Shown here: positions 1-64,000 of the stretch, in pieces
Position numbering within the stretch: the first letter of the stretch is position 1
Layout of the letters: every line of letters starts with the position of its first letter
From: a virus
Strand: one strand, 5' to 3'
DNA length: 64,000 bases
IMG/VR virus record: IMGVR_UViG_3300042482_000702
Location: 137,355-201,354 of that record
The notes under the pieces: model-generated
Told to the model about the DNA's origin: nothing
Databases searched by the model: none
What the model saw: the letters and a program-made list of their open reading frames with translations, nothing else
Translations under genes and position numbers: made by a program

Positions 1-725
1 TCATTTCCAAATCTAAATACTAATGAAGAGTTCAACCAAATCGCTTCTCCACCCTTAGCTTTAATTTTAGGTTGTCCGAATGGGTTATCCGGAAGTTCAA
101 CCCAAGGTTGGTTAACAATCACCAAAGTATTCTCATATTTGGAGTCGGATTTACGACTTCCCGATATTCTTTGGTTAATTCCCATACCAATTTTATCCGC
201 TAACGCCGCCGCATTATGTTGTTTTCCACCCTTACCCTCAAAAGTCATTTTACAAGGAACTGAACCAACAGAATCCCATAAAAATAATAAACTATAATCT
301 AATTCGCCCTTCTCTTGAGCATCAAGTAAACTATTAATGTAATCGGTAATTTGTTCAATATAACTGAAGTTGTTATTAAAGATGTAGAACCCATCCCATT
401 CTAACTCACCCGTCTCTTCATCAACCAATTCTTCACAATCAAAACCCATAAGTTTTGCGTGTTCAAATGACCATTTTTGTTCGGTAATGATGAATACTGG
501 TAATATTTGTTTTTTCTGAGCATCAACCGCACATTTTACCAACGCAGTTGTTTTACCCGTATCGGAGTGACCCAAGAACATATTTAAATGTCCTATCGCT
601 GGTCCCGGAATACCAACAGCATCCAAAAAGTCAGGACCTAAATCAAAAAACCTTTGTGGTTTGTATTTTGCAGATGTCGAGAATTTGTCCTTAATGGACT
701 TAAAATCGTGTTTTTTAATCGCCAT
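1..725 (-). CDS. uvsX: UvsX/RecA-like recombinase (3' end cut by window edge)
   Basis: This gene reads leftward from an ATG at 725 and stays open to base 1, so about 241 N-terminal residues are present and the C-terminus lies outside the window. The product is a RecA-fold strand-exchange ATPase that would coat single-stranded DNA during phage recombination and replication. I see a Walker A motif GHSDTGKTT at residues 52-60 and a Walker B strand LLFLWDS further on, followed by the RecA-like DSVGSV loop. It lies directly downstream of the gp32-like gene on the same strand, a pairing that fits UvsX loading onto gp32-coated DNA. The start has no Shine-Dalgarno sequence, like most genes here. A cellular RecA is less likely because of the phage context and the short N-terminus. 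Confidence 0.88.
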   Translation of the reverse strand, partial: MAIKKHDFKSIKDKFSTSAKYKPQRFFDLGPDFLDAVGIPGPAIGHLNMFLGHSDTGKTTALVKCAVDAQKKQILPVFIITEQKWSFEHAKLMGFDCEELVDEETGELEWDGFYIFNNNFSYIEQITDYINSLLDAQEKGELDYSLLFLWDSVGSVPCKMTFEGKGGKQHNAAALADKIGMGINQRISGSRKSDSKYENTLVIVNQPWVELPDNPFGQPKIKAKGGEAIWLNSSLVFRFGN

Positions 726-817
726 ATGTCTATGTTAATTTAATTTTTTAGTTTGTTTAGACAAGTTGAGCACCGAGTAATCCCGGTGCCCAAGTCATAT
801 GTCTAAGTTTTGTTTGA

Positions 818-1681
818 TTAGAATGGCATATCGTCTTCCGGTTCAACTCCAGCTTGTGGGTCAACTGGAGCAGATGTTTTACCACTACCACCGAATGAAG
901 ACTCACTATCTTCAGCGTTTCCATATACATAACCACCTTTTTCAGTACTCCATTTAGGACTTTCTCCTCTTGCAAGAGCTTCTAAATACTCAACAGGTTT
1001 TTTAGAATAAACATCTTCCCAAGTTAATTCATCATTAACCCATTCATCACCAATAACTTTATTCTCATGAATTGCAGATGGGTCGTCATACATAACAGTT
1101 TGGATTACAGTGTAAAAAGCTCCTTTTGGTGTTTTTGCTTTAGTTAATTCCAAAATAATATCTCTACCTTTTTCAGGGTCAGCAATATCACCTTTGTTTC
1201 TGTAGATAGGTATAATTTTATCTAAAATACCTTCGTTTTTGTAGTTGTCTTTAAATCTCCAAAATTTAACACCATCATCCTCATTATCTCTATCAATAAC
1301 TTTTACAATGTAAAATTTACGAGATAAGTATTGTTTAGCTAATTCTTTATCAGAATCTCTACCTGTTGAACGTAATTCTTCGTAAACCTCATTTAAAGGT
1401 GAACGCTCATTATCGTTTTTTCCCGGGTCATAAAATTTTTGGAATTTTCCATCAACTTGGATTTCGTGATACCAAACAACTTTAAATGGTGAAGAACCAT
1501 CTTTTGTTGGTAAAATCCTTAATCTTCGTTGCCCTTGAGTCTCCTTATCTTGAAGGATTGCCGCGAAGTATTTTTTCATTCTTTCTTCTTGTGTGAATTT
1601 TGAGGTAGAAGAAGAACCTCCTTGTTTTGATTGCTCGTATTGAGCCAAAACTGCGTCTAATGAATTGTTGTTTGTCGCCAT
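818..1681 (-). CDS. gp32: gp32-like single-stranded DNA-binding protein
   Basis: A 287-residue protein with the T4 gp32 layout: a short Ser/Gln-rich N-terminal arm (about 1-30) for cooperative binding, a basic-aromatic OB-fold core (about 35-235) and a flexible acidic tail. It would coat single-stranded DNA during replication, recombination and repair. It contains no cysteine, so the zinc ribbon of T4 gp32 cannot be present. It ends in DDMPF, very like the DDDIPF tip of bacterial SSB that recruits partner proteins; that similarity is seen, its function is inferred. It precedes UvsX on the same strand and has its own promoter (1711-1739) just after a terminator (1756-1777), so it can be expressed apart from the structural genes. 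Confidence 0.85.
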   Translation of the reverse strand: MATNNNSLDAVLAQYEQSKQGGSSSTSKFTQEERMKKYFAAILQDKETQGQRRLRILPTKDGSSPFKVVWYHEIQVDGKFQKFYDPGKNDNERSPLNEVYEELRSTGRDSDKELAKQYLSRKFYIVKVIDRDNEDDGVKFWRFKDNYKNEGILDKIIPIYRNKGDIADPEKGRDIILELTKAKTPKGAFYTVIQTVMYDDPSAIHENKVIGDEWVNDELTWEDVYSKKPVEYLEALARGESPKWSTEKGGYVYGNAEDSESSFGGSGKTSAPVDPQAGVEPEDDMPF

Positions 1682-1710
1682 AGTGTTTAAAATGTTTTAA
1701 AGTTTATAAA

Positions 1711-1739
1711 AGTATAAGTGTCTACGAGTGGTTTGTCAA
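1711..1739 (-). promoter_or_regulatory. Promoter of the gp32-like gene
   Basis: On the minus strand TTGACA (1739-1734) and TATACT (1716-1711) are separated by exactly 17 bases, a near-perfect sigma-70 type promoter. Transcription would begin about 23 bases before the ATG at 1681. The same stretch also fits the Bacteroidota pattern loosely (TTTG, then TACTTTTA), so the host sigma factor cannot be decided from it. It lies directly after a terminator, which strengthens the call. Confidence 0.65.
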
Positions 1740-1755
1740 ATTGTTTTGTAAAAAA

Positions 1756-1777
1756 AAAATGGTCCGAAGACCATTTT
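1756..1777 (-). terminator. Intrinsic terminator with UUCG tetraloop
   Basis: On the minus strand a 9-bp stem AAAATGGTC/GACCATTTT closes a TTCG tetraloop and runs into a long T tract. It follows the stop of the 219-aa gene at 1780 and would end the structural transcript before the gp32-like gene. Confidence 0.85.
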
Positions 1778-1779
1778 AA

Positions 1780-2439
1780 TTATCTAATCTCTTTAAATGA
1801 GGTAGCTTCGTCCTCAAAATTTCTAAATGTTTTTTTAATTTCATTTGGTGAATAGTCTTCTACCTCGTCTTGAGTTAAAATATATTCATTTTTTCCCGAT
1901 TTGTCCATTTCTTCTTCTTTATCAACAAAAAAATCTGTTAATTTCTGATTAAAAGGACCCGAGTCTAGGCTTCTTAATTCTAATTTTTCTTGTGGAGTTT
2001 TTTCTCTGTATTTTTCAACTTTAGCTTCCAAGTCATTTAATTTATTCATAATACCATCCATTTCACCAAGTTTACTTTCTAAATCTGTTAAATGACTGAA
2101 TAAATTATTAAAATACTCTTCTTGTTTTTGTTCAGTATTTTTTTGAGATTTCACTAAATCTGTAATATCGATTTCTTTTGTACTACTTTGTTCTTCACCC
2201 ACTTTTTCAACATCAGGGTCAGCAGCAACATCAACAGGTTGTGGTTCAACTGGTGCTTCAGGTGCCGGTGGCATATTTGGGTCAATAGGTGGTAAAGCAT
2301 TTGGGTCTTCAACCGGAGGAAGAGCATTTGGGTCTGTTCCTGGTGGTGGAGGTAAAACAGCCTCTTGTTCAGTGATATAATTATTAATTGAGTTATATCT
2401 AGCCAATTCCTCTAATATTTGATTATCTATTTTTTTCAT
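1780..2439 (-). CDS. Proline-rich, coiled-coil protein of unknown function
   Basis: I do not recognise this 219-residue protein. Residues about 28-70 are a low-complexity Pro/Ala/Asp stretch with repeated DPNALPP units. Residues about 85-150 are rich in Lys, Glu and Leu and look like a coiled coil (for example LESKLGEMDGIMNKLNDLEAKV). The C-terminal third is charged and probably helical. It is the last gene of the tail transcript, four bases after the 74-aa gene and just before a strong terminator. A scaffold, tail-fibre linker or assembly factor would fit this composition, but nothing in the sequence decides between them. Confidence 0.6.
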   Translation of the reverse strand: MKKIDNQILEELARYNSINNYITEQEAVLPPPPGTDPNALPPVEDPNALPPIDPNMPPAPEAPVEPQPVDVAADPDVEKVGEEQSSTKEIDITDLVKSQKNTEQKQEEYFNNLFSHLTDLESKLGEMDGIMNKLNDLEAKVEKYREKTPQEKLELRSLDSGPFNQKLTDFFVDKEEEMDKSGKNEYILTQDEVEDYSPNEIKKTFRNFEDEATSFKEIR

Positions 2440-2443
2440 TTTA

Positions 2444-2668
2444 TTATCCGTTTAATAATTGTTTTACACCGGTCAATGTTTCAACCTGAATTTTTTTATT
2501 TGTTGTCATTGTATTATCTACTCTTTCGATTAGACCATCTTTCATTCTAATTGTATAACAATCACCTGTGTCTAAATCACAAACTTGTTTAGAACCATTT
2601 CCCAAATCTTTTTCGGTACTTCTAGCTTTTTTACCTAAATAGTTGTCTAATATTAATTTTGTGTCCAT
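2444..2668 (-). CDS. Small protein of unknown function
   Basis: A 74-residue protein with no recognised domain. The middle (GSKQVCDLDTGDCYTIRMKDGLIERV) looks like a short beta-rich module with two cysteines. It has a late-promoter-like motif (2673-2689) only a few bases before its ATG and is followed after four bases by the 219-aa gene, so the two are probably co-expressed as a late pair behind the large baseplate gene. Confidence 0.6.
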   Translation of the reverse strand: MDTKLILDNYLGKKARSTEKDLGNGSKQVCDLDTGDCYTIRMKDGLIERVDNTMTTNKKIQVETLTGVKQLLNG

Positions 2669-2672
2669 AATC

Positions 2673-2689
2673 TTTTATTTATAAATATC
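2673..2689 (-). promoter_or_regulatory. Late-promoter-like motif
   Basis: The minus strand reads GATATTTATAAATAAAA just before the ATG at 2668. It contains TATAAATA, the T4 late promoter core, and matches the copies in front of several other genes in this window. Confidence 0.5.
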
Positions 2690-2714
2690 GTTTAATTGTG
2701 AAAAATTTAATCTT

Positions 2715-5700
2715 TTAACTTTTATTAGTAATCGCATTATAAAGTGAAATAGATTCGCCTATCTCAGATTCAATATTTTTTAATCGTACAGAATCAGTTG
2801 ATTTTATAGAATCATAAACATTTTGATTATTACTCTTAGCATTAAAGTATAAAATATAGAATTTAGCTATATCAACAGGTGTTGTTTCCCCAAAAGCACT
2901 GGATTTACCTTCAAACCTAGCAATTAACATTTTAACATGATTATTAGCACTATCAAAATAAACATAGGGTATTTGTTTAGGTGAACAATAATAGTATTTT
3001 GAACTACTAAAAAACCCTGAACTACCATCACCCCAAAATTCACTAATATCAATACCTGCGTAATTATGTTCATAAGATTCTAATCCTTGAGTTTTACTTG
3101 ATTGTAAATACATTATTGCAAATATAATATACCTTAATTTAATATCGTTAGTATTTGCGTTTATTATCTGAATAATATTTTTATAGTTTATAACTGTTTT
3201 ATTCGGGGTACCCGCTTTATATGTATTATATTTTGTTGACGCCGAACAAGTCTGTTGTGCCGACGCAACGGTAGCGTCATTATCTAAACCTTTATCTAAC
3301 GCCTCATTTCGTTGACTAATAATATCACCTTTTTTAACATTACTATCAGACTTTTTAGGAACTTTATCCTCTTTAATTTTGTTTACTATCGTTGTTAATA
3401 AAGTAGTTTTTAATGATTGTATGTAAGCACTTATTTTAGGTAATGACGCAATAGGTTGTCTAACCCCCTCTACAATGGTTTCAAACGAGCCCGGACTTAT
3501 TATATGATTAACACTTGTAATCATATAAGGACCACTAAACATTGGAACATATCGTAAATTAAAATACATTGTGGGTTGAATCATTGCATTACCCATCATA
3601 TTCACCGTACAATTATAACTTCTGGTTTTATATAAATTAAATAAAGACACATTTTGTGTTGACGCTTTTCTATTTCCGGATTGATTAGCCATTTGATTTA
3701 AAAGTTCTAATGATTCAGCAGTTGCTGTACTTCCTCTTTGGTCAACTTGAAATCCGTGGAATATTGATTGATTTTGAGTTCCAATATCAACATTAAAACC
3801 AACAACCTTATTTGACATACCCCAATCCTTTTTACCTATCTGACTTTCAACTAATGGATTATCACTTGCTCGTCTTAAATCAAAAGCATCACTTCTAAAC
3901 CTATAATCAATATTATCTTTTAAATCTAATTGTTCACTTGGCTTACCACCATAAAAACAAACTAATTTTGGTGAAGAGTTTCTATAATCAACATTTAAAA
4001 ATGTTCCAAACATTGTGTTGGCAAATTCTAATGAACCTTCCGCTCTTGGTTTAGGATTTTTAACAGCGTCTTGTACATTATAAAAATTAACATATGATGG
4101 TAAATTCATTACTACAAAATTGTTGTCGACCAATATTGATTGAACAAACACCAACATTGGCATTGTTGGCTTAATAGTTGCCAAATAATCCTTTAATTTT
4201 ATAACATCCACCAATATTTTATCACCTACATCACGACTTGCTCTATCAATTAACATAATATCTTCAAATAATGTTTTTGTTTTAAAATCATTTCCTGATA
4301 TCCACTTATCATTTATTGCCTTAAACGATTCCCATAGTTCAACTTTGGTTGCCGGTCCTTCTAAAACCGAATTAATTGTTTGTTGAGACGATGTCACAAT
4401 TTTTGGTAATTTTGTCTGTAATTTAGGCATTAAATTATTAATAACTTTACCTTTAAATGTTTCATTAGATGTGATATATTCATCCATCAACATAGTAAAT
4501 TTTGAAATATTTAAAGTGGGGTCATTTAATTTTTGAGTTGTATAAATTTTTATAATAGGTGCTAAATTCTTAATGTTATCAACATTAAAGGCAATATTTA
4601 AATCAATGAAAAAGTCAGTTATGTATGAACCATTATTACTATACATTAATTTATCAACATCAGAAAATCCAACATAAGTCTCTAAAGTTTTCCATTGTTG
4701 GGGATAAGTTGCTTTAGAATTACTTAAAGTGATTGACCCACCACTATACGGTAAAGAGTTTGGTGTGGCAAAACTATATTTTTCCCAAGTATAAGGGTCA
4801 GAAATTTGATATGTCGAAAAACTATAAAATAGTTTTTTATCAAAATTAGACGGGTTACCATATTTAAAAACAACATCCGTATTAATAAATTTAGTTAAAG
4901 TATTAGATATCGTTGTTAGTTGTTCTTGTTGTTGTTTAATAATTGTGTCTGTCGGTGTTGTTCCAACAAGTTTTGTTGTTTTCATTAAACTAATCATCAA
5001 CATCTGAAAATTCTTAAACGATTTTTCACTATCAGTTTCAAATTCACTAATAGAAATGTTTGATAATGTTGATGATGAATTATCTTCAAAATCATACATT
5101 GATTTTGAAAATTTTAAAAACTCAGATTCAAACCCATCTAATATATTTTTTTCAAAAACTGAAAATATCTCGTCAATACTAGTATAATCATTTGATGTTC
5201 CATTTATTGAAAAATTTTGTTGACCACTTTGACCTGAAAAGACTTGTTTCAAATATTGGAGAGGACTTGGTTTTACCACCTTACTATTATCAAAATACCC
5301 ATAATTAGGAGCTGTCCAAAATAATCTAGTAGAACCATTATACATAGCAGTATTACCACTAATCTCATATTTTAATTTATTATTAGAAGTAATACATTCA
5401 TCTTTGGTTTGATTAATCAAAGACCCTTGCGATGGTAATAGATATGTAAACTTACCATCAAAAGTATCAATAGCAACCGACCAAGGAATCACCCTTAAAT
5501 TTCTATTAAGATTTTTTTCATCAAAACCTTTACCCATATCAATAATTGCATCTTTAACATAGTTAAGAGTCACCCCTGAACTAAAACCCTTTTGAATATC
5601 GGTACTTGTATACGCCGAATAAATTTCAAAACCTTGGTAAAAAACATTAAAATCGTTAATTAATTTAGGGTAAAAACCAGTATTAATTAATGTTGAGGTT

Positions 5701-8700
5701 TCTAACCCTAATGTACTATTTTTCTCTAATACAATATCAATGTTTGAATTATTTATGGTTAAACTATATGTTTTTGTTGGGTTGTTGGTTGTTGGGTCAT
5801 AATTATCGACATATTTAAAATCAGACCAAGATGTGTTAATAATATCAACACCATTTTCCACATAATTTTTATATCTATGATAAACAGAACCAAATTTTAA
5901 AATCCAAGCATAAGGCATTTTATGGATGGCACCAAATTTCTTTAATGATGCGAAAATATAATCTAAAGGTTTTTCACTTTTATTTTCATAAGTTTTATAT
6001 TTTTCTTTTAAAGTAGATAGGGGTAAACTATTGATAAAAAGATACGCCGAACTCACATATGGGGTTATACTATCATTTCTAAAATTTTGTACACCTTCTT
6101 GTATAGAATTAACGAAATATGGTGTGTTAAACATTGAAACTGTTTGATAAGATGTTACCAATCCACTATAGTTAATATAATTCAAATTACCTTCAGTTAA
6201 TAATTGAGAAGTAAAATCTCTATCATTATAAAAAGTTTTTAAATCAGGCTTATCTAATATTGGCTGTTGAATATTTTTATAAGAAAAATTAGTAAACGGT
6301 CTTTTAGTATCGTCATTTGTCGTATCTAAAAAATTAGATATTACTTTTTTATTTAAATTATATGTTAACACTTTTCGAGTATCAAAAGACGATTTTGCAT
6401 CTATAAGAGTTCCACCATCCGCTAATTTACTATTACACCAAGTTAAATCGGTAAACGGATATATATCACCAAAATCAAAAGAATTAGTGGTTGTTGAATC
6501 CGAAATATAATCAACCAATGCCTTTTCATTTGACAACGAAACTAATGGTTGTGAACTTGAATCACTCAGTATACCAGAATTAATAAATTCAAAACTTGAA
6601 TTATTAACTATATTTTTGATATAAGATGTGTTGAAAATTCCTCGTATATAATTTTGCCAACTTTCACCAACACCACCATTTGAAATATGTTTTAAAAGTA
6701 TCTCAAAATTAGACGCGTTAATCCCATATTCAACTAATTTTTTAGTGATAAAAGGATTATCTGTTGATAAACTATTAATAATATTTATACTTTCACCTTC
6801 AGAAATAATATCTGAAATTTGATTAGATTCTGAAATAAAATTATTACATCTACTTAATTTTGAATAATAAGATGTTAAAAATATCCTTTCATAAATTTCG
6901 TACATATATTTAATTTCTTCTTTATTACCAAAAACAACATTACTAACCGGAAACTCAATTGCCGATAATGATATTCTTTTCACATCACTCAATTCATTTG
7001 AGTTTGGTGTCGATGGTAGTGGGTTTTCACTTCTTTGGACATACCCTTTAATAAATTCCTCAACAAATTCCACTTCAGGCCATAATTCAGGTAAATATGC
7101 TTTAGTCTGATTAATAACTGCCCTATCACCCGGATAAGTAATAATAAATTGTTCCTCTTTATCGGGTGTCATTGTTTCAACAATCATTTGAGGCCAAGGA
7201 TATACTGGTTCCGTAGAGTTATTTCCGGATGTTAAATTATCAGAACTAACACCTGTTAATATTGCTTTTTTTCTATCTTTATCGTCTCTAACACTCCACG
7301 CTTGAGTATGAACATCATCCATTAATCGTAAAAAGGCTTCACCATTTGCAAATATAACAGCAAGAACATTCCTAATACTAGGAACAAACCCAATACCATT
7401 ATCTTTATTTTGTAATAATTCCGATAGAGCCTCAGTTAATTCATTTTCAATTTGTTCTCGGTAAGTTTTTAAATCCTTACCCATTTTATCTATAAAAAAT
7501 TCAAAAGTACCATTACCCTCAAAAACAAAATAATTAGTAATAGGTGTTTGTTTTCCCGCATCATTTTTAATAACTAAACTATTCAAAACACTGTCTTTAG
7601 TTAATTCAGCTTGGAAATCTTCTAATTGTTGTTTTGACGGTTCAACATCTAATTTTTTTCTTTGTCTATAAGTTTCCTTAAGATTTATATCACCGGCTTG
7701 TAATGTTTTTGGGAAAATCTCGTATTTAATACTATTCGGTATTTGAATTGATTTTTCCGTATTATTAATTTTATACTTCCCAAGTATCCCAAGAGTTTTA
7801 TTATTTGCTAATTTTTCGGTATAACTTGTAATATATTCTTTTAATTTATTAATCGCCTCATCTTTCTTTTTAGCTGGTATATATTCTTTTTTAAAGGTAT
7901 ATACTTTAGTTTTTTCAGGATTGTCCATTACAAGAAAGTTATCAGTGTCTAAATATTTAGACCTCCAAGACTCACCATTCATAGCGAAAACATCTTTGTC
8001 GTATTCACCTAAAATTTTTGAATATTCGTTTAAATCTGTTAATGGGTCTAAATTTTGTTTAGTAAATGAATCTAAAACATTTTTAACAAAATTTTCAAGT
8101 CTATTTTGTAATTCCATTAAACTAATTTCCGGGAAATCATCAGATATCATACCTTTTGACTTATATTCACTATACATTTCTTTTACTTTCTGAAAACCTC
8201 TTTCTACAACACTATCTGTTGTTTTAGTTGTTTTACTATCTGTCCCCGTTGAAGGTGTTACCACTTTGTTTTGAACACTAACTCTAGATTTATACATATG
8301 GGGGACAGCCAATAACGCACCCATAGTTATTTCACTCAATATTGTGTATTTATAAGTATAAAACACTAAATCAACAACAAAATTACCTGAATATGTGTCG
8401 TATCTTGATGTAAAGTTCTGTAACATTAAAGATAATTTAACCGCTTTACCGTAATATCCTTTAATTGTCAAACTAAACATTGGATATGGTAGATTAAAAA
8501 ACGCCGCATAAGGTGAGTTATCACCCCCTTCAAATAAGGAACGACCTTTAACATCTTCTAATTTAACATTGATTTGTGGTAAGAAATCTAACCCTTGTCT
8601 GATAGTTATTTGAGTAATACCTAACATTCCATTATCAGTAGTACCTTTTAAAGTTTGTCGAATATAGGTATCATCACTTTTATTAGGGTTTTTTACTGAT

Positions 8701-9035
8701 TCTAATTTTACTTGATTTTGACCTTCACCTTTTGTACTATCTTTACCAGTTAATTCGTCGGTATAACTATTATCTAAAAACCCTTTATTACCAGGGTTTA
8801 AAAAATTAATCGCAGCAACAGATATTGTTTGTATTTGGTCATTATTTGCAACCCCAACAGCTAATTTAGTTCTTGGAATCACTTTACATTCTAAATTGGC
8901 ATAAACAACCAAATCCTCTTGTTTAACTAACCTTTCACTAACTTTACCATTAGAGTCAATAACCTTATTTGGGTCAATAATACTAATGTTATTGTAATCA
9001 AACTCTACTAATATATTTTCACCACTATCTACCAT
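2715..9035 (-). CDS. Giant baseplate/tail hub-like structural protein (2106 aa)
   Basis: A 2106-residue virion protein encoded last in the baseplate block, overlapping the gp53-like gene by 11 bases. The N-terminal 250 residues are beta-rich and contain a SLTIKGYYGKAVKLSLM segment of the kind seen in large myovirus baseplate proteins. The long middle is Asn/Ser/Thr-rich with no domain I can name. Around residues 1750-1840 there is a hub-like segment (NMMGNAMIQPTMYFNLR, then FSGPYMITSVNH and a GVRQPI end) resembling the gp27/late-control-D fold. The last 150 residues include a stretch (about 1985-2020) weakly like a lysozyme or glucosaminidase active-site region. I infer a fused baseplate hub, possibly with a degenerate cell-wall hydrolase. 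The hub call is moderate and the hydrolase call weak. Confidence 0.7.
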   Translation of the reverse strand: MVDSGENILVEFDYNNISIIDPNKVIDSNGKVSERLVKQEDLVVYANLECKVIPRTKLAVGVANNDQIQTISVAAINFLNPGNKGFLDNSYTDELTGKDSTKGEGQNQVKLESVKNPNKSDDTYIRQTLKGTTDNGMLGITQITIRQGLDFLPQINVKLEDVKGRSLFEGGDNSPYAAFFNLPYPMFSLTIKGYYGKAVKLSLMLQNFTSRYDTYSGNFVVDLVFYTYKYTILSEITMGALLAVPHMYKSRVSVQNKVVTPSTGTDSKTTKTTDSVVERGFQKVKEMYSEYKSKGMISDDFPEISLMELQNRLENFVKNVLDSFTKQNLDPLTDLNEYSKILGEYDKDVFAMNGESWRSKYLDTDNFLVMDNPEKTKVYTFKKEYIPAKKKDEAINKLKEYITSYTEKLANNKTLGILGKYKINNTEKSIQIPNSIKYEIFPKTLQAGDINLKETYRQRKKLDVEPSKQQLEDFQAELTKDSVLNSLVIKNDAGKQTPITNYFVFEGNGTFEFFIDKMGKDLKTYREQIENELTEALSELLQNKDNGIGFVPSIRNVLAVIFANGEAFLRLMDDVHTQAWSVRDDKDRKKAILTGVSSDNLTSGNNSTEPVYPWPQMIVETMTPDKEEQFIITYPGDRAVINQTKAYLPELWPEVEFVEEFIKGYVQRSENPLPSTPNSNELSDVKRISLSAIEFPVSNVVFGNKEEIKYMYEIYERIFLTSYYSKLSRCNNFISESNQISDIISEGESINIINSLSTDNPFITKKLVEYGINASNFEILLKHISNGGVGESWQNYIRGIFNTSYIKNIVNNSSFEFINSGILSDSSSQPLVSLSNEKALVDYISDSTTTNSFDFGDIYPFTDLTWCNSKLADGGTLIDAKSSFDTRKVLTYNLNKKVISNFLDTTNDDTKRPFTNFSYKNIQQPILDKPDLKTFYNDRDFTSQLLTEGNLNYINYSGLVTSYQTVSMFNTPYFVNSIQEGVQNFRNDSITPYVSSAYLFINSLPLSTLKEKYKTYENKSEKPLDYIFASLKKFGAIHKMPYAWILKFGSVYHRYKNYVENGVDIINTSWSDFKYVDNYDPTTNNPTKTYSLTINNSNIDIVLEKNSTLGLETSTLINTGFYPKLINDFNVFYQGFEIYSAYTSTDIQKGFSSGVTLNYVKDAIIDMGKGFDEKNLNRNLRVIPWSVAIDTFDGKFTYLLPSQGSLINQTKDECITSNNKLKYEISGNTAMYNGSTRLFWTAPNYGYFDNSKVVKPSPLQYLKQVFSGQSGQQNFSINGTSNDYTSIDEIFSVFEKNILDGFESEFLKFSKSMYDFEDNSSSTLSNISISEFETDSEKSFKNFQMLMISLMKTTKLVGTTPTDTIIKQQQEQLTTISNTLTKFINTDVVFKYGNPSNFDKKLFYSFSTYQISDPYTWEKYSFATPNSLPYSGGSITLSNSKATYPQQWKTLETYVGFSDVDKLMYSNNGSYITDFFIDLNIAFNVDNIKNLAPIIKIYTTQKLNDPTLNISKFTMLMDEYITSNETFKGKVINNLMPKLQTKLPKIVTSSQQTINSVLEGPATKVELWESFKAINDKWISGNDFKTKTLFEDIMLIDRASRDVGDKILVDVIKLKDYLATIKPTMPMLVFVQSILVDNNFVVMNLPSYVNFYNVQDAVKNPKPRAEGSLEFANTMFGTFLNVDYRNSSPKLVCFYGGKPSEQLDLKDNIDYRFRSDAFDLRRASDNPLVESQIGKKDWGMSNKVVGFNVDIGTQNQSIFHGFQVDQRGSTATAESLELLNQMANQSGNRKASTQNVSLFNLYKTRSYNCTVNMMGNAMIQPTMYFNLRYVPMFSGPYMITSVNHIISPGSFETIVEGVRQPIASLPKISAYIQSLKTTLLTTIVNKIKEDKVPKKSDSNVKKGDIISQRNEALDKGLDNDATVASAQQTCSASTKYNTYKAGTPNKTVINYKNIIQIINANTNDIKLRYIIFAIMYLQSSKTQGLESYEHNYAGIDISEFWGDGSSGFFSSSKYYYCSPKQIPYVYFDSANNHVKMLIARFEGKSSAFGETTPVDIAKFYILYFNAKSNNQNVYDSIKSTDSVRLKNIESEIGESISLYNAITNKS

Positions 9036-9351
9036 AATAAAAGAAATAATTTTCTAACTCGTTTTTATAATCTTGTAGAGAAGCTATCAAAGGAAATGGA
9101 ATTGTCAAGATAGAACCATCACTAATATTCCATTCTTGACCACCGAAGATTGGATTTGCTTGTAAAATCAACCAACCAAAACTCGCCGCACCATAATATT
9201 GTTGGGATAACTTATCTAATCTAGACTGTCCAACTTTATAGATATATCTTTTATCTGTTGTTTTTGATGGCAAAGTAACATAGGGAACAACACTTTGTTC
9301 TCCATTGTTTAAAAACCCATTATATCTATTATAATACTGTTTATTTACCAT
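9025..9351 (-). CDS. gp53: gp53-like baseplate wedge protein (LysM-like)
   Basis: A 108-residue protein matching the small LysM-like baseplate proteins related to T4 gp53. The diagnostic part is YIYKVGQSRLDKLSQQYYGA followed by FGWLILQANP and a SDGSILTIPFP end, the usual order of a LysM-type repeat in tail proteins. In T4, gp53 joins neighbouring wedges around the hub; the same job is inferred here. The gene sits between two giant baseplate genes: it starts two bases after the stop of the 1664-aa gene and overlaps the start of the 2106-aa gene by 11 bases, so the three are translationally coupled. Confidence 0.75.
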   Translation of the reverse strand: MVNKQYYNRYNGFLNNGEQSVVPYVTLPSKTTDKRYIYKVGQSRLDKLSQQYYGAASFGWLILQANPIFGGQEWNISDGSILTIPFPLIASLQDYKNELENYFFYYGR

Positions 9352-9353
9352 TT

Positions 9354-12300
9354 TTATTTAAATTTGATTTTACCATCATAGGATTTATTATCACTATTAG
9401 AATTTACACCACTATATAATTCCATAATATCTTTTTGTTGTTGAGCATCTGTTGCCGTGTCCGGAATTGTTGTATATTCAAATTTTCTTAATTTACCTTT
9501 TGGATATACAAACTCATTAACATATTTAGTATATTCTGGAAATTTTTTAACATCTGTAATATATTTAATTTCATCCAACAATTCTTTATCAACAATTTTT
9601 TTAAAGTCTTCACAAATTTTTTCAAACTTATTTTTTAAATTAGAGGGTGTTTTAATGGTTAATAATTCACCAATAATAATTTTATTAATAAAATCATTAA
9701 ATTTATTTTTATTATTAAAAATTTGAGCTAACACCATAAATTGTCTCTTATCTTCTATTGTTGATATTTTGGATGAAATAAATTCAAAACCACCAGGTTG
9801 AGTATAATTTGATGTTATTACATTAACATTTGATTGTCTTTTTAAGAATATATCAAAAGATTGTAACTGAGTCGCAATCTCATCATAATCTTTGGCTAAT
9901 TCAATATATGTGTCTTGTGGAGCGCCTTGACTAGCCGAATTAACTTCTGTAGTACCTTTAATGTTATATACTCTAGGTTTACCACTTTCAAGTATTTTAC
10001 CATCAGTTTTAGTCATTAATAAATTAATTTTTCTAAAAAATTGAACCATGCTTTCTTCTTGAGTTGTAATCTCTTGTATTTTGGTAAAAATACCATTACT
10101 AAATTCTCCTTGATAACTATTAATATAGTTATTTAAATTTGTTTTAACTTTTTGTATTATTGAATCTGTAAATGTATATTTAACTAATCGACTTATTATA
10201 AAGTTTTTATTAGATGGGTTATCAGCATTTATATCAGATAATAATGTTGAAAATAATAAGTTAATTTTATTCTCAACACTTACATTTCCATCTCCACCTG
10301 GTTTACCATATATTGGAACTATTTGTCTACCTGTTTTAGTAGTAAAATGACCTGAACTATATAATCTATCTTGAGTCATCAATTGCCATATTCCATAATT
10401 GTAAGATTTTATTATAGATTCACATTGATTTGGAATATTAGTATAATACTCTTTTGTTGCATCCAAAACTTTATCCATAATGACAGAATATTCAGTTTGA
10501 CCTGTCTGTCCATCAGTTACCGGAATATTAGTTAATATATTTCCAATAGTATTTCCACCATTATTTAAAAGACTATTATCAATATTATTTACTGTTGCAA
10601 CAGGTTGAGAATCCAATATTGCTTGTACAACTCTTGCATCTAAAGCTGACGTATCTTCAGTAGCCGTAGCTCTTTCATCATATATTTCAGTATTAGCATA
10701 ATAATTAAACGATAATGCGTTTTGTAATTGTTCCACCGGTCTAGCCAACCCTTGTCCTCCAATAAAATCAAAACTCATAGTAACATTCGCTAACATTGGT
10801 TGTACACCAATACCTTCAGGATTTAAATCATAAAGTAATGGTTCATAAGTAAAGGCAACACTATTTGGGATTATTTTACTATTGTAAAAATCACCAATTC
10901 TTAAAACTAAAACCGGAGGTGCTCCAAAAGAAGTGTTAACCGCATCATTATATCTTGGTTTGTTATCTGTTCCAATAACTGGTATAGTCTCACCAGGTCT
11001 AACACATTGATTTAAGAAGGTTAAACGAGAATTTAATCCTTCAGGTGTCATAGAGTGAAATGCTGGGTTAAAATACTTAATTTTCTCTTTTATTGAGTCA
11101 TACACCATTGGAGAATTTTCCGCAATCACCTCAAAATAATCACATTCTGATAATAATTGTCTAATAATTTGTTTACTAATACCTTTTTTAATATTTTCTT
11201 CAATTCTAACATTTAACTCAGGTTTAACAGGTTTTATATTTTCAGTCTCTGATGGAGTCACTTTTTCTGGTTCTGCTGGTACCGGAGTTGGTGAAGGAGT
11301 TACATTAATCTCACCAATTTTTACTCTTCTACACGCCATCGCTGTTGCAGCAAAAATTTCAGAGGTTTGGTCTACTACCTTACCATTTTTATCCTTAATA
11401 TTATCAGAACAATTTACTTGTTTTCCCAAACCCAATGAAGTTTTTGGTACTGGAGTTGTTTCACCCGCACCTTGTGGTGGGTTAATTATAAATGTTTTAT
11501 CTTTAATAAAAGGACCTAAACAGGCTTCCCCTACAGTAAAATTCGTTAAAAACTGAACAACTGAATCGTTTCTTCTTAAAGATAAATTAGTATTATATGC
11601 CGGTTTAGCAAGAGCTGACGCCGAACCAACCATATTAATTGTTATTTTACCTTTTTTCTCTTTTAAAATATTATAAGCATCAATTATAAAATTACTTGTA
11701 CCACCAGCAATTGTGTTAAAATTATCTATAACGACCTTATTAAAAAATTCCGTCACATTTCTATTAAAATCCCCTTCATTAAAAAGCCCATCAGCAAAAT
11801 TTTGATACTTTGTAATGTTGGCAGGATTTATATATGAATTGTATGTTTGTTCATAACTTACAGAAGATGTTGTTTTTGTTGTCTTTGGGTCGGGAGTATC
11901 GTTCTCAAAATAAAAAGCAAATTCTTTATATTTTTCTTTAAAATTGTCTATTGATGTATCAGGCGTTATTTTAGTTTCTTTAGTTGCTAAACTACCATTT
12001 GTTCCCGCATTATCAGCAGAAATTGATTTACTAATTCCTTTAAGTTCTTCATCTGTTAAATTAGGATTACTTAATATTGTTTGATAAGTATATAAATCTT
12101 TAGTTGGAATAGTATTAAATTTAATAGCCAATTCATATATATCGTATTTAACACATCCAGCAAAAAATGAATCAATAATTGAGTTAATTCTATCTTTGTT
12201 TTTTCCTTTCAATTGTTGTTTAACAATTACATTCATTATTGAAGGATGGTCAACAATCATTTTCCAACTTAAACTACCTGTTCTAGTCGTATCTTTATAT

Positions 12301-14348
12301 GTATATATTGGTTCAGGTCTCCCTAAAAAAGTTTGTTTATTCCAACTGGCGTTACTTGTATCACTAAATTTTAAATCATACGGAGGAAACCACATAACTC
12401 TACCCCCATTTGGACCTTTCTCACAAACAGGTAATTCATCATAAGTAAATCCAGGTTTACTTGATGTTCTCCAAGCCAAATTCTCAATAGAGAACATATA
12501 TTTTTTAGCGTATCCACCTTTACCATTAACATCCGGAATAATATTTGTTGACCCATTTGAAAGTGGTGCAATATTTAGATTAAATGTACTATCTAAAACT
12601 GAATTGGTAAAACCTCTATTTTTTGTGGTAATACCTTCTGTTTTTTGTAAATCGGCATAAGTATAATATGGTGTATCTTTAGTAAACACACGACAATACT
12701 CAATACCAGCATTTTCACCGGTTGTTTTATCAGTATATGAAAGAACCTGTGAACCTTTTGTTATTTCTTTATAACCATCGTGAAATACCTTACTAACTTG
12801 ATTAATTGCATTACCAACATGCTTTAATCTAGCAATCCCCGAAACATTATCAGCAGAATTAACTAATCGTTGTGTTTGGTCTAATATTGAGGTATCTTTA
12901 AAATCTATATTGGTAGATTCAGAACTACTAAAACTACTACTAATTTCATTAAACTCTGTATCTAAACTTCCACTTCCACCACCAGGTGTTGCGTGAAATC
13001 CGGCATTTGATTTGTATTTTGGAGATGTCCAAACTAATTGACCATCAATCCCCCCACCATCACTTGATGATTTTCCGGCTAAACCAAATTTTAAAATACC
13101 TTCATTACCCTCAAACAATATACCCAATTCAGAAGGTCCATAAACCGGAGAGGATTCTTGTTGTCCGAAAGCATTAACGGGAACTTTATTCGGAGGAGAT
13201 GTTATTGATGAAGGTTCAGAATTTTTACTACCAACATAATAACCACCAATTAATGTACCATTACTAGGGTTTATTAAATTAACCGCAAGATTTACTAAAC
13301 CTTGAGCAACACCTAATAACCCACCGTAATTTTTATCATATGACGGTTGAAATCGATTATAGTCTATATTAGCAAATAATGCGGACCTTTGTCCATTACC
13401 AGTATTATTTAAAAATATTTCAGAGGGGTTTCTTTTTAAATTTAAAATTGGACCTAAAAATCCACCCGTTAATTGATTAACTACATTTAACGCTGTTGAT
13501 GTTTGTTTGGTTTGACTATTTTGATTGTTGTCATCAAAGTAATCACCCGGAATTAATGAAACCGGCCAATAAGCCCCCGCCAATCTTGTTGCAAAATCAG
13601 CAGCCGCAATAACAGGGTTTTCCGGAACCGTAATTTTCCAATTTTTATATATTAACGGTTGTTTCCCCGATACCATCATACTAACCTCAAAAGGGTCTTG
13701 TAATGATTGTAAATTTACTCGTCCAACAGTGTTTTTAATAAGTTCAGTGGCAATCCTTTCTTGAAAAAGATAATTTAATTGAGACGCACCTAATTTAGCT
13801 ATGTAAGAGTCTTGAGATAATGAACCATTATCCCCATTTGGGTTTTTTGAAAATAATATATCATACGGACTGTATGTTGATGACACAAAACTACTCGGGT
13901 CCCAATATGGTAAATATAATTTATCGTTATTTTGTATGTCTGTAACAATGAGCATATCGTTATAACCCCCTACCGGTCCATAAGAGTTTGTTATAAAAGC
14001 CGCATCAATATAAAATTCATTAACTAAATCTAATACCGTATCATTTGGTTTATATTCACCTTTATTTGAATCAATTGGTACTAATACTCTATTGTATGTG
14101 ATTTCCGTATTAAAACCCCCATTTGGACCATATTCATTTAATGGATATAATAATTTTGCGTATGGGTCATTAGCGATTAAATCATTAGGGGAATCAATCA
14201 CCGGAGATTGAGATAAAGTTACCTCATAATTTAAATCTGATGATGTGGGGGTATAAACACCCATAACACTATACGCGGCTAAATTTTTAGCCATAAGTAT
14301 ATTTCTAAATGATGATGATGAAGTAAAGGATAATGAACTATCTGACAT
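9354..14348 (-). CDS. Large baseplate-associated protein with OmpA-like segment (1664 aa)
   Basis: A 1664-residue structural protein encoded between the tape measure gene and the gp53-like gene, hence almost certainly part of the baseplate. No domain covers most of its length. Near residues 880-935 there is an OmpA-C-like signature: a helix, then KITINMVGSAS, then NTNLSLRRNDSVVQFL. The Arg of the LSxRR motif that touches peptidoglycan in OmpA is kept, but the usual Asp of the GHTD loop is replaced. A Pro-rich linker (PSPTPVPAEPEKVTPSE) follows at about 1010-1035, and the C-terminal third is helical and Lys-rich. The segment may bind peptidoglycan during tail penetration; that is inference. 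It has a late-promoter-like motif just upstream. Confidence 0.68.
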   Translation of the reverse strand: MSDSSLSFTSSSSFRNILMAKNLAAYSVMGVYTPTSSDLNYEVTLSQSPVIDSPNDLIANDPYAKLLYPLNEYGPNGGFNTEITYNRVLVPIDSNKGEYKPNDTVLDLVNEFYIDAAFITNSYGPVGGYNDMLIVTDIQNNDKLYLPYWDPSSFVSSTYSPYDILFSKNPNGDNGSLSQDSYIAKLGASQLNYLFQERIATELIKNTVGRVNLQSLQDPFEVSMMVSGKQPLIYKNWKITVPENPVIAAADFATRLAGAYWPVSLIPGDYFDDNNQNSQTKQTSTALNVVNQLTGGFLGPILNLKRNPSEIFLNNTGNGQRSALFANIDYNRFQPSYDKNYGGLLGVAQGLVNLAVNLINPSNGTLIGGYYVGSKNSEPSSITSPPNKVPVNAFGQQESSPVYGPSELGILFEGNEGILKFGLAGKSSSDGGGIDGQLVWTSPKYKSNAGFHATPGGGSGSLDTEFNEISSSFSSSESTNIDFKDTSILDQTQRLVNSADNVSGIARLKHVGNAINQVSKVFHDGYKEITKGSQVLSYTDKTTGENAGIEYCRVFTKDTPYYTYADLQKTEGITTKNRGFTNSVLDSTFNLNIAPLSNGSTNIIPDVNGKGGYAKKYMFSIENLAWRTSSKPGFTYDELPVCEKGPNGGRVMWFPPYDLKFSDTSNASWNKQTFLGRPEPIYTYKDTTRTGSLSWKMIVDHPSIMNVIVKQQLKGKNKDRINSIIDSFFAGCVKYDIYELAIKFNTIPTKDLYTYQTILSNPNLTDEELKGISKSISADNAGTNGSLATKETKITPDTSIDNFKEKYKEFAFYFENDTPDPKTTKTTSSVSYEQTYNSYINPANITKYQNFADGLFNEGDFNRNVTEFFNKVVIDNFNTIAGGTSNFIIDAYNILKEKKGKITINMVGSASALAKPAYNTNLSLRRNDSVVQFLTNFTVGEACLGPFIKDKTFIINPPQGAGETTPVPKTSLGLGKQVNCSDNIKDKNGKVVDQTSEIFAATAMACRRVKIGEINVTPSPTPVPAEPEKVTPSETENIKPVKPELNVRIEENIKKGISKQIIRQLLSECDYFEVIAENSPMVYDSIKEKIKYFNPAFHSMTPEGLNSRLTFLNQCVRPGETIPVIGTDNKPRYNDAVNTSFGAPPVLVLRIGDFYNSKIIPNSVAFTYEPLLYDLNPEGIGVQPMLANVTMSFDFIGGQGLARPVEQLQNALSFNYYANTEIYDERATATEDTSALDARVVQAILDSQPVATVNNIDNSLLNNGGNTIGNILTNIPVTDGQTGQTEYSVIMDKVLDATKEYYTNIPNQCESIIKSYNYGIWQLMTQDRLYSSGHFTTKTGRQIVPIYGKPGGDGNVSVENKINLLFSTLLSDINADNPSNKNFIISRLVKYTFTDSIIQKVKTNLNNYINSYQGEFSNGIFTKIQEITTQEESMVQFFRKINLLMTKTDGKILESGKPRVYNIKGTTEVNSASQGAPQDTYIELAKDYDEIATQLQSFDIFLKRQSNVNVITSNYTQPGGFEFISSKISTIEDKRQFMVLAQIFNNKNKFNDFINKIIIGELLTIKTPSNLKNKFEKICEDFKKIVDKELLDEIKYITDVKKFPEYTKYVNEFVYPKGKLRKFEYTTIPDTATDAQQQKDIMELYSGVNSNSDNKSYDGKIKFK

Positions 14349-14357
14349 TTTTTATTA

Positions 14358-14374
14358 TTTTATTATAAATAGAC
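14358..14374 (-). promoter_or_regulatory. Late-promoter-like motif
   Basis: The minus strand reads GTCTATTTATAATAAAA ten bases before the ATG at 14348, nearly the same as the copy at 35014-35030. Confidence 0.45.
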
Positions 14375-14387
14375 AAAATATTTATTT

Positions 14388-16325
14388 TTAAGCTTGCATT
14401 TGTTTTGTTCTAGACCCTGTTTTGCTACTTGTTAAATTATTATTTGGGTCTAATTTACCAATAGAATATATTGCTTGAACCATTTGTGGGTCTTTCAACG
14501 CCAATGCTAATTGAGCCGTGTCAATATTTGGATTGTTAGAATCTATCTTAATATTTAAATTAACATTTGAATCAACCGTGTGTTTAGTGTTTGTTTCTGC
14601 TAACTGACTATTACCTACCCCAACCTTTTTTAAATCATCTTTATATTGAGTTTCTAATTTTGTTGTGTTAACAACATTAGTCACATTAGTCACATTTGTT
14701 GTAGGATTATTCATATTATTAATTGCCTGTGTATTACCATTAACCTCATTGGATTTAAAAATTTCTTTTAATTCAGGTATAGATTCCATCTTTTCTTTTA
14801 ACACTTTACCAGAATTAGTTAGTATTTCTAAAAATATATTTTGAGATTTTGTTAAATTTTTCATTGATTCATCAGCCTTATCAACAGTATCTGTAAAGGC
14901 TGTTTTAGTTCCTTGTTGAATATTTTTACTTGCCGATTGTAAACTTTCCAAAACTTTAGACAATGAAGATTCTCCTTTAATAAACTTGTTGAAATCCTCT
15001 AAAACTCCCCCAATATTTTTATCAATTCCTTGTCTCATAGTTTTAATAGAGGATGATTCAGCACTAAGAGTTTTTTCTAATTGTTTATACAATTCTCTCG
15101 GAGCATCTAATGCCGCTTGACCAACTTTTGTTCCCGCTATAGCTCTACCAGTTCTATTTTTAATACTCTCCACCGAAGCATATATAGCTTCTTGTTGACT
15201 TAGTTGTGATTTTGCCACATCTTCAAGTGTTTTAGGTTGTTTAGATAAAGCCTCAATATCAGGTTTACTTAATTCAGCAACACTTTTTGTCACTTTTTCA
15301 CCTTTTTCACCTGTAAAACTAACTTCATATTTCCCCGTACCTTTATTCATTTCCGCCATATTGGCAATCATAGTTCTTTGGTCTTCAGTTATATCACCGC
15401 CCGGAAACTTAATAGATTTCATTTTTTCCGCCAATTCAGCACTACCTAAAGCCATTTTAGCCAATTGTCCTACTGGTAATCCCATCGCGGATTCTATCTC
15501 CTTCATTTGACGTTTAGCACCCGGCATAATTTCAAAATTACCATCTTTATTCAGTCGAACAAATTGTTCACTCATTTTAGCAATTTGATTCTGAAGTTCT
15601 GCTGGGTCATTTTGAGCCAAATCCATTAATCGAAGAGGGTCTAATAAATCACCTTGAGCCACACCTAATCTTTGCATTGAAGCCGCCATTTTAATAGCTT
15701 CTTCAGGGTCAAACAATTTATCAGCAATACTTAAAGTACTTGACATATCAACTCTTAAACCGGTAGCTTGTGCCGCCATTTTTGCCAAACCATCAACACC
15801 ATTAGCAAAATTAAATTTATTAAGAGCTGACATATTTTCAACAACTTGTTTAGAAACCGTTAAAGAATTAACACCTAAACTATTTGCCTTTAAAACAACT
15901 TTTTCCATTTGGGAAGATGCGTCATACATAGAAAATCCCGCATCTTTAAACCCTGATATAATACTATCAACGCCTTGACCTGAAACTTTTTGGGCCGCAT
16001 ATAATTTAGAGTAAGAATCCGAAGTAAGTATTAAATTTCTACCTAAAGTTGTTGCCGCTTTATTTTGTATATCAACAATTTCACTAAATTTACCACCTAA
16101 AATCGCAACACTAGTTGCCGCATCACCCATTGACGCTTTTATAGCAATCAAATTTTGATTACTAACACCCATAGTTCTCATAACTTCAGATGCTGCGGTA
16201 TCCACTTGATGTAAAATGTCTTTAATGTTTGCCGGGTCTAGATTAGTCCAAAAGGCATCACCAAGTTCTTTGATAGTTTGTTTGAATGAACCTATAATAC
16301 CATCCTTATCGTCTATATCTGCCAT
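14388..16325 (-). CDS. Tail tape measure protein
   Basis: A 645-residue, mainly helical protein rich in Ala, Met, Lys and Glu, placed where a tape measure is expected: after tube and chaperone-like genes and before the baseplate genes. T4 gp29 is of similar size (590 residues). Residues about 80-330 are Ala-rich helices (for example LDPLRLMDLAQNDPAELQNQ) like the core of phage tape measure proteins; the C-terminal 150 residues carry Asn/Thr-rich linkers and a short coiled coil. It would set tail length inside the tube. No transmembrane pair or lytic domain is obvious. The family call rests on composition and position more than on a specific motif. Confidence 0.72.
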   Translation of the reverse strand: MADIDDKDGIIGSFKQTIKELGDAFWTNLDPANIKDILHQVDTAASEVMRTMGVSNQNLIAIKASMGDAATSVAILGGKFSEIVDIQNKAATTLGRNLILTSDSYSKLYAAQKVSGQGVDSIISGFKDAGFSMYDASSQMEKVVLKANSLGVNSLTVSKQVVENMSALNKFNFANGVDGLAKMAAQATGLRVDMSSTLSIADKLFDPEEAIKMAASMQRLGVAQGDLLDPLRLMDLAQNDPAELQNQIAKMSEQFVRLNKDGNFEIMPGAKRQMKEIESAMGLPVGQLAKMALGSAELAEKMKSIKFPGGDITEDQRTMIANMAEMNKGTGKYEVSFTGEKGEKVTKSVAELSKPDIEALSKQPKTLEDVAKSQLSQQEAIYASVESIKNRTGRAIAGTKVGQAALDAPRELYKQLEKTLSAESSSIKTMRQGIDKNIGGVLEDFNKFIKGESSLSKVLESLQSASKNIQQGTKTAFTDTVDKADESMKNLTKSQNIFLEILTNSGKVLKEKMESIPELKEIFKSNEVNGNTQAINNMNNPTTNVTNVTNVVNTTKLETQYKDDLKKVGVGNSQLAETNTKHTVDSNVNLNIKIDSNNPNIDTAQLALALKDPQMVQAIYSIGKLDPNNNLTSSKTGSRTKQMQA

Positions 16326-16334
16326 ATCAAATTG

Positions 16335-16350
16335 TGTTTATATATAAATA
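16335..16350 (-). promoter_or_regulatory. Late-promoter-like motif (weak)
   Basis: The minus strand reads TATTTATATATAAACA ten bases before the tape measure ATG. A similar ATATATAAACA lies before the gp26-like gene (about 17279-17289). It is a looser match than the other copies. Confidence 0.3.
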
Positions 16351-16367
16351 CGCCAACAACAATTTTA

Positions 16368-16544
16368 TTATTCTTGTTTTGGCGTATTGTCTTCGATTAT
16401 TCTATCAATTAAATATTTTCTCATATAGGTTGGCATGATGTTAAAATCATTATATGATGTTCTAATAAATTTAGCGAGTAAATAATACTCTTCGACTAGA
16501 AGTTGTCGATAATTAGAAGAAAGGCCGAAAAAACTCCACCCCAA
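16368..16544 (-). CDS. Short chaperone-like ORF, probably expressed by +1 frameshift from the gp26-like gene
   Basis: A 58-codon open frame overlaps the end of the gp26-like gene in the +1 frame and continues for 52 codons past the shift point. Its peptide (GLSSNYRQLLVEEYYLLAKF, then MPTYMRKYLIDRI) looks like a real small phage tail-assembly protein, similar in style to the gp51-type proteins that follow gp26 in T4-like phages. There is no ATG near its beginning and no ribosome binding site before the only candidate start, a TTG at 16544. The overlap contains TTT TTT CGG (16533-16525). A phenylalanine tRNA could slip forward from TTT to TTC while the ribosome waits at CGG, which is expected to be rare in such an AT-rich genome. 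The fusion would be 299 residues. A sequencing indel in the T6 run is the main alternative. Confidence 0.6.
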   Translation of the reverse strand: MGWSFFGLSSNYRQLLVEEYYLLAKFIRTSYNDFNIMPTYMRKYLIDRIIEDNTPKQE

Positions 16545-17268
16545 AGGTAATCTCGAAAGTTACCAAGTCTCCTGAAGGGGCTTTTACTGTTTGTTTTAAG
16601 TCTAATGATGGTTGGTTTTCTTTGATGAAATTACGAACATATTTTGAGTCCATAATTGGTAATGAATCAACAAATAATGAAATGTCCCCCGGATTTGAAT
16701 TACCGTCAATTTCTACTATTTGTTTTGATAATCTCCAAGTAACAACAGGAGCTGTTCTACCTACTGGGTAAGACTCCTCTAATGTTGAAAGATTAAGGAT
16801 ATCTCCGTAAGATAATGGTTTTAGTTTTACGGTATGCCCCGTTTTAGGTAGTTTTGTTGTAAACAACCCATTTTCATCTGGTTGGGCACTAGTTTTTTTA
16901 ATGTTTAATTCATCAAGAATTACCGTATACGGGAATTGTTTAGATGTCTTTGGGTCAACTAAATTTACATTATATTCAGGACCAAACGAAGTATTTCTTA
17001 AGAAAATTAAAATAGCCTCAACATCACCATCTAATAACTCTTCAGGTTTTAAATCGTGCTCATAAATTTTATTTCTTAATAAAGTCATAATAATATTACT
17101 ATTATTTTGAGACGCTCCCATCAAAAAATTCTCATCATTAGCTGTTAAATAACCAACTTTGATTGATTTCTTTTTTGATTTATAAAATATTCCACCAGAG
17201 GGTAACATTACTATATCGTGTGGTAATGAAAAATTTTCAGTTGCTGCGTTAATTAAATCTTGTTCCAT
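16513..17268 (-). CDS. gp26: gp26-like baseplate hub / tail assembly protein
   Basis: A 251-residue protein with the T4 gp26 family pattern: an N-terminal LPSGGIFYKSKKKSIKVGYL segment, then an ANDENFLM helix start, LLDGDVEAILIFLRNTSFG in the middle and a C-terminal beta part. In T4, gp26 is needed for hub assembly. Its position between tube and tape measure genes is where other tailed phages encode tail assembly chaperones, and like them it seems to carry a frameshift extension (see the ORF at 16368-16544). I therefore think it is a tape measure chaperone rather than only a hub part; that is inference. A terminator lies upstream, so it needs its own promoter; an ATATATAAACA motif lies about 12 bases before the ATG. 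Confidence 0.75.
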   Translation of the reverse strand: MEQDLINAATENFSLPHDIVMLPSGGIFYKSKKKSIKVGYLTANDENFLMGASQNNSNIIMTLLRNKIYEHDLKPEELLDGDVEAILIFLRNTSFGPEYNVNLVDPKTSKQFPYTVILDELNIKKTSAQPDENGLFTTKLPKTGHTVKLKPLSYGDILNLSTLEESYPVGRTAPVVTWRLSKQIVEIDGNSNPGDISLFVDSLPIMDSKYVRNFIKENQPSLDLKQTVKAPSGDLVTFEITFGVEFFRPFF

Positions 17269-17330
17269 ATAACTTATTGTTTATATATAATTATAGTTAA
17301 CATCTTTTTTTAATAAACATTAAATATTTT

Positions 17331-17370
17331 AAAAAATAAAACCCATACATCATTTATATGACATATGGAT
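17331..17370 (-). terminator. Intrinsic terminator after the tail tube gene
   Basis: On the minus strand a 13-bp stem (17370-17358 with 17353-17341, three G-T wobbles) closes an ATAA loop and is followed by TTTATTTTTT. It lies 30 bases after the tube stop codon and would let the tube gene be transcribed far more than the downstream tail genes. Confidence 0.8.
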
Positions 17371-17400
17371 TTCATTTTAATTATATAGATATTTTGAAAA

Positions 17401-17889
17401 TTAGTAAACTAATATACAACGGTCCATACGAATTGTTGCCGTAATAGACGCTAACGCATCGGTAGAATAACCTAATGAATCAAAATTAACATCACTTAAG
17501 AAAGAACCTTCTAAAATCCATTTTTCCACAACAACACCAGTTGGGTCTAACATCTCAAGGTCAATGTTTTTCTTATATCCGGCAGCATAACCCATTCTAC
17601 CTGTTACAGATTCAGCACATAATCTAACCCACTCCATAAGAGCTTGAGATGCTGAAGGCCCGATTGGGTCTCTGAACTTAACATTTATGGTTCCCCAAGT
17701 AAATCTACCTGCAACATATGTTGAAGTATTTAGAAAAGGAATTTCTGTTGCGTTAATTGTAATATGTGGTCTAGCCGCGGTTTCAACAAACCATTCATTA
17801 ATTCCCAAAGAAGATGGAAAACGAACAATAAACCTATTCTGTCTTTTAGGTTCATACGGTATGGGCATTTTCATTAATAAATCAGCCAT
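17401..17889 (-). CDS. gp19: Tail tube protein (gp19-like)
   Basis: A 162-residue protein with the typical length and pattern of T4 gp19 tail tube subunits. I see an N-terminal PKRQNRFIVRFP strand, the INATEIPFLNTSTYVAGRF segment, then WGTINVKFRDPIGPSASQAL and a VEKWILEGSFLSDVNFDSLG beta region. Hexamers of this protein would stack to form the inner tube through which DNA passes. It is flanked by its own late-promoter-like motif (17921-17940) and a strong terminator (17331-17370), giving it a private transcription unit, as fits a protein needed in very high copy number. Confidence 0.92.
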   Translation of the reverse strand: MADLLMKMPIPYEPKRQNRFIVRFPSSLGINEWFVETAARPHITINATEIPFLNTSTYVAGRFTWGTINVKFRDPIGPSASQALMEWVRLCAESVTGRMGYAAGYKKNIDLEMLDPTGVVVEKWILEGSFLSDVNFDSLGYSTDALASITATIRMDRCILVY

Positions 17890-17920
17890 TTTAAATTGTT
17901 TTTAATTTTATTTTATTTTA

Positions 17921-17940
17921 TTGTTATTCTTATAAATATC
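17921..17940 (-). promoter_or_regulatory. Late-promoter-like motif of the tail tube gene
   Basis: The minus strand reads GATATTTATAAGAATAACAA. The identical 20 bases occur at 27920-27939 on the plus strand in front of an unrelated gene, which is strong evidence of a shared regulatory element. Confidence 0.6.
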
Positions 17941-18007
17941 CTCAATTAAAATTTTTTCTATTTACTTTTAAAACTTTAAAAATTATAATTAAGCATAACT
18001 AACTAGA

Positions 18008-18042
18008 TTTTTATTACTAGTTTTTTTTATTACTAGTTTTTT
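18008..18042. repeat. Tandem short repeat with CTAGT arms downstream of the HAD gene
   Basis: TTTTTATTACTAGTTTTTT occurs twice in a row, and an AACTAG at 18001 can pair with the CTAGTT copies. It lies just past the stop of the HAD gene and could be a weak terminator, but the stems are short and AT-rich. Confidence 0.45.
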
Positions 18043-18044
18043 AT

Positions 18045-18866
18045 TTAATATTCTTTTTTTATTCCTCCTGCTGTTGAATAAGTTTTAATTATGTTTTCTG
18101 GTTCTTTTTCAAAATGTTTTTTTACTACATCTACATTTTTTATATCATCATCTGAAAATCCTACTTTAGGTATAAAATAATTGCTTATCTTATTTTTTAA
18201 AAATGCTTTTTTCTGGATATGATTAGAAACTTTTTTAACATATTCTACAAATTCTTTTAACGCCTTAATTTTACCTTCTTCTGGGTTGACAGCAGAACCC
18301 TCACCAAAAGTCACTGGGTAAAATTTACATAAATTTAAATATTCCCTAATCATCTCACTTTTAGAAATTTCTTCTTCATCAGCTAAGTCTCTATATTTTT
18401 CTAAATTTTTTATTAATTCTTCAGAATCAATTCCATTAAAATTAGAAACAATATAATTATAACAACCCTCTTTTAGTACTGACGGAGTATGTCCTCTAGC
18501 AGTCACGATTGAAAAAATTGACCCGTTGTTAATTGCTTCAGCAAAATCAGGCCAAGCTGGTCCTGGTTTAGCTAACATAGCGTCAACAATAAATTGTTTA
18601 TCACCTTTTATACCAAAATATCTAAATGGTTCGTCGGCAAACCCAACAATTTTATGTCCATCATATTCAAATGGCTCTTTACCAATTTGTTCTCTATATT
18701 CAGCAAAATCTTCAGTTGACATACCTACCTCATCACCATCTTCATCTTTTAATATGATTTTAGTTGGCATAGATACAATATTGTCGTCCCAATCAAATGC
18801 ATAGTATTTTTCATCAGGGGCTCCTGTTTCATCAATACCTTCTATTAATTTTCTATTTTTTAACAT
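18045..18866 (-). CDS. HAD-superfamily phosphatase-like protein
   Basis: A 273-residue protein with the motifs of the haloacid dehalogenase fold. Motif I is FDWDDN with Asp25 and Asp27 as the expected nucleophile and acid/base. Motif II is the SIVTARGHT segment, and an acidic GFSDDD near residue 240 fits motif IV. It should therefore be a magnesium-dependent phosphohydrolase; the substrate is unknown. The segment between motifs I and II is unusual and rich in Asp/Glu. It lies between the sheath and tube genes, an odd place for an enzyme, so it may act in virion assembly or simply be co-expressed. A strong hairpin without a T tract lies just upstream. Confidence 0.65.
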   Translation of the reverse strand: MLKNRKLIEGIDETGAPDEKYYAFDWDDNIVSMPTKIILKDEDGDEVGMSTEDFAEYREQIGKEPFEYDGHKIVGFADEPFRYFGIKGDKQFIVDAMLAKPGPAWPDFAEAINNGSIFSIVTARGHTPSVLKEGCYNYIVSNFNGIDSEELIKNLEKYRDLADEEEISKSEMIREYLNLCKFYPVTFGEGSAVNPEEGKIKALKEFVEYVKKVSNHIQKKAFLKNKISNYFIPKVGFSDDDIKNVDVVKKHFEKEPENIIKTYSTAGGIKKEY

Positions 18867-18890
18867 ATGTTTTTGTATGGCTATATTACA

Positions 18891-18914
18891 ACCGACCGGA
18901 ATTCACCGGTCAGT
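18891..18914 (-). other. Strong GC-rich hairpin between sheath and HAD genes
   Basis: ACCGACCGG (18891-18899) and CCGGTCAGT (18906-18914) form a 9-bp stem with one wobble and a 6-base loop, unusually GC-rich for this genome. No T tract follows on the minus strand, so it may stabilise or process the sheath mRNA, or be a weak terminator. Confidence 0.55.
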
Positions 18915-18928
18915 CATAACAATTTTAA

Positions 18929-21900
18929 TTATATATTCTCAAAAGAAGCTCCGGTTGGAGTAATATAGAATGTGATATCTATAAATTCTAATGATTTGGT
19001 TGGTTTGATATAAATCTTACCAGTCATTTGATTTCTGTCTAAATCAGCAGCATCTGACGATACTGTTACACGGAAATCATATAAACCTCTATCTCTTCTG
19101 ATAGCGTCCAAAATAGGGTTAACAGCGTCCAAGAAGTCTTGTCTTACTTTAGCATCGTTTTGTTCAAACAGTAATCTTACAGATACCGCAGAAATCAATT
19201 TACGAGCTTGAAGTAATAATCTTCTAACATTGATTCTATCTAAAGCCGATTGTCTTATTTGAAGAGTTTTATTACCCCAAATTACAGTACCAACATCAGA
19301 GAAAGTAGCAATTGGGTTAATACGACCTTGATAAAGTGTGTCTCTATCTTCTTGGGTTAGTTTACGTCTCGCTTTAACCGCATTTACAATACCTCTTGTG
19401 TAACCCGCCGCAGCGAACCAAGGGAAAGCAATGTTATCAGTTAATGCTAAATTTCTCGTAACCTCAGCCGTTGCCGGTAAGTAGATTTGAGTATTGTTAA
19501 CACTATCTCTTGTTAATACCCAAGGGTAGTAAGTAGCCGTGTAGTTTGAATCAACACCTATTTGGTCTAAATTATCGACAGCTCGTTGAGGGTAAATTAA
19601 ATCTGATTGGTCTCCGGTAGAAGGTACAAACATATTATAATCAGGTGTTGTACAAATATACAACGAATCCGCTCTATCGTTCTCAATCATATCAATAGCA
19701 CTTTCAACTAAATCTGAATTGTTAAGATAATCAATTCCAGGTGTTACAAAAACATTGATGTTAACCGCCTCAGGATTAGAAAATGTTCTTTGTCCTAATT
19801 TATATGCGTAATAATCGGTGTTAGCCCAATCTTCACTATTATCGCCAACAGAAATTTGTTTAAATGCTCCCCAACCTGTTGCCGCAGGATATTTAATTGA
19901 TACCGCCGCTCCGTGTAAGTAACCGTTTCTACCTAAAACAAATGTATCACCATTTGTTCTATATTCTCTATAGATATCCCACCCGTCAAAACCTCCTTGA
20001 ACAAGGAAACTAAATTTACGAGAATATAGTCTATAATAAGGACTTGATTCACTATCAGGGTCTTTTGTAAATGTTGCATCTCCAACATAAAATGCTGGTG
20101 TACCACTTGTAGTAAAAGTATTAGGAATTAAGATACTATTAGCATCTATATCCATATGGAAACCTTTAGTTCTAGTTGACCACTCATCACCTGTAGTATC
20201 ATTACCAACATCTAAAGGTAATTGTTTTCCTTTATAACCAAAGAAATTAGCATCAATACCAATACTATCAGATATACCAAGATAAGTTCTTCTAACATTG
20301 TCACCACCACTTCTAGTTGAATCGTCAGCACCTGACGCTAAACCAAATGGGGGGTTATAAACAACCTCACCAGGATAATCGTATTTAGTTTTTATAATTG
20401 GGAATGGTGATTTAACACCTGCATAATCTCTTGAATTAAATCCTAAAAATCCACAAGGAAGAGCGTCTATAGGTGCATCTTCATTAAGTTCTAACATAAC
20501 ATATTTAGAATTCAATTCATATTCTCCATCTATAGAACCAACTTTCTTAGCTATAAATGAATTATCGTTAGGATTCATATTACAATTTGTAAATTTCTCA
20601 AGAACAACAGGGGCACTATCAGAATCATAAAAATCTCTAACTAATACATCAAAAGTTCCGTTATTAAATGAAATGTTTGCTATAGATATTTTAACTTCTG
20701 TGTTAGCGGAGTCACCATCAGCTATTGTTGTAAATTTAAATAAGTTATAAACTTTATTACCTCTTAATTCAGACACAACCCAAGGAGATGTCGGTGATTG
20801 ATATTTTTCTAAATACCAAGCAATGGATGTTGCGTCGGTTTGTTGTCTTGCATCAGGTAATGCGGTTAAATTACAATTTAAACCTCTAATAAATCCTTTT
20901 CTATAACCATATGTTAATAATGTTTGATATCTTTCTTCTACAAACAATGGTACTGTTGTTCTTGGTTTTGCAAAATTAGAAGAACCAAATACTTTACTAA
21001 TATATTTAGAATCAGAATTAGATAACGAAGTTTCAAAGAAAAATTCTTCACCATCTTTATTTGTAACATTTAATCCAAAAGTAGAGAATGGATTTTTAGT
21101 AACTCCTGAATAAGTTGATGAACAATCCATTGAAACGTCTGTTAAACCTGAAACTTCATAAACCGCACCGTCATCACTACCATAAGTCGCGATACCTCTT
21201 GAACGAAGTGTTGCAATAACTAAATCATCAAAATCGGTATAAGCAGTTCCTGAATAAACATATATTTCACCTGTAATAACCCCCAAATAACAATTTATCA
21301 ATCCCCCCTCATTAGGCACACCTATGTTACCAACAACAACCGGATTACAAACAGATTCAACCATGACAGTAACAATCCAATTTGTTGGGTTACTTCCATC
21401 TTCAGATAATAATTGATATGTTAAACTTCCACTTGAAAAATTATTAACGGTTTCCCCACTTATTTGAGTAGAAAGTCCAATCGAAACATATCCATATGGA
21501 ACACAAGTATCGAACCCACAAACGATTTTTGATAAATCAGTCCCAACAGGTACTACAACATTTATTGTGTTGGTATTATAGTTAATACTACCAATTGTGG
21601 TTGTACCTATATCATCAACAAGAATTCTACCGAGACTACCTCCATTGATAAAAATTATATCACCAATTTGATATCCGGTACCAGGTGTATTAATCGTTAC
21701 ATCAGTTATGACACCTGCATCAACAGATATATCAACCGTTAATCCTTCACCAAAACCATCGGTTGTTGTTGTATAACCATTACCACCAACATATCCTGTT
21801 CCTCCTGTGAGTCCATCCAACAATGATACATATCCACCAACAGTGAACCCATAGAAAGTTGAACAATCTGATGTTGTAGATATATTTGATATCTCTTCAA

Positions 21901-22723
21901 CAATACCATAAAAAGATGAACCACTATATGAACCCCCTCCATTATTATCAAATAATGAATAATACCAAGGGTCATTTTCTGGTGCTGTGTAATCCGCTAA
22001 ATCTGAACTAACATTATTAACACCAAAAACATTTGTTGAAGCAGTATATGATGTTAATTCTGAATAACTATCTGCTGGGATTGTACCAAAATAAGATATA
22101 CCAGAATATGATTCGTCAAAATTAATTATTGAATTAAATGCCAAATTATTAATATCTGAACGAAGTGTTGAGATACTACCATTAAATAATTCATATGGTA
22201 AATCAATTTTATTTAATAAAAATTCAGGTAAATCTGTCTCAATCATAGTGATAGATGATATATCATTATCACAACCCGAAAATATGTAAGAATACACATA
22301 TCTTTCATATTCTTCACACACAGATTCACATCCTGGTGTTAAAGTTAGACAATTAAAATCGATTGTTGTTGAATCAACATTTGCTTTTGTCGTAATTGAC
22401 CAAGATGGTCCCGCATCATAACCTGAAAGTCCTAAAACTCTGGTTACAAATAATTGATTAGATTGTTGTAAATACGCTTTAGCAATATAAGACGCCTCAT
22501 ATTTTGGTATTTGTGTGTTTATAAATTTTTCAGGGGAAGTTCCTCCAAAATACGCTGAGAATTCATCAAAATTTCGTATAAAAATAGGTTCGAAGGCTGG
22601 ACCTTTTAAGGTTTCACCAACAATACCTAATGTAGTTACTCCCACACTTTGGGCTACGAAACTTAAATCAACTTCAGAAGTATATACTCCAGGAGATACG
22701 AATACTTTACTGTTTGATGCCAT
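18929..22723 (-). CDS. gp18: Tail sheath protein with large inserted domains (gp18-like, 1264 aa)
   Basis: The ends match contractile sheath proteins. The N-terminus has SPGVYTSEVD, then GIVGETLKGPAFEPIFI and the FDEFSAYFG segment. The C-terminal 700 residues hold the conserved core, including WGNKTLQIRQSALDRINVRR, RLLLQARKLI, the DAVNPILDAIRRDRGLYDFR region and the final IDITFYITPTGASFENI. At 1264 residues it is about twice the size of T4 gp18 (659). The excess is a beta-rich insert at about residues 120-560 with Gly-rich GTGY units (TPGTGYQIGDIIFINGG), probably displayed on the outside of the sheath. The sheath role is firm; the role of the insert is unknown. It is divergent from the small regulator at 22849. 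Confidence 0.9.
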   Translation of the reverse strand: MASNSKVFVSPGVYTSEVDLSFVAQSVGVTTLGIVGETLKGPAFEPIFIRNFDEFSAYFGGTSPEKFINTQIPKYEASYIAKAYLQQSNQLFVTRVLGLSGYDAGPSWSITTKANVDSTTIDFNCLTLTPGCESVCEEYERYVYSYIFSGCDNDISSITMIETDLPEFLLNKIDLPYELFNGSISTLRSDINNLAFNSIINFDESYSGISYFGTIPADSYSELTSYTASTNVFGVNNVSSDLADYTAPENDPWYYSLFDNNGGGSYSGSSFYGIVEEISNISTTSDCSTFYGFTVGGYVSLLDGLTGGTGYVGGNGYTTTTDGFGEGLTVDISVDAGVITDVTINTPGTGYQIGDIIFINGGSLGRILVDDIGTTTIGSINYNTNTINVVVPVGTDLSKIVCGFDTCVPYGYVSIGLSTQISGETVNNFSSGSLTYQLLSEDGSNPTNWIVTVMVESVCNPVVVGNIGVPNEGGLINCYLGVITGEIYVYSGTAYTDFDDLVIATLRSRGIATYGSDDGAVYEVSGLTDVSMDCSSTYSGVTKNPFSTFGLNVTNKDGEEFFFETSLSNSDSKYISKVFGSSNFAKPRTTVPLFVEERYQTLLTYGYRKGFIRGLNCNLTALPDARQQTDATSIAWYLEKYQSPTSPWVVSELRGNKVYNLFKFTTIADGDSANTEVKISIANISFNNGTFDVLVRDFYDSDSAPVVLEKFTNCNMNPNDNSFIAKKVGSIDGEYELNSKYVMLELNEDAPIDALPCGFLGFNSRDYAGVKSPFPIIKTKYDYPGEVVYNPPFGLASGADDSTRSGGDNVRRTYLGISDSIGIDANFFGYKGKQLPLDVGNDTTGDEWSTRTKGFHMDIDANSILIPNTFTTSGTPAFYVGDATFTKDPDSESSPYYRLYSRKFSFLVQGGFDGWDIYREYRTNGDTFVLGRNGYLHGAAVSIKYPAATGWGAFKQISVGDNSEDWANTDYYAYKLGQRTFSNPEAVNINVFVTPGIDYLNNSDLVESAIDMIENDRADSLYICTTPDYNMFVPSTGDQSDLIYPQRAVDNLDQIGVDSNYTATYYPWVLTRDSVNNTQIYLPATAEVTRNLALTDNIAFPWFAAAGYTRGIVNAVKARRKLTQEDRDTLYQGRINPIATFSDVGTVIWGNKTLQIRQSALDRINVRRLLLQARKLISAVSVRLLFEQNDAKVRQDFLDAVNPILDAIRRDRGLYDFRVTVSSDAADLDRNQMTGKIYIKPTKSLEFIDITFYITPTGASFENI

Positions 22724-22753
22724 TTTTTTTGTTGTTTTTATTTGTTAATTTAT

Positions 22754-22771
22754 TTTTATTGATAAATATTC
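22754..22771 (-). promoter_or_regulatory. Late-promoter-like motif of the sheath gene
   Basis: The minus strand reads GAATATTTATCAATAAAA about 30 bases before the sheath ATG, a variant of the motif seen before other late genes. Confidence 0.45.
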
Positions 22772-22817
22772 TGAAAAAAAACAAAAGACTTTACTTTGTG
22801 CGAACTATTTATATTTT

Positions 22818-22848
22818 AGGTAGACTTTTTTCTACCTTTTTTCTACCT
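22818..22848 (+). promoter_or_regulatory. Inverted and direct TCTACCT repeats before the ribbon-helix-helix gene
   Basis: AGGTAGA (22818-22824) is followed by two copies of TCTACCT (22831-22837 and 22842-22848). The second copy ends right at the ATG at 22849. Either copy can pair with AGGTAGA. This could be an operator for the encoded DNA-binding protein or an RNA switch over the start codon. Confidence 0.5.
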
Positions 22849-23013
22849 ATGGATAAAGACATTAAAAAGATTAAAAATTTGAAAATTTCAGTTGAAACTC
22901 ACGAAATTCTTAAAACTTATTGCGAAAAAAACGGAATCAAAATGTATAGATTCTTGGAAAGATTAATTGTCGAAAAGTGTTCCCCTAAAAAGGATATCTA
23001 CGGTGAGGACTAA
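22849..23013 (+). CDS. Small ribbon-helix-helix-like DNA-binding protein
   Basis: A 54-residue protein. I place the start at the ATG at 22849 because the longer open frame from 22714 would add a very hydrophobic, AT-driven leader and cross the repeat element. The sequence KISVETHEILKTYCEKNGIK followed by RFLERLIVEK has the strand-helix-helix pattern of CopG/Arc-type regulators, which bind DNA as dimers through the strand. It is the only plus-strand gene inside the tail/neck block and lies divergent to the sheath gene, with TCTACCT repeats touching its start. Control of its own expression, or of the sheath promoter, is a reasonable inference. Its stop overlaps the convergent 341-aa gene. Confidence 0.65.
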   Translation: MDKDIKKIKNLKISVETHEILKTYCEKNGIKMYRFLERLIVEKCSPKKDIYGED

Positions 23014-24035
23014 TTTATGTGGTTTTTGAATATTATTAACCCCTCTTTAGTTTCGTCATTTTTTATCACAATAAATTTTAAAACATCATTTGTGTTGATT
23101 TGAATATGAGATAAATCAGACCCATAAAATTCACTATTAATATACACATCAAAGGTGTGAATATTGGTTTTTTTATGTAAATCTAAATTAGTTGAATAAT
23201 TAAAAAGTTGTGAAATAATATTATTTTTTTCGTTAAATAAAACAGTAAGTTCAGGATTAATTACTTTTGGCTTTTTCTTTGTTGTTTTATTGTCCAATTC
23301 AACCACTTGTAATAATCGAGAAATTGCCGGAGAAACCTCAAATTCATTTTCATCAATTAAAAATCCAAGTACTGTAAAATCATAACTTTGGATGTAATAT
23401 TTTCTTTTTTCAAGTTCCATTACTGATTCATCTGAAATGTTTCCCATAACAATTGGAATGTAATGTCCTTTGATAGATGTATATGCTTGTTTTGATGCAA
23501 ACTTTCCAAGTACATTTTTATTGAACTCGTTTAATTCCCTCATTCTATTACAGATAATTTTCACAACAAAAGAAATATCGACAGGAACCGGTTGAGGAAT
23601 CTTATAAACATCTGACCCGTGTCTTTGTCCGTCCCAAGTTGGTACTTGAGCGTAAAAGAATTGTTTTCTATTTGGGATGTTATAAACTATTGCAGGGTTA
23701 GTGCCATATTTAACTTCAGGTACTCTAACTACGGTTATAAATGGGGTCTCAACATTTTTATCTATATTTTGTAAATTCCAAGTTTCAGTAAACTGTGACC
23801 AATTTTGAGTTGTTACCAAAATATCAACCATTGATATAGTTTTACCCTCAACAACGGTTTTTAAATCATTTTTAACAAAATCCAAAAACCCTCTATCTAA
23901 ATCCGCATGTAAAATTGACTTCGGTAAAAAAGTCCCATCTTTGTTTATCTTATCTAAAAGTTCTTCCCTTCTCGGTAAAAGAGTTTTTGATTGAGTTAAC
24001 GGAATATGTTTTTTTATTTTATTTGGTAATGGCAT
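23010..24035 (-). CDS. Neck/tail completion region protein of unknown function (341 aa)
   Basis: A 341-residue soluble protein without a domain I can name. The middle is beta-rich (ETPFITVVRVPEVKYGTNP, VYNIPNRKQFFYAQVPTWDG) and the C-terminal 90 residues look like a separate beta module (HTFDVYINSEFYGSDLSHIQ). It is the last gene of a minus-strand operon that includes a neck-like protein and small MKILITE proteins. A head-tail joining or tail terminator role fits the position, but this is not shown by any motif. Its stop codon overlaps the stop of the convergent regulator gene by a few bases. Confidence 0.55.
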   Translation of the reverse strand: MPLPNKIKKHIPLTQSKTLLPRREELLDKINKDGTFLPKSILHADLDRGFLDFVKNDLKTVVEGKTISMVDILVTTQNWSQFTETWNLQNIDKNVETPFITVVRVPEVKYGTNPAIVYNIPNRKQFFYAQVPTWDGQRHGSDVYKIPQPVPVDISFVVKIICNRMRELNEFNKNVLGKFASKQAYTSIKGHYIPIVMGNISDESVMELEKRKYYIQSYDFTVLGFLIDENEFEVSPAISRLLQVVELDNKTTKKKPKVINPELTVLFNEKNNIISQLFNYSTNLDLHKKTNIHTFDVYINSEFYGSDLSHIQINTNDVLKFIVIKNDETKEGLIIFKNHIN

Positions 24036-24037
24036 CT

Positions 24038-24472
24038 TTATTTTGTTATAAAAATTTTATTTTTTAAATTAATCATCTCCACTTCATTGGCATGAAATAT
24101 AGGTTCTTCGGTGTCTTTCATAACATAAGAATTATATTTGTATGGATTGTAGGTGACAATATTATTGTTAGGTTCTTCTGGTAAATTCTCACAAGGGAAC
24201 TCACAATAATCCATTAAAGTTCCAATAACAAATGAATGTACATTTTTACTTTTTTCTCTAACCACTCTTTCTCTACCACCTTGTCTAACTCTAAATTCGA
24301 CATCTTCTAATTTAACATAATCGGAGTGTGAAATTAATCTACCCTTGTATGTTACCGAAAAGGTGTGTTTATGTAGGTTATAATAAACCATTACTTTTTT
24401 ACCAATATAATCGTCATCTGAATAAATTTCAAATAATCTTTTTGCTTGAGATTCTGTTATTAATATTTTCAT
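24038..24472 (-). CDS. Conserved-looking phage protein with MKILITES start (144 aa)
   Basis: A 144-residue protein of unknown function. It opens with MKILITESQAKRLFEIY, a leader nearly shared with the two upstream genes. The body has a compact beta-rich part (VMVYYNLHKHTFSVTYKGRL) followed by a basic stretch VRQGGRERVVREKSKNVHSF and a CEFPC pair of cysteines. The upstream gene's TAA overlaps its ATG by one base (TAATG), so translation is coupled. I know similar short proteins only as unnamed phage proteins. The shared leader may be a targeting or assembly tag. Confidence 0.6.
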   Translation of the reverse strand: MKILITESQAKRLFEIYSDDDYIGKKVMVYYNLHKHTFSVTYKGRLISHSDYVKLEDVEFRVRQGGRERVVREKSKNVHSFVIGTLMDYCEFPCENLPEEPNNNIVTYNPYKYNSYVMKDTEEPIFHANEVEMINLKNKIFITK

Positions 24473-24861
24473 TAGTCGGCTACGATTGTTTTTACTGGTA
24501 AATCAAAGTTATCTTTAAACCATTCTTTCATAGGTTCTATCCAATAACTACCAAACATATTGGTTAATTTTTCATAATCATTAACAATTAATATCGGTGT
24601 CTTTTCTTTAAAAGATTTACTCGAAGGTTCATCGCTATAATATTCCTTTTGAATATATACAAAAGCAACACCATCTTGGTCGTAATCACCTTCATATATA
24701 TGATAAAAATACTCTCGTATATATGGGTTTTCCTCATCATCATATTCATCATCATTCCATGTGGTTGGATGAAAATAATCTATGTTACTTACATCAAAAG
24801 TATCTTCAAGATAATTATATATTGTTCTATATAATTTATTTTCTGTTATTAATATTTTCAT
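24472..24861 (-). CDS. Paralogous MKILITEN protein, copy 2 (129 aa)
   Basis: A 129-residue acidic protein of unknown function, clearly a tandem duplicate of the gene at 24861-25247. Both start with MKILITENKLYRTIYNY and end with LPVKTIVAD, and share EPSS, NMFG and EPMKEWF-type blocks in the same order. The middle has diverged and is rich in Asp, Glu and Tyr. The genes are joined by TAATG one-base overlaps. The DNA around the junctions (from the VKTIVAD codons into the next MKILITE) is almost identical, so the duplication is recent or kept similar by recombination. Confidence 0.6.
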   Translation of the reverse strand: MKILITENKLYRTIYNYLEDTFDVSNIDYFHPTTWNDDEYDDEENPYIREYFYHIYEGDYDQDGVAFVYIQKEYYSDEPSSKSFKEKTPILIVNDYEKLTNMFGSYWIEPMKEWFKDNFDLPVKTIVAD

Positions 24862-25247
24862 TAGTCGGCTACGATTGTTTTTACGGGTAATTTATAATTA
24901 TCTTCGAACCATTTTTTCATAGGGTCTTTCCAATAATTTCCAAACATACTTGACAAATTTTGCCAATCATGTCCATTAACTGATAATATTGGTGATTTAT
25001 CTTTCAAAGGGTTTGATGAAGGTTCATTACTGTAGTATTCATAAGAATAATAACTAAAAACCCACTTTTCATCCTCACCCCACGTATCGTAATAAAAATC
25101 TGTAATATATGGATTTTCAATCTCACTCATTTCCTCATCATCCCAAACTTCAGGATGAGACGGTTCTAAATTAGATATGTCAAAAGTATCTTCAATATAA
25201 TTATATATTGTTCTATATAATTTATTTTCTGTTATTAATATTTTCAT
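24861..25247 (-). CDS. Paralogous MKILITEN protein, copy 1 (128 aa)
   Basis: A 128-residue acidic protein of unknown function, duplicate of its downstream neighbour (shared leader, shared C-terminus, similar length). It has Trp-rich acidic segments such as PEVWDDEEMSEIENPYITDF and DTWGEDEKWVFSY. No catalytic motif is visible. It follows the gp14-like gene with a one-base TAATG overlap. Small acidic phage proteins may be packaged in the head, mimic DNA or modify host proteins; the sequence does not decide. Confidence 0.6.
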   Translation of the reverse strand: MKILITENKLYRTIYNYIEDTFDISNLEPSHPEVWDDEEMSEIENPYITDFYYDTWGEDEKWVFSYYSYEYYSNEPSSNPLKDKSPILSVNGHDWQNLSSMFGNYWKDPMKKWFEDNYKLPVKTIVAD

Positions 25248-25759
25248 TATAGACCTCTAAATTCATTATTCATTACCGGTGAAGCAATAATACTACGATA
25301 AAAAGGTTTATACCCCCCTATTGTGTGTTTATTATCGGAAGTTACCCTTCCATCATTATTAACCGTATAATATCTTACTTTATCTTCCGTTTCATAATAT
25401 CCGATGTAATCACCAAAATTAATATCTACTTCCAAATTATCTAAATCTCTCTGATATACCGACACTTTAAGATTGCCCGGCTCAAATTGGTCAATTCTTG
25501 ATGTCCCAACAAATTTGTTTTCAGGTGGTAAAATTTGAACATATCCTTTGAACTCAACTGGTGGTAAGAATTTCACACCATCAGATACAGTCTCACCATA
25601 GACAGAGTCAGTCTTGGTCTTATATCTATCAACACGATATAGAACTAATGTAAAGTTCATATCTCCGTGTAACCATTCAGTTCCAAAATCTTGTTCTAAC
25701 TTGAAATCTTCAGCTCCAAAGAATTTACCTATTCTTGTAATTGGTACTTTATTATTCAT
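25247..25759 (-). CDS. Putative neck / head-completion protein (gp14-like)
   Basis: A 170-residue beta-rich protein. The pattern of a VLYRVDRYKTKTDSVYGE segment, then a GYVQILPPE strand, and GDYIGYYETEDKVRYYTVNN in the C-terminal half is typical of small myovirus neck or head-closure proteins, where a D-x-VYGE block precedes two beta sheets. In T4, gp13 and gp14 form the neck that closes the filled head; a gp13-like candidate is encoded at 29510-30622. The assignment is tentative. The gene overlaps the upstream 109-aa gene by 8 bases. Confidence 0.5.
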   Translation of the reverse strand: MNNKVPITRIGKFFGAEDFKLEQDFGTEWLHGDMNFTLVLYRVDRYKTKTDSVYGETVSDGVKFLPPVEFKGYVQILPPENKFVGTSRIDQFEPGNLKVSVYQRDLDNLEVDINFGDYIGYYETEDKVRYYTVNNDGRVTSDNKHTIGGYKPFYRSIIASPVMNNEFRGL

Positions 25760-26081
25760 AATTTTTTCGTCTTTTGTATTCTGATTCCGAGCGAGTACCT
25801 GAATTATTAATTATAACATTAATACCAAAATAATCTTTTATAGTCTTTTGTATTTCACGATTCCACCCACTTCTGTAATTTACAGAAACTTCACGACCCT
25901 GATATGAAACTTTCAGATATTTACTATCGTCAGGGACAACATATGTTACCTTCATATAATATTCTTCACCAGTATCATCAGTTGGTTCTAATGTATAAAT
26001 AAGTTCAGACACACCATTAGGTTTAATGTGTTTAATCATTTTATTTATTAATTTGTCTAATATCTCTTGTCTCATTCTCAT
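25752..26081 (-). CDS. Small protein of unknown function (109 aa), first gene of the neck operon
   Basis: A 109-residue mixed alpha/beta protein with a basic C-terminus (SESEYKRRKNYE). An N-terminal helix (EILDKLINKMIKHIKPNG) is followed by strands (YYMKVTYVVPDDSKYLKVSY). No family is recognised. Two in-frame ATGs are possible, at 26081 and 26075; an AATATTTATCAAC element lies just before the first, so the second may be the real start if that element is a promoter. It opens a six-gene operon running to 23010 and is divergent from the helicase gene. Confidence 0.55.
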   Translation of the reverse strand: MRMRQEILDKLINKMIKHIKPNGVSELIYTLEPTDDTGEEYYMKVTYVVPDDSKYLKVSYQGREVSVNYRSGWNREIQKTIKDYFGINVIINNSGTRSESEYKRRKNYE

Positions 26082-26084
26082 ATG

Positions 26085-26113
26085 TTGATAAATATTATAA
26101 AATATGTTATATT
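26085..26113 (+). promoter_or_regulatory. Putative promoter of the helicase gene
   Basis: TTGATA (26085-26090) and TATATT (26108-26113) are 17 bases apart on the plus strand, about 18 bases before the TTG start at 26132. The region is very AT-rich, so chance matches are possible. Confidence 0.4.
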
Positions 26114-26131
26114 TCTATTAAAAGAATAAAA

Positions 26132-27907
26132 TTGGAAAACAATATACCTGAAAATTCTAATTTAACAGTAGAACAACGAGCAATATCTCTTCTTGAAACT
26201 TATCAAGGGGCAAACAACTACATCCTAAAATTAAAATTTCAAAAGGAAACAAATAAAAGATTCTTCCCCACAAGAGCTCAATCGGACTATATAATAAATT
26301 ATCACGAAGTGACTCCAAAGGTTGCTAAAAGATGGGTTGATTTAGACCCGTACTTCGCCAAAAAAATTGCTGACGAAAAATTATTACTTACAATTCCTGA
26401 ACAAATATGGGTGGAAAAGTTGTTAGTTGAGAAAGAAAAATCATATCATGTTTGGGGTAAAGTTCTATCCGGTGAAACTATCCACGATTTTTGGTTACCA
26501 AAAGGTGCGTTAATTAAAACACATACTATTAAAGATGTTGTTGTTGATTATGATAAATACTCTAATCGTCCACCACTTGAACATCAAAAACTTGCAATTG
26601 AGAAACTTGCCGGGTCTAAAAGATTTATTTTAGCTGATGATATGGGACTTGGTAAAACCACGGCAACGATTATTGCGGCTTTAGAGACGGGAGCAAAGAA
26701 AATATTAATTGTTTGTCCGGCATCTTTAAAGATTAACTGGCAGAGAGAGATTGAGAACTATACCGACAGAAGTGTTTATATCTCTGAAGGTAAGAATTTC
26801 TCAATAGAACACGATTTTGTTATTGTTAATTACGATATTCTTAAAAACTTTTATGATTTAAAAAATAAAGACAATTCTTTAATCACTCAAGGAAATTTTG
26901 ATTTAATTATCTTGGATGAAGCGCATTATGTGAGTAATGGACAAGCCGCGAGAACCAAACTTGTTAATAGTTTTTCTAAAAATTGTGAAAGAGTGTGGTT
27001 GTTAACGGGGACACCTATGACAAATCGTCCGATGAATTATTTTAATTTATTATCTCTTATTGAGAGTCCTGTTTCACAAAATTGGATGGCTTACGCTATT
27101 AGATATTGTCAAGGTTATCAATTTATGGCGGGGAAAAGAAAAATATGGAATGTTTCGGGAGCATCAAATTTAGAAGAATTAAGAGACAGAACATCAAGGC
27201 AAGTATTGAGAAGATTAAAGACTGAAGTTTTAGATTTACCTGAAAAAATTATTACACCAATTTATTTAAGATTAAAATCAAAACTTTATGAAGGGTTGAT
27301 GGGAGAATACTATGATTGGTATAATAAAAACCCTGACGAATCAACATCGCTTACCGTTCAGTTCAGTAAGTTAATGAAAGTTCGTCAAGTGATTGCCGAA
27401 GAAAAAGTTAAGGACACAATAGAATTAGCTGAAAATATTTTGGAACAAGATAAAAAAGTTATCATCTTCACCAATTTTACTGAAACATTAAATCAAATTG
27501 CTGACCATTTTGGTAAACAAGCGGTTAAATTAGACGGCTCAACATCAAAACCTCAACGACAATATGCTGTTGACCAATTCCAAGATAATGAGAAAATTAA
27601 AGTGTTTGTTGGGAATGTTAAGGCTGCCGGTGTAGGAATTACTTTAACCGCCGCTGAAGCTGTAATCATTAATGACCTATCTTTTGTTCCGGGAGACCTA
27701 GCTCAAGCAGAAGATAGAGCATACAGATATGGACAAAAAAATTCGGTATCAGTTTATTACCCAATATTCGATAATAGTATAGAAGGAATCATTTATGATA
27801 TGGTAAATCATAAGAAACAAAATATTGGAACCGTAATGGGTGATAATATAGAAGAGAAGGGTGATTTCATCGGAGAACTTATGAATAAAATTAACAACCG
27901 AGGTTAA
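26132..27907 (+). CDS. SNF2-family DNA helicase/translocase
   Basis: A 591-residue superfamily 2 ATPase. Motif I is DDMGLGKTT (169-177), motif II is DEAH (262-265), motif III is LLTGTPM, and the C-terminal RecA lobe holds FTNFTETL, the KAAGVGITLTAA block and motif VI AEDRAYRYGQ. This order is that of SNF2 proteins resembling SMARCAL1/HARP annealing helicases. It would move along DNA, remodelling forks or clearing proteins, a job T4 gives to UvsW and Dda. The start is TTG: no ATG occurs in frame until inside motif I, and the N-terminal 130 residues look genuine. It leads a plus-strand run with the SOD-fusion gene. Confidence 0.88.
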   Translation: MENNIPENSNLTVEQRAISLLETYQGANNYILKLKFQKETNKRFFPTRAQSDYIINYHEVTPKVAKRWVDLDPYFAKKIADEKLLLTIPEQIWVEKLLVEKEKSYHVWGKVLSGETIHDFWLPKGALIKTHTIKDVVVDYDKYSNRPPLEHQKLAIEKLAGSKRFILADDMGLGKTTATIIAALETGAKKILIVCPASLKINWQREIENYTDRSVYISEGKNFSIEHDFVIVNYDILKNFYDLKNKDNSLITQGNFDLIILDEAHYVSNGQAARTKLVNSFSKNCERVWLLTGTPMTNRPMNYFNLLSLIESPVSQNWMAYAIRYCQGYQFMAGKRKIWNVSGASNLEELRDRTSRQVLRRLKTEVLDLPEKIITPIYLRLKSKLYEGLMGEYYDWYNKNPDESTSLTVQFSKLMKVRQVIAEEKVKDTIELAENILEQDKKVIIFTNFTETLNQIADHFGKQAVKLDGSTSKPQRQYAVDQFQDNEKIKVFVGNVKAAGVGITLTAAEAVIINDLSFVPGDLAQAEDRAYRYGQKNSVSVYYPIFDNSIEGIIYDMVNHKKQNIGTVMGDNIEEKGDFIGELMNKINNRG

Positions 27908-27919
27908 TTCAGTTGTTAA

Positions 27920-27939
27920 GATATTTATAAGAATAACAA
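27920..27939 (+). promoter_or_regulatory. Late-promoter-like motif of the SOD-fusion gene
   Basis: GATATTTATAAGAATAACAA, identical over 20 bases to the element before the tail tube gene (17921-17940, other strand), 10 bases before the ATG at 27950. Confidence 0.6.
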
Positions 27940-27949
27940 AATAAGCCAA

Positions 27950-29488
27950 ATGAAAAAGATTGAAAAAAAAATCAATCTCATAACAGAAGAACTAAAAAAA
28001 GTTGAAACCCACGAAAATCAACAAATGTTCATTAATGAGATGAAAAAAATAGGGATAGAAAAATTACCCTACGCCTATTCAGCACTAAAACAATTTATTG
28101 ATGCTGAAACAATGGATTACCATTACAATAAACACTATAAAGGATATGTTGATAAACTAAATTCCGCTCTTAAAAAGAAAGATTATGGTGATTTAGAATT
28201 AGAAGAAATTATTAAATCAATAAGTAGATTTGATAAGACAATTAGGAACAATGCCGGAGGAGCCTTTAACCACGCATTGTTTTGGAAAATGTTAACTCCA
28301 AAAAAACAAACACCAAATGGTGAAATTATTAGGCAAATTAAAAAAGATTTTACTACCTTTGTCAAGTTTAAAAATAAGTTTGAGGAAATTGCTCAAGAAA
28401 AATTTGGTTCAGGTTGGGTTTGGTTAGTTTTAACAAAACGAAATACCTTAAAAATCGTAACCACAGAAAATCAAGACAATCCTCTTATGAATGTTATAGA
28501 TGATGGTGGTTATCCAATACTAGGATTAGATTTATGGGAACACGCATATTATTTAAAATATAGAAACAAAAAAAATGACTATGTTAAGAATTTTTGGAAA
28601 TGTGTTAATTGGGAATTTGTTAATAAACTATATACAATGAGAATTGAAACTAAATTAAATGAAAGTTTAAATTTTAAGTCTGTTATTTCTGAAGGTAAGT
28701 CTGAAAGATGTGGTAGAGAAGAGAACGAAGCTATTCGTATGGTTTTTAATATTAACCCAAAAATTAAACAAATTTTTATGGAAGGTATTAACCACATCCT
28801 TAAAGAAGTTTTTCCGGATAACTATTATGGGTATGGTGAATACGCTAAAGGTGAAATGTCTGGTGTGTATGATTTAGAAAGAGATGGTCGTTCTGTATTA
28901 AATAAATTAAACACAAACTATAGTTGTTTCTGTGTTCTTCTTAACGACACAAATCAAGTTTTAAAATCTACAAATTTACCTGAAATTAAAATTGTTGGTT
29001 TAAAACCATTGGAACAAATTGAAGAAACTAAAAAATTACTTATTTTCTTACACGAATATAAATTTAGAATATTCAAACAAACCTCCGCAACATTTCAAAA
29101 CATTATGAAAGTTTTAACCCAAACAGATACTTGGGGTCAATCTCGTGAAGATAAAACTATTGAGATTTTAAAGAAAAAATTTGGAAAAGATAATGTTAAC
29201 GCCATCGGTAAATTAGGTAGTAAAGCTGATATGATTGGTGGTATAGATTGTGAAGTTATTATTAATGGTAGAAAATTAAGTAGTCAAATTAAACCTTTTG
29301 GAAGTATTGAAACAACCGGTGAAGAAATTACTGTTATTGGTTCAGGAGCCGTTAAAAAATACTATACAGATTGGTTAATTTTCACTAGAAATAATAAAGA
29401 TGTTTTAATTTTCAGAAATAAAAATTCAAAAATTGTTAATGGACAATATGTTTTTCCTAAAGGAGATTTAATTTATTCATTAAATTGA
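27950..29488 (+). CDS. Fe/Mn superoxide dismutase fused to a PD-(D/E)XK nuclease-like domain
   Basis: A 512-residue two-part protein. Residues about 38-233 form a complete Fe/Mn superoxide dismutase: His58 in DYHYNKHY, Tyr66, His108 in NNAGGAFNHALFW, Gln175 in ENQDNPL, and Asp194 and His198 in LDLWEHAYY. All four metal ligands are present; the GG and QD signatures favour manganese. Such enzymes turn superoxide into peroxide and oxygen. Residues about 240-512 are not part of any SOD. Near the end, KADMIGG (Asp427) followed by SSQIKPF (Gln446, Lys448), after a helix with REDKTIEIL, fits a PD-(D/E)XK nuclease core with Q in place of E. The join is in one frame with no break. The function of the fusion is unknown. 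Confidence 0.85.
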   Translation: MKKIEKKINLITEELKKVETHENQQMFINEMKKIGIEKLPYAYSALKQFIDAETMDYHYNKHYKGYVDKLNSALKKKDYGDLELEEIIKSISRFDKTIRNNAGGAFNHALFWKMLTPKKQTPNGEIIRQIKKDFTTFVKFKNKFEEIAQEKFGSGWVWLVLTKRNTLKIVTTENQDNPLMNVIDDGGYPILGLDLWEHAYYLKYRNKKNDYVKNFWKCVNWEFVNKLYTMRIETKLNESLNFKSVISEGKSERCGREENEAIRMVFNINPKIKQIFMEGINHILKEVFPDNYYGYGEYAKGEMSGVYDLERDGRSVLNKLNTNYSCFCVLLNDTNQVLKSTNLPEIKIVGLKPLEQIEETKKLLIFLHEYKFRIFKQTSATFQNIMKVLTQTDTWGQSREDKTIEILKKKFGKDNVNAIGKLGSKADMIGGIDCEVIINGRKLSSQIKPFGSIETTGEEITVIGSGAVKKYYTDWLIFTRNNKDVLIFRNKNSKIVNGQYVFPKGDLIYSLN

Positions 29489-29503
29489 TATTTATAAATA
29501 AAA
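29487..29503 (+). promoter_or_regulatory. Late-promoter-like motif of the neck-like gene
   Basis: GATATTTATAAATAAAA, the same 17 bases as the element at 2673-2689 on the other strand. It overlaps the stop codon of the SOD-fusion gene and lies about 6 bases before the ATG at 29510. Confidence 0.55.
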
Positions 29504-29509
29504 AGAACT

Positions 29510-30622
29510 ATGTCAATAATTCCAGAACCTCAAAGAACCGCGTTATACACAAGAATTAAACATTTACTTGGAGCACCACTTCGTTCAATAGAAATTGAAG
29601 ACGAAATGATGGATAGTTTATTAGAATTATCTATCGGTGATTATTCTCAATATGTCCAAGATTGGTTAATAGAATCTCAATGGACATCCTTATATAATCT
29701 TAATCTTGATACTCAATCATTATCAAAAGCTTTTATAACAAAAAGTTTAGATTTTGAAACGAGATACACTTATGCGTATTCTAAAATTGTTGGATTACAG
29801 GCTGGTGGAGATTGGGAACTTAAAAAAGATTACATTCAACTTGAGCGTTACCAACAAATATATGAAATTCCAGCAAATAGAGAAATTAATGAAGTTTTAT
29901 GGTTTACACCTGCAGAACTTAATAATTTATTGTTTGACCCTTGGACTTTTGGGGCTTTAGGTGCCGGTGGTTTAGGTGGTCCGGGTGGTTTTTCACAAAT
30001 GGGTATGTCGGGTTCATTTTTTATGATGCCAGCGTTTGATATGTTATTGAGAATGCAAGAAATTAATATTCAAAGAAGAATAATTGCGGGTGACTTAACA
30101 TATAGAATTACAGCTCTTCCTGAAGGTAAAAAGGCATTACACTTAATGAATACACCTGGTGGTAAATTTGACTTCGGTAATGCAACCTTAACAAGAGGTA
30201 AAGTATGGTATTGGTATTATGATGTTGGTCCGGCGGATAGGGATAAGTGTTTGAAAGCAAACCCTGATATTATTACACTTCCATCTGATGTTCCATTTGA
30301 AGAAATTTCTTGGTCTGATTTAAATAATCCTGCACAACAATGGGTTAGAAGATGGTTCACGGCGTATGTTAAACAAACATTGGCGAGAGTTAGAGGTAAA
30401 TTTAGTGGAAATGTTAAAACACCGGATAGTGAATTAACTATGGATTACGCATCATTAGCAACAGAAGGTGCTGACGAAAAATCAAAACTTGAAGAAGAAT
30501 TAAAATTAAGGTTGGAGAGATTACGACCTGATAAAATGATGGAAAGGGAAGCTTTATTAGCGGAGAATTTAAATAAATCTTTGAAATTTAGAGCAATGCC
30601 AAGACAAATTTATGTAATTTAA
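29510..30622 (+). CDS. Neck/connector structural protein (gp13-like, tentative)
   Basis: A 370-residue protein. The first 60 residues (ALYTRIKHLLGAPLRSIEI, then a DSLLELSIGDYSQYVQDWL helix) have the look of a head-tail connector, and the central RITALPEGKKALHL/GKVWYWYYDV region and the VRRWFTAYVKQTLARVRGKF helix are typical of the large neck proteins of T4-like phages. A Gly-rich loop (GALGAGGLGGPGGF) lies at about residues 148-162. With the gp14-like protein it probably forms the neck; the assignment rests on general resemblance and genome position, not on a decisive motif. It has its own late-promoter-like motif. Confidence 0.55.
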   Translation: MSIIPEPQRTALYTRIKHLLGAPLRSIEIEDEMMDSLLELSIGDYSQYVQDWLIESQWTSLYNLNLDTQSLSKAFITKSLDFETRYTYAYSKIVGLQAGGDWELKKDYIQLERYQQIYEIPANREINEVLWFTPAELNNLLFDPWTFGALGAGGLGGPGGFSQMGMSGSFFMMPAFDMLLRMQEINIQRRIIAGDLTYRITALPEGKKALHLMNTPGGKFDFGNATLTRGKVWYWYYDVGPADRDKCLKANPDIITLPSDVPFEEISWSDLNNPAQQWVRRWFTAYVKQTLARVRGKFSGNVKTPDSELTMDYASLATEGADEKSKLEEELKLRLERLRPDKMMEREALLAENLNKSLKFRAMPRQIYVI

Positions 30623-30627
30623 ATAAT

Positions 30628-30987
30628 ATGATAAATTTAAATAGACAGACAGAAAAAAAAGTTGTTGGAGATAAACGATTTTATAATGAAGTTTATGAAA
30701 CTAATGCTCAAGATATAAAAAAAGTTATCACGGATGAGGTTTATAATACTAAAGGTGAGGTTTTAATTTTAGCTAAAGGTGTTAGTGAATGTAGAATAGT
30801 TTTAGATTCAGAAACCACGGAACATATAATAATTAAAGCATTAACAAAAGTTTATATAACACCAAGCTCAAATAAAATTGATGAGTATTATGATGAAATT
30901 TTTATTGATAAAGGTGCTTGTGTTGAATTTTATTTAATTGAAGATAATTGGTATATAGTCTCAAGTGATGGACTAAAATTAGAATAA
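30628..30987 (+). CDS. Small beta-rich phage protein of unknown function (119 aa)
   Basis: A 119-residue protein with alternating beta strands (EVLILAKGVSECRIVLDSET, HIIIKALTKVYITPSS, GACVEFYLIEDNWYIVSSDG). The final strand-turn-strand pattern is common in small virion decoration or capping proteins, but I cannot name a family. It follows the neck-like gene after five bases and ends at a terminator, so it is probably a late structural partner of that gene. Confidence 0.55.
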   Translation: MINLNRQTEKKVVGDKRFYNEVYETNAQDIKKVITDEVYNTKGEVLILAKGVSECRIVLDSETTEHIIIKALTKVYITPSSNKIDEYYDEIFIDKGACVEFYLIEDNWYIVSSDGLKLE

Positions 30988-30989
30988 AA

Positions 30990-31015
30990 AAAAGGTGTCG
31001 TATTCGACACCTTTT
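30990..31015. terminator. Bidirectional intrinsic terminator
   Basis: A perfect 11-bp stem AAAAGGTGTCG/CGACACCTTTT with a TATT loop lies between two convergent genes. A and T tracts on both sides let it work in both directions. Confidence 0.9.
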
Positions 31016-31020
31016 CTGTT

Positions 31021-33810
31021 TTAACTAATATGTTCTTCCCACCCTGGTTCTGCCAATTCATAAATATATTCTGAACTAACACCAACTCTATCCCAAAATT
31101 TTAATTCTAAATCGGTGATAGTTAATAAATCCTCAATCGTATCTTGGTCTTCTTCTTTATTTGGGACACCCCCAATTAATTCACATTGTGTTTTAGTGAA
31201 AAATCCTCTGTCTTCCGGATTAGCAATTAACAAACTTTCTCTTAATTCTTTATTAAAAACAATCAATAATGGTTCCACTTTTTTATTAAATGTTGAGATT
31301 GCTCTCGGAACATTATAATCACCTGTTAAATCGGGATTGTTCTCAATTTCTGTTTGGTCTAACATATAACAATTTAATTGTATTGTTGAGGTTGATTTAT
31401 CCTCCGGTTCTTTACCATTTACAGATGTAAATAAATCTAATTCTTTTTTAGTATAATTATTTTTAGTTATTTTCTGAACATCACCGTGAGACGCCTTCAA
31501 TCCATTGTTAACATAACTAATAACATCACCTAAAGAGACTTTTAAATTATGTTTGATAGCTAATTCCATATGTGCCATTCTACTCATAAGTGAACCCGCC
31601 TTTGTTTTTTGAGTACATCGTTTTTTATAATCATCGATAGATAGTTTAACTCTCGCTCTTTGGGCGATTTGTTTTAATGGGATTTGTTGGTCAAAGATTC
31701 TTTGGTGATATTCAAAATACCACTCAATAAACTCTTGTCCTTTTCCTTCCAATAACAATTTCACACCTTTATCTAAAAACACCTCAATATATAGTGGTAA
31801 TTTTTTAGATTTAATTGAGTTCCCCGTTAATTTAATTTTACCATTGGATTCCATCGTGGCGTAATTCTTTCTACTTAAATTAATACAAGAATCCCAAGTT
31901 CCATCACAATCAAGCCCCATTTCGCCTTTCATAAACAAATCGTTATACTCGGCAGTATCAGCGTAATACCCACGATATTCTTTACCCTCTTTAACCAACC
32001 AATTTAACCCTTTTCCGATATAAACTCTATCATCAACACCACCTTCAGGTAAACTAAAGTTAACACCGTCAGTATCAAGTACAAGAGGTGTATACCCTCT
32101 TTTAACGAAGTATTTTACCATCTGACGAAGATATTGTCGTCCGGTACAAGTAATTCGTTCTCCACTATTCATTTCACCCCATTCATAAACATGGGGAGCT
32201 GATAATCCACCAAACATTGAGTTAATGAAGATTTTTAATGGCAATTGTTTTCTATCAAAAGATAATGATTTTTTAGAATCGATTGATTTATACTCGGAAG
32301 CTAAATTCTTATACATAATACGAGCATTACGGAAATAAGTTAACATACCTTTCATTCCACCCATTACATCACACTCGGGAAACACATCGTGTACCAACTG
32401 AATTGATGGATATAAGGAAGAGTAGTCAAGTTTTAATACATTGGTAGAGTACCCCACTTTAAGTAGTCTTGAAAGTCCTCCTACGAAGTCCGTCTTCTCT
32501 TCTTTAGCGGGAATAGCCAATTTATTCTTATAAGACCAAGCCAACATAATCATTCTCCATAGAGTTGCGGTTCCCATTGTGGAAACTCTCTCATATGTTG
32601 TTGGTACCATTGATGCGAGTAGAAACGTTCCTTGGTTGAATTCATCATCCACTGTCAACGTCTCCTCTAAATCGTCGTCAAGATATCTCTCCACAATATT
32701 ATCACCTGTCACCTTTAAGTATTTTCCGGGGAATCTTGTGTCTAAATTATTGAAATCCGGATTATCGGCTCTCTTATATTTTCCATTCTCAACATTTAAC
32801 CAATATTCTTCTTTTTTAGCGTACATTGGACCAATCTCTAAATGGTCAATATAAACTCGGTCGGGAGCTTCAGCTTTAATGTATTGAGTTATGTATTTAA
32901 GACCCGCTGATTTAATACTTGAGTTAATCGCTTGAGCTCTACGAACAGAGTGAATAATATCAATAACATTATAACCCCACAATTGAGTTTGAGAGAATCT
33001 CTCTACTTCATTAGCAAGTTTTAACATACCATCTTTTTGTCCAATAGGTCTTGCCGGGTTTAAAGATTTTGCAATCTTTTTGATATCTAAGTTAAGTGCT
33101 TTACATCTCTCAAATATCCAAAACCAGTCGAAGTTTGCTGAATTATATCCACCGATAATGGATGGTTTAAGTTCGTCTATAATATTGAAGAATTCTACTA
33201 ACCCTTTTCTCTCTTGGTCTTCATCGGAACACTCAATAACTTTTTGGTATCCTTTATTGGTTTTAATTCCAATCATAAATATACGACCATCTTTAGGTTC
33301 TAAAGCGGTCGTCTCCAAGTCAAATCCGAGTCGGGTGATGTCGTTGTATTCTTCATACCCTTTGAATAATCTTTTTTCTCTTGAAATCAGGAATTGTTCT
33401 ACCGGTGGAAGTACCGTTAATTTTCCTTTTGTTTTTTCACCCCATGGGTCAACACCACCATCTCTAAAGAATTGGATAAGTGAACGATAACCCTTCATTG
33501 ATTTAACCATATATTTGAGACCTTTTTCTAATCTCTCATTACCTTTGGTTTCTAACTTCTCAATGATGATTCCGTGTTTTTTCATTGCGTCTCGTTGTTG
33601 GTCTTTGGATTTTGAATAAAAATTCAAATCCCTCAAATCACCAACCCAAGCAAATGCCGTAAATGTATCTTTTTTGATTATTTTTCCCTGACCAGGGATT
33701 TCTTTAATTTTGTAGATTGAATCTGATGCGTAATCATACTCAATAGCGACGATGTGTTCTTCAGGGTCATTCCCTTCTAGGAACGCCTTAATTTCTTCTT
33801 GTGTAACCAT
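31021..33810 (-). CDS. gp43: Family B DNA polymerase with proofreading exonuclease
   Basis: A 929-residue replicative polymerase. Exonuclease motifs: ExoI FDLETTALEP (Asp164, Glu166), ExoII NSANFDWF (Asp228) and a likely ExoIII YLDDD (376-380). Polymerase motifs: A DYSSLYPS (462-469), B KIFINSMFGGL (526-536) and C LDTDG (578-582). Motif C normally reads DTDS; Gly in the last place is unusual but both catalytic Asp residues are kept. It would copy the phage genome with the gp32-like and UvsX-like proteins at the left end. Length is close to T4 gp43 (898). It converges on the neck operon across a terminator, and a late-promoter-like motif lies about 50 bases upstream. Confidence 0.95.
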   Translation of the reverse strand: MVTQEEIKAFLEGNDPEEHIVAIEYDYASDSIYKIKEIPGQGKIIKKDTFTAFAWVGDLRDLNFYSKSKDQQRDAMKKHGIIIEKLETKGNERLEKGLKYMVKSMKGYRSLIQFFRDGGVDPWGEKTKGKLTVLPPVEQFLISREKRLFKGYEEYNDITRLGFDLETTALEPKDGRIFMIGIKTNKGYQKVIECSDEDQERKGLVEFFNIIDELKPSIIGGYNSANFDWFWIFERCKALNLDIKKIAKSLNPARPIGQKDGMLKLANEVERFSQTQLWGYNVIDIIHSVRRAQAINSSIKSAGLKYITQYIKAEAPDRVYIDHLEIGPMYAKKEEYWLNVENGKYKRADNPDFNNLDTRFPGKYLKVTGDNIVERYLDDDLEETLTVDDEFNQGTFLLASMVPTTYERVSTMGTATLWRMIMLAWSYKNKLAIPAKEEKTDFVGGLSRLLKVGYSTNVLKLDYSSLYPSIQLVHDVFPECDVMGGMKGMLTYFRNARIMYKNLASEYKSIDSKKSLSFDRKQLPLKIFINSMFGGLSAPHVYEWGEMNSGERITCTGRQYLRQMVKYFVKRGYTPLVLDTDGVNFSLPEGGVDDRVYIGKGLNWLVKEGKEYRGYYADTAEYNDLFMKGEMGLDCDGTWDSCINLSRKNYATMESNGKIKLTGNSIKSKKLPLYIEVFLDKGVKLLLEGKGQEFIEWYFEYHQRIFDQQIPLKQIAQRARVKLSIDDYKKRCTQKTKAGSLMSRMAHMELAIKHNLKVSLGDVISYVNNGLKASHGDVQKITKNNYTKKELDLFTSVNGKEPEDKSTSTIQLNCYMLDQTEIENNPDLTGDYNVPRAISTFNKKVEPLLIVFNKELRESLLIANPEDRGFFTKTQCELIGGVPNKEEDQDTIEDLLTITDLELKFWDRVGVSSEYIYELAEPGWEEHIS

Positions 33811-33860
33811 AATTATGTTTTTTAGAATGACATATTAGCTCTGATTAATTTCAGGTTTGT

Positions 33861-33880
33861 CTTGTTTCTATAAATATAAT
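33861..33880 (-). promoter_or_regulatory. Promoter-like motif upstream of the DNA polymerase gene
   Basis: The minus strand reads ATTATATTTATAGAAACAAG, related to the late motif, about 50 bases before the ATG. An early gene under this motif would be unexpected, so it may be a chance AT-rich match. Confidence 0.3.
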
Positions 33881-33901
33881 TATTTAAAATAAAGAAGTCA
33901 A

Positions 33902-35005
33902 TTAGGACCTAATTTCTGTGGCAAAACAAATTTCACCTCGTTCTCTTATCAATCTTTCCATATCGGCAAATGATATATACGCGTGTCCCGATTGACCCCA
34001 AGATTGACCCCAACTATTTTTAATTCTAAATAGTCGTGTAACGGTATTCACACCATTAATAACATAAGCGTGTCCACCGGCAATACGACCACTAATTTTA
34101 ATTAAACCATTTCTATTAGGGTAAAACATTCCATTATACCAATTAGTTCCAACTACAACAGGACCTAAATTTAAAACGGAATTTATTAAAGTTGTTAAAT
34201 TAAATCCCCAATAATAAGAAGAAACTTTACCAACACTTTGTAAGTATTTAACACCTCCTCTAACTGAAGTTCCAGCGTAGTTTTCACCTACCCATTCATC
34301 AAGTTTTTGAGCGTTTTCATATATAATTCTAGGTGGTATTATTGGAGCAATTCCACTTTGAGGTACCGGACCATCTTCTAACCAATGAGCCCAAGCGTAC
34401 CCAACACATTGGGGTGTATTACCTTGATTACCCCACCATCCATTATCATCCCAATATCTGTTGGTAATTCTAACAGGTGCGGCGGTTAAAATATTATTAA
34501 TTGAATATTTGTGGTCTCTTTCATCAGGAACATATTGTCTACCCAATTGATATGTTCTATTAATACTTTCCACCAAAACTGTTGGTTCGTTAACACAACA
34601 AGGAAATTCTGAAACATAACAACTATCATAAACCAAATCATCAGCAATGAAGGATTCCTGAACATTAATATTAAGTTTTTCTCTAATTGGTAAGATAAGT
34701 ACACCATCAGAATTTCTTAACATAAACTCACCCTCATATCTACCAACACGATTAGTGTCTTTGGATGTGAATTGGTAGTATATGTAATATTCTGGTTCGG
34801 CGTTGGGGTCCATTGAGGTTTTCTCAACAAATCCGCCCGGTCTTGAAGTAATTTTTGGTATTCCCGTTTCTACATCTACCATTGAAAAGAAAATTGACGA
34901 TAACTCTATGGTTTTCATAAAATTATTGTAATCACTTCTTCCATCTTTTACGACTTGGAATTTTAAAACAGGTAAAGTCGAGTTTTTCTTAATAAAAAAA
35001 TCCAT
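33902..35005 (-). CDS. Papain-like cysteine protease fused to a BppU-like baseplate domain
   Basis: A 367-residue protein in two parts. Residues 1-118 resemble the N-terminal domain of phage upper baseplate proteins (BppU): alternating strands ending in YYIYYQFTSKDTNRVGRYEG and the PIREKLNINV strand, which usually anchors fibres to the baseplate. Residues about 150-367 are a papain-family (C1A-like) peptidase with all key residues: Gln194 (oxyanion), Cys200 in NTPQCVGYAW with papain-like spacing, His312 in AGGHAYVING and Asn330 in RIKNSWGQSW. No signal peptide is seen. I infer a virion-mounted protease that may trim host surface proteins or mature phage fibres. It lies between the polymerase gene and the glycosylation operon and has a late-promoter-like motif. 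Confidence 0.82.
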   Translation of the reverse strand: MDFFIKKNSTLPVLKFQVVKDGRSDYNNFMKTIELSSIFFSMVDVETGIPKITSRPGGFVEKTSMDPNAEPEYYIYYQFTSKDTNRVGRYEGEFMLRNSDGVLILPIREKLNINVQESFIADDLVYDSCYVSEFPCCVNEPTVLVESINRTYQLGRQYVPDERDHKYSINNILTAAPVRITNRYWDDNGWWGNQGNTPQCVGYAWAHWLEDGPVPQSGIAPIIPPRIIYENAQKLDEWVGENYAGTSVRGGVKYLQSVGKVSSYYWGFNLTTLINSVLNLGPVVVGTNWYNGMFYPNRNGLIKISGRIAGGHAYVINGVNTVTRLFRIKNSWGQSWGQSGHAYISFADMERLIRERGEICFATEIRS

Positions 35006-35013
35006 CTATTATT

Positions 35014-35030
35014 TTTTATTATAAATAGTT
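35014..35030 (-). promoter_or_regulatory. Late-promoter-like motif of the protease gene
   Basis: The minus strand reads AACTATTTATAATAAAA about 8 bases before the ATG, almost the same as the element at 14358-14374. Confidence 0.45.
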
Positions 35031-35051
35031 GGATTTTTAAAAATAAATGAT

Positions 35052-37403
35052 TTAACTCTCTTTTCTTAATGAACCATCATAATGTTCAAAGCGATTGTGT
35101 TCTGTTGGTGTTAACAATAATAATCCCGGATTGATTTTCCCTTTGACGGTTTCTTGATAACTATAAGACATTAATGTTTGTTCGTAAGGATGAGACCATT
35201 TAGTTTCTAAATAACATCTGTAATTACCCTCTCTCGATAAGACAATCGGCCAATTTGAAAGATAAACTTCTCCAGTAACATACGGTAATCCTTTGTGAAT
35301 ATGAATTTCGTTAAATTTTGTTTTTGGAGAATTGGGGTCTAAACCTTGTACGGGTAATTTAGGGTTATTTGGCCAATGTTTTTGTCTGAAATCTTGGGGT
35401 ACATTATACCAACTCCATTGTACACTATTATCACCAAAAAATTCACTAAAATTAAGTTTAAGGAAATCAAAATTTTCTTTAGAAAGTATATCTAACGATT
35501 TCTGATATAAGTTATCTACAAATCTTGGGAATCCATTTCTACAAACCTCACCTTTTTTAGGGTAAAACGCCATGTCATCCTCAAACCACCAGTAACAATC
35601 CAAATCAGTTTCATCGAAATGTTCAGCAACAAATACTCTACCACCAACAATACCAATATTATCCTTCTTAATGTGTTCAAAACCATATTGTTCACATAAT
35701 TCAATATATCTCGGTGTTGTGGTTAAATCAGTTGAATTATCTAATAAGAATTTCTTTGGTTTCTCAACAAAATCTTTATCATAGTCCAACATAGATTGGA
35801 TAAGAACCTCTAATTGTTTTGGTGAATTAAATGTGATTACATAAAGACCCACTTTTGAAGTGTCCAATTTATTCACAACAACATCTTTAGACACTTCTGA
35901 TTTAACCTCAACTGTCATATCTTTTAAATCCTCAAAGAATTTACCCATTAATCCATTACCCTCAATTTCTGAATAACTAATTAAATTAGGATATTTGTAA
36001 GTCATAATCGTAAATAACGACTCTTCAGTTCCCATTAATCCTTGTGATAAAGTATCATTCATTAACCCATAATAGATTGAATTAATTTCAGATATTGTAT
36101 CTTTTTTACCTCCGAAGAAACCTGCTCTGGCAACCATATTAACAGGTTTGCCAGCTAATTCACATAACTCTTGATACTTAAATCCATGAATTTCACTATT
36201 GGCATCATACGGGAAACAAACAAAGTGAAAATTCTTAATTAATTTAGGTAATTTATCTAAAACTTTGTCGTGGGTAAAATATCCAGGATGAATTGTATTG
36301 GTTAATCCGGCATCAATCCAAAACATATATTCTGAATCAAATTTATCTAATATTTTCGCATCGTGTAAAAGATAAATTTTAGACATAACCAAAGGGTTGT
36401 ACATTTCTAATTTAGCTTGAGTTGATTCTGTTAACCAACCAACTTGATTATACCAATCAGGGTTAGTTCTTATTTTTTGAATTTTATCGTAAAAATCATT
36501 ATTTTTAAACCAAGATAAATCTCTACGAACAAATTGAGTGTTTTCACTACGTCTGTTGTTTAATACAAATTTTTCTAACTCTTCATCACCAAAAATTATC
36601 ATATTTACATCAACTTGTAATAGTTGTTGGAATTTATCTAAATAATGTTGGAATGAACGAGACCATCCTTCTTGGAGGTCTCCCCTACCTATATCCCATA
36701 ACCCTGTTACTAATGTTGTTATATTGTTAGACTTAGTTGTCTCAACCTTTACAACATCATTCTTAACTATTATTGAATTTTTTTTATATCCACCCACTTG
36801 AGTAACAACTTCAATCACATTATTCTCAATACCTCTTAATTCAAAGAAGTCCTTAATTGCCGCTTCAACACCTGGTAAATCATTTCTTTTGTAATCGTGG
36901 AAAAATATATAACCACCATCAACAACTCTATCATAAACCTTAACTAAACTATCATATATTGAATCATAAAAATCTCCATCAAGAAATGCGAATGAAATTT
37001 TTTCAGGTAATCTATCGTTTGGAATATCACAAAACCAACCTTTTGTTATTATTGGTGGAGGTAAATTATTTTCAATAAAATTACTTGTTAAAACGTCTTC
37101 ACTGGTTACTAATGTTCTAGGTCTCCAACCCGTATTAATTTCCCATTTAGATAAATCCGGCAACCCTTCAAAAGAATCATATACATATAATTTTTTATCA
37201 GAATTAGTTTCAATTAGGGTTTTCATTAGGTATTTACTTGATTCACCAACGTAACAACCTAGTTCAACAACATCTCCGTCTATATCATTCTCAATTGCAT
37301 CTAACAAATATTCAACTAATTTTTTTATTTGTTCACCATTAATTATTGATGAGTCCACTTGTTTATTGTGGAAATTCATTATTTCATTTAAAAAATTTTT
37401 CAT
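35052..37403 (-). CDS. Three-domain methyltransferase / HtrL-YibB-like / GT-A glycosyltransferase fusion
   Basis: A 783-residue protein with three modules. Residues about 1-215 are a TylF-type sugar O-methyltransferase: the SAM loop VVELGCYVGESSKYL, then FLDGDFYDS and a FHDYKRND metal-site segment. Residues about 228-500 resemble the HtrL/YibB family (LVTGLWDIGRGDLQ, then YMFWIDAGLTNTIHPG with its acidic motif). Residues about 515-783 look like a GT2-type transferase, beginning VGLYVITFNSPKQLEVLI, with an acidic WWFEDDMAFYP metal site and a late GEVYLSNW segment. One chain would add sugars and methylate one of them. It is the last gene of the minus-strand glycosylation operon. The exact sugars cannot be told. 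Confidence 0.78.
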   Translation of the reverse strand: MKNFLNEIMNFHNKQVDSSIINGEQIKKLVEYLLDAIENDIDGDVVELGCYVGESSKYLMKTLIETNSDKKLYVYDSFEGLPDLSKWEINTGWRPRTLVTSEDVLTSNFIENNLPPPIITKGWFCDIPNDRLPEKISFAFLDGDFYDSIYDSLVKVYDRVVDGGYIFFHDYKRNDLPGVEAAIKDFFELRGIENNVIEVVTQVGGYKKNSIIVKNDVVKVETTKSNNITTLVTGLWDIGRGDLQEGWSRSFQHYLDKFQQLLQVDVNMIIFGDEELEKFVLNNRRSENTQFVRRDLSWFKNNDFYDKIQKIRTNPDWYNQVGWLTESTQAKLEMYNPLVMSKIYLLHDAKILDKFDSEYMFWIDAGLTNTIHPGYFTHDKVLDKLPKLIKNFHFVCFPYDANSEIHGFKYQELCELAGKPVNMVARAGFFGGKKDTISEINSIYYGLMNDTLSQGLMGTEESLFTIMTYKYPNLISYSEIEGNGLMGKFFEDLKDMTVEVKSEVSKDVVVNKLDTSKVGLYVITFNSPKQLEVLIQSMLDYDKDFVEKPKKFLLDNSTDLTTTPRYIELCEQYGFEHIKKDNIGIVGGRVFVAEHFDETDLDCYWWFEDDMAFYPKKGEVCRNGFPRFVDNLYQKSLDILSKENFDFLKLNFSEFFGDNSVQWSWYNVPQDFRQKHWPNNPKLPVQGLDPNSPKTKFNEIHIHKGLPYVTGEVYLSNWPIVLSREGNYRCYLETKWSHPYEQTLMSYSYQETVKGKINPGLLLLTPTEHNRFEHYDGSLRKES

Positions 37404-37409
37404 ATTTTA

Positions 37410-38039
37410 CTATTTTTTTTGTCTACAAGTCCATACAACATTTTCAAAAATGTCTTTATCGTAATATTCTAAATTATGTTCGACACAAGATAAATTTATA
37501 TCATTATTTGAAATTTCAAACCAATTCCATAATTTTTTATTAATTTTTTCTTCAAAAATTTCTTTATTTTCTGAATAATCATGGGCCATAATAAAATCAC
37601 CAACTTTAATATATTTTGATAAAATATTAAATTCCCTAATTTTATCACCACCATCACATAAAACTAAAGTTAACCCATCTTGTTGAATAAAATCAATAAC
37701 TTCTTGGTCCACATTTTGATAATTTTCATAAAAAACATTTTTAATTCTTATATCAATACCAGTTTTTATTATATCCTTATACCAACTATGTTCCACAATA
37801 TCATACGATAAAATATCAATAGGGTGTTTAAGTTCGTTTGATGACCATTGTAAAAATTGTGTAAATCCACCAAGAGCGGTACCAATTTCTAAAATTCTTT
37901 TTGGTTTTGTTTTATTTAAAAAGTTATAAAATACTTCATAAACTTTATCGGTTTGTTGGGAACTTAATCCCATAAATGATGATAACCCATCATTTTGGTC
38001 TAAATTAATTCTTCGAGTAATGTTGTCGTTTAAACTCAT
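37410..38039 (-). CDS. SAM-dependent methyltransferase-like protein
   Basis: A 209-residue protein with a class I methyltransferase fold. The SAM-binding loop is RILEIGTALGGFTQFLQW, followed by an acidic strand ILSYDIVEH, a LVLCDGGDK strand and a GDFIMAHDYSENKE end. The HDY block resembles the metal-site region of small-molecule O-methyltransferases and of the related cephalosporin-hydroxylase-like family, so hydroxylation is an alternative. It starts one base after the stop of the GT10 gene, in a tight operon, and most likely modifies a sugar of the glycan built by its neighbours. Confidence 0.7.
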   Translation of the reverse strand: MSLNDNITRRINLDQNDGLSSFMGLSSQQTDKVYEVFYNFLNKTKPKRILEIGTALGGFTQFLQWSSNELKHPIDILSYDIVEHSWYKDIIKTGIDIRIKNVFYENYQNVDQEVIDFIQQDGLTLVLCDGGDKIREFNILSKYIKVGDFIMAHDYSENKEIFEEKINKKLWNWFEISNNDINLSCVEHNLEYYDKDIFENVVWTCRQKK

Positions 38040-38040
38040 T

Positions 38041-38898
38041 CTATAACGTTATAATTTTTTTTAATAGATTATTTTCTTGGAAATATCTTTTTTTAATTTC
38101 TCTTAATCCAATTATTTTTTGTTGATATATTTCATCACTATTTTCAATTATAGTTTTTAATAATTGTTCTATAGAATCAACATCATTTATATCATCAATT
38201 AAAATATAACCATCTTCCGGGTATATTTCTTTAATATTTTTACAACCAAAATAAATAGGTATAGTATCGGTTAATATGTTGTCATAAAATTTTTCAGTAA
38301 TCCAATTTTTTTCATATGAATTTTCAATTGAAATATTAAATTTATAATCTACTAATGCGTCTTTACGTTTTGGGCTAATATTGCCATCATAAACATCTAT
38401 TCCGTTTATTTCTTTAATTCTTTCTAAAATATTAACTCTTTGAGGGTATAAACAAGTTCCTCCATAATCAGTATTTAATCTTGTGATTGAACTAGATATT
38501 ATCTTAGTTTTATTAAATGTTGATTTTAATAGATTATCGTAACACCAAAAATCTAATGTGTCAACCCAAGGGCCTCTACCACCATAAAAAGTATGTGCAA
38601 TAGATTCTTTAAAATTACCAACATATAATTCTTTTGAAAATCCACAAATAACAGTATCACTTATAAAATGTTTTTGATGTGTACCAATCCAGGAAGGTTC
38701 GTGGGGAAATACAAATGATTTAGAATTTGGTTTAATCTCAACATTAGTGTAATTAAAAAAAACTATAGTATCGTAAGAGTCGTCATAAACAAACTCTATA
38801 TTAGTCAAATCAATTTCCGGTGTTTTAAACTGCTTAAGTAATCTTTCTGTTAAATTTTCCGAAGAATCGTAATTTGCGGATATTTTTATTTTTTTCAT
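38041..38898 (-). CDS. GT10-family (fucosyltransferase-like) glycosyltransferase
   Basis: The motif YKFNISIENS, then WITEKFYDN and DTIPIYFG is the hallmark of family GT10 (alpha-1,3-fucosyltransferases and relatives), which use GDP-fucose or similar donors. The protein is about 285 residues, near the family's usual size, and also has an FVFPHEPSW segment in the N-terminal lobe. I take the ATG at 38898 rather than the one at 38916, because it gives an ATGA overlap with the stop of the previous gene, while the longer form adds six uninformative residues inside that gene. Fucose as the donor sugar is family knowledge, not shown here. Confidence 0.82.
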   Translation of the reverse strand: MKKIKISANYDSSENLTERLLKQFKTPEIDLTNIEFVYDDSYDTIVFFNYTNVEIKPNSKSFVFPHEPSWIGTHQKHFISDTVICGFSKELYVGNFKESIAHTFYGGRGPWVDTLDFWCYDNLLKSTFNKTKIISSSITRLNTDYGGTCLYPQRVNILERIKEINGIDVYDGNISPKRKDALVDYKFNISIENSYEKNWITEKFYDNILTDTIPIYFGCKNIKEIYPEDGYILIDDINDVDSIEQLLKTIIENSDEIYQQKIIGLREIKKRYFQENNLLKKIITL

Positions 38899-39677
38899 CG
38901 TTTTATATTTTCCCAATTATTATAGTTAAAACTAACTTTAAAAACCCCAGATTCATTACCAAAACCTAATTCACCAACATTATATCCGCTTATTAATGCT
39001 GACACACCAATTTCAAATGCCTCCATATCAAAAGTAATAACGTTATTCGGTTGTTGAGTTTCAAATAGAGTACAAAATTTTTCAAATTCATTACACATTA
39101 TTGGTAATTTTTCATTATTTTTAATTAACAATATGTGTTCACTTGGTAAAGACGCTTGTCTCCATTCAGGGTTAATACCGTAAAATGTAAATTTATCGTC
39201 AAATAATGCTTTATAAGTTCCGTTTTTAATTGTTTCTAAATATTGATTTTCAGCCCATTCATAAGTCCTATTTGCCAATAAAACTAACATATCAAAACCA
39301 TTACTTTCCCACTCATTTATTTTAGAATCAATAACATCTGTATTAACTTCACTATTTAATCCCGCATCACAATCTAAATAAAGAACCCAATCATATTTTT
39401 GATTGATATCTTTAATTGCTGAAAATTTTAAAAGTTGATTAAACGCACCAACGTGAGTTTTATGGTTTTCTAATTTATTTTCAGTAATAATAACACGGTT
39501 AGGGTTATTATTATACTCATCGTCAAAATGTGATGGAGCGTTTGTTGTTACCATAATGTCATATGGTGTTTTTGTTAAAACATCATTAATTAATCTTTTA
39601 GCAAAAGTTGTGTAAATTTCCGACCCTTCTCTTTCTGAATTAACATATGATATTGCCGATACTAATATATTTTTCAT
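38895..39677 (-). CDS. GT-A-type glycosyltransferase-like protein
   Basis: A 260-residue protein with features of nucleotide-sugar transferases of the GT-A fold: an N-terminal ILVSAISYVNS strand, then a YDWVLYLDCDAGLN segment whose DxD is the expected metal/donor site, and a later EWRQASLPSEHILLIKN region. No family is certain; the layout recalls glycosyltransferases that act on short glycans. The middle gene of the operon, it starts 10 bases after the previous stop and overlaps the GT10 gene by 4 bases (ATGA), which indicates coupled translation. Confidence 0.62.
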   Translation of the reverse strand: MKNILVSAISYVNSEREGSEIYTTFAKRLINDVLTKTPYDIMVTTNAPSHFDDEYNNNPNRVIITENKLENHKTHVGAFNQLLKFSAIKDINQKYDWVLYLDCDAGLNSEVNTDVIDSKINEWESNGFDMLVLLANRTYEWAENQYLETIKNGTYKALFDDKFTFYGINPEWRQASLPSEHILLIKNNEKLPIMCNEFEKFCTLFETQQPNNVITFDMEAFEIGVSALISGYNVGELGFGNESGVFKVSFNYNNWENIKR

Positions 39678-39687
39678 ATTTAAATTT

Positions 39688-40428
39688 TTAAAACCATCTT
39701 GGGTGATAGTAAGTTGTTTTATTACTTGTTATTCTATAGTATTTATTGTTTTTTAAAAAAGATGAAACTCTCTTTTCAAATGAGTCCCCAGCATATTGGG
39801 GGTATTGAATCTCTGATAGAGTATTTTCTTCATTATAAATTTGAGATTTAAAAATATTTGTGGGTATTAAAAAACATTGGTCAGAAAATCCCATCCCATA
39901 TGACCAATCAGGATGTTTATTTATTAACTCATTACCATTTAATATATAATATTTTTCATCATCTTCCGCTGCATTATATTGTAAATTCCAAATAGGGTTA
40001 ACAACTTTAACCTTATCATTTGTGTTTAATATTTCAATACCATTTGTTATCCAATCATACCCACTTTTATCTGTTAATGAATCACCGGTTAAATAAACCA
40101 TATAATCTGATTCACACAAATACACCGATAATAAAGGGGCTATTGAATACCAATACCCACCATTAAATGATTCTTTATTAATATTAAAATATTCTAATAC
40201 TTTATCACTATAATCATCAGTAAAAAAATAGTTGTCGATGACTTTATTAACTATTAATTTGGTTAAGGAGTTTTCAACTAACTCTCTATCATTAACATTA
40301 GTTATTATTAATGTTTTTTTATGAAAGTCATAATTAAGATTTTCAAATTTTCTTAATAACCCACCTTGATTTATTATTGCGTACCAATCTCCTTCATAAC
40401 ATTGAGTGAAGAAACTAACATTATTCAT
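39688..40428 (-). CDS. Putative glycosyltransferase, family unassigned (246 aa)
   Basis: A 246-residue protein that begins NNVSFFTQCYEGDWYAIIN and has a central strand YMVYLTGDSLTDK, which could be a GT-A donor-binding site although the classical DxD is absent. A late DQCFLIPTNIF segment and a final YYHPRWF are typical of small transferases that read a surface glycan. It starts one base after the methyltransferase gene in the glycosylation operon, so a sugar-transfer or glycan-modifying role is the best inference. Confidence 0.5.
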   Translation of the reverse strand: MNNVSFFTQCYEGDWYAIINQGGLLRKFENLNYDFHKKTLIITNVNDRELVENSLTKLIVNKVIDNYFFTDDYSDKVLEYFNINKESFNGGYWYSIAPLLSVYLCESDYMVYLTGDSLTDKSGYDWITNGIEILNTNDKVKVVNPIWNLQYNAAEDDEKYYILNGNELINKHPDWSYGMGFSDQCFLIPTNIFKSQIYNEENTLSEIQYPQYAGDSFEKRVSSFLKNNKYYRITSNKTTYYHPRWF

Positions 40429-40429
40429 A

Positions 40430-40987
40430 TTATTTTACTTTTTTATAAGTCCAACAAGTACTTGTTGGGGATATATTCTCAACACCAAAAATATCATTTA
40501 CCGCGTTTGAAACTGGTATGTGATAATAATCGTGACCAGATATTAACCCATTAATTTTAAGTTTTGGTAACCAAGCGTTAATATCTTTTTTAACGCTTTC
40601 ATAGTCGTGACTAGCATCAATAAAAATAAAATCAAGGGATTCATCCTCATAATCTAAAGCAGCCTCCCAAGATATTTTTTTAATAACATTAACGTAATCT
40701 TTAACAGGTTCAATGTTGTTTAAAAAAGTATCATATAACCCTTCAAAACTTTCTTTACTTATATCTGTAAACCAATCAAAAAATTGCCAAGTGTCAACAC
40801 AATCAAATTTTATCTTTTTACCTGAATTAATTATTTCTACCGCCATAAAACAAGCACTCATACCTTTCCAAACCCCAACTTCAACAAAATGAAAACCATC
40901 TGCTGATGTATCGACCATATTTTTATATATGTCTTGAAAATCAAACCAATTTTCTCCACTAATTATTTTATCGTAAAAATGTTCCAT
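40430..40987 (-). CDS. SAM-dependent methyltransferase (Methyltransf_24-like)
   Basis: A 185-residue class I methyltransferase. Visible motifs are the SAM loop HFVEVGVWKGMSACFMA, the acidic FDCVDTW strand, LDFIFIDASHDYESV and GLISGHDYYH, which match the Methyltransf_24/TylF-like group that methylates sugars or other small substrates. It lies between the GNT-like gene (3 bases upstream) and a putative transferase (1 base downstream), and with the genes at 37410 and 35052 gives this operon three methyltransferase modules. The substrate is inferred to be a sugar hydroxyl. Confidence 0.78.
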   Translation of the reverse strand: MEHFYDKIISGENWFDFQDIYKNMVDTSADGFHFVEVGVWKGMSACFMAVEIINSGKKIKFDCVDTWQFFDWFTDISKESFEGLYDTFLNNIEPVKDYVNVIKKISWEAALDYEDESLDFIFIDASHDYESVKKDINAWLPKLKINGLISGHDYYHIPVSNAVNDIFGVENISPTSTCWTYKKVK

Positions 40988-40990
40988 ATT

Positions 40991-42238
40991 TTATAAATTA
41001 CCCGTTATTCTTTCACACCAACCTTTTGACGTACTAAACGGCCAAACAACCCAGTATTTTGGTTTATGAACTGTCTGAAATTCTCTCCAAACTTTACAAT
41101 ACCCATCAGGGTCTCTCATCATGTTATTAATCTCATTGATGTCAGCATCTTTCCTATTTAAAGTTTCATCATTCTCATCGTGGAAAGCCACAACCCAAAA
41201 TTCGTAATCTTTTTCTGGTACTTGAGTAAATCCAATATCTATACAATGTTTAAAGATACTAGCGTAACTTGCCAACCATTCTTCTTCGGTTTCATAAATT
41301 GTTGGATTTGGTGCGTAATGTTTGTCTAAAGTATATTGTTGGACAGCTCTCGTTGAAAATTTAAGACCTGAATAGATTTCATAATCTTTTAATGTTCTTT
41401 CAGTCCCAAAACCGTAATAACTAAAATCCATAGTCACTTCTTCACCATCCATACCAAATAATTGACGATTCTTTAAATGAGATAATTCGTTTTTCTTACC
41501 CCACTCTTTATCATCATCCCATTGTTTTGTTCTACCCTTACGAGTATATTCGTGCCAAATAACAGTTTTATGTGGGTGGAATAAATCATATCCGTGGGTA
41601 AATGCTCTAACGGCAATAGATATTTCTTCACCGTGAAAATAGAACTCAGGGTCATGTTGAACCTCAACACTAAATTGTCCTACTGTAAATGCCATGTGGG
41701 CGGAGTAAAATCTTGAGGTAACGGGTTCTTTAAGGTTTTCCCACCCCGGAATTGTTTCAGGTAAGAAAAAGACAGCGCCTTCAGGTATGAATCTATCAAA
41801 CGCCATTCTCCATGGGTCTCTAACTCTCCCTGCTGGGTCATTGTCGGGGTCAAATGAAGAAACATACCCCGTTAATAAAGGTTTCTTAAATCCTTTCTTT
41901 TGAAGTTGTTTAACCATTTTGATTAAGGTGTCATCCCAATCTTTCTCAAATCTCATATGAGAATCGATTTGTAGAGTATATTCTTCACCTTTATATAATT
42001 GTTGTACTTGGTTTCTTGCCCAACAAACACCTTTGGACTCTGTGTATAAAACATCAACAACTCTAAATCTTTTATCTTTTGCGTATTCGGATAAATCATC
42101 AAACCCATCTTCCGGGTGATATTGACGACAGATTCCAATTACCAAATTTTTAGGTTTTTTTGCATTCTCCAACATTGACTTAATTGTTGGAATAAGTTGG
42201 GGGTCCCGATAGGAAGCGATTTGTACAAAAATTTTCAT
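40991..42238 (-). CDS. GlcNAc-transferase (Skp1-GnT-like) glycosyltransferase
   Basis: A 415-residue enzyme like the GNT family, which in eukaryotes adds GlcNAc to hydroxyproline of Skp1 and in bacteria and phages acts on unknown acceptors. Key parts are an N-terminal IFVQIASYRDPQLIPTI, the donor/metal site YTLQIDSHMRFEKDWD, then RFYSAHMAFT, and FHGEEISIAVRAFTHGYD with HKTVIWHEY, which is diagnostic. It is the first gene of the minus-strand glycosylation operon. Its start codon lies inside one arm of a 17-bp perfect inverted repeat (42231-42295), so its translation may be controlled by RNA folding. A protein-linked GlcNAc core made by this enzyme is an attractive inference. Confidence 0.85.
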   Translation of the reverse strand: MKIFVQIASYRDPQLIPTIKSMLENAKKPKNLVIGICRQYHPEDGFDDLSEYAKDKRFRVVDVLYTESKGVCWARNQVQQLYKGEEYTLQIDSHMRFEKDWDDTLIKMVKQLQKKGFKKPLLTGYVSSFDPDNDPAGRVRDPWRMAFDRFIPEGAVFFLPETIPGWENLKEPVTSRFYSAHMAFTVGQFSVEVQHDPEFYFHGEEISIAVRAFTHGYDLFHPHKTVIWHEYTRKGRTKQWDDDKEWGKKNELSHLKNRQLFGMDGEEVTMDFSYYGFGTERTLKDYEIYSGLKFSTRAVQQYTLDKHYAPNPTIYETEEEWLASYASIFKHCIDIGFTQVPEKDYEFWVVAFHDENDETLNRKDADINEINNMMRDPDGYCKVWREFQTVHKPKYWVVWPFSTSKGWCERITGNL

Positions 42239-42295
42239 ATTTATCTTAATTTATTTAAATAATAATATTTAAACGAAAAAGATAAATATGAAAAT
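42231..42295 (-). promoter_or_regulatory. Perfect 17-bp inverted repeat covering the GNT start codon
   Basis: ATTTTCATATTTATCTT (42231-42247) is exactly complementary to 42279-42295. The 31-base loop contains a second palindrome (TTTAAAT/ATTTAAA). On the minus-strand RNA the second arm contains the ATG of the GNT gene (42238-42236), so the hairpin would hide the start. It could also end the adhesin transcript or slow read-through. Confidence 0.65.
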
Positions 42296-42305
42296 AATTA
42301 ATTTA

Positions 42306-45300
42306 TTAATCTTTTATTAATCTTACCGAGAAACCAGATTTTTTATCATAACCTAGGTAGAATCTGTTAACATCATCGTAGTCCCAAGTCAGTTCTCGTG
42401 TATAAGCGTTTGTTATACTCCAGTCTGTCGAACTCCACCATCCACACCTACCGTTACCACTTGGGAAGAAATTACCATAACTATAGATATAAGATGCTGG
42501 AAGAGCTGAAAACCCACTGCTGTTGGTAGCCCCCGCATTAGGTTGCCTCCAAAGTATACTCGTCGATTTCATCTTGCCTCCTGCTAAACCATCTCCACCT
42601 AAATTATTTATTAAAATTGTCCATTCATCATCAGTAGGTATATGATAACCAGCTGGGGCTAACCCTTTATAGTCATTCACAGCAAACCAATTATAAAGTT
42701 TTCCATAAATAGCGTCATTAGCTGGGTTATCATCAAGGTGACGCCAGGTCCCTATTTTATTATTACCGTAACTTACCCATTCTGCTTCAGTGGTTGATTG
42801 AGGTATTCGTGTTCCATCTCTGTAAGTACTTACATTGAGATTAACGCTTGACCATTCCTGATTATATATAGGTACACTAGGTATCGTTGGTCTTATTGTG
42901 CTAGTTGGTGTTGGGGTGTTAGTTGGTGTTTTAGTTGGCGTTTTAGTTGGTGTTGGTGTTTTAGTTGGTGTTAAGCTTGGTGATGGAGGTATGGTACCTT
43001 TTGTTGGTGTTGGTGTTTGTGTAGGTGTGGGTAACGAAGATAATTCGTATCTTCCTTTTGTTGCGTCATAGTTTTGTATTACTTCTTGTGAGGAAAGTCC
43101 TCTATTATAAATAAGTACTTGAGAAATTTTACCATTAAAAAATCTTTCTACAGTATTTGGACCCAAAGTCGGATTAGCACCTATTAATAATGGCATAAAA
43201 TAAGTATATGTGATATTCCCTACCTTAGAAGTGCTCTGTATTAAATTTCCATTTCTATAAAAGTTAATAACTCCTCCATTAAAAGTTGTTGTTATATTAA
43301 CCCACGAAGTTGTATTATATGCCGACATAGTTTCTCCTGCTGTGGGTGTAAAACTACCATTTATCCAAAAGTGAGTTTCTAATTGACTAGGTGATAGGTA
43401 ATTGGCAACTATTCCATATCCAGCATTTTCTTTACAAGAAATTATTGTTTGAGGGTTTAATAATGAGTTAAATTTTAACCAAATAGTAATTGTAAAATTA
43501 TTTGTAAATCTTAAAGCAGCTGGTACTATACCAAAAGTGACACGATTATTAATTCCATTAAATACGATACTACCACCACTTTCAGAATCAAAAGTTTGAG
43601 GATTTGCAAATGTTCCATTATATCCATTTCCGGTTAAATCTGTCCATGTTGTTCCATTCCCAGGATAGGAGTTTGTATTTCCAGCATCTAAATGAACTAA
43701 TAATCCCGAAGTAACTATTTCGTATCTTCTTTTTGTTAAGTTATAATTTTGTATTACTTCTTGTGAGGAAAGTGCTTTGTTGTATATAAGTACTTGAGAA
43801 ATTTTACCATTAAAAAATCTTTCTACAGTATTTGGCCCCAAAGTCGGATTAGCACCTATTAATAATGGCATAAGAATAGAGTACGCAATATTTCCTACCT
43901 TAGAAGTACTTTGTATTAAATTTCCATTTCTATAAAAGTTAATAACTCCTCCATTAAAAGTTGTTGTTATATTATACCATGATGTTGTATTATAATTTAA
44001 TATACTTTCTCCAGCTGTAGGTGTAAAACTACCATTTATCCAAAAGTGAGTTTCTAATTGACTAGGTGATAGGTAATTGGCAACTATTCCATATCCAGCA
44101 TTTTCTTTACAAGAAATTATTGTTTGAGGGTTTAATAATGAGTTAAATTTTAACCAAATAGTAATTGTAAAATTATTTGTAAATCTTAAAGCAGCTGGTA
44201 CTATACCAAAAGTGACACGATTATTAATTCCATTAAATACGATACTACCACCACTTCCAGAATCAAAAGTTTGAGGATTTGCAAATGTTCCGTTATGTCC
44301 ATTTCCGGTTAAATCTTTCCATATTGTTCCAGTACCTGGATAGGAATCTGTATTTCCAGCATCTAAATGAACTACTAACCCCGAAGGAACTATATCATCC
44401 ACTACACAGCGAACTGATAGACCGTTCATTTTATTAGATGAATAGTAGTTTGATAAAATTCTATTATTATAAGAGTTAATTGTGAAAGTATCGTTATTAC
44501 CATCAATTTTTTGGGATGCCCAAAATGATGCGGAATATTTAAAAGAATCGGTGTAATTTACGAAACCAAGTGTGTTATTTACACTTCTATTTCCAGCTGG
44601 TAAAATAGTTAACCCTGTTGTATTTGTTGGTCTAAATAAATCATTTTGAATCCAATATAAATCTCCCTCAGCACTCATTTTAACACCTGAAGATTCTCCA
44701 CCTAATGACGTAATTAAATTATTCCATTCAGTTTCTGTTGGGATACGGAATCCGACAGGTGCTAATCCTCTTGGGTCATTTACCGCATATGAATTATAAA
44801 GTCTACCATACGGTAATTTATTACCAAATTCATCGTAATTTATTTGATTATTTGGGTAACACCAAGCACCTTCAGTTAATGCGAACCACTGTTGATTGGT
44901 ATAATTACTAGCGTCGATAAGTGGGTTACCGTTTCGATAAGTTGTTACATCTAAATTCTTACCAGCCCAACGATTACCAACGGAATATGTACCGTCAGAT
45001 TGATTAATTTTCCCTAATATAGGTATTATTACTTTATTAGGCGTTTCAGTTAGAGGTATTACAACTGTTATTGTCACCGCACCTCCAGGCGTTTGAATAG
45101 TAAAAAATTCCCCATTGTATCGTCTAACAAAAGGGAGAATCCAATTTGTTCCGTCCCAAGTGGAGATATCCACATAATTATCTCTAATATAGATGTCGTC
45201 ATTAGTGTCAACAGCCGCAACAGTACTACCTCTATTTATCATCGGTAACGTAAAACTAACGGAATCCAATAACCCTATTTCATCACCTACATCCATATTA

Positions 45301-47267
45301 GATTGATTCCATGTTCTATGGAATACCACTTGGTCCCCTGGGTTAGAGTTACGAACAGACCATCGAGATATTTTAATAGACCCCTGTATTGGGTCTGATA
45401 ATGTCCAAGTACCGGTTCTAACGTTTGTTGTTCCGTCAACAATACGACAATCGTAACTAGCAAATGTTAGTGTTGAAGTACTTGAATATGATTTTGGTGG
45501 TGTTGATGTAGGTGTTGGGGTGTTTGTTGGTGTTTTAGTTGGTGTTTTAGTTTGGGTAGGTGTTTGAGTTGGTGTTTTAGTTTGTGTTGGTGTTGGAGTT
45601 TGTGTTCTAGTTTGTGTTGGAGTTTGTGTTGGAGTTTGTGTTGGTGTTTGTGTTTGAGTTGGTGTCGGAGTTTGTGTTTTAGTTGGTGTGTTAGTTGGGG
45701 TTTGTGTTCTAGTTGGTGTGTTAGTTGGTGTTTGTGTTCTAGTTTGTGTTGGAGTTTGTGTTTGTGTTGGTGTTTGTGTTCTAGTTGAAGTGTTAGTTGG
45801 TGTTTGTGTTCTAGTTTGTGTTGGAGTTTGGGTAGGTGTTTTAGTTGGTGTTGGGGAAGCGTTTGGGGTTACTGTGGGTGTTTTAGTTGGGGTGTTAGTT
45901 GGTGTTGAACTTGGGGATAATCCAGGTGTTGGAGTTACAGTTGGAGTTTGGGTAGGAGTTTGGGTAGGGGTTTGGGTAGGTGTTTTAGTTTGTGTTGGTG
46001 TTGGAGTTTGTGTTCTAGTTTGTGTTGGTGTTTGAGTTTGTGTTGGAGTTTGTGTTCTAGTTTGTGTAGGTGTTTGTGTTGGTGTTTTAGTTTGTGTTGG
46101 TGTTTGAGTTGGTGTTGGAGTTTGTGTTCTAGTTGGAGTTTGTGTTCTAGTTGGTGTTGGAGTTTGTGTTCTAGTTGGAGTTTGTGTTCTAGTTGGTGTT
46201 GGAGTTTGTGTTCTAGTTGGAGTTTGTGTTCTAGTTGGTGTTGGTGTTTTAGTTGGCGTTTTAGTTGGTGTTGGTGTTTTAGTTGGTGTTTTAGTTGGGG
46301 TAGGTGTAGGTGTTGGTGATTCAATCCAAATAGTTGTGTCGCACTCAAAAGATACGGGACCTGATGCTAAATATTGTTTTCTAGGTGATGTTCCATTGTC
46401 GGCAATATACATTGTAGTGTATAAGCTTAAATCCGGACTCGTATATCGACCAGTTATTAGTGTACTAAAAAATAATGTACTACTATATTCAAAAGATGAT
46501 GTTGATGATATTTTAAAAGTATACACATCAAGAGGGTTTACAAAAAACCCGTCCGTTGGATATATCATATCGCTATCGGTTATTAAATCATGACCCCAAA
46601 TTGGATATTTGTCACCCATTGCCGTACAACACACCCATGTGGTGTCAGCATACCATCCGCTATCCGCGTCGCCTTTATTAATCGGGTTAGTTCCGAGAAA
46701 CCAATGTTTATAATTATTTATGGGTACATTGGAAGTATTACCCGAATCATTTGTTGATTTAACTGTCGGATACCCATTTGGGTTAATAGATGCTGTTACT
46801 ACAATTGTTTTAGAAGAGGAAATAATTTCAACACCATTTTTAAACAAATGTATTTTAAATGTTAATGACTTATTTGACCAAACACTAATATCTAACCCAA
46901 CTTCTCTAAGACGATAAATATCCAACGGAGCAAATGAAAAACTATCATTAACATTGTTAAAACTAAAACCATTATCATTAGATGTATAATTCGGACTTTT
47001 ATAATAATTTGTAAATGTTAATTGTGATTTACCATCAAGAGTTGTTTTTTCAACAACAAATCTTGAAACATTGTCGGGGGATTCAACTCTAACCCCATTG
47101 TCTAATGATAATTCTGAATATGATAAATTTGTTGCTAATAATGTTGATACACCAGTTGGATTGTATTTTTTGGCAATAGATTTTGTATTACCTATATAAT
47201 AATAAATGGTATAAATACCATCAACTCCTAATTGGCCATTGGTTAATTTTATGTCAAAGTGTCTCAT
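42306..47267 (-). CDS. Giant adhesin/tail-fibre-like protein with mucin-like, LamG and FISUMP domains (1653 aa)
   Basis: A 1653-residue modular protein. In order: an N-terminal beta region (1-315); a very long Thr/Pro repeat (about 318-592, units like TPTRTQ and TPTPTQ); a FISUMP-type domain (about 750-955, with [14 protein letters not shown] and [14 protein letters not shown], ending LSVRCV); two nearly identical LamG/concanavalin-like domains (about 960-1185 and 1185-1408); a second short Thr/Pro linker (about 1410-1465); and a C-terminal FISUMP domain ([16 protein letters not shown], then [12 protein letters not shown] and GFSVRLI). LamG and FISUMP folds bind glycans or proteins, so this is most likely a receptor-binding fibre. 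The Thr/Pro stretch resembles mucin and may be O-glycosylated by the flanking enzymes. No signal peptide is seen. Confidence 0.75.
42880..43035 (-). repeat. Second Thr/Pro-coding repeat in the 1653-aa adhesin
   Basis: Short GT-rich repeats (plus strand GTTGGTGTT units) encode [17 protein letters not shown]-type sequence linking the LamG domains to the C-terminal FISUMP domain. Confidence 0.8.
43045..44388 (-). repeat. Tandem duplication of a LamG domain (about 675-base units)
   Basis: Two direct copies, about 43045-43712 and 43721-44388, are nearly identical over long runs, including the parts coding [20 protein letters not shown]. They encode the two LamG domains of the 1653-aa adhesin and could recombine to change domain number. 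Confidence 0.85.
45495..46312 (-). repeat. Long Thr/Pro-coding minisatellite
   Basis: About 800 bases of imperfect short repeats built from ACxCCx codons (plus strand GTTGGTGTTTGTGTTCTAGTT-like) encode alternating Thr-Pro with Lys, Arg, Gln or Asn between. Every second residue is Thr or Pro. The sequence is prone to slippage and length change. It is not a CRISPR array: there are no unique spacers. Confidence 0.9.
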
Positions 47268-47285
47268 TTTATTTTAATTCTTTTT

Positions 47286-47318
47286 ATTATTTTATTATTA
47301 TTATTATTATTATTATTA
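47286..47318. repeat. (TTA)n microsatellite between adhesin genes
   Basis: A run of about nine TTA triplets lies between the 1329-aa and 1653-aa genes and includes the stop codon of the former. AT-rich 9-base repeats (ATTAATTTT) occupy the matching position between 51315 and 51345. Confidence 0.85.
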
Positions 47319-50300
47319 CCAAATACCACCACTTAAATCATTATATGTGTTTGAACTCGCTGATTCATTACCTGATATATCAATAGATTTTACTGACCAA
47401 CTCATAGGTGCCCCAAAATGGTATCCCCAAGTGTTAATTTGTACTGTATAAGTATTCCCGAATAGTGTTGGTACAGTTCCACGTGCTGGTACTAAGTGAT
47501 ATACATATGTTTTAAATTCGCCGGGTTCAGTGTAAGATATGATGTAGTGATGAATCATGTCATTGTCAGTTGAAGCGTTCCAAGAAAAATTAAAATATCT
47601 ACCAGTTCCGGTTCCAACCTTTGTTCCTGTAAAACTAGTAGGTGCGGTCGGAAGGACATTAGGGTTTTCATAAAAAGAAGTTTGGATGTCTAAAATTATA
47701 CCATTGGAACCTATTTTAAATACTAATGGATTAGTTCCTGCTCCATATTGTTGATACCATAGAGAATTTCCATTAAATACTGTAGGACCAGTTTGACCTA
47801 TATATAATGTCGCCCCTACAACAGCAGTTGAACTGTTGGACCATAATGCGGCGAATCTAGAATCGTTGTCGAGTAAGGACGAACCACTGACATTATTGTA
47901 ACTTTGAAAAATAAAAGATGCGTATTTTGCACTACCCCCACTATTTGTTGTGTCAATTGAATAAGCATATCTTACGTCAGAGATTAATGGTACTGGTATT
48001 TGTTGGACAATGTGGAAAGAATAGTTTTGGTTAGTTAAGTATTGTCCTGAAGTATTTGTATAACTATGTTGAATGGACATTACAATTCTAGCAGAATAAG
48101 TTATTACTTTACTAGGTTCAACACCAAATGTATAAATATCATTAGGGTCCATATTAACACCGGATAATAGAAACCTAATTGGGGACCAATCATTTGCCAC
48201 AGTTGATGACGTTACACTATGAAAACGAACATTATTTTTATATATTATTAATGTAATTGGGACACCTCCTGTTGCGGATTTTATTTGCAAACCAGCTGTT
48301 CTTATACCATAAGTATCTGAACTAAATTCACCATATGGTGAGAATGAAATAGAATCTTTACTATCATTAAACACAAATCCGTACCTATTTTCAATTGCCG
48401 GAGTAAAGTTGTCTGGTTCTAGTCTATATTTAAAGCTTATAATAGTAGGTGGTGCTGTTAAACATACGGAAGAATTACCAATTGAATATGTGTAATTATT
48501 TAATGGACTTTGTGTTATTATTTTGGAAATATACATTTCATTTATAGTAGTTCCATTAAAAATGGTACCAAAAGGTATTAATGTTTTAAATAATGATGGT
48601 GAAGTTGTTGCTGTAAATGTTTTAATGAAATTATTAGTATTTTTAACAACGACTTCTAATTTAACAGAATTATATGTTGGTATTGCAGAATTTGTTAATT
48701 TATTTACACCAGAAATATAAAATCCTCTTTCAGTTAATGTATCACAATTTTCAGAAATATTTAACATTATATCAACCTGTTTTTTATATAAAAATGGGTC
48801 ATGTCTAATCCAATCAATTAATGGTTGGTAATACCCGTCTGGTGCGGGAACATAAGTACCACCTGATAATATTAAAAAATCCGTAACACCTGAATAATTG
48901 GTTGTTGATGTTTTTTTAATTAAACCCTGATAACATTTTGGGTTATTTTCTAATGTTAATGGGTTAAAAACTCTAGAATTATCCATATCTTTACGTAATA
49001 TATCTAAAGGTATAGGGGAATTAATGTCAAATAAAAACCAATTACTAATATATGATGGGTAAGGTGATTTAGTTTTAACCTCATTACTTATAGATTTAAT
49101 TTTTCCGGATTCTATTTGATATGTTTTAATTGGTTGGTTAATCAATTTTGATGGGGTTTCTTCATCAAAACCACCGGTCGGAGCTCCCGTATAGTATCCT
49201 TTTAAGACTTTTTTACACCCAGAAACATCAAAATAAACAGTTTTACCAATAGTTAAACCTAAACTATCTGTATTATTAAAATATAGGGTAGTACTTTCAG
49301 ATTTAGCAGGAAAAGTAGATGTACCTTCTTCATTCCACGAAAAATTTGTGTAAATTGACTCTAAAATCCCTATATTTACATCTGGTATAGATACTGAATA
49401 ATTTCCGACCGTTGTTGCGTATTCGTAAGATGCGTTAAGTAAAAGTGTTGCCTTATTATCGGCATCTAATTGACTAACGCAACTAAATTCTTGTTTAGCG
49501 GGTATACTAATTTTCGTTTGAGTAGGTATTTCTAATTCACAACACTTATTTGGAACGGCTTTTTCCATTAATGTGCTATAATATATTTGACCTAAACATG
49601 TTGGTTCTGGTTTACCGGATGTATATATTAAGATGATTAATCTTAAAAAATCAGTTATTAATATTGGGTTATCAGGTTGTATCCCTGTTTGTTGGATGTA
49701 ATTTGAATTTTCAAACGACTCATCAATATAATCGTAAAATACTCCTGAACATAGTGTTTTAGAGGATATTAAACCATTACTTACTTGGTAGTAATAAATT
49801 CCTTCAGAATAAAACCCATTGGGTACTTTTGAGTATTCATTTTTTAATAACGATTGGTTTATTTCCATATATGGTGTTGGAACATATCTATGAAGGAACA
49901 TTTTACAATCTTCAATTAAAGGAGTTACAGTTTTTTTAAAAAAGGCTTTCAATATCAGGTATACGGCGATTGCCCCAGCAAGAATAGCTAATAGAGGTCC
50001 GAGACCTAAACCGAATAAAAGTTTTGCCCCTAAATCTATTGACAAGGCTTGTCCTGTTATTATTCGGGTGACCCAACCAACACCTTTGTCAAATATCTGA
50101 GTTGCAATAAAATTCACCACTTGGGAGTTCTCAAATGCGATAAGTAGAGCACCTATTAAGGCTACCGTAGCAACATAATTATTTCCGTTTTTCCATGTAA
50201 ATATCCCTGATAATCCTGCGTTACCCATGATTAACCGCCAATTAGTTAAGGTCGGGTCGTAACCGTTTACAATAGCCGAACCCATTTTAATTAATGCGTG

Positions 50301-51305
50301 GAGAGAACCAATAATTTTATAATGTTCTAATTTAGCAAAGTTGAATACTGTAAAAACATTTTTACTTGAATCATCTCTAATGTTATCGTCATACCCAAGG
50401 TAATAACGATAACGAGAAGGTTTGGCTAAATTTGTTTTAAAATATATTTCTTTAATTTTACCCACATCACGCAATTTTGGTGTAACACAAGCAGGCGATT
50501 CATCTTTAATTGGGTCATAAAATGATTTGGGCCCATCAGTTAATATTGTTTGTTCTGTTTTGTTAAATACTCCACCCCATGTCACAATTCTTCGAGAAGT
50601 TACTCTATAATTAGTTGTGGTACCAAAGGCTCTATCAATTGGACCACCTACTTTATATACTTTATCCGCATAACCATAATAATAAGGTAATGCGGGGTTA
50701 TTTAAAAAAGGTGAACAGTAAACTAAAGTATTTAATGTCCATTGAGATATTGGGATAAATGAATATAAATTAGTTCTTAATTTGGGTGTGTATATTGAAT
50801 CATATGGTGAATAAACGTGAAGACCTACAGTATATTTATAAATTTCACTTGGACAATTATAACCTATCCATACAGAAGCTATATTTGATTCTTGATTAAT
50901 AGTTTGACCAACACCTATATTAACTAAAAGTATGTCGGACACTTTAGATTGGTCTAAGTTTACAATAACATAATATCTTTGACCTTTTTTTACCCCATTA
51001 TCACTAAACACCCATGTGATTGTTGTTAGGGTCTGATTTGGTTGAAATAATTTCGATAAATCGTCGGATGATGAAATATCAATACTATTGGGTTGTGAGA
51101 ACGATATACAACCGTGGTCAACATCACCTTCATAATAAATATCGATAGTTACAACACCGTGTTTGGTATTGTCTAACCTTATCGGGATAATTTTAGTTGC
51201 AAATTTTAAATTTTTTGGACCATCTGATGACCCCATAAATTTTGGAACTGATGAATCAAAATCTGGTTCTACGAAAACATATTTTGGTGATTGAATTTGT
51301 GACAT
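47316..51305 (-). CDS. Large tail/fibre-associated protein with internal hydrophobic segments and Fn3-like end (1329 aa)
   Basis: A 1329-residue protein encoded between two LamG adhesins. The N-terminal 330 residues are beta-rich (FSQPNSIDISSSDDL region). At about residues 375-392 (YVATVALIGALLIAF) and 427-455 (GLGLGPLLAILAGAIAVYLI) there are strongly hydrophobic, Gly-rich stretches long enough to cross a membrane, rare in a soluble virion protein. The C-terminal 110 residues look like a fibronectin type III domain (PTAPTSFTGTKVG, FNFSWNASTDNDM, then SWSVKSIDISGNESA). I infer a tail-tip or fibre protein able to insert into a membrane. No catalytic motif is seen. Confidence 0.6.
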   Translation of the reverse strand: MSQIQSPKYVFVEPDFDSSVPKFMGSSDGPKNLKFATKIIPIRLDNTKHGVVTIDIYYEGDVDHGCISFSQPNSIDISSSDDLSKLFQPNQTLTTITWVFSDNGVKKGQRYYVIVNLDQSKVSDILLVNIGVGQTINQESNIASVWIGYNCPSEIYKYTVGLHVYSPYDSIYTPKLRTNLYSFIPISQWTLNTLVYCSPFLNNPALPYYYGYADKVYKVGGPIDRAFGTTTNYRVTSRRIVTWGGVFNKTEQTILTDGPKSFYDPIKDESPACVTPKLRDVGKIKEIYFKTNLAKPSRYRYYLGYDDNIRDDSSKNVFTVFNFAKLEHYKIIGSLHALIKMGSAIVNGYDPTLTNWRLIMGNAGLSGIFTWKNGNNYVATVALIGALLIAFENSQVVNFIATQIFDKGVGWVTRIITGQALSIDLGAKLLFGLGLGPLLAILAGAIAVYLILKAFFKKTVTPLIEDCKMFLHRYVPTPYMEINQSLLKNEYSKVPNGFYSEGIYYYQVSNGLISSKTLCSGVFYDYIDESFENSNYIQQTGIQPDNPILITDFLRLIILIYTSGKPEPTCLGQIYYSTLMEKAVPNKCCELEIPTQTKISIPAKQEFSCVSQLDADNKATLLLNASYEYATTVGNYSVSIPDVNIGILESIYTNFSWNEEGTSTFPAKSESTTLYFNNTDSLGLTIGKTVYFDVSGCKKVLKGYYTGAPTGGFDEETPSKLINQPIKTYQIESGKIKSISNEVKTKSPYPSYISNWFLFDINSPIPLDILRKDMDNSRVFNPLTLENNPKCYQGLIKKTSTTNYSGVTDFLILSGGTYVPAPDGYYQPLIDWIRHDPFLYKKQVDIMLNISENCDTLTERGFYISGVNKLTNSAIPTYNSVKLEVVVKNTNNFIKTFTATTSPSLFKTLIPFGTIFNGTTINEMYISKIITQSPLNNYTYSIGNSSVCLTAPPTIISFKYRLEPDNFTPAIENRYGFVFNDSKDSISFSPYGEFSSDTYGIRTAGLQIKSATGGVPITLIIYKNNVRFHSVTSSTVANDWSPIRFLLSGVNMDPNDIYTFGVEPSKVITYSARIVMSIQHSYTNTSGQYLTNQNYSFHIVQQIPVPLISDVRYAYSIDTTNSGGSAKYASFIFQSYNNVSGSSLLDNDSRFAALWSNSSTAVVGATLYIGQTGPTVFNGNSLWYQQYGAGTNPLVFKIGSNGIILDIQTSFYENPNVLPTAPTSFTGTKVGTGTGRYFNFSWNASTDNDMIHHYIISYTEPGEFKTYVYHLVPARGTVPTLFGNTYTVQINTWGYHFGAPMSWSVKSIDISGNESASSNTYNDLSGGIW

Positions 51306-51344
51306 GAATATTATATTATTTTTTTATTAATTTTATTAATTTTA

Positions 51345-54300
51345 TTAACCATTACAATCTAGAATATCTGAACGACAATCTAAAACCTGTATTACCTGTC
51401 CTTCATAAACACGATAAATAATGTTATAATTAGAATATTCACCGTTAATTAGTTGGGTGTAATACCCATCTGTAGTGTATGAACCGGCATTATTTTGTGA
51501 CCGCATATAAACACCCGATGAATAGGAATTATCTCCACCACCAAAACAATCGCTAAAATGAAATGAAGATTGCATGGTTGCAAAAAATTTGATTGTCATA
51601 GCACTATTGACCAAATATGTCATTTTGTATGTGTTGTTATATTGGTTTGGATTTGAATCGTAATATATAACAGATATATAAGAATCTCCGGTTCTTACAA
51701 AAGTATTGGTTTTAACACCGTTTGTATATAAAAAAATAGTGTAGGATATATTTTTATTTGATGGCTCACAACTAAGAGATAATTTTTTCCAACTAATATT
51801 ATTTCTACAACAATCACAGATTCCTGTCCAAAAACTACCTAAAGACACGTCTGTAAAAGTACCGGCACCGGCAACCCCCGCAGATGAAAAATTAAATTTA
51901 AATGGTTGTCGGATATTGTTGCTAACCATCTCATAAGTTATTAGACTTTCGAAGTTTGCAGAGCTAAACCAAATAGTTGGAGCGTTTATATTACTACCAT
52001 TATTAATGAATTGGTTGTTAATATTGTTAAAATAAACAGTTTTTTGTTCATTACACGATAAACATAAATTATCTTTATTGGTGCTAAAACAGAATGGAAT
52101 ATCAATATAAGAACAATCTTTAACAAATATGGCAAACCAAGTGGTGTTATCACTTATCATAAAATTAACAGATAATTGTGTGGAAGCTATAACATATCTT
52201 TTCGTAATAAGTCCGGTTGTCTGTTTATTTTGATTCCATCCTTTGAATATTGACCCTTTACTAGGTATTGCGGTAATTAAATATTTGTCAACACCATTTT
52301 TACCTACTTTAGTTATTGTCGTTCCTGTGGTAGGTCCGTCCGATACTGCACCTCCAGCACATGTGCTTTCATATAATACTGTAAAAGTTGTTGTCCCCGA
52401 ATTTGGGAATACTTCGGTACCACCAGCAATTATTTCACAATCAGGGGTTGTGGGTTTATAGTTTTGTTGTACTTCTTCTGAGGTGAGTGCCTTACAGTGT
52501 ATTCTAAAATCGTAAACTCTCATACTAGACGCAAACCCGGAAATATTTTGAATCCTATAGGGTCCAGGTGTTGAACCATTTAACGGTTTAGTCATCGCTT
52601 TTGATTTTAATAACACACCATTCTTATAAAGAGAACCAATTCCATCACTAAAAGTAAATGTCATGTGATATATATTGTTAACTAAAAAAGTACCAGGTCC
52701 ACATCCCGTATCTGAAGGTGTAAGTCTAGTTGCTATATCTGTACCACAATATATTGCACCTGTGGCGGTAGTATGTAGAACAAAATCTCCCCAACTCCCA
52801 GAACCATTATTTAAACCTACGGTAAATACTGGCGAATAATCACCCATAGTTATGGGCATAAAAATAACTTCTACTGTAAATGATGGTGATAAAATAACAG
52901 TACCTGAAACACTTTGGTTACTAGTATTACTGAATGTTATGCTTCCATTATTTGCTGAATCAAACGTTGGTCCATTTATAAGTGTTCCGTTATTACCGTT
53001 TCCAGATAAATCTGCCCAAACTGTTCCCGTACCTGGATATGAACTTGTATTTCCAGCGTCTAAATTTAATATAAGACAACTTTGTGCTATTGTATCGTTA
53101 TAGTTTTGTAATATTTCTTGTGATGAAAGAGCTCGGTTGTAGTATCTATAAATACTAATATTACCGGAGAATCTTCCATAGACACTTGTGTTAACTGTTA
53201 CTCCACGTGCGGATAGTTCTACTTTTGTCTTAGGAGAAGCTAAACCATTTTTTATAAAAACACCGTTTATATATAATGAAGGTTGTTTATTTACTACTGT
53301 TATAACTATATGTACAGTACTAGAAATATTTACAGTGTACGATAATAAACAAGGCATATATCCATCTCCATGGTCAAAAACCTGTATTACATTAGTCCCA
53401 ACAGATATTACAAAGTTTCCATTATTTTGACCGTCTGTAGATTTATTAGCATTTGTAATATATCTCTGACCGCTAGTTCCTGGGGTTCCTGTTGTGGATT
53501 GTCCTACTATAGTTGCCTCACTAGTAGGTTTACATACAAATTCGTATGCAAAATTATCATAAACGGGATACCAAGGGGCAACATCAAATGTTGGTGTTGT
53601 AATTGCTTGAGACAAGTTAGGGTTAGGTGTGGTAAAAAATTTTGGTCCTGATAGAGAAACATAATCATCCACCCCATCAAATACAATACTCCCACCATTC
53701 TCAGAATTAAAAGTTGGTCCATTTGTTATCAACCCAATACTTGTATAACTACTTAAATCTGTCCATATTATTCCTGTTCTTGGATATGAGTTTATATTCC
53801 TTGCGTCTAAATTTAATATAAGACTACCTTGTACTGTTGTTGGGTATCTTCCTTTTGTGGTGTTATAGTTTTGAAGTACTTCTGTTGCTGTTAGATTTCT
53901 ATTATACGATAATAGATTGGATAATTTAAAATTACCATAGATATATCCATTCGCATAATTGGCTAATCTAAAATTATTACCACTTGGTAGTGGATTAATG
54001 TGAGTTCCTGATGTTTGTGTTATATCATTTCCATTAAGATATATTCTTACAGAACTGCCATTTCTAGAATAAGCAATATTATACCAATTACCGGGAGCTA
54101 TTACTCCACTATTAGTTGATGTACCTTGATTAACGCCTGATTGGTTGGTGACAAATATTATATTCCCTGTAGTACTTATTTGGTCATAATAACCATTTGT
54201 ACGATAGTTACCTTTAAAAATAACTATAGGTCCTTGCCCTCCTTGATTAGTTGCTAGACTATTAAAATTAACCCAATATGAAAATGAAAAGTTTCCTGAT

Positions 54301-54512
54301 GTGTAATCAAGAATATTTCCTAAGTCTACATATTTATTAACACCGTCAAAAACAATGCTTCCATTATTTGCTGAATCAAACGTTGGTCCATTTATAAGTG
54401 TTCCGTTATTACCGTTTCCTGATAAATCTGTCCAAATTGTTCCCGTGCCTGGATATGAACTTGTATTTCCAGCGTCTAAATTTAATATGAGTCCACTCTG
54501 TATTATTGACAT
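51345..54512 (-). CDS. LamG-repeat adhesin/tail fibre-like protein (1055 aa)
   Basis: A 1055-residue protein with three LamG-like jelly-roll domains: about 1-225, 228-470 and 475-690. Each begins with a version of LILNLDAGNTSSYPGTGT and GPTFDSANNGSI and ends near a QNYN motif. Residues about 690-1055 are a different beta-rich, Cys-containing region (CSYIDIPFCFSTNKDNLCLS) with no named family. The start of the LamG units is close to those in the 1653-aa adhesin, so the two genes share ancestry. Such domains commonly bind glycans, which supports a receptor-binding role. A late-promoter-like motif lies upstream at 54571-54590. Confidence 0.7.
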   Translation of the reverse strand: MSIIQSGLILNLDAGNTSSYPGTGTIWTDLSGNGNNGTLINGPTFDSANNGSIVFDGVNKYVDLGNILDYTSGNFSFSYWVNFNSLATNQGGQGPIVIFKGNYRTNGYYDQISTTGNIIFVTNQSGVNQGTSTNSGVIAPGNWYNIAYSRNGSSVRIYLNGNDITQTSGTHINPLPSGNNFRLANYANGYIYGNFKLSNLLSYNRNLTATEVLQNYNTTKGRYPTTVQGSLILNLDARNINSYPRTGIIWTDLSSYTSIGLITNGPTFNSENGGSIVFDGVDDYVSLSGPKFFTTPNPNLSQAITTPTFDVAPWYPVYDNFAYEFVCKPTSEATIVGQSTTGTPGTSGQRYITNANKSTDGQNNGNFVISVGTNVIQVFDHGDGYMPCLLSYTVNISSTVHIVITVVNKQPSLYINGVFIKNGLASPKTKVELSARGVTVNTSVYGRFSGNISIYRYYNRALSSQEILQNYNDTIAQSCLILNLDAGNTSSYPGTGTVWADLSGNGNNGTLINGPTFDSANNGSITFSNTSNQSVSGTVILSPSFTVEVIFMPITMGDYSPVFTVGLNNGSGSWGDFVLHTTATGAIYCGTDIATRLTPSDTGCGPGTFLVNNIYHMTFTFSDGIGSLYKNGVLLKSKAMTKPLNGSTPGPYRIQNISGFASSMRVYDFRIHCKALTSEEVQQNYKPTTPDCEIIAGGTEVFPNSGTTTFTVLYESTCAGGAVSDGPTTGTTITKVGKNGVDKYLITAIPSKGSIFKGWNQNKQTTGLITKRYVIASTQLSVNFMISDNTTWFAIFVKDCSYIDIPFCFSTNKDNLCLSCNEQKTVYFNNINNQFINNGSNINAPTIWFSSANFESLITYEMVSNNIRQPFKFNFSSAGVAGAGTFTDVSLGSFWTGICDCCRNNISWKKLSLSCEPSNKNISYTIFLYTNGVKTNTFVRTGDSYISVIYYDSNPNQYNNTYKMTYLVNSAMTIKFFATMQSSFHFSDCFGGGDNSYSSGVYMRSQNNAGSYTTDGYYTQLINGEYSNYNIIYRVYEGQVIQVLDCRSDILDCNG
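52945..53072 (-). repeat. 128-base near-identical repeat, copy 1 (LamG domain 3)
   Basis: Differs from the stretch 54361-54488 at only 4 of 128 bases by my alignment. It codes for the first 43 or so residues of LamG domain 3. Confidence 0.9.
54361..54488 (-). repeat. 128-base near-identical repeat, copy 2 (LamG domain 1)
   Basis: Partner of 52945-53072; codes for the beginning of LamG domain 1. The middle LamG domain has diverged here, so recent gene conversion between domains 1 and 3 is likely. Confidence 0.9.
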
Positions 54513-54570
54513 TTTATTTTTTTTATTAATTTCTTATTTATTAAGTTTTTGACTTTTTCAAACAATTATT

Positions 54571-54590
54571 GTTCGTTATTTTATAAATAT
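54571..54590 (-). promoter_or_regulatory. Late-promoter-like motif of the 1055-aa adhesin gene
   Basis: The minus strand reads ATATTTATAAAATAACGAAC, matching the tail tube element closely, about 60 bases before the ATG. Confidence 0.5.
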
Positions 54591-54635
54591 AAAAAAATTA
54601 AGAAATGTTAATGATTTACAATTATATTTTATGAT

Positions 54636-56975
54636 TTATGGATATGATAAAAATGATATAGATGCAACCTCTGTAATTGTATTATAAGATATTGAAGCCA
54701 CTCTTCTCTTTATATTAACTCCTTCTCCACATAATCCTGTAATAACATTTATAGGGGTCGAAATGGAATTAGCCACAACCGTACCAGTACTTACAAATCT
54801 ATTTGTTTCAATTCCATCAACAACCTCTTTTGAAATAACTCCACCTATAAATGTTTCATATTTTACAGTGATTGGCTCTGTGCCAGAGGGTCCAGAATGC
54901 CAGCCAGCAAAACACTCCGCTATTATATCATTTTGAGTTAGAATTCCGCTATTTTCAAGATTTTTAAAGTTTATAACAACTGATTCCCCAAAAGTCCCAG
55001 CAACTGATTGACCAGCGTCATCACCTCCAAAGTAAAGGTAAGAAGTGTTTATATCAGATGTGACAGGTATAGGGTCTAAATCATCATTTGCACCACAACC
55101 AACAACACCTGTTCCAGGAATAAATCCAGTTGTATTACTTGATGAAGTACCTGACAATGCGCTAGTTGGATACCTAAAAGTAGTAAGTGTATCTAAATCA
55201 TAATTCTGTCCATATTGATACGTTACAATGATATAGTCAAAAGGATTAAGTACTACTGTTTGCGCTGTTATAAAACTTAATGGAGAACCATATCCTGTTC
55301 CAACTTGATTAGTAGCAAAAGCTCTAACCCAATATGTATTATTAGGTGTAAGAGATGTAAGGTTACTACTAAAATCACCTGTACCCGTTCCATCAGATGT
55401 ACTACCTAATATAATCGCAAAATCTTGGGTAGCACTCCACTGAATTCCCTTAGCAGATATAGTACCATTGTTTGCGTTTATTGATACTCCTCCACTAGTT
55501 GCGGATGTGGTAGTAATATTTACAATAGTTGCGGTGACTAATGTCGGAACATCTACACTATTTAGATTAACTGTTAGACAACTAGGTATTTGAGACGCTC
55601 CGGCAATATTATTTACAACATTATCAACTAATGTTAAACCGTATGGGGAAGATGTGTTAATTAAATATATATTAGTCGAAGTCGTACTAACAGTATCAGT
55701 TATGTAAATATTTCCATTATTCTCAAAAATACCATAAGTACTACAAGTAATTGGTGATAATAAAGGTACATCAACTTCTATCACACCAGTTGAATAGTCC
55801 CATTGTGTTAAATAACAATATCTTATAGTATCAAAATCAACAGTAACATCTACATAATTAAGTGCTAAAAATTTATCAGTTGTTGTTCTGAAAAAATCTC
55901 CAGTTATTCCCGAAGATTCAATGTTTGATATTCCCCTATTAATGACTATTGGAAATTTAGTCGTCATAACCCCCGTCGTAACCCCTGAAATATTAATTTC
56001 GACCACCTCAAGTGGTGATGTCGACTTATTTACCGCCAAAATAACATCATCTGAAATTGCTGCCAATCCTGCGGAACAACTAAAACCGGAAGGGTAAAAT
56101 ATTTCACGATTAAAAGTTGCGGTAAATGGTGATAATGTTATATTATATTCATAAAAACTTGTTCCGCCAGGCTCCCAAAGTTTATTGGCTGTATGAGCAA
56201 TATCAAGCCCACCACTATACTGACTTGGCATTGTTAACTCTGTTGAATCACCAGTATCAGCATTATAAACCCAAACTTTATCATTACTATCATTATATAA
56301 TACAGCACAAGTTGATACAACAGGATTACTAGTTGGAGTTGGTGTTAATGTAGGTGTTGGTGTTAATGTAGGTGTTGGTGTCATTGTTGGCGTTTGTGTT
56401 TTTGTTGGTGTCATTGTTGGCGTTTGTGTTTTTGTTGGAGTCATTGTTGGCGTTTGTGTTTTTGTTGGAGTTATTGTTGGCGTTTGTGTATTTGTCGGAG
56501 TCGGAGTTGGTAGACAACTATTGTTAACACAAATATCATAAACTGATATATTCACATTTTCATCCGCAAATGGTAACTTACCACAAAAATAAAAAGTCAC
56601 TGATTGAGGAATTACACCGGTAAATATAGTTCCATTACATTGAGTATAACCAAAATTTAAATTACCAGTCCCAACATTAATAAAGGCGATACAATTACAC
56701 GAGATATTTGTTGGGGTTAATGTTGGTGTCGGAGTTAATGTTGGTGTAGGTGTAGGTGTAAAACAATTGATGTAATTCATTGTTTTACATCCTTTACTAT
56801 CGGTTATAACCACCAATAATTTGTTAACCCCATTTAGTTGTGTTGGTGGTGTTATTGTTATAGGTGCAGATGTCACACCACTAATTACAAAATAACAATA
56901 AGTGTATGTTATATCACATACTGTGATACTAAAGGGTGAATTACCTACTAAACTAGTGATTTCTATTGACTGCAT
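54636..56975 (-). CDS. Fibre-like protein with Thr/Pro linkers and beta-propeller/Fn3-like parts (779 aa)
   Basis: A 779-residue modular protein. An N-terminal Ig-like part (1-73) is followed by a short Thr/Pro linker (about 74-90), a small Cys-containing domain (about 91-150), a longer linker of [10 protein letters not shown]-type repeats (about 153-213), and a region (about 215-480) with repeated VWVYNADTG and NGNIYITDT-like strands that may form a beta-propeller. Residues about 485-575 look Fn3-like (ATIVNITTTSATSGG, then NNTYWVRAFATNQVGTGYGS). The C-terminal 190 residues are unassigned. It is the first gene of the adhesin block. An ATATTTATCAAT element abuts its ATG, too close for a normal leader. 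Confidence 0.65.
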   Translation of the reverse strand: MQSIEITSLVGNSPFSITVCDITYTYCYFVISGVTSAPITITPPTQLNGVNKLLVVITDSKGCKTMNYINCFTPTPTPTLTPTPTLTPTNISCNCIAFINVGTGNLNFGYTQCNGTIFTGVIPQSVTFYFCGKLPFADENVNISVYDICVNNSCLPTPTPTNTQTPTITPTKTQTPTMTPTKTQTPTMTPTKTQTPTMTPTPTLTPTPTLTPTPTSNPVVSTCAVLYNDSNDKVWVYNADTGDSTELTMPSQYSGGLDIAHTANKLWEPGGTSFYEYNITLSPFTATFNREIFYPSGFSCSAGLAAISDDVILAVNKSTSPLEVVEINISGVTTGVMTTKFPIVINRGISNIESSGITGDFFRTTTDKFLALNYVDVTVDFDTIRYCYLTQWDYSTGVIEVDVPLLSPITCSTYGIFENNGNIYITDTVSTTSTNIYLINTSSPYGLTLVDNVVNNIAGASQIPSCLTVNLNSVDVPTLVTATIVNITTTSATSGGVSINANNGTISAKGIQWSATQDFAIILGSTSDGTGTGDFSSNLTSLTPNNTYWVRAFATNQVGTGYGSPLSFITAQTVVLNPFDYIIVTYQYGQNYDLDTLTTFRYPTSALSGTSSSNTTGFIPGTGVVGCGANDDLDPIPVTSDINTSYLYFGGDDAGQSVAGTFGESVVINFKNLENSGILTQNDIIAECFAGWHSGPSGTEPITVKYETFIGGVISKEVVDGIETNRFVSTGTVVANSISTPINVITGLCGEGVNIKRRVASISYNTITEVASISFLSYP
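56325..56520 (-). repeat. Thr/Pro-coding repeat in the 779-aa fibre gene
   Basis: About ten imperfect units (plus strand GTTGGCGTTTGTGTTTTTGTT-like, about 30 bases when paired) encode TKTQTPTMTP-type sequence. Confidence 0.85.
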
Positions 56976-57048
56976 ATTGATAAATATAATTATAACTTTT
57001 TTTAATTAAATTGTTTTTATTGACAAACATATTCGTTTTGTTATTTTT

Positions 57049-59787
57049 ATGGATATGAAAAAAATCTTAATTATAACCCCCCATTTAAGTACAGGTGGAG
57101 CTCCACAAGTAACTCTTAACAAAATAAAGTTGTTAAAAGACGATTGTATTATTAAATGCGTGGAATATTCCTTTATCGCTTGGAACTACGTCATTCAACG
57201 AAATCCACTTGAAAATATGTTATTAGATAATTTTCACTCATTAGGCGATAATAAATCTGAACTTATTAATATTCTAAAAGATTTTAACCCTGATGTTGTT
57301 AGTATGGAAGAATTCCCTGAATTCTTTATGGATGATAATATCACAAAAGAAATATATAAAGAAGACCGTAGATATACTATTTTTGAAACCACTCACGATT
57401 CTAGTTTTCCTGTTACATCAAAAAGATATTTTCCGGATAAATTTATATTTGTAAGTGCTTTTAACGCTTTCAGATATTCTATCTTTGATATTCCATATGA
57501 GATAATTGAATATCCTGTAGATGTTAAAATAAAAAATCAAAAAGAGAATCAAGAGAAATTAGATTTAAGTTCTGATTGGAAACATGTTGTTAATGTTGGT
57601 TTATTTACGGCAAGAAAAAATCAAAAATATCTTTTTGAGATTGCCGAATACTTAAAGAATTATAAAATTAAATTTCATTTTATTGGGAATCAAGCTGATA
57701 ACTTTAAAGATTATTGGGAACCTTTAATTACTAACAAACCTAAGAACGCCATTATTTGGGGTGAGAGAAATGATGTGGATAGTTTTATTCAGGCATCTGA
57801 TGTGTTTTTCTTTTCATCGAAAGGTGACCGAAATAATAAGGAATTAAACCCTATCGCAATTAAAGAAGCTTTAGAGTATAAGATACCAATGATGATGTAT
57901 AATTTGGAGGTTTATTGTGGTAAATACAATGATGAAAAATCAATCACTTTTTTAACCGGCGATTTAAAACAAGATTCGGAAAACTTATTAAATATTTTGG
58001 GGGTTGAGGTTGATGATTCATTAACTTCCCATATAAATGATGATGAAGTTATTATTATTAGCACTTATCCTGACACTATTAAACGCAAAAATCTAACAAT
58101 TGAATGTATTGAGAGTTTTAAACAATTAGGTAGAAAAATTATATTAGTTTCTCATTATCCGGTACCAAATGAGATACACGAGATGGCGGATTATTATGTT
58201 TTTGATTCAAATAATTTGATGATACCTCATTCATATTATACACACTTCTACAATAATACGAATCAATATAATGCCCAAATAAACATCAATGGATTATCAA
58301 ATTCAAATCAATCATTGGCGGCACACATGAATTTTATGAATGGTGCTAAATTAGCCAAAGATATTGGTGCAACCAAATTTATGATAATCACTTATGATGT
58401 TATTCTAAATGATTTGGACATACCATTAATTGAAAAATATTTTAATAAATTAACAACTTGGAACTGTTGTTTATCTTATATGGACAATGGTATTGAAACA
58501 ACATCTATGGTGTTTAAAACTAGTTATTTTCTAAATACTTTTTTAGACATTACTGATGAAGTAACCTTTAATAATCATTGTTCTGAATTGAAATGTCACA
58601 ATTTTTTGGAAAATTATTATATGAAAATATTAGAAGGTAAAGAAAACCTTTGGATTGAACATAACAATCAAAAAACTATTTTACCGAATTCGGGGTTGGG
58701 TGTATCATCTAATTCAGAATATTATTCTATTTTACCAGTTAATGAAACTAAAAATAAATGGGTATTCTATTTTTATACTTATAATATTGATAATCGTAGA
58801 TTAGAATTATCTATTAATAAATCGGGGAAAAACATCTTTAAAGATTCTATAATTATTTCCGAACGTAAGTCAGATTTAGTTTCGGATAGAGCAAAATATT
58901 TTAAACATATTGATTATGACGGAGAACCTATTGAAATTGTCATATCATTTTATGATGGAGATAATTTACATAAAACAGAAACTTATGAATTAAATGATAT
59001 TACAATTCACGAATACTATAACAATGGGTTTTTTAAAGAAAATAATCAATCTTTAATATCTAATATTGAATCTCCGAAATATAACATTAAAATATTACAT
59101 TTACAAACAACTATAAACGATGTTAGAGAACAGTTATCAAGAGAATCTCTTCAGAAATTAAATGATTTTGGTTTTAATTATGTTTTACATAAAAATGTTC
59201 CGTACACATCATTACCACCGTCACATAATTGTTTAAGACCTCACAATGTTAGGTTAGAGAAATACGATAATATTGATGACCCTGAGTACGGAAATGCTTT
59301 AACACCGGCTCATTATGGTTGTTTTGATTCATTTAAGTTAGGTATTTTATCAGAATTTGATAAAGAGTTAGATTTTCTAATTGTTTGTGAAGGTGATTGT
59401 ATTATTGAAGTCCCTACGGAAGAATTTGTTAATAAAGTTAATATGGTTTGTGAAATAATTAACAATGAAGACATTTCTTACTTCTCATTTGGTGACACCA
59501 AAACATTAGATTTTGGGTGGCACCAATCCAATGAGATTAGAAAAATCCCTAATCAAGATTTACTTTTTATCACCGATAAAATAATTGGATTACAATGTGT
59601 GATGTTCCCAATAAAAACTAGAGAATATCTTACCAATAAATTAAGAACTGAAAAATGGGATTGTATGGATACATTTTTTAACATTATTTTTTCAAATAAA
59701 AATATGGGGATATTAAAGAATAGAATAACTACTCAGGCAGACGGATTTTCTTTAATCGATAAAGAATTAAAAACATTTATAAAATAA
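57049..59787 (+). CDS. Multidomain glycosyltransferase (GT4 plus GT25-like, 912 aa)
   Basis: A 912-residue protein. Residues about 1-320 are a GT4/GT-B glycosyltransferase: N-terminal ILIITPHLSTGGAPQVTLNK, then HVVNVGLFTARKNQKYLFEI, FHFIGNQ and the donor-site region LNPIAIKEALEYKIPMMMYN. Residues about 330-560 are a second, GT-A-like region (VIIISTYPDTIKRKNLTIE). The last 230 residues, with TPAHYGCFDSFKLGIL followed by FLIVCEGDCII, resemble GT25 enzymes, where a similar block precedes the acidic metal site. Two ATGs (57049, 57055) are possible. It is divergent from the fibre genes and followed after 11 bases by another multidomain transferase. The sugars are unknown. Confidence 0.78.
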   Translation: MDMKKILIITPHLSTGGAPQVTLNKIKLLKDDCIIKCVEYSFIAWNYVIQRNPLENMLLDNFHSLGDNKSELINILKDFNPDVVSMEEFPEFFMDDNITKEIYKEDRRYTIFETTHDSSFPVTSKRYFPDKFIFVSAFNAFRYSIFDIPYEIIEYPVDVKIKNQKENQEKLDLSSDWKHVVNVGLFTARKNQKYLFEIAEYLKNYKIKFHFIGNQADNFKDYWEPLITNKPKNAIIWGERNDVDSFIQASDVFFFSSKGDRNNKELNPIAIKEALEYKIPMMMYNLEVYCGKYNDEKSITFLTGDLKQDSENLLNILGVEVDDSLTSHINDDEVIIISTYPDTIKRKNLTIECIESFKQLGRKIILVSHYPVPNEIHEMADYYVFDSNNLMIPHSYYTHFYNNTNQYNAQININGLSNSNQSLAAHMNFMNGAKLAKDIGATKFMIITYDVILNDLDIPLIEKYFNKLTTWNCCLSYMDNGIETTSMVFKTSYFLNTFLDITDEVTFNNHCSELKCHNFLENYYMKILEGKENLWIEHNNQKTILPNSGLGVSSNSEYYSILPVNETKNKWVFYFYTYNIDNRRLELSINKSGKNIFKDSIIISERKSDLVSDRAKYFKHIDYDGEPIEIVISFYDGDNLHKTETYELNDITIHEYYNNGFFKENNQSLISNIESPKYNIKILHLQTTINDVREQLSRESLQKLNDFGFNYVLHKNVPYTSLPPSHNCLRPHNVRLEKYDNIDDPEYGNALTPAHYGCFDSFKLGILSEFDKELDFLIVCEGDCIIEVPTEEFVNKVNMVCEIINNEDISYFSFGDTKTLDFGWHQSNEIRKIPNQDLLFITDKIIGLQCVMFPIKTREYLTNKLRTEKWDCMDTFFNIIFSNKNMGILKNRITTQADGFSLIDKELKTFIK

Positions 59788-59798
59788 TAAATAACAAT

Positions 59799-61922
59799 AT
59801 GAGAATAACGCAAGTAACACCAGGAGTAATCCCTGTTCCACCTAATGGATGGGGAGCCGTCGAAAAAATATTATGGTGCTATTATAAAGAATTTAATTCT
59901 TTAGGACACGAATGCACAATTAAATATTTAAACGAAGCGTCGACAGATAATTCAGATATAATACATATCCATATCGCTAATTTGGCGTTAGACGCTGCGG
60001 AAAGAGGTATTCCTTATATTTTTTCCCTACACGACCATCATGTTGTTCATTACGGAAAAGATTCGTTTAATTATAAACAAAATTTAGAGGCAATACAAAA
60101 ATCTGTAATATCATTTTGTCATGCGGAATATTTGGTTGATTACTTTGATGGGACTGATAAATTATTTTATTTATCTCACGGAGTTGAGGTTGATTATTTT
60201 AAAGTGGATAATTTATATAGGTCAGAGCATAAATTACTTTGTATTGCGAACAATGGTATCGGTGGTGATGTATCGTTTGATAGAAAAGGTTTTAGATACG
60301 CTATAGAGGCGGCAAAAAAACTAAATCTTCCAATAACAATTGCCGGACCTGAAAATAATAAATCATTTTTTAAACATCATCCTGACTTATTAGAATATGA
60401 AAAATTAACGCTATTACTTACTAATTTAGGTGAAGATGAGATTTTAGAGTTATATAAATCACATTCAATATTTTTACACCCATCAATATTAGAAGCTGGT
60501 CACCCAAATTTAACATTATTGGAAGCGGTGTCTTGTGGACTTCCTGTTGTCGGAACATATGAGGGTTCTCAAAAAATAGATGGTATGGTTGTAACAGAGA
60601 GAAACTCTGATTCAGTAGCAAATTCTATTTCGGAAATAGTGGACCAATACAAACATTATGTGGATTTAACTCAAAATAATAGAGATAAATTTGATTGGTC
60701 AATCATTTGCGAAAGAATGGTTAAAATGTATGAGGTAGTCACCTTAATAAAAAAAGAATACACATCTGACGAAACTAAAAATTTATTTATAAAAAATTTT
60801 AACAATATAACGAAAACAATGGGATTAATAAACTCAAATAACCAAAATGTAAAACCAAATGTAAAATATAATTTTCATTTTGTTAATCAACCTTTTTTTG
60901 AAATATTAGGAGATAGCGATAAAAAATTTAATGTTGGATTTTATGATAGTGGTGGATTACATCATCACACGGAATTATCGTCAAATATGTGGACTAAAGT
61001 AAGTAGAGAATACTTTACAAATTGGTATATCAAAGTTTCTTGTGATAATGACATTGTTTTTGAATATAACCTTGATTTAACAAATAGAAGAGTTTTCATT
61101 TCTTTTGAATCTAGTTCGTTGGGAGATAGTATTGCTTGGATACCATATGTTTTAGAATTTAAAAAACAACATAATTGTATTGTAATTGTCTCAACTTTTT
61201 GGAATAAATTATTTAAAAAATCCTACCCTGAATTAGAATTTGTTGAACCAGGTTCAACTGTTAAAAATCTATTTGCGTTATATAGAATTGGATGGTTTGA
61301 AAATGAAACAAAGGAACCTTTTTACCCTAACACAATACCATTACAAAAAACAATCACAAATCTTTTAAAATTAGAACATACAGAAATTAAACCAATACTT
61401 GATTTTATACCTAAAGTAAAACCTATGGTTGAAAAATATATAACAATAGCCGATGAGTCAACTGCCGGATTAAAACTATGGAATAACCCAAAAGGGTGGC
61501 AAGAACTTATTGATTATTTAACCGGATTAGGTTATAAAATTATTAATATATCTAAACACGGTGGAAATTATAAAAATGTTACAAAATTAAAAGATACGTC
61601 AATAGAAAATACTATGAACTATATTCACCATAGTGAATTTTTTATAGGGTTATCAAGTGGGTTGTCTTGGCTTTCATGGGCGTTGGGTAAACATGTTGTA
61701 ATGATTTCTAATTTTACTGAATCTGACCACGAATTTACATCAAATTGTACTAGGATAACAAATGATTCTGTGTGTAATGGATGTTGGAATAAATCAGAAT
61801 TTAGGTTTGACCGTGGTGATTGGAACTGGTGTCCCGAACATAAGGGGACTCCTCGTCAATTTGAGTGTCATAAATCAATAACCTCTGAAATGGTGATAAA
61901 ACAGATACAACATTTATTATAA
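59799..61922 (+). CDS. GT4 glycosyltransferase fused to a TibC-like O-heptosyltransferase
   Basis: A 707-residue fusion. Residues about 1-310 are a GT4 enzyme (VPPNGWGAVEKILWCYYKEF, HPSILEAGHPNLTLLEAVSCGLPVV). Residues about 350-707 match bacterial autotransporter heptosyltransferases such as TibC, which attach heptose to Ser/Thr of surface adhesins: FESSSLGDSIAWIPYVLEF, STFWNKLF, EFVEPGSTV, FFIGLSSGLSWLSWALG and the terminal cysteine set VCNGC, DRGDWNWCPEHKGT and QFEC. The four cysteines (658, 661, 677, 690) correspond to the iron-binding site of TibC. A short beta-hairpin domain sits between the halves. Close to Thr-rich fibre genes, it is the best candidate for the protein-glycosylating enzyme. 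A terminator follows. Confidence 0.88.
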   Translation: MRITQVTPGVIPVPPNGWGAVEKILWCYYKEFNSLGHECTIKYLNEASTDNSDIIHIHIANLALDAAERGIPYIFSLHDHHVVHYGKDSFNYKQNLEAIQKSVISFCHAEYLVDYFDGTDKLFYLSHGVEVDYFKVDNLYRSEHKLLCIANNGIGGDVSFDRKGFRYAIEAAKKLNLPITIAGPENNKSFFKHHPDLLEYEKLTLLLTNLGEDEILELYKSHSIFLHPSILEAGHPNLTLLEAVSCGLPVVGTYEGSQKIDGMVVTERNSDSVANSISEIVDQYKHYVDLTQNNRDKFDWSIICERMVKMYEVVTLIKKEYTSDETKNLFIKNFNNITKTMGLINSNNQNVKPNVKYNFHFVNQPFFEILGDSDKKFNVGFYDSGGLHHHTELSSNMWTKVSREYFTNWYIKVSCDNDIVFEYNLDLTNRRVFISFESSSLGDSIAWIPYVLEFKKQHNCIVIVSTFWNKLFKKSYPELEFVEPGSTVKNLFALYRIGWFENETKEPFYPNTIPLQKTITNLLKLEHTEIKPILDFIPKVKPMVEKYITIADESTAGLKLWNNPKGWQELIDYLTGLGYKIINISKHGGNYKNVTKLKDTSIENTMNYIHHSEFFIGLSSGLSWLSWALGKHVVMISNFTESDHEFTSNCTRITNDSVCNGCWNKSEFRFDRGDWNWCPEHKGTPRQFECHKSITSEMVIKQIQHLL

Positions 61923-61923
61923 C

Positions 61924-61949
61924 AAAAAACCCCAATTAAGGGGTTTTTT
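61924..61949. terminator. Bidirectional intrinsic terminator
   Basis: AAAAAACCCC and GGGGTTTTTT form a perfect 10-bp stem with an AATTAA loop, between convergent genes; T tracts follow in both directions. Confidence 0.9.
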
Positions 61950-62824
61950 TATTGTTTTCTAATTGAATCTATAATTTGATTTACATCAAAAATTTCATTT
62001 AAGTCATTATACGGAATACTTGTCATATCTTGGAATAATAAATATTTAGAGTAATGACCATGGTCTAACATTAGTTCTTTTGTTGGTGTGTTAGCCATTA
62101 TATTTGTATTGGTGTGGTATCCAAATACATTAGGGTTAGTTCCAACCCAAGTAACAACAGATGGAAGATTTAATGATGCCGCAATGTGCATAACACTTGA
62201 ATCTATTAATAATCGTTTTTTAGATAAACTCAATAAAATTGCAATACTTCTAAAATCATCTAACGCTTGTAAAGTGTCTTCATAAACAAATTGGTCTTCT
62301 CTTTTAATGTGAAGAATTGCGTAATCATTTTTAAAATATCTAATCACTTCCTCTATTGTTGGTTGAGGTATATCACGAGTCCAACTATATTTTAAAGGTT
62401 GTCCTACAGCACCACCATTTGGTTGTATAACCATAATTGGTTTATCCACTTTATAGAATTGTGTGAAGTATTGTTTTTCGGCTTCAGATATAAAAATTTC
62501 AGGTAATTCACCTCTATACTCAACACCAAACATTTCACACCAAATCTGAATTAAGTGTTTAGATTCCGTAATGTAATCTGATGTTTGATATGGTTCACCA
62601 ACAAACACTTTGGCGTCTTGGTCCATAATGTACTTAGCGTACAGCCCTGATAATTGTCCGTGATTTAATACCTTGTTCATATTTGGATTGTTAATAAAAA
62701 CATCCGGAAAACCAGTTACTACAATTATATAACCGTCAGGGTATTGTCTTCTAATGGCTTTTAATACGGCGGTTCCCATTACGGATTTCCCCAATCCACC
62801 TTCTATTGAAAATATTATATTCAT
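61949..62824 (-). CDS. GT9-like (heptosyltransferase-fold) glycosyltransferase
   Basis: A 291-residue protein with the layout of ADP-heptose-type transferases (GT9). The N-terminus IIFSIEGGLGKSVMGTAVLK is the usual first Rossmann strand and loop, VIQPNGGAVGQP lies at the domain junction, and the donor-site block LLIDSSVMHIAASLNLPSVV followed by TWVGTNPNVFGY is diagnostic. It is somewhat shorter than bacterial WaaC/WaaF (about 320-350). It is probably a partner of the TibC-like enzyme across the terminator, but its acceptor is unknown. It is the last gene of a minus-strand run with the APS kinase and sulfotransferase. Confidence 0.75.
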   Translation of the reverse strand: MNIIFSIEGGLGKSVMGTAVLKAIRRQYPDGYIIVVTGFPDVFINNPNMNKVLNHGQLSGLYAKYIMDQDAKVFVGEPYQTSDYITESKHLIQIWCEMFGVEYRGELPEIFISEAEKQYFTQFYKVDKPIMVIQPNGGAVGQPLKYSWTRDIPQPTIEEVIRYFKNDYAILHIKREDQFVYEDTLQALDDFRSIAILLSLSKKRLLIDSSVMHIAASLNLPSVVTWVGTNPNVFGYHTNTNIMANTPTKELMLDHGHYSKYLLFQDMTSIPYNDLNEIFDVNQIIDSIRKQ

Positions 62825-62836
62825 ATTTGTTTTTTT

Positions 62837-63283
62837 TTAATTGTTTAATATTTTTTTTATACATTCATTAACACCAATACTTGTTGTGTCAATATCAATA
62901 AAGTTTTCTGTTGGAGGTTCATAGTCATCAACAAACAAATTCTCCCTACCTCTAATTTCGGATGTGTGAACATAAATCTCTGTGATTTTTCTACCCATCT
63001 TTTTTTTAAATTTATCTCTTTGGTCTTTATATGGTGATACTAATGAAACAACAATATTAACACTTTGAGAACTGAGATATTGGGACATTTGTTGAGCAAG
63101 TTGAATATTTTTTCTTCTACCATCTTCAGAATAATCTTTATTATCAAATAAATCTCTAATATCATCACCATCAATGTGGAAACATAATTCCCTTTTAATA
63201 TCAATAAGTGATGAAGATAATTCTTTTCCCAATGTTGTTTTACCAGCGCCCGGCTGACCTGTTATCCAATATATGTTAGACAT
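62837..63283 (-). CDS. cysC: Adenylylsulfate (APS) kinase
   Basis: I place the start at the ATG at 63283, giving 148 residues that begin directly with the kinase fold (SNIYWITGQPGAGKTTLGKE). A longer open frame from 63364 would add a hydrophobic leader lying inside the upstream gene. Motifs are Walker A GQPGAGKTT, FHIDGDDIRDLF, the SEDGRRKNIQLAQQM region, VSLVSPYKDQRDKF and a final YEPPTENFIDIDT, all as in CysC. The enzyme phosphorylates APS to PAPS, the sulfate donor. The adjacent sulfotransferase gene overlaps it by 8 bases, so the two form a sulfation pair. Bacterial CysC is longer (about 200), so this is a compact version. Confidence 0.88.
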   Translation of the reverse strand: MSNIYWITGQPGAGKTTLGKELSSSLIDIKRELCFHIDGDDIRDLFDNKDYSEDGRRKNIQLAQQMSQYLSSQSVNIVVSLVSPYKDQRDKFKKKMGRKITEIYVHTSEIRGRENLFVDDYEPPTENFIDIDTTSIGVNECIKKILNN

Positions 63284-64000
63284 ACCCAAAATAATCATAA
63301 AACCATTTATAATGATTCTTAATGTTGGTTGATAATTCATAACCCAATATATCCAAATAATCATCCGGTAATTTTCTAAATTCTTTTCTCAATACATGGT
63401 CACCATATATACCGTGAACAACATCATTTTCGTTTGTCACCTGTTCGATATATTCAAAATTGTGTTCTTGATACATTGGTTGTCCAACATAGTCGTAAAA
63501 TCGTTTTAATTCTCTTTCAGGGTTATCCATCAAATCCTCGTATCTAATAAATAAAATTTTAGTATGAAGTCCTTGTTGGAAGATATCTTGTAGTCGGTCT
63601 AATGTCACACCAACCGGTGGACCACTAGCCCAAATATCTATTCGTTTGTTTACAGTTGTTCCAACCAATTCGTTTGGGTTCTGTATATGATTTTCTTTGT
63701 GGGGGTTTTTTCTGAAGTTTTTTTCCATTGAGGAATAGACACATCTAATGTCTCTAACCATACAAACAATCTTTGGGTCTTCTTTGAATAAACTCAATAG
63801 ATTGTAATTAATACCCCACCCTCGACTCTTGTCTAACACATATGGTTTATCTGTTAATTCCTCAAAGAATCCTTGAATCCCTTTTCTACAAAAATTAATG
63901 AATGCTTTTTCCATTAATTTGGGGTCTTGTGCTCTAATTTCTTGAGAACCATTATAATGATTTTTAGCTCCCGATACCAACTCAATTAATCCTGAAGTTG
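63276..64000 (-). CDS. Sulfotransferase (5' end beyond the window)
   Basis: The frame is open to the window edge without a start, so the first part is missing; a TTG at 63980 is not the true start because TSGLIEL continues upstream in frame. Visible features of the PAPS-dependent sulfotransferase fold are DKSRGWGINYNLLSLF, then the 3'-phosphate-binding block KIVCMVRDIRCVYSSMEK, and FIRYEDLMDNPERELKRFYDYVG. The usual N-terminal PAPS loop lies outside. Together with the APS kinase it would move sulfate onto a sugar or protein; a glycan of the phage fibre or the host surface is the likely acceptor, by context only. Confidence 0.85.
   Translation of the reverse strand, partial: TSGLIELVSGAKNHYNGSQEIRAQDPKLMEKAFINFCRKGIQGFFEELTDKPYVLDKSRGWGINYNLLSLFKEDPKIVCMVRDIRCVYSSMEKNFRKNPHKENHIQNPNELVGTTVNKRIDIWASGPPVGVTLDRLQDIFQQGLHTKILFIRYEDLMDNPERELKRFYDYVGQPMYQEHNFEYIEQVTNENDVVHGIYGDHVLRKEFRKLPDDYLDILGYELSTNIKNHYKWFYDYFGYV

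Follow-up and report, generated by a model that had tools for sequence, protein, structure and literature searches.

The locus described here raises the question of why a phage would encode a superoxide dismutase (SOD) and a nuclease-like domain in one polypeptide chain, and whether the two are meant to stay together. The window (i.e. the whole stretch of 64,000 nt that was analysed) is part of a virus record of 322,477 bases (G000), and the gene in question is an ORF at 27950-29488 on the plus strand, which starts with ATG and encodes 512 amino acids. Its parts and its surroundings in the window are:

24038-24472, 24472-24861 and 24861-25247 (-): ORFs with an MKxx(I/V)TE leader
26132..27907 (+): upstream neighbour, an SNF2-type DNA helicase, found in 83/83 loci with SOD and in 84/85 SOD-less loci
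27921..27930 (+): ATATTTATAA, a late-type promoter motif that lies 29 bases ahead of the ATG of the fusion gene
27950..28054 (+): residues 1-35, predicted N-terminal helix (a helix in the model, with low pLDDT)
28055..28636 (+): residues 36-229, Fe/Mn superoxide dismutase of the Mn type (from Pfam and PDB matches, ligands and dN/dS)
28655..28663 (+): residues 236-238 (LNE), first of two tandem L/I-x-E motifs, predicted cut after E238
28685..28693 (+): residues 246-248 (ISE), second L/I-x-E motif, predicted cut after E248
28715..29089 (+): residues 256-380, mostly helical conserved region of the C-terminal domain (model pLDDT mostly >90), within which a GRSVxNKLNTNY block is conserved
29090..29485 (+): residues 381-512, PD-(D/E)XK-like nuclease domain with E400, D427, D433, Q446 and K448 (from the invariant core and Foldseek)
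29510..30622 (+): downstream neighbour, a head completion/head-tail adaptor-like protein, found in 82/83 loci with SOD and in 82/85 SOD-less loci

The two halves and the age of their fusion

The initial annotation, made from the sequence of this locus, had described a SOD with all of its metal ligands and Mn-type signatures, fused to a PD-(D/E)XK-like domain with a D...QxK core, and this architecture is borne out by sequence, conservation and predicted fold alike. Residues 36-229 match both Pfam domains of the Fe/Mn family above the curated cut-offs (Sod_Fe_N, 1e-23, 84 bits; Sod_Fe_C, 2.6e-39, 133.8 bits), as well as the PDB sequences of solved Mn-SODs (E ~1e-56). The four metal ligands (H58, H108, D194 and H198) are accompanied by H62, Y66, Q175, W196, E197 and Y201, and all ten of these SOD-site residues are invariant in 55/55 distinct fusion proteins. 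The nearest bacterial proteins found for this half are Flavobacterium SODs, at no more than 49% identity, while its dN/dS amounts to 0.03-0.11 (NG86, with dS close to saturation in the more distant pairs). Judging from its sequence, the SOD half is most likely catalytically active, as a Mn- or Fe/Mn-SOD.

The suggestion that the SOD fold could be used as a binding module only is disfavoured by these results, since every catalytic residue is conserved and dN/dS is this low. SODs of the Fe/Mn family form dimers, as do resolvase-like nucleases when they act, and the fold might be a mere scaffold for dimerisation or docking of the nuclease, without a part in catalysis, in line with the existence of relatives that do without a SOD. 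Such a scaffold, however, would account neither for the invariance of the metal ligands and the second-shell residues (Y66, Q175 and E197 included) throughout the 55 proteins, nor for the strong purifying selection on this part of the protein, and we consider it very unlikely.

The C-terminal half is of a different nature. Residues 237-512 gave no meaningful match in Pfam, NCBIfam, PHROGs or the PDB sequences (with no named nuclease family above cut-off in Pfam, NCBIfam or PDB), no recognisable cellular relatives of the domain were found in the GTDB genome set, and residues 249-512 (the C-domain) are phage-only in the searches made. Structure prediction of this half, as proposed in the initial annotation, nevertheless gave a confident model with a nuclease-like fold (pLDDT 89.3, pTM 0.84 for residues 249-512). 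Foldseek against the PDB placed I-Ssp6803I and archaeal Holliday-junction resolvases (Hjc) at the top, with a probability of at most 0.96, and NhoI and RecU lower in the list; the credible top neighbours are all PD-(D/E)XK nucleases, though with weak E-values (>=0.03). The full-length model was moderate (pLDDT 70.7), with the SOD part poorly modelled and few SOD sequences in the alignment, and the argument on the fold therefore rests on the model of the C-domain only.

The D...QxK core was recovered as D427, D433 and Q446-x-K448, with E400 upstream, and all five residues are invariant in the 55 distinct fusion proteins. A deep alignment with a second protein family, to which the C-domain is ~25% identical, retained only 11 invariant columns, which include E400, D427, D433, Q446 and K448 (numbered E164, D191, D197, Q210 and K212 in that alignment). 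As read from the sequences, this arrangement corresponds to a PD-(D/E)XK active site of the QxK type. Going by the model, the C-domain very likely has a PD-(D/E)XK fold, and it is probably active as a nuclease. The weak E-values to known nucleases and the lack of a Pfam or NCBIfam match above cut-off would also fit with a PD-(D/E)XK fold that has no nuclease activity (e.g. a DNA-binding or structural part of the head), or with a wrong fold call, but the preservation of precisely these residues between two distant families, in which little else is kept, makes this rather unlikely. The proteins of the second family (~493 aa; L035:1452-2930 (-), L260-L299) have an MKFRITE N-terminus and a zinc-ribbon-like segment besides the C-terminal core that they share with the fusion, and their N-terminal part resembles the window ORF 24038-24472, which itself is without nuclease.

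A scan of IMG/VR with the C-domain returned 97 relatives, and a scan with the conserved motif at least 421. Among 168 loci (some of which are repeat retrievals of one contig), 83 have a SOD fused in the equal place, whereas 85 have the C-domain only, preceded by a short N-terminus. An independent scan seeded with a Flavobacterium SOD led to the same architecture in 19/19 loci. Given these numbers and the conserved neighbours, the fusion is not a product of chance or an assembly artefact, and it is an old and stable architecture, in which both halves are under purifying selection. An assembly join, which had been named as a possible origin of the fusion, is ruled out by the dozens of independently assembled contigs that carry it. 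No RNA element was found at the fusion locus.

In a tree of the C-domain, the presence of the SOD is explained by two changes. With a midpoint root both are losses, as the SOD is present in the most divergent clade (41-45% identity) and in several more; placing the root elsewhere could turn one of them into a gain. The L025/L040 type has kept the N-terminus of the fusion with a vestige of the SOD start (NEMKKIEIEKL), which is joined straight to the linker (KSIISEGKSERC). In this type a loss can be seen directly, and the SOD has thus been lost at least once, with retention of the nuclease and usually of a candidate cut site. No relocated SOD gene was found in six records of SOD-less phages of 160-318 kb (which are possibly fragments).

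Conserved protease motifs in a variable linker

The linker between SOD and nuclease is variable, yet E238 and E248 are invariant in 55/55 distinct proteins. Residue 236 is L, I, M or V and residue 246 is L or I in all 55 of them, and both motifs are kept in 19/19 groups when the proteins are clustered at 85% identity, as well as in the divergent types L320 and L324 that were found by the SOD query. The only other position with an invariant pattern of this kind is E197 in the active site of the SOD. T4 gp21 cuts after L/I-x-E (PMC9026906), and G000 encodes a gp21-family prohead protease of its own (G000:242014-242739; PF03420, 7.9e-25, at G000:242155-242646). Capsid proteins of this phage group keep [FY]LINE|A at residue 60, which is where a gp23-type propeptide would end. 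With likely cleavage sites in the linker, the two enzymes may not stay joined; the motif L/I-x-E is short, however, and a structural role of the conserved glutamates is an alternative.

Outside the fusion proteins, an L/I-x-E motif is found near the N-terminus, the region in which targeting peptides of T4 are cleaved off, in 21/26 distinct SOD-less proteins; as the other 5 are without it, cleavage would not be essential to the nuclease in some clades. The fusion protein itself has LITE at residues 10-13 as a possible additional site, which is absent from several clusters, and an N-terminal targeting peptide of a known type is not clear in it. Elsewhere in G000, 16 proteins begin with MKxx(I/V)TE, i.e. 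a leader that resembles L/I-x-E. The corresponding DNA pattern occurs 17, 15, 15, 3, 15 and 12 times in six related jumbo-phage records, compared to 0 times in three other phages and 0 times in a control with the reversed pattern. These leaders may be capsid-targeting peptides that are cut at an L/I-x-E-type motif, and some of their carriers are likely paralogues. The likely cleavage sites had been overlooked in the initial annotation, together with the SOD-less relatives and the context of a T4-like bS21 phage.

Possible processing in the prohead or action in the infected cell

Besides the protease, which is of the T4 gp21 type, G000 carries homologues of the gp23 capsid protein and the gp20 portal, and genes for tail sheath, tail tube and baseplate. 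A gene for ribosomal protein S21 (G000:243337-243495 (+)) lies between the protease and portal genes and opposite to them in strand, which assigns the phage to the bS21 group of jumbo phages from freshwater Bacteroidetes, whose genomes of 293-331 kbp have S21 between protease and portal (PMC9723584). The virus is a T4-like jumbo phage of freshwater/lake Bacteroidota, of the bS21 type. Two other ORFs of the window stand out: the tail sheath protein (18929-22723 (-)) is unusually long with 1264 aa and has its sheath matches mainly in the C-terminal part, and for the product of 25752-26081 (-) Pfam gives a weak match (E 0.006, below cut-off) to the RnlA N-terminal domain, RnlA being the toxin RNase LS.

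The late-type promoter that had been proposed for the fusion gene holds as a motif only: in addition to ATATTTATAA in front of the gene itself, the core ATATTTAT occurs upstream of 58 ORFs throughout G000, versus 5.6 expected. A second motif that is enriched before genes, TATCTTTG (24 ORFs versus 2.4 expected), resembles the Bacteroidota -7 element. ATATTTAT(AA) probably represents late promoters and TATCTTTG host-type promoters.

The invariant linker motifs, the specificity of gp21, the LINE|A site of the capsid proteins and the N-terminal L/I-x-E of SOD-less proteins together suggest that the fusion protein is a late-expressed, head-internal polyprotein, which is cut in the prohead into SOD and nuclease and delivered with the DNA. 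We infer activities, processing and packaging alike, and regard the reading as a whole as having about an even chance of being correct. A single chain (N-terminal helix, Mn-type SOD, linker and PD-(D/E)XK nuclease) would be made late and enter the prohead core, where the gp21-family protease would cut the linker after E238 and/or E248, so as to release an active SOD and a separate nuclease. The two would be retained alongside the genome in the head and reach the new host along with the DNA, as do the internal proteins and Alt of T4, which undergo packaging and processing and leave the particle together with the DNA (PMC9026906). The SOD would then remove superoxide arising at entry or during infection, while the nuclease would cut DNA, most likely that of the host or other foreign DNA; its substrate may be host DNA or other foreign or branched DNA, among which the data choose none. 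The more specific scheme, in which one chain is cut in the prohead to yield two active enzymes that are co-injected, in a lineage that tags many of its proteins with similar protease-site leaders, is tentative and falls somewhat short of even.

Also counting for the polyprotein are the intact SOD site with its low dN/dS, the fold and core of the nuclease, the gp23 and gp20 homologues of the genome, the late-type motif, the head-completion-like character of the next gene (phrog_211, 2.6e-10; 2e-13 to a gene of phage immuto annotated as putative head completion protein) and the precedent of a packaged SOD in PBCV-1. The Cu/Zn SOD of this virus is expressed late and is present in the particle, and superoxide was lower in PBCV-1-infected cells than in cells infected with a relative without SOD (PMC7019647). 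In analogy to this, the SOD of the fusion may serve to quench superoxide upon entry. The earlier idea of a virion-delivered protein has thus acquired specific support from the gp21-family protease in the genome and the two invariant L/I-x-E sites in the linker, with delivery itself as a prediction.

The upstream helicase, on the other hand, fits an intracellular role in DNA metabolism and counts against the polyprotein. The main rival is accordingly a bifunctional chain that stays uncut in the infected cell, where a resolvase-like nuclease would act with the helicase on phage DNA that is replicating or branched, prior to its packaging, while the SOD would protect this machinery or the cell from superoxide. 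The helicase immediately precedes the gene in almost all relatives, the top Foldseek matches include RecU and archaeal Hjc resolvases, and the free, unfused SOD genes of other phages lie near stress genes and not near head genes. An uncut enzyme, however, leaves the two invariant L/I-x-E motifs in an otherwise variable linker unexplained, and the loss of the SOD in some clades indicates that SOD and nuclease are separable. In addition, a resolvase may not be missing from this phage, since a protein that by eye looks like RuvC-type resolvases appears to be encoded elsewhere in the genome (G000:111489-112088 (+); LGLDVSTRTIGWALF). All in all, the uncut enzyme seems unlikely, though it deserves more weight than any other alternative to the head-internal polyprotein.

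Comparison with known systems

Each component has been known by itself: SODs in phages and in virions, nucleases of the PD-(D/E)XK type, and internal proteins cut by gp21. No description of a phage SOD-nuclease fusion was found in the open-licence literature, nor one of a single chain that combines a SOD, a nuclease and two conserved protease sites, and a database entry of 501 aa that contains the C-domain of the fusion is named only 'superoxide dismutase'. If the head-internal polyprotein is real, it would provide the first virion-delivered superoxide dismutase of a bacteriophage, as far as the searched literature shows, and a case of a head-internal polyprotein whose single chain gives rise to two enzymes. 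Whether phages have to quench superoxide when their DNA enters the cell becomes a testable question. Furthermore, it suggests a rule for recognising packaged proteins: in a genome that encodes gp21, they would have a conserved L/I-x-E that separates domains or follows a short leader. Such a rule would be useful for T4-like jumbo phages that are uncultured and whose virion proteomes are difficult to obtain.

Compared to the Fe/Mn SOD family (PF00081/PF02777), the phage protein has both Pfam domains, all ligands and 49% identity to a Flavobacterium SOD, and differs in its C-terminal nuclease-like fusion, its linker with protease motifs and its carriage by a phage. The free SODs of other jumbo phages (Vibrio phage 2.275.O, Pseudomonas phage Callisto and relatives of PA5oct) are likewise phage-borne members of the Fe/Mn family, but they are unfused and only ~28% identical. 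With the PD-(D/E)XK nucleases, of which I-Ssp6803I and archaeal Hjc are nearest by predicted fold, the C-domain shares this fold and the E...D...QxK core, whereas it has no significant sequence match to them and contains an extra helical region of ~125 residues. The bS21 jumbo phages are like G000 in S21 context and genome size, while a superoxide dismutase is unmentioned in the main text of the paper that describes them (PMC9723584).

Two systems bear most directly on the head-internal polyprotein. A245R, the virion SOD of PBCV-1, is virus-encoded like the SOD of the fusion, and is late and packaged (PMC7019647), where packaging of the fusion is predicted; it is, however, a Cu/Zn SOD of an algal virus, without a nuclease fusion and of an unrelated SOD family. 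The internal head proteins IPI-IPIII and Alt of T4 have in common with the fusion a gp21-type protease, the L/I-x-E motif and a late-type promoter motif. They are cut behind an N-terminal peptide of 10-19 residues (PMC9026906), whereas the predicted sites of the fusion lie between two enzyme domains and not just behind such a peptide.

Follow-up and report, generated by a model that had tools for sequence, protein, structure and literature searches.

Two candidate O-glycosylation systems for virion fibres in an uncultured tailed phage

The 322-kb uncultured tailed-phage record IMGVR_UViG_3300042482_000702 probably encodes two O-glycosylation systems for its own virion proteins, each pairing an initiating protein glycosyltransferase with a matching fibre of low complexity; we assign this reading a probability of about 0.68. 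A GT60-like enzyme is the proposed initiator on Pro-Thr (PT) repeats, and a TibC/BAHT-like domain is the proposed initiator on Ser/Thr collagen-like fibres. The window, that is, the whole stretch of DNA analysed, comprises 64,000 nt (positions 137,355-201,354 of the record), and coordinates below are those of the window. A megablast search of the phage collection with the window as query gave no matches. An earlier note on this DNA had proposed one glycosylation and sulfation system acting on Thr/Pro-rich fibre stems, and all open reading frames that it named are present at their coordinates. The best reading is still that of a glycan and sulfation system dedicated to virion fibres, with the GT60-like enzyme tracking the PT proteins; the assignment of TibC to Thr/Pro stems was abandoned.

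The GT60-like enzyme and Pro-Thr-rich proteins

The following genes of the window are relevant to the first system.

35052-40987, minus strand: six-gene glycan elaboration set after the GT60-like gene
40991-42238, minus strand: GT60-like enzyme (PF11397 "GlcNAc" match; like Skp1-GnT and mucin-type polypeptide GlcNAc-transferases)
42306-47267, minus strand: PT-rich fibre/adhesin-like protein, 1653 aa, with two LamG and two Fib_succ_major domains and a match to PHROG "virion structural protein"
54636-56975, minus strand: second PT-rich protein, 779 aa, with PT segments at 56697-56774 and 56310-56522

The seven-gene glycosyl/methyltransferase operon of the earlier note was thus recovered on the minus strand (35052-42238). 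GT60 polypeptide alpha-GlcNAc transferases include Skp1 GnT1 and trypanosome mucin-type enzymes. The phage protein resembles this family in its PF11397 score (236.4 bits against a Pfam gathering cut-off of 21), in a DSH motif at residue 92 that is present in 80/80 relatives, and in its coupling to Thr/Pro-rich proteins. In contrast to those enzymes, it is phage-encoded in a prokaryotic setting and its predicted substrate is virion fibres. The six-gene set encodes a TylF-type methyltransferase fused to an HtrL_YibB-like domain, an FtsJ/CmcI-like methyltransferase, a GT10 protein that also matches solved fucosyltransferases, two unassigned GT-like proteins and a Methyltransf_24 protein; it shows little conservation among relatives.

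The Thr/Pro-rich stretches described earlier are genuine, but they occupy only part of each protein (347 of 1653 and 97 of 779 residues). In both proteins they are built from 12-, 18- or 30-bp tandem units, and thus show the Thr/Pro-rich tandem repeats by which mucin-like glycoproteins are recognized. The 1653-aa protein carries its PT segments at 45477-46340 and 42870-43046, and 68 bp separate its gene from the GT60-like gene that follows in the same orientation; we propose this protein as a substrate of the GT60-like enzyme. The two PT genes are separated by genes for two large non-PT proteins with LamG or other domains (47316-51305 and 51345-54512). PT-rich open reading frames are not limited to this part of the genome, since about 11 are found across the whole phage.

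The link between the GT60-like enzyme and Thr/Pro-rich proteins was supported by co-occurrence. PF11397 was detected in 11/50 PT-repeat viral records, as compared with 0/50 Ser/Thr-collagen records and 1/50 others (p 2e-5). Among 80 GT60 loci, all close relatives, 69 have PT sequences and one has Ser/Thr collagen. The gene immediately upstream of the GT60-like gene is PT-rich in 54 of these 80 loci, as in this phage, although clustering at 85% identity leaves a PT gene upstream in only 4/8 clusters. These upstream genes differ greatly in length (259-3315 aa) and in their tails.

The TibC-like enzyme and Ser/Thr collagen-like fibres

The second set of genes in the earlier note is likewise present; we find in it a TibC-like domain and GT4 genes together with a weak GT9-like match, an APS-kinase-like protein and a sulfotransferase. 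The features of this region are as follows.

57049-59787, plus strand: gene A, a multi-domain glycosyltransferase (N-terminal GT4, middle GT-A-like, beta-sandwich, C-terminal GT25-like)
59799-61922, plus strand: GT4-TibC fusion (residues 1-330, GT4; residues 385-705, TibC/BAHT-like O-glycosyltransferase)
61949-62824, minus strand: GT9-like protein, weak (PF01075, E 3.6e-4, below cut-off)
62837-63364, minus strand: APS-kinase-like protein, putative PAPS supply (PF01583, 68.7 bits)
63276-64000, continuing beyond the window to about 64097, minus strand: sulfotransferase, 273 aa (PF00685/PF13469)
66871-72441 in window-equivalent numbering (genome 204225-209795): nearest (Gly-Thr/Ser-Ser)n collagen-like fibre, 4.9 kb from TibC

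The fusion protein scores 280.6 bits with TIGR04414 (NCBIfam equivalog cut-off, 200) and matches TibC in the PDB (4RAP) by sequence at E 4e-48. With an AF2 model (pLDDT 91), the top 21 PDB matches were all TibC, with TM(query) values of 0.85-0.88, as compared with at most 0.59 for WaaC, WaaF and GT9 structures. The roles of catalytic, donor and iron-finger residues, and of the adenine contact Arg286, were taken from TibC (PMC4358343). The phage domain possesses catalytic Asp443 and Lys559 and the iron-finger Cys659/662/678/690. In TibC numbering, the catalytic base Asp110, the donor residues Thr226, Lys230 and Trp305, and the four iron-finger cysteines (339, 342, 358 and 370) are invariant in 82/82 phage sequences. 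Arg286, which confers ADP-sugar specificity and is highly conserved in BAHTs, is Thr in this phage and is lost in 79/82 of the sequences (kept in only 3/82). Because this ADP-contacting residue is lost, the donor may not be ADP-heptose, and the heptose assumption of the earlier note is weakened. Furthermore, neither this phage nor the flanks yielded a homologue when searched with E. coli gmhA.

BAHT enzymes are protein Ser/Thr glycosyltransferases, and their genes usually lie beside the gene for a low-complexity surface substrate (PMC4358343). The phage domain shares the fold, the catalytic Asp and Lys and the iron-finger cysteines with the BAHT/TibC-AAH autotransporter heptosyltransferases (TIGR04414; 4RAP, 4RB4). 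It differs from them in being phage-encoded and fused to GT4, in the frequent loss of Arg286, in its position within a cassette expected to lengthen, methylate and sulfate the sugar, and in its partner, which is a collagen-like tail fibre and not an autotransporter. An NCBIfam scan of four large neighbours found no TIGR04415-type or autotransporter strand-loop-strand repeats; the only models matched were collagen-like. When bacterial and archaeal genomes were scanned with the GT4-TibC protein as query, no relative was found.

This phage possesses three collagen-like tail fibres of (Gly-Thr/Ser-Ser) triplets. They could not be seen in the earlier reading, since the closest of their genes begins 2.9 kb past the end of the window. 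Six collagen-like partner proteins match Collagen PF01391 at 36-551 bits (cut-off, 27.2), and such proteins also match PHROG tail-fibre families, these latter matches resting on the low-complexity repeats. Position X is about 85% Thr/Ser and position Y about 80% Ser, and Pro is almost absent from both.

The pairing of TibC with these fibres was seen in surveys whose records are fragments, related and not independent. TIGR04414 was detected in 14/50 Ser/Thr-collagen records, as compared with 2/50 PT records and 1/50 others (Fisher p 1.5e-5); it is possible that the 36/50 Ser/Thr-collagen records showing no TibC use other enzymes or leave the fibre unmodified. A Ser/Thr-collagen open reading frame is present in the flanks of 59/80 TibC loci, as compared with 12/80 for PT, and in 15 of 21 TibC lineages (65% identity), 11 of them within 2 kb. 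All 21 large TibC records examined have a Ser/Thr-collagen fibre, whereas any PT protein occurs in only nine. In these 21 records the proximity of the two genes gave a combined p of 1.3e-6, with the collagen gene far from TibC or poorly ranked in three (G037, G044 and G040). The Gly-Thr/Ser-Ser DNA pattern was found in 28/50 TibC records against 5/50 controls, and the two control records above the TibC cut-off are both among these five. In three control records read whole (G099, G132 and G117), no collagen-like open reading frame was found. The cultured cyanophage Mel-JY01, a Microcystis phage, also carries the pair, as does a 735-kb huge phage (L458). Thus, the proposal that TibC acts on Thr/Pro stems was not supported: PT is missing from 12/21 large TibC records and from 30/48 records. 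Many relatives carry TibC and its partner gene together with no Thr/Pro protein, a situation that the earlier note had itself named as evidence against its reading.

Gene A has a Pfam GT4 match, and a homologue was the best match in 58/80 TibC loci, showing it to be a conserved TibC partner. Its AF2 model (pLDDT 78, pTM 0.40) retrieved GT4 enzymes in Foldseek and, at low TM-score, COLGALT1. The similarity to COLGALT1 (E 2e-9, TM at most 0.3) was treated as no more than a hint of a GT25-like domain. The cassette lying between gene A and TibC has anywhere from 0 to 7 genes in phages whose TibC sequences are 89-95% identical. It adjoins a tail sheath gene in eight loci. The tail sheath was considered as a TibC substrate and set aside, because Ser/Thr collagens account for more loci. 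The GT9-like protein is conserved in five loci (L002, L003, L004, L028 and L054). Homologues of the APS-kinase-like protein, which is under the NCBIfam apsK equivalog cut-off (72 vs 139 bits), are present in 15/80 TibC loci, and those of the sulfotransferase, whose full sequence carries PRAGSTL and VRDIRCVYSSM motifs, in 11/80.

Virion fibres or host surface as the target

From sequence and co-occurrence, we infer the following glycans, sugars, acceptor residues and role. In the first system, the GT60-like enzyme would add the first sugar, probably alpha-GlcNAc, to Thr residues within the Pro-Thr stretches of the 42306-47267 fibre, and probably also to further PT proteins that the phage encodes; the downstream operon would then extend, fucosylate and methylate the glycan. 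In the second system, the TibC/BAHT-like GT4 fusion would add the first sugar to Ser/Thr of the (Gly-Thr/Ser-Ser)n fibres, gene A and the lineage-variable cassette would extend it, and the APS kinase and sulfotransferase would sulfate it. Such glycans may stiffen and hydrate the Pro-poor collagen-like stalks, protect the fibres and vary the virion surface.

Phage glycosyltransferases beside tail fibres are usually read as modifiers of the host O-antigen, for example in pelagimyophages (PMC7029224). Accordingly, the glycosyltransferase, methyltransferase and sulfotransferase genes might alter O-antigen or capsule and block superinfection, lying near fibres only because they share a hypervariable region for host interaction. 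RmlD and UDP-galactopyranose mutase, which are typical of O-antigen loci, are among the genes of the cassettes. However, this explanation predicts a link to fibres in general, whereas TibC was associated only with Ser/Thr collagen, GT60 only with PT, and neither with Pro-type collagen-like records. Moreover, TIGR04414 and PF11397 belong to protein-O-glycosylating families, and the scanned parts of the window and cassettes showed no polymerase, flippase or lipid-carrier transferase. We therefore regard modification of the host surface as rather unlikely.

PT and Gly-Ser linkers are common in secreted proteins, and the low-complexity stretches could be plain spacers that hitch-hike with the enzymes in a few phage lineages. 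The collection records are related and partial, proximity is weak in some, and the co-occurrence could partly stem from shared phage ancestry. However, the TibC association extends over the 15 divergent lineages, the huge phage and the Microcystis phage described above, it is also seen in the reverse direction, from records sampled by repeat, and each repeat type goes with one enzyme and not with the other. Thus, we consider plain spacers improbable.

A single system, in which TibC, GT60, sulfation and both operons act jointly on Thr/Pro stems, is suggested by the close linkage of all parts in the window and by the PT protein at 54636-56975, which adjoins gene A. The N-terminal domain of this protein, about 154 aa long, is kept in relatives (with variable tails), and in 19 TibC loci a homologue of it neighbours gene A. 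A single system is nevertheless very improbable given the TibC records with Ser/Thr collagen and no PT, the low count of TIGR04414 in PT records (2/50), the absence of PF11397 from Ser/Thr-collagen records (0/50), and gene-A neighbours with no long PT tail (L018, 174 aa; L008, 197 aa).

The proposed collagen-fibre system has partial parallels. BclA of the Bacillus exosporium, whose type of Gly-X-Y repeats carries short glycans (PMC8968730), likewise has hydroxyl-rich repeats in protruding surface filaments; the phage proteins differ in being almost Pro-free and tail-fibre-like, with other glycosyltransferases and glycosylation that is only predicted. Mimivirus L230 is a lysyl hydroxylase/glucosyltransferase paired with a collagen-like virion protein (PMC9614988). 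The phage similarly encodes a collagen-like virion protein together with its predicted glycosylating enzyme; the Mimivirus pair uses hydroxylysine chemistry in a eukaryotic virus, whereas here Ser/Thr and a BAHT-type enzyme would be used in phages. Our literature search found nothing direct on phage collagen glycosylation.

Implications for phage fibres

The double dissociation seen here, with two enzyme families each tied to one of two repeat types, suggests self-decoration of virion fibres rather than modification of the host. As a tentative generalization, to which we give somewhat less than even odds, phages may pair GT60-like enzymes with Pro-Thr stems and BAHT/TibC-like enzymes with Pro-free (Gly-Thr/Ser-Ser)n stems whose rigidity depends on sugar, and the fast-evolving cassette may create virion "serotypes" in near-identical phages. 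Because the cultured Microcystis phage Mel-JY01 carries one pair, the idea is directly testable. The pairing predicts from sequence alone which enzyme acts on which fibre, and it supplies a possible function for the Pro-Thr and Gly-Thr/Ser-Ser repeats, which are abundant in environmental phages and hard to annotate. It could also explain how proline-free collagen-like stalks hold together.

The phage and its genes

The window is G000:C1:137355-201354 (G000 being the whole record of this phage), inside a 322,477-bp IMG/VR virus record. Because the record encodes tail sheath, tail tube, baseplate hub, UvsX-like and B-family polymerase genes, we regard the virus as a large contractile-tailed phage. 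No close relative of the window was found in the annotated phage collection. Every ORF named in the earlier note was recovered; the genes discussed here include the following.

18929-22723, tail sheath protein (1264 aa); PHROG sheath match restricted to the C-terminal ~210 residues
33902-35005, papain-like cysteine peptidase (PF00112; phrog_16701), beside the glycosylation operon
40991-42238 (-), GT60-like enzyme (PF11397)
42306-47267 (-), fibre-like protein rich in Pro-Thr (PT) repeats
57049-59787 (+), gene A, multi-domain glycosyltransferase
59799-61922 (+), TibC-like enzyme (GT4-TibC fusion)

The TibC-like enzyme and Ser/Thr collagens

Residues 385-705 of the TibC-like protein match TIGR04414 (autotransporter O-heptosyltransferase model) above cut-off and crystallised TibC with E 4e-48. 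The AlphaFold model of this domain has a mean pLDDT of 91, and its first 21 PDB matches are all TibC (TM 0.85-0.88). In TibC, Asp110 is the catalytic base, Thr226, Lys230, Trp305 and Arg286 bind the donor, and Cys339, Cys342, Cys358 and Cys370 hold iron and are required for assembly and activity (PMC4358343). Across 82 phage sequences, the equivalents of Asp110, Thr226, Lys230 and Trp305 never vary, nor do the four cysteines; Arg286, which accounts for ADP specificity, is kept in just three. The sequence argues for a putatively working BAHT-type protein glycosyltransferase. Because Arg286 is mostly lost and a search for a gmhA homologue found none, its donor may be other than ADP-heptose.

Relatives of the TibC-like protein were collected from 80 viral loci. 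Gene A is the conserved neighbour (best match in 58 loci), and 0 to 7 additional genes separate the two, none in this phage. The TibC cassette adjoins the sheath gene in eight relatives. The intervening genes vary even where TibC is 89-95% identical between phages: one locus (L002) has a GT2/CmcI-type methyltransferase fusion plus another methyltransferase, and among the genes of a different locus (L004) are RmlD, UDP-galactopyranose mutase and a methyltransferase. Homologues of the APS-kinase-like protein recur in 15 of the 80 loci and of the sulfotransferase in 11. Gene A comprises GT4, GT-A-like middle, beta-sandwich and C-terminal regions; the model of the last aligns weakly with human collagen galactosyltransferase COLGALT1 (E 2e-9, TM <=0.3).

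The earlier note had all enzymes decorating Thr/Pro stems of the phage's own fibres. For TibC this was not supported. Thr/Pro-rich proteins lie within 10 kb in only 12/80 loci, and the TPTxTPT coding pattern is wholly absent from 30 of 48 records with TibC relatives. Instead, a large (Gly-Thr/Ser-Ser)n collagen-like (GTS) protein recurs in 59/80 loci, with mostly Thr or Ser at X and mostly Ser at Y. These proteins score above the Pfam Collagen cut-off and match PHROG tail-fibre families. Grouping TibC at 65% identity gives 21 lineages; 15 of these show the pairing, and in 11 the two genes are no more than 2 kb apart. A whole-record search of this phage and 20 large records with TibC turned up at least one Ser/Thr collagen-like ORF in every one of the 21, versus any PT-rich ORF in only nine. 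TibC lies closer to the nearest such collagen than expected from the same record's other genes (combined p 1.3e-6, kinship ignored); its distance to PT ORFs is barely shorter than expected (p 0.04, 9 records, kinship ignored). In G000 these collagen-like genes are as follows.

204225-209795 (window-equivalent 66871-72441), nearest to TibC, beyond the sulfotransferase
70077-77468 and 246242-248308, two further genes

We also sampled in reverse, choosing viral records on repeat pattern alone. TIGR04414 was found in 14/50 GTS, 2/50 PT and 1/50 Pro-type-collagen or neutral records (GTS versus rest, Fisher p 1.5e-5; records partial and related, kinship ignored). The GTS DNA pattern occurs in 28/50 TibC records versus 5/50 controls, and both controls above the TibC cut-off fall among those five. 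Among records of at least about 87 kb, the counts are 13/16 and 0/12. Most GTS records had no TibC found, including large ones (e.g. L105, L118 and L142, 91-148 kb); in these, glycosylation may be started by a different enzyme or may not occur.

The GT60-like enzyme and PT-rich proteins

With the same sampling design, PF11397 showed the opposite distribution to TIGR04414: 11/50 PT, 0/50 GTS and 1/50 other records (p 2e-5, kinship ignored). Among 80 viral loci with GT60-like relatives, a PT-rich ORF flanks 69 and a Ser/Thr collagen only one. Here the association with Thr/Pro-rich proteins proposed earlier was borne out. The PT-rich gene is immediately upstream, about 60 bp off, in 54 loci, as 42306-47267 is in this phage. 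The proteins it encodes are between 259 and 3315 aa long, and PT stretches account for 55 to 1652 of their residues; the tails differ, but many have an N-terminal domain in common. The 80 loci fall into 33 clusters at 95% identity and only 8 at 85%, so they are rather closely related, and the test on whole records gives more independent support.

Within 42306-47267, two nearly identical tandem LamG domains and two Fib_succ_major domains suggest a recent internal duplication. The segment 56514-56975 (-) encodes the N-terminal 154 aa of the Thr/Pro-rich protein 54636-56975, a conserved domain (IEITS..G.SP..I.ICDIT.TYCY) that carries very different tails across many relatives; by sequence it resembles an attachment module for exchangeable fibres. 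About 11 PT-rich ORFs are spread through G000 (e.g. 67169-70066, 112198-114858, 211560-215318 and 271522-276426).

Two putative initiating enzymes

The opposite associations of the two enzymes amount to a double dissociation, which fits our proposal that each of them starts protein glycosylation on a substrate of its own. The main alternative, modification of the host surface, is the reading given for pelagimyophages (PMC7029224), but it predicts no particular enzyme-repeat pairing. Under the two-enzyme proposal, the GT60-like enzyme would initiate on Thr of PT stretches and the TibC-like enzyme on Ser/Thr of collagen-like triplets; downstream operons would then lengthen the glycans and add fucose, methyl groups and sulfate. 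The donor, the positions modified, any triple helix and any benefit to the phage are likewise inferred. The precedents are BclA, a glycosylated collagen-like protein, in whose kind of filament sugar is suggested to support hydration (PMC8968730), mimivirus collagen, glucosylated by L230 (PMC9614988), and TibC, which hyperglycosylates an autotransporter (PMC4358343); the phage glycosylation is predicted from sequence and co-occurrence.

In a 735-kb uncultured phage, 99 bp separate a GTS ORF from a large ORF for a glycosyltransferase, and the TibC gene is directly downstream of the latter. Microcystis phage Mel-JY01 (PP395634) encodes a GT4...TibC fusion, annotated 'methyltransferase FkbM'. Just upstream is an open frame of ~1788 aa with 145 GTS/GSS triplets, which crosses the arbitrary record start (L459:2-3052 and L461:7678-10001, the ends of PP395634) and is deposited not as one gene but as fragments, and on the opposite strand. 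Mel-JY01 is an isolate in which the TibC/GTS pairing is testable.
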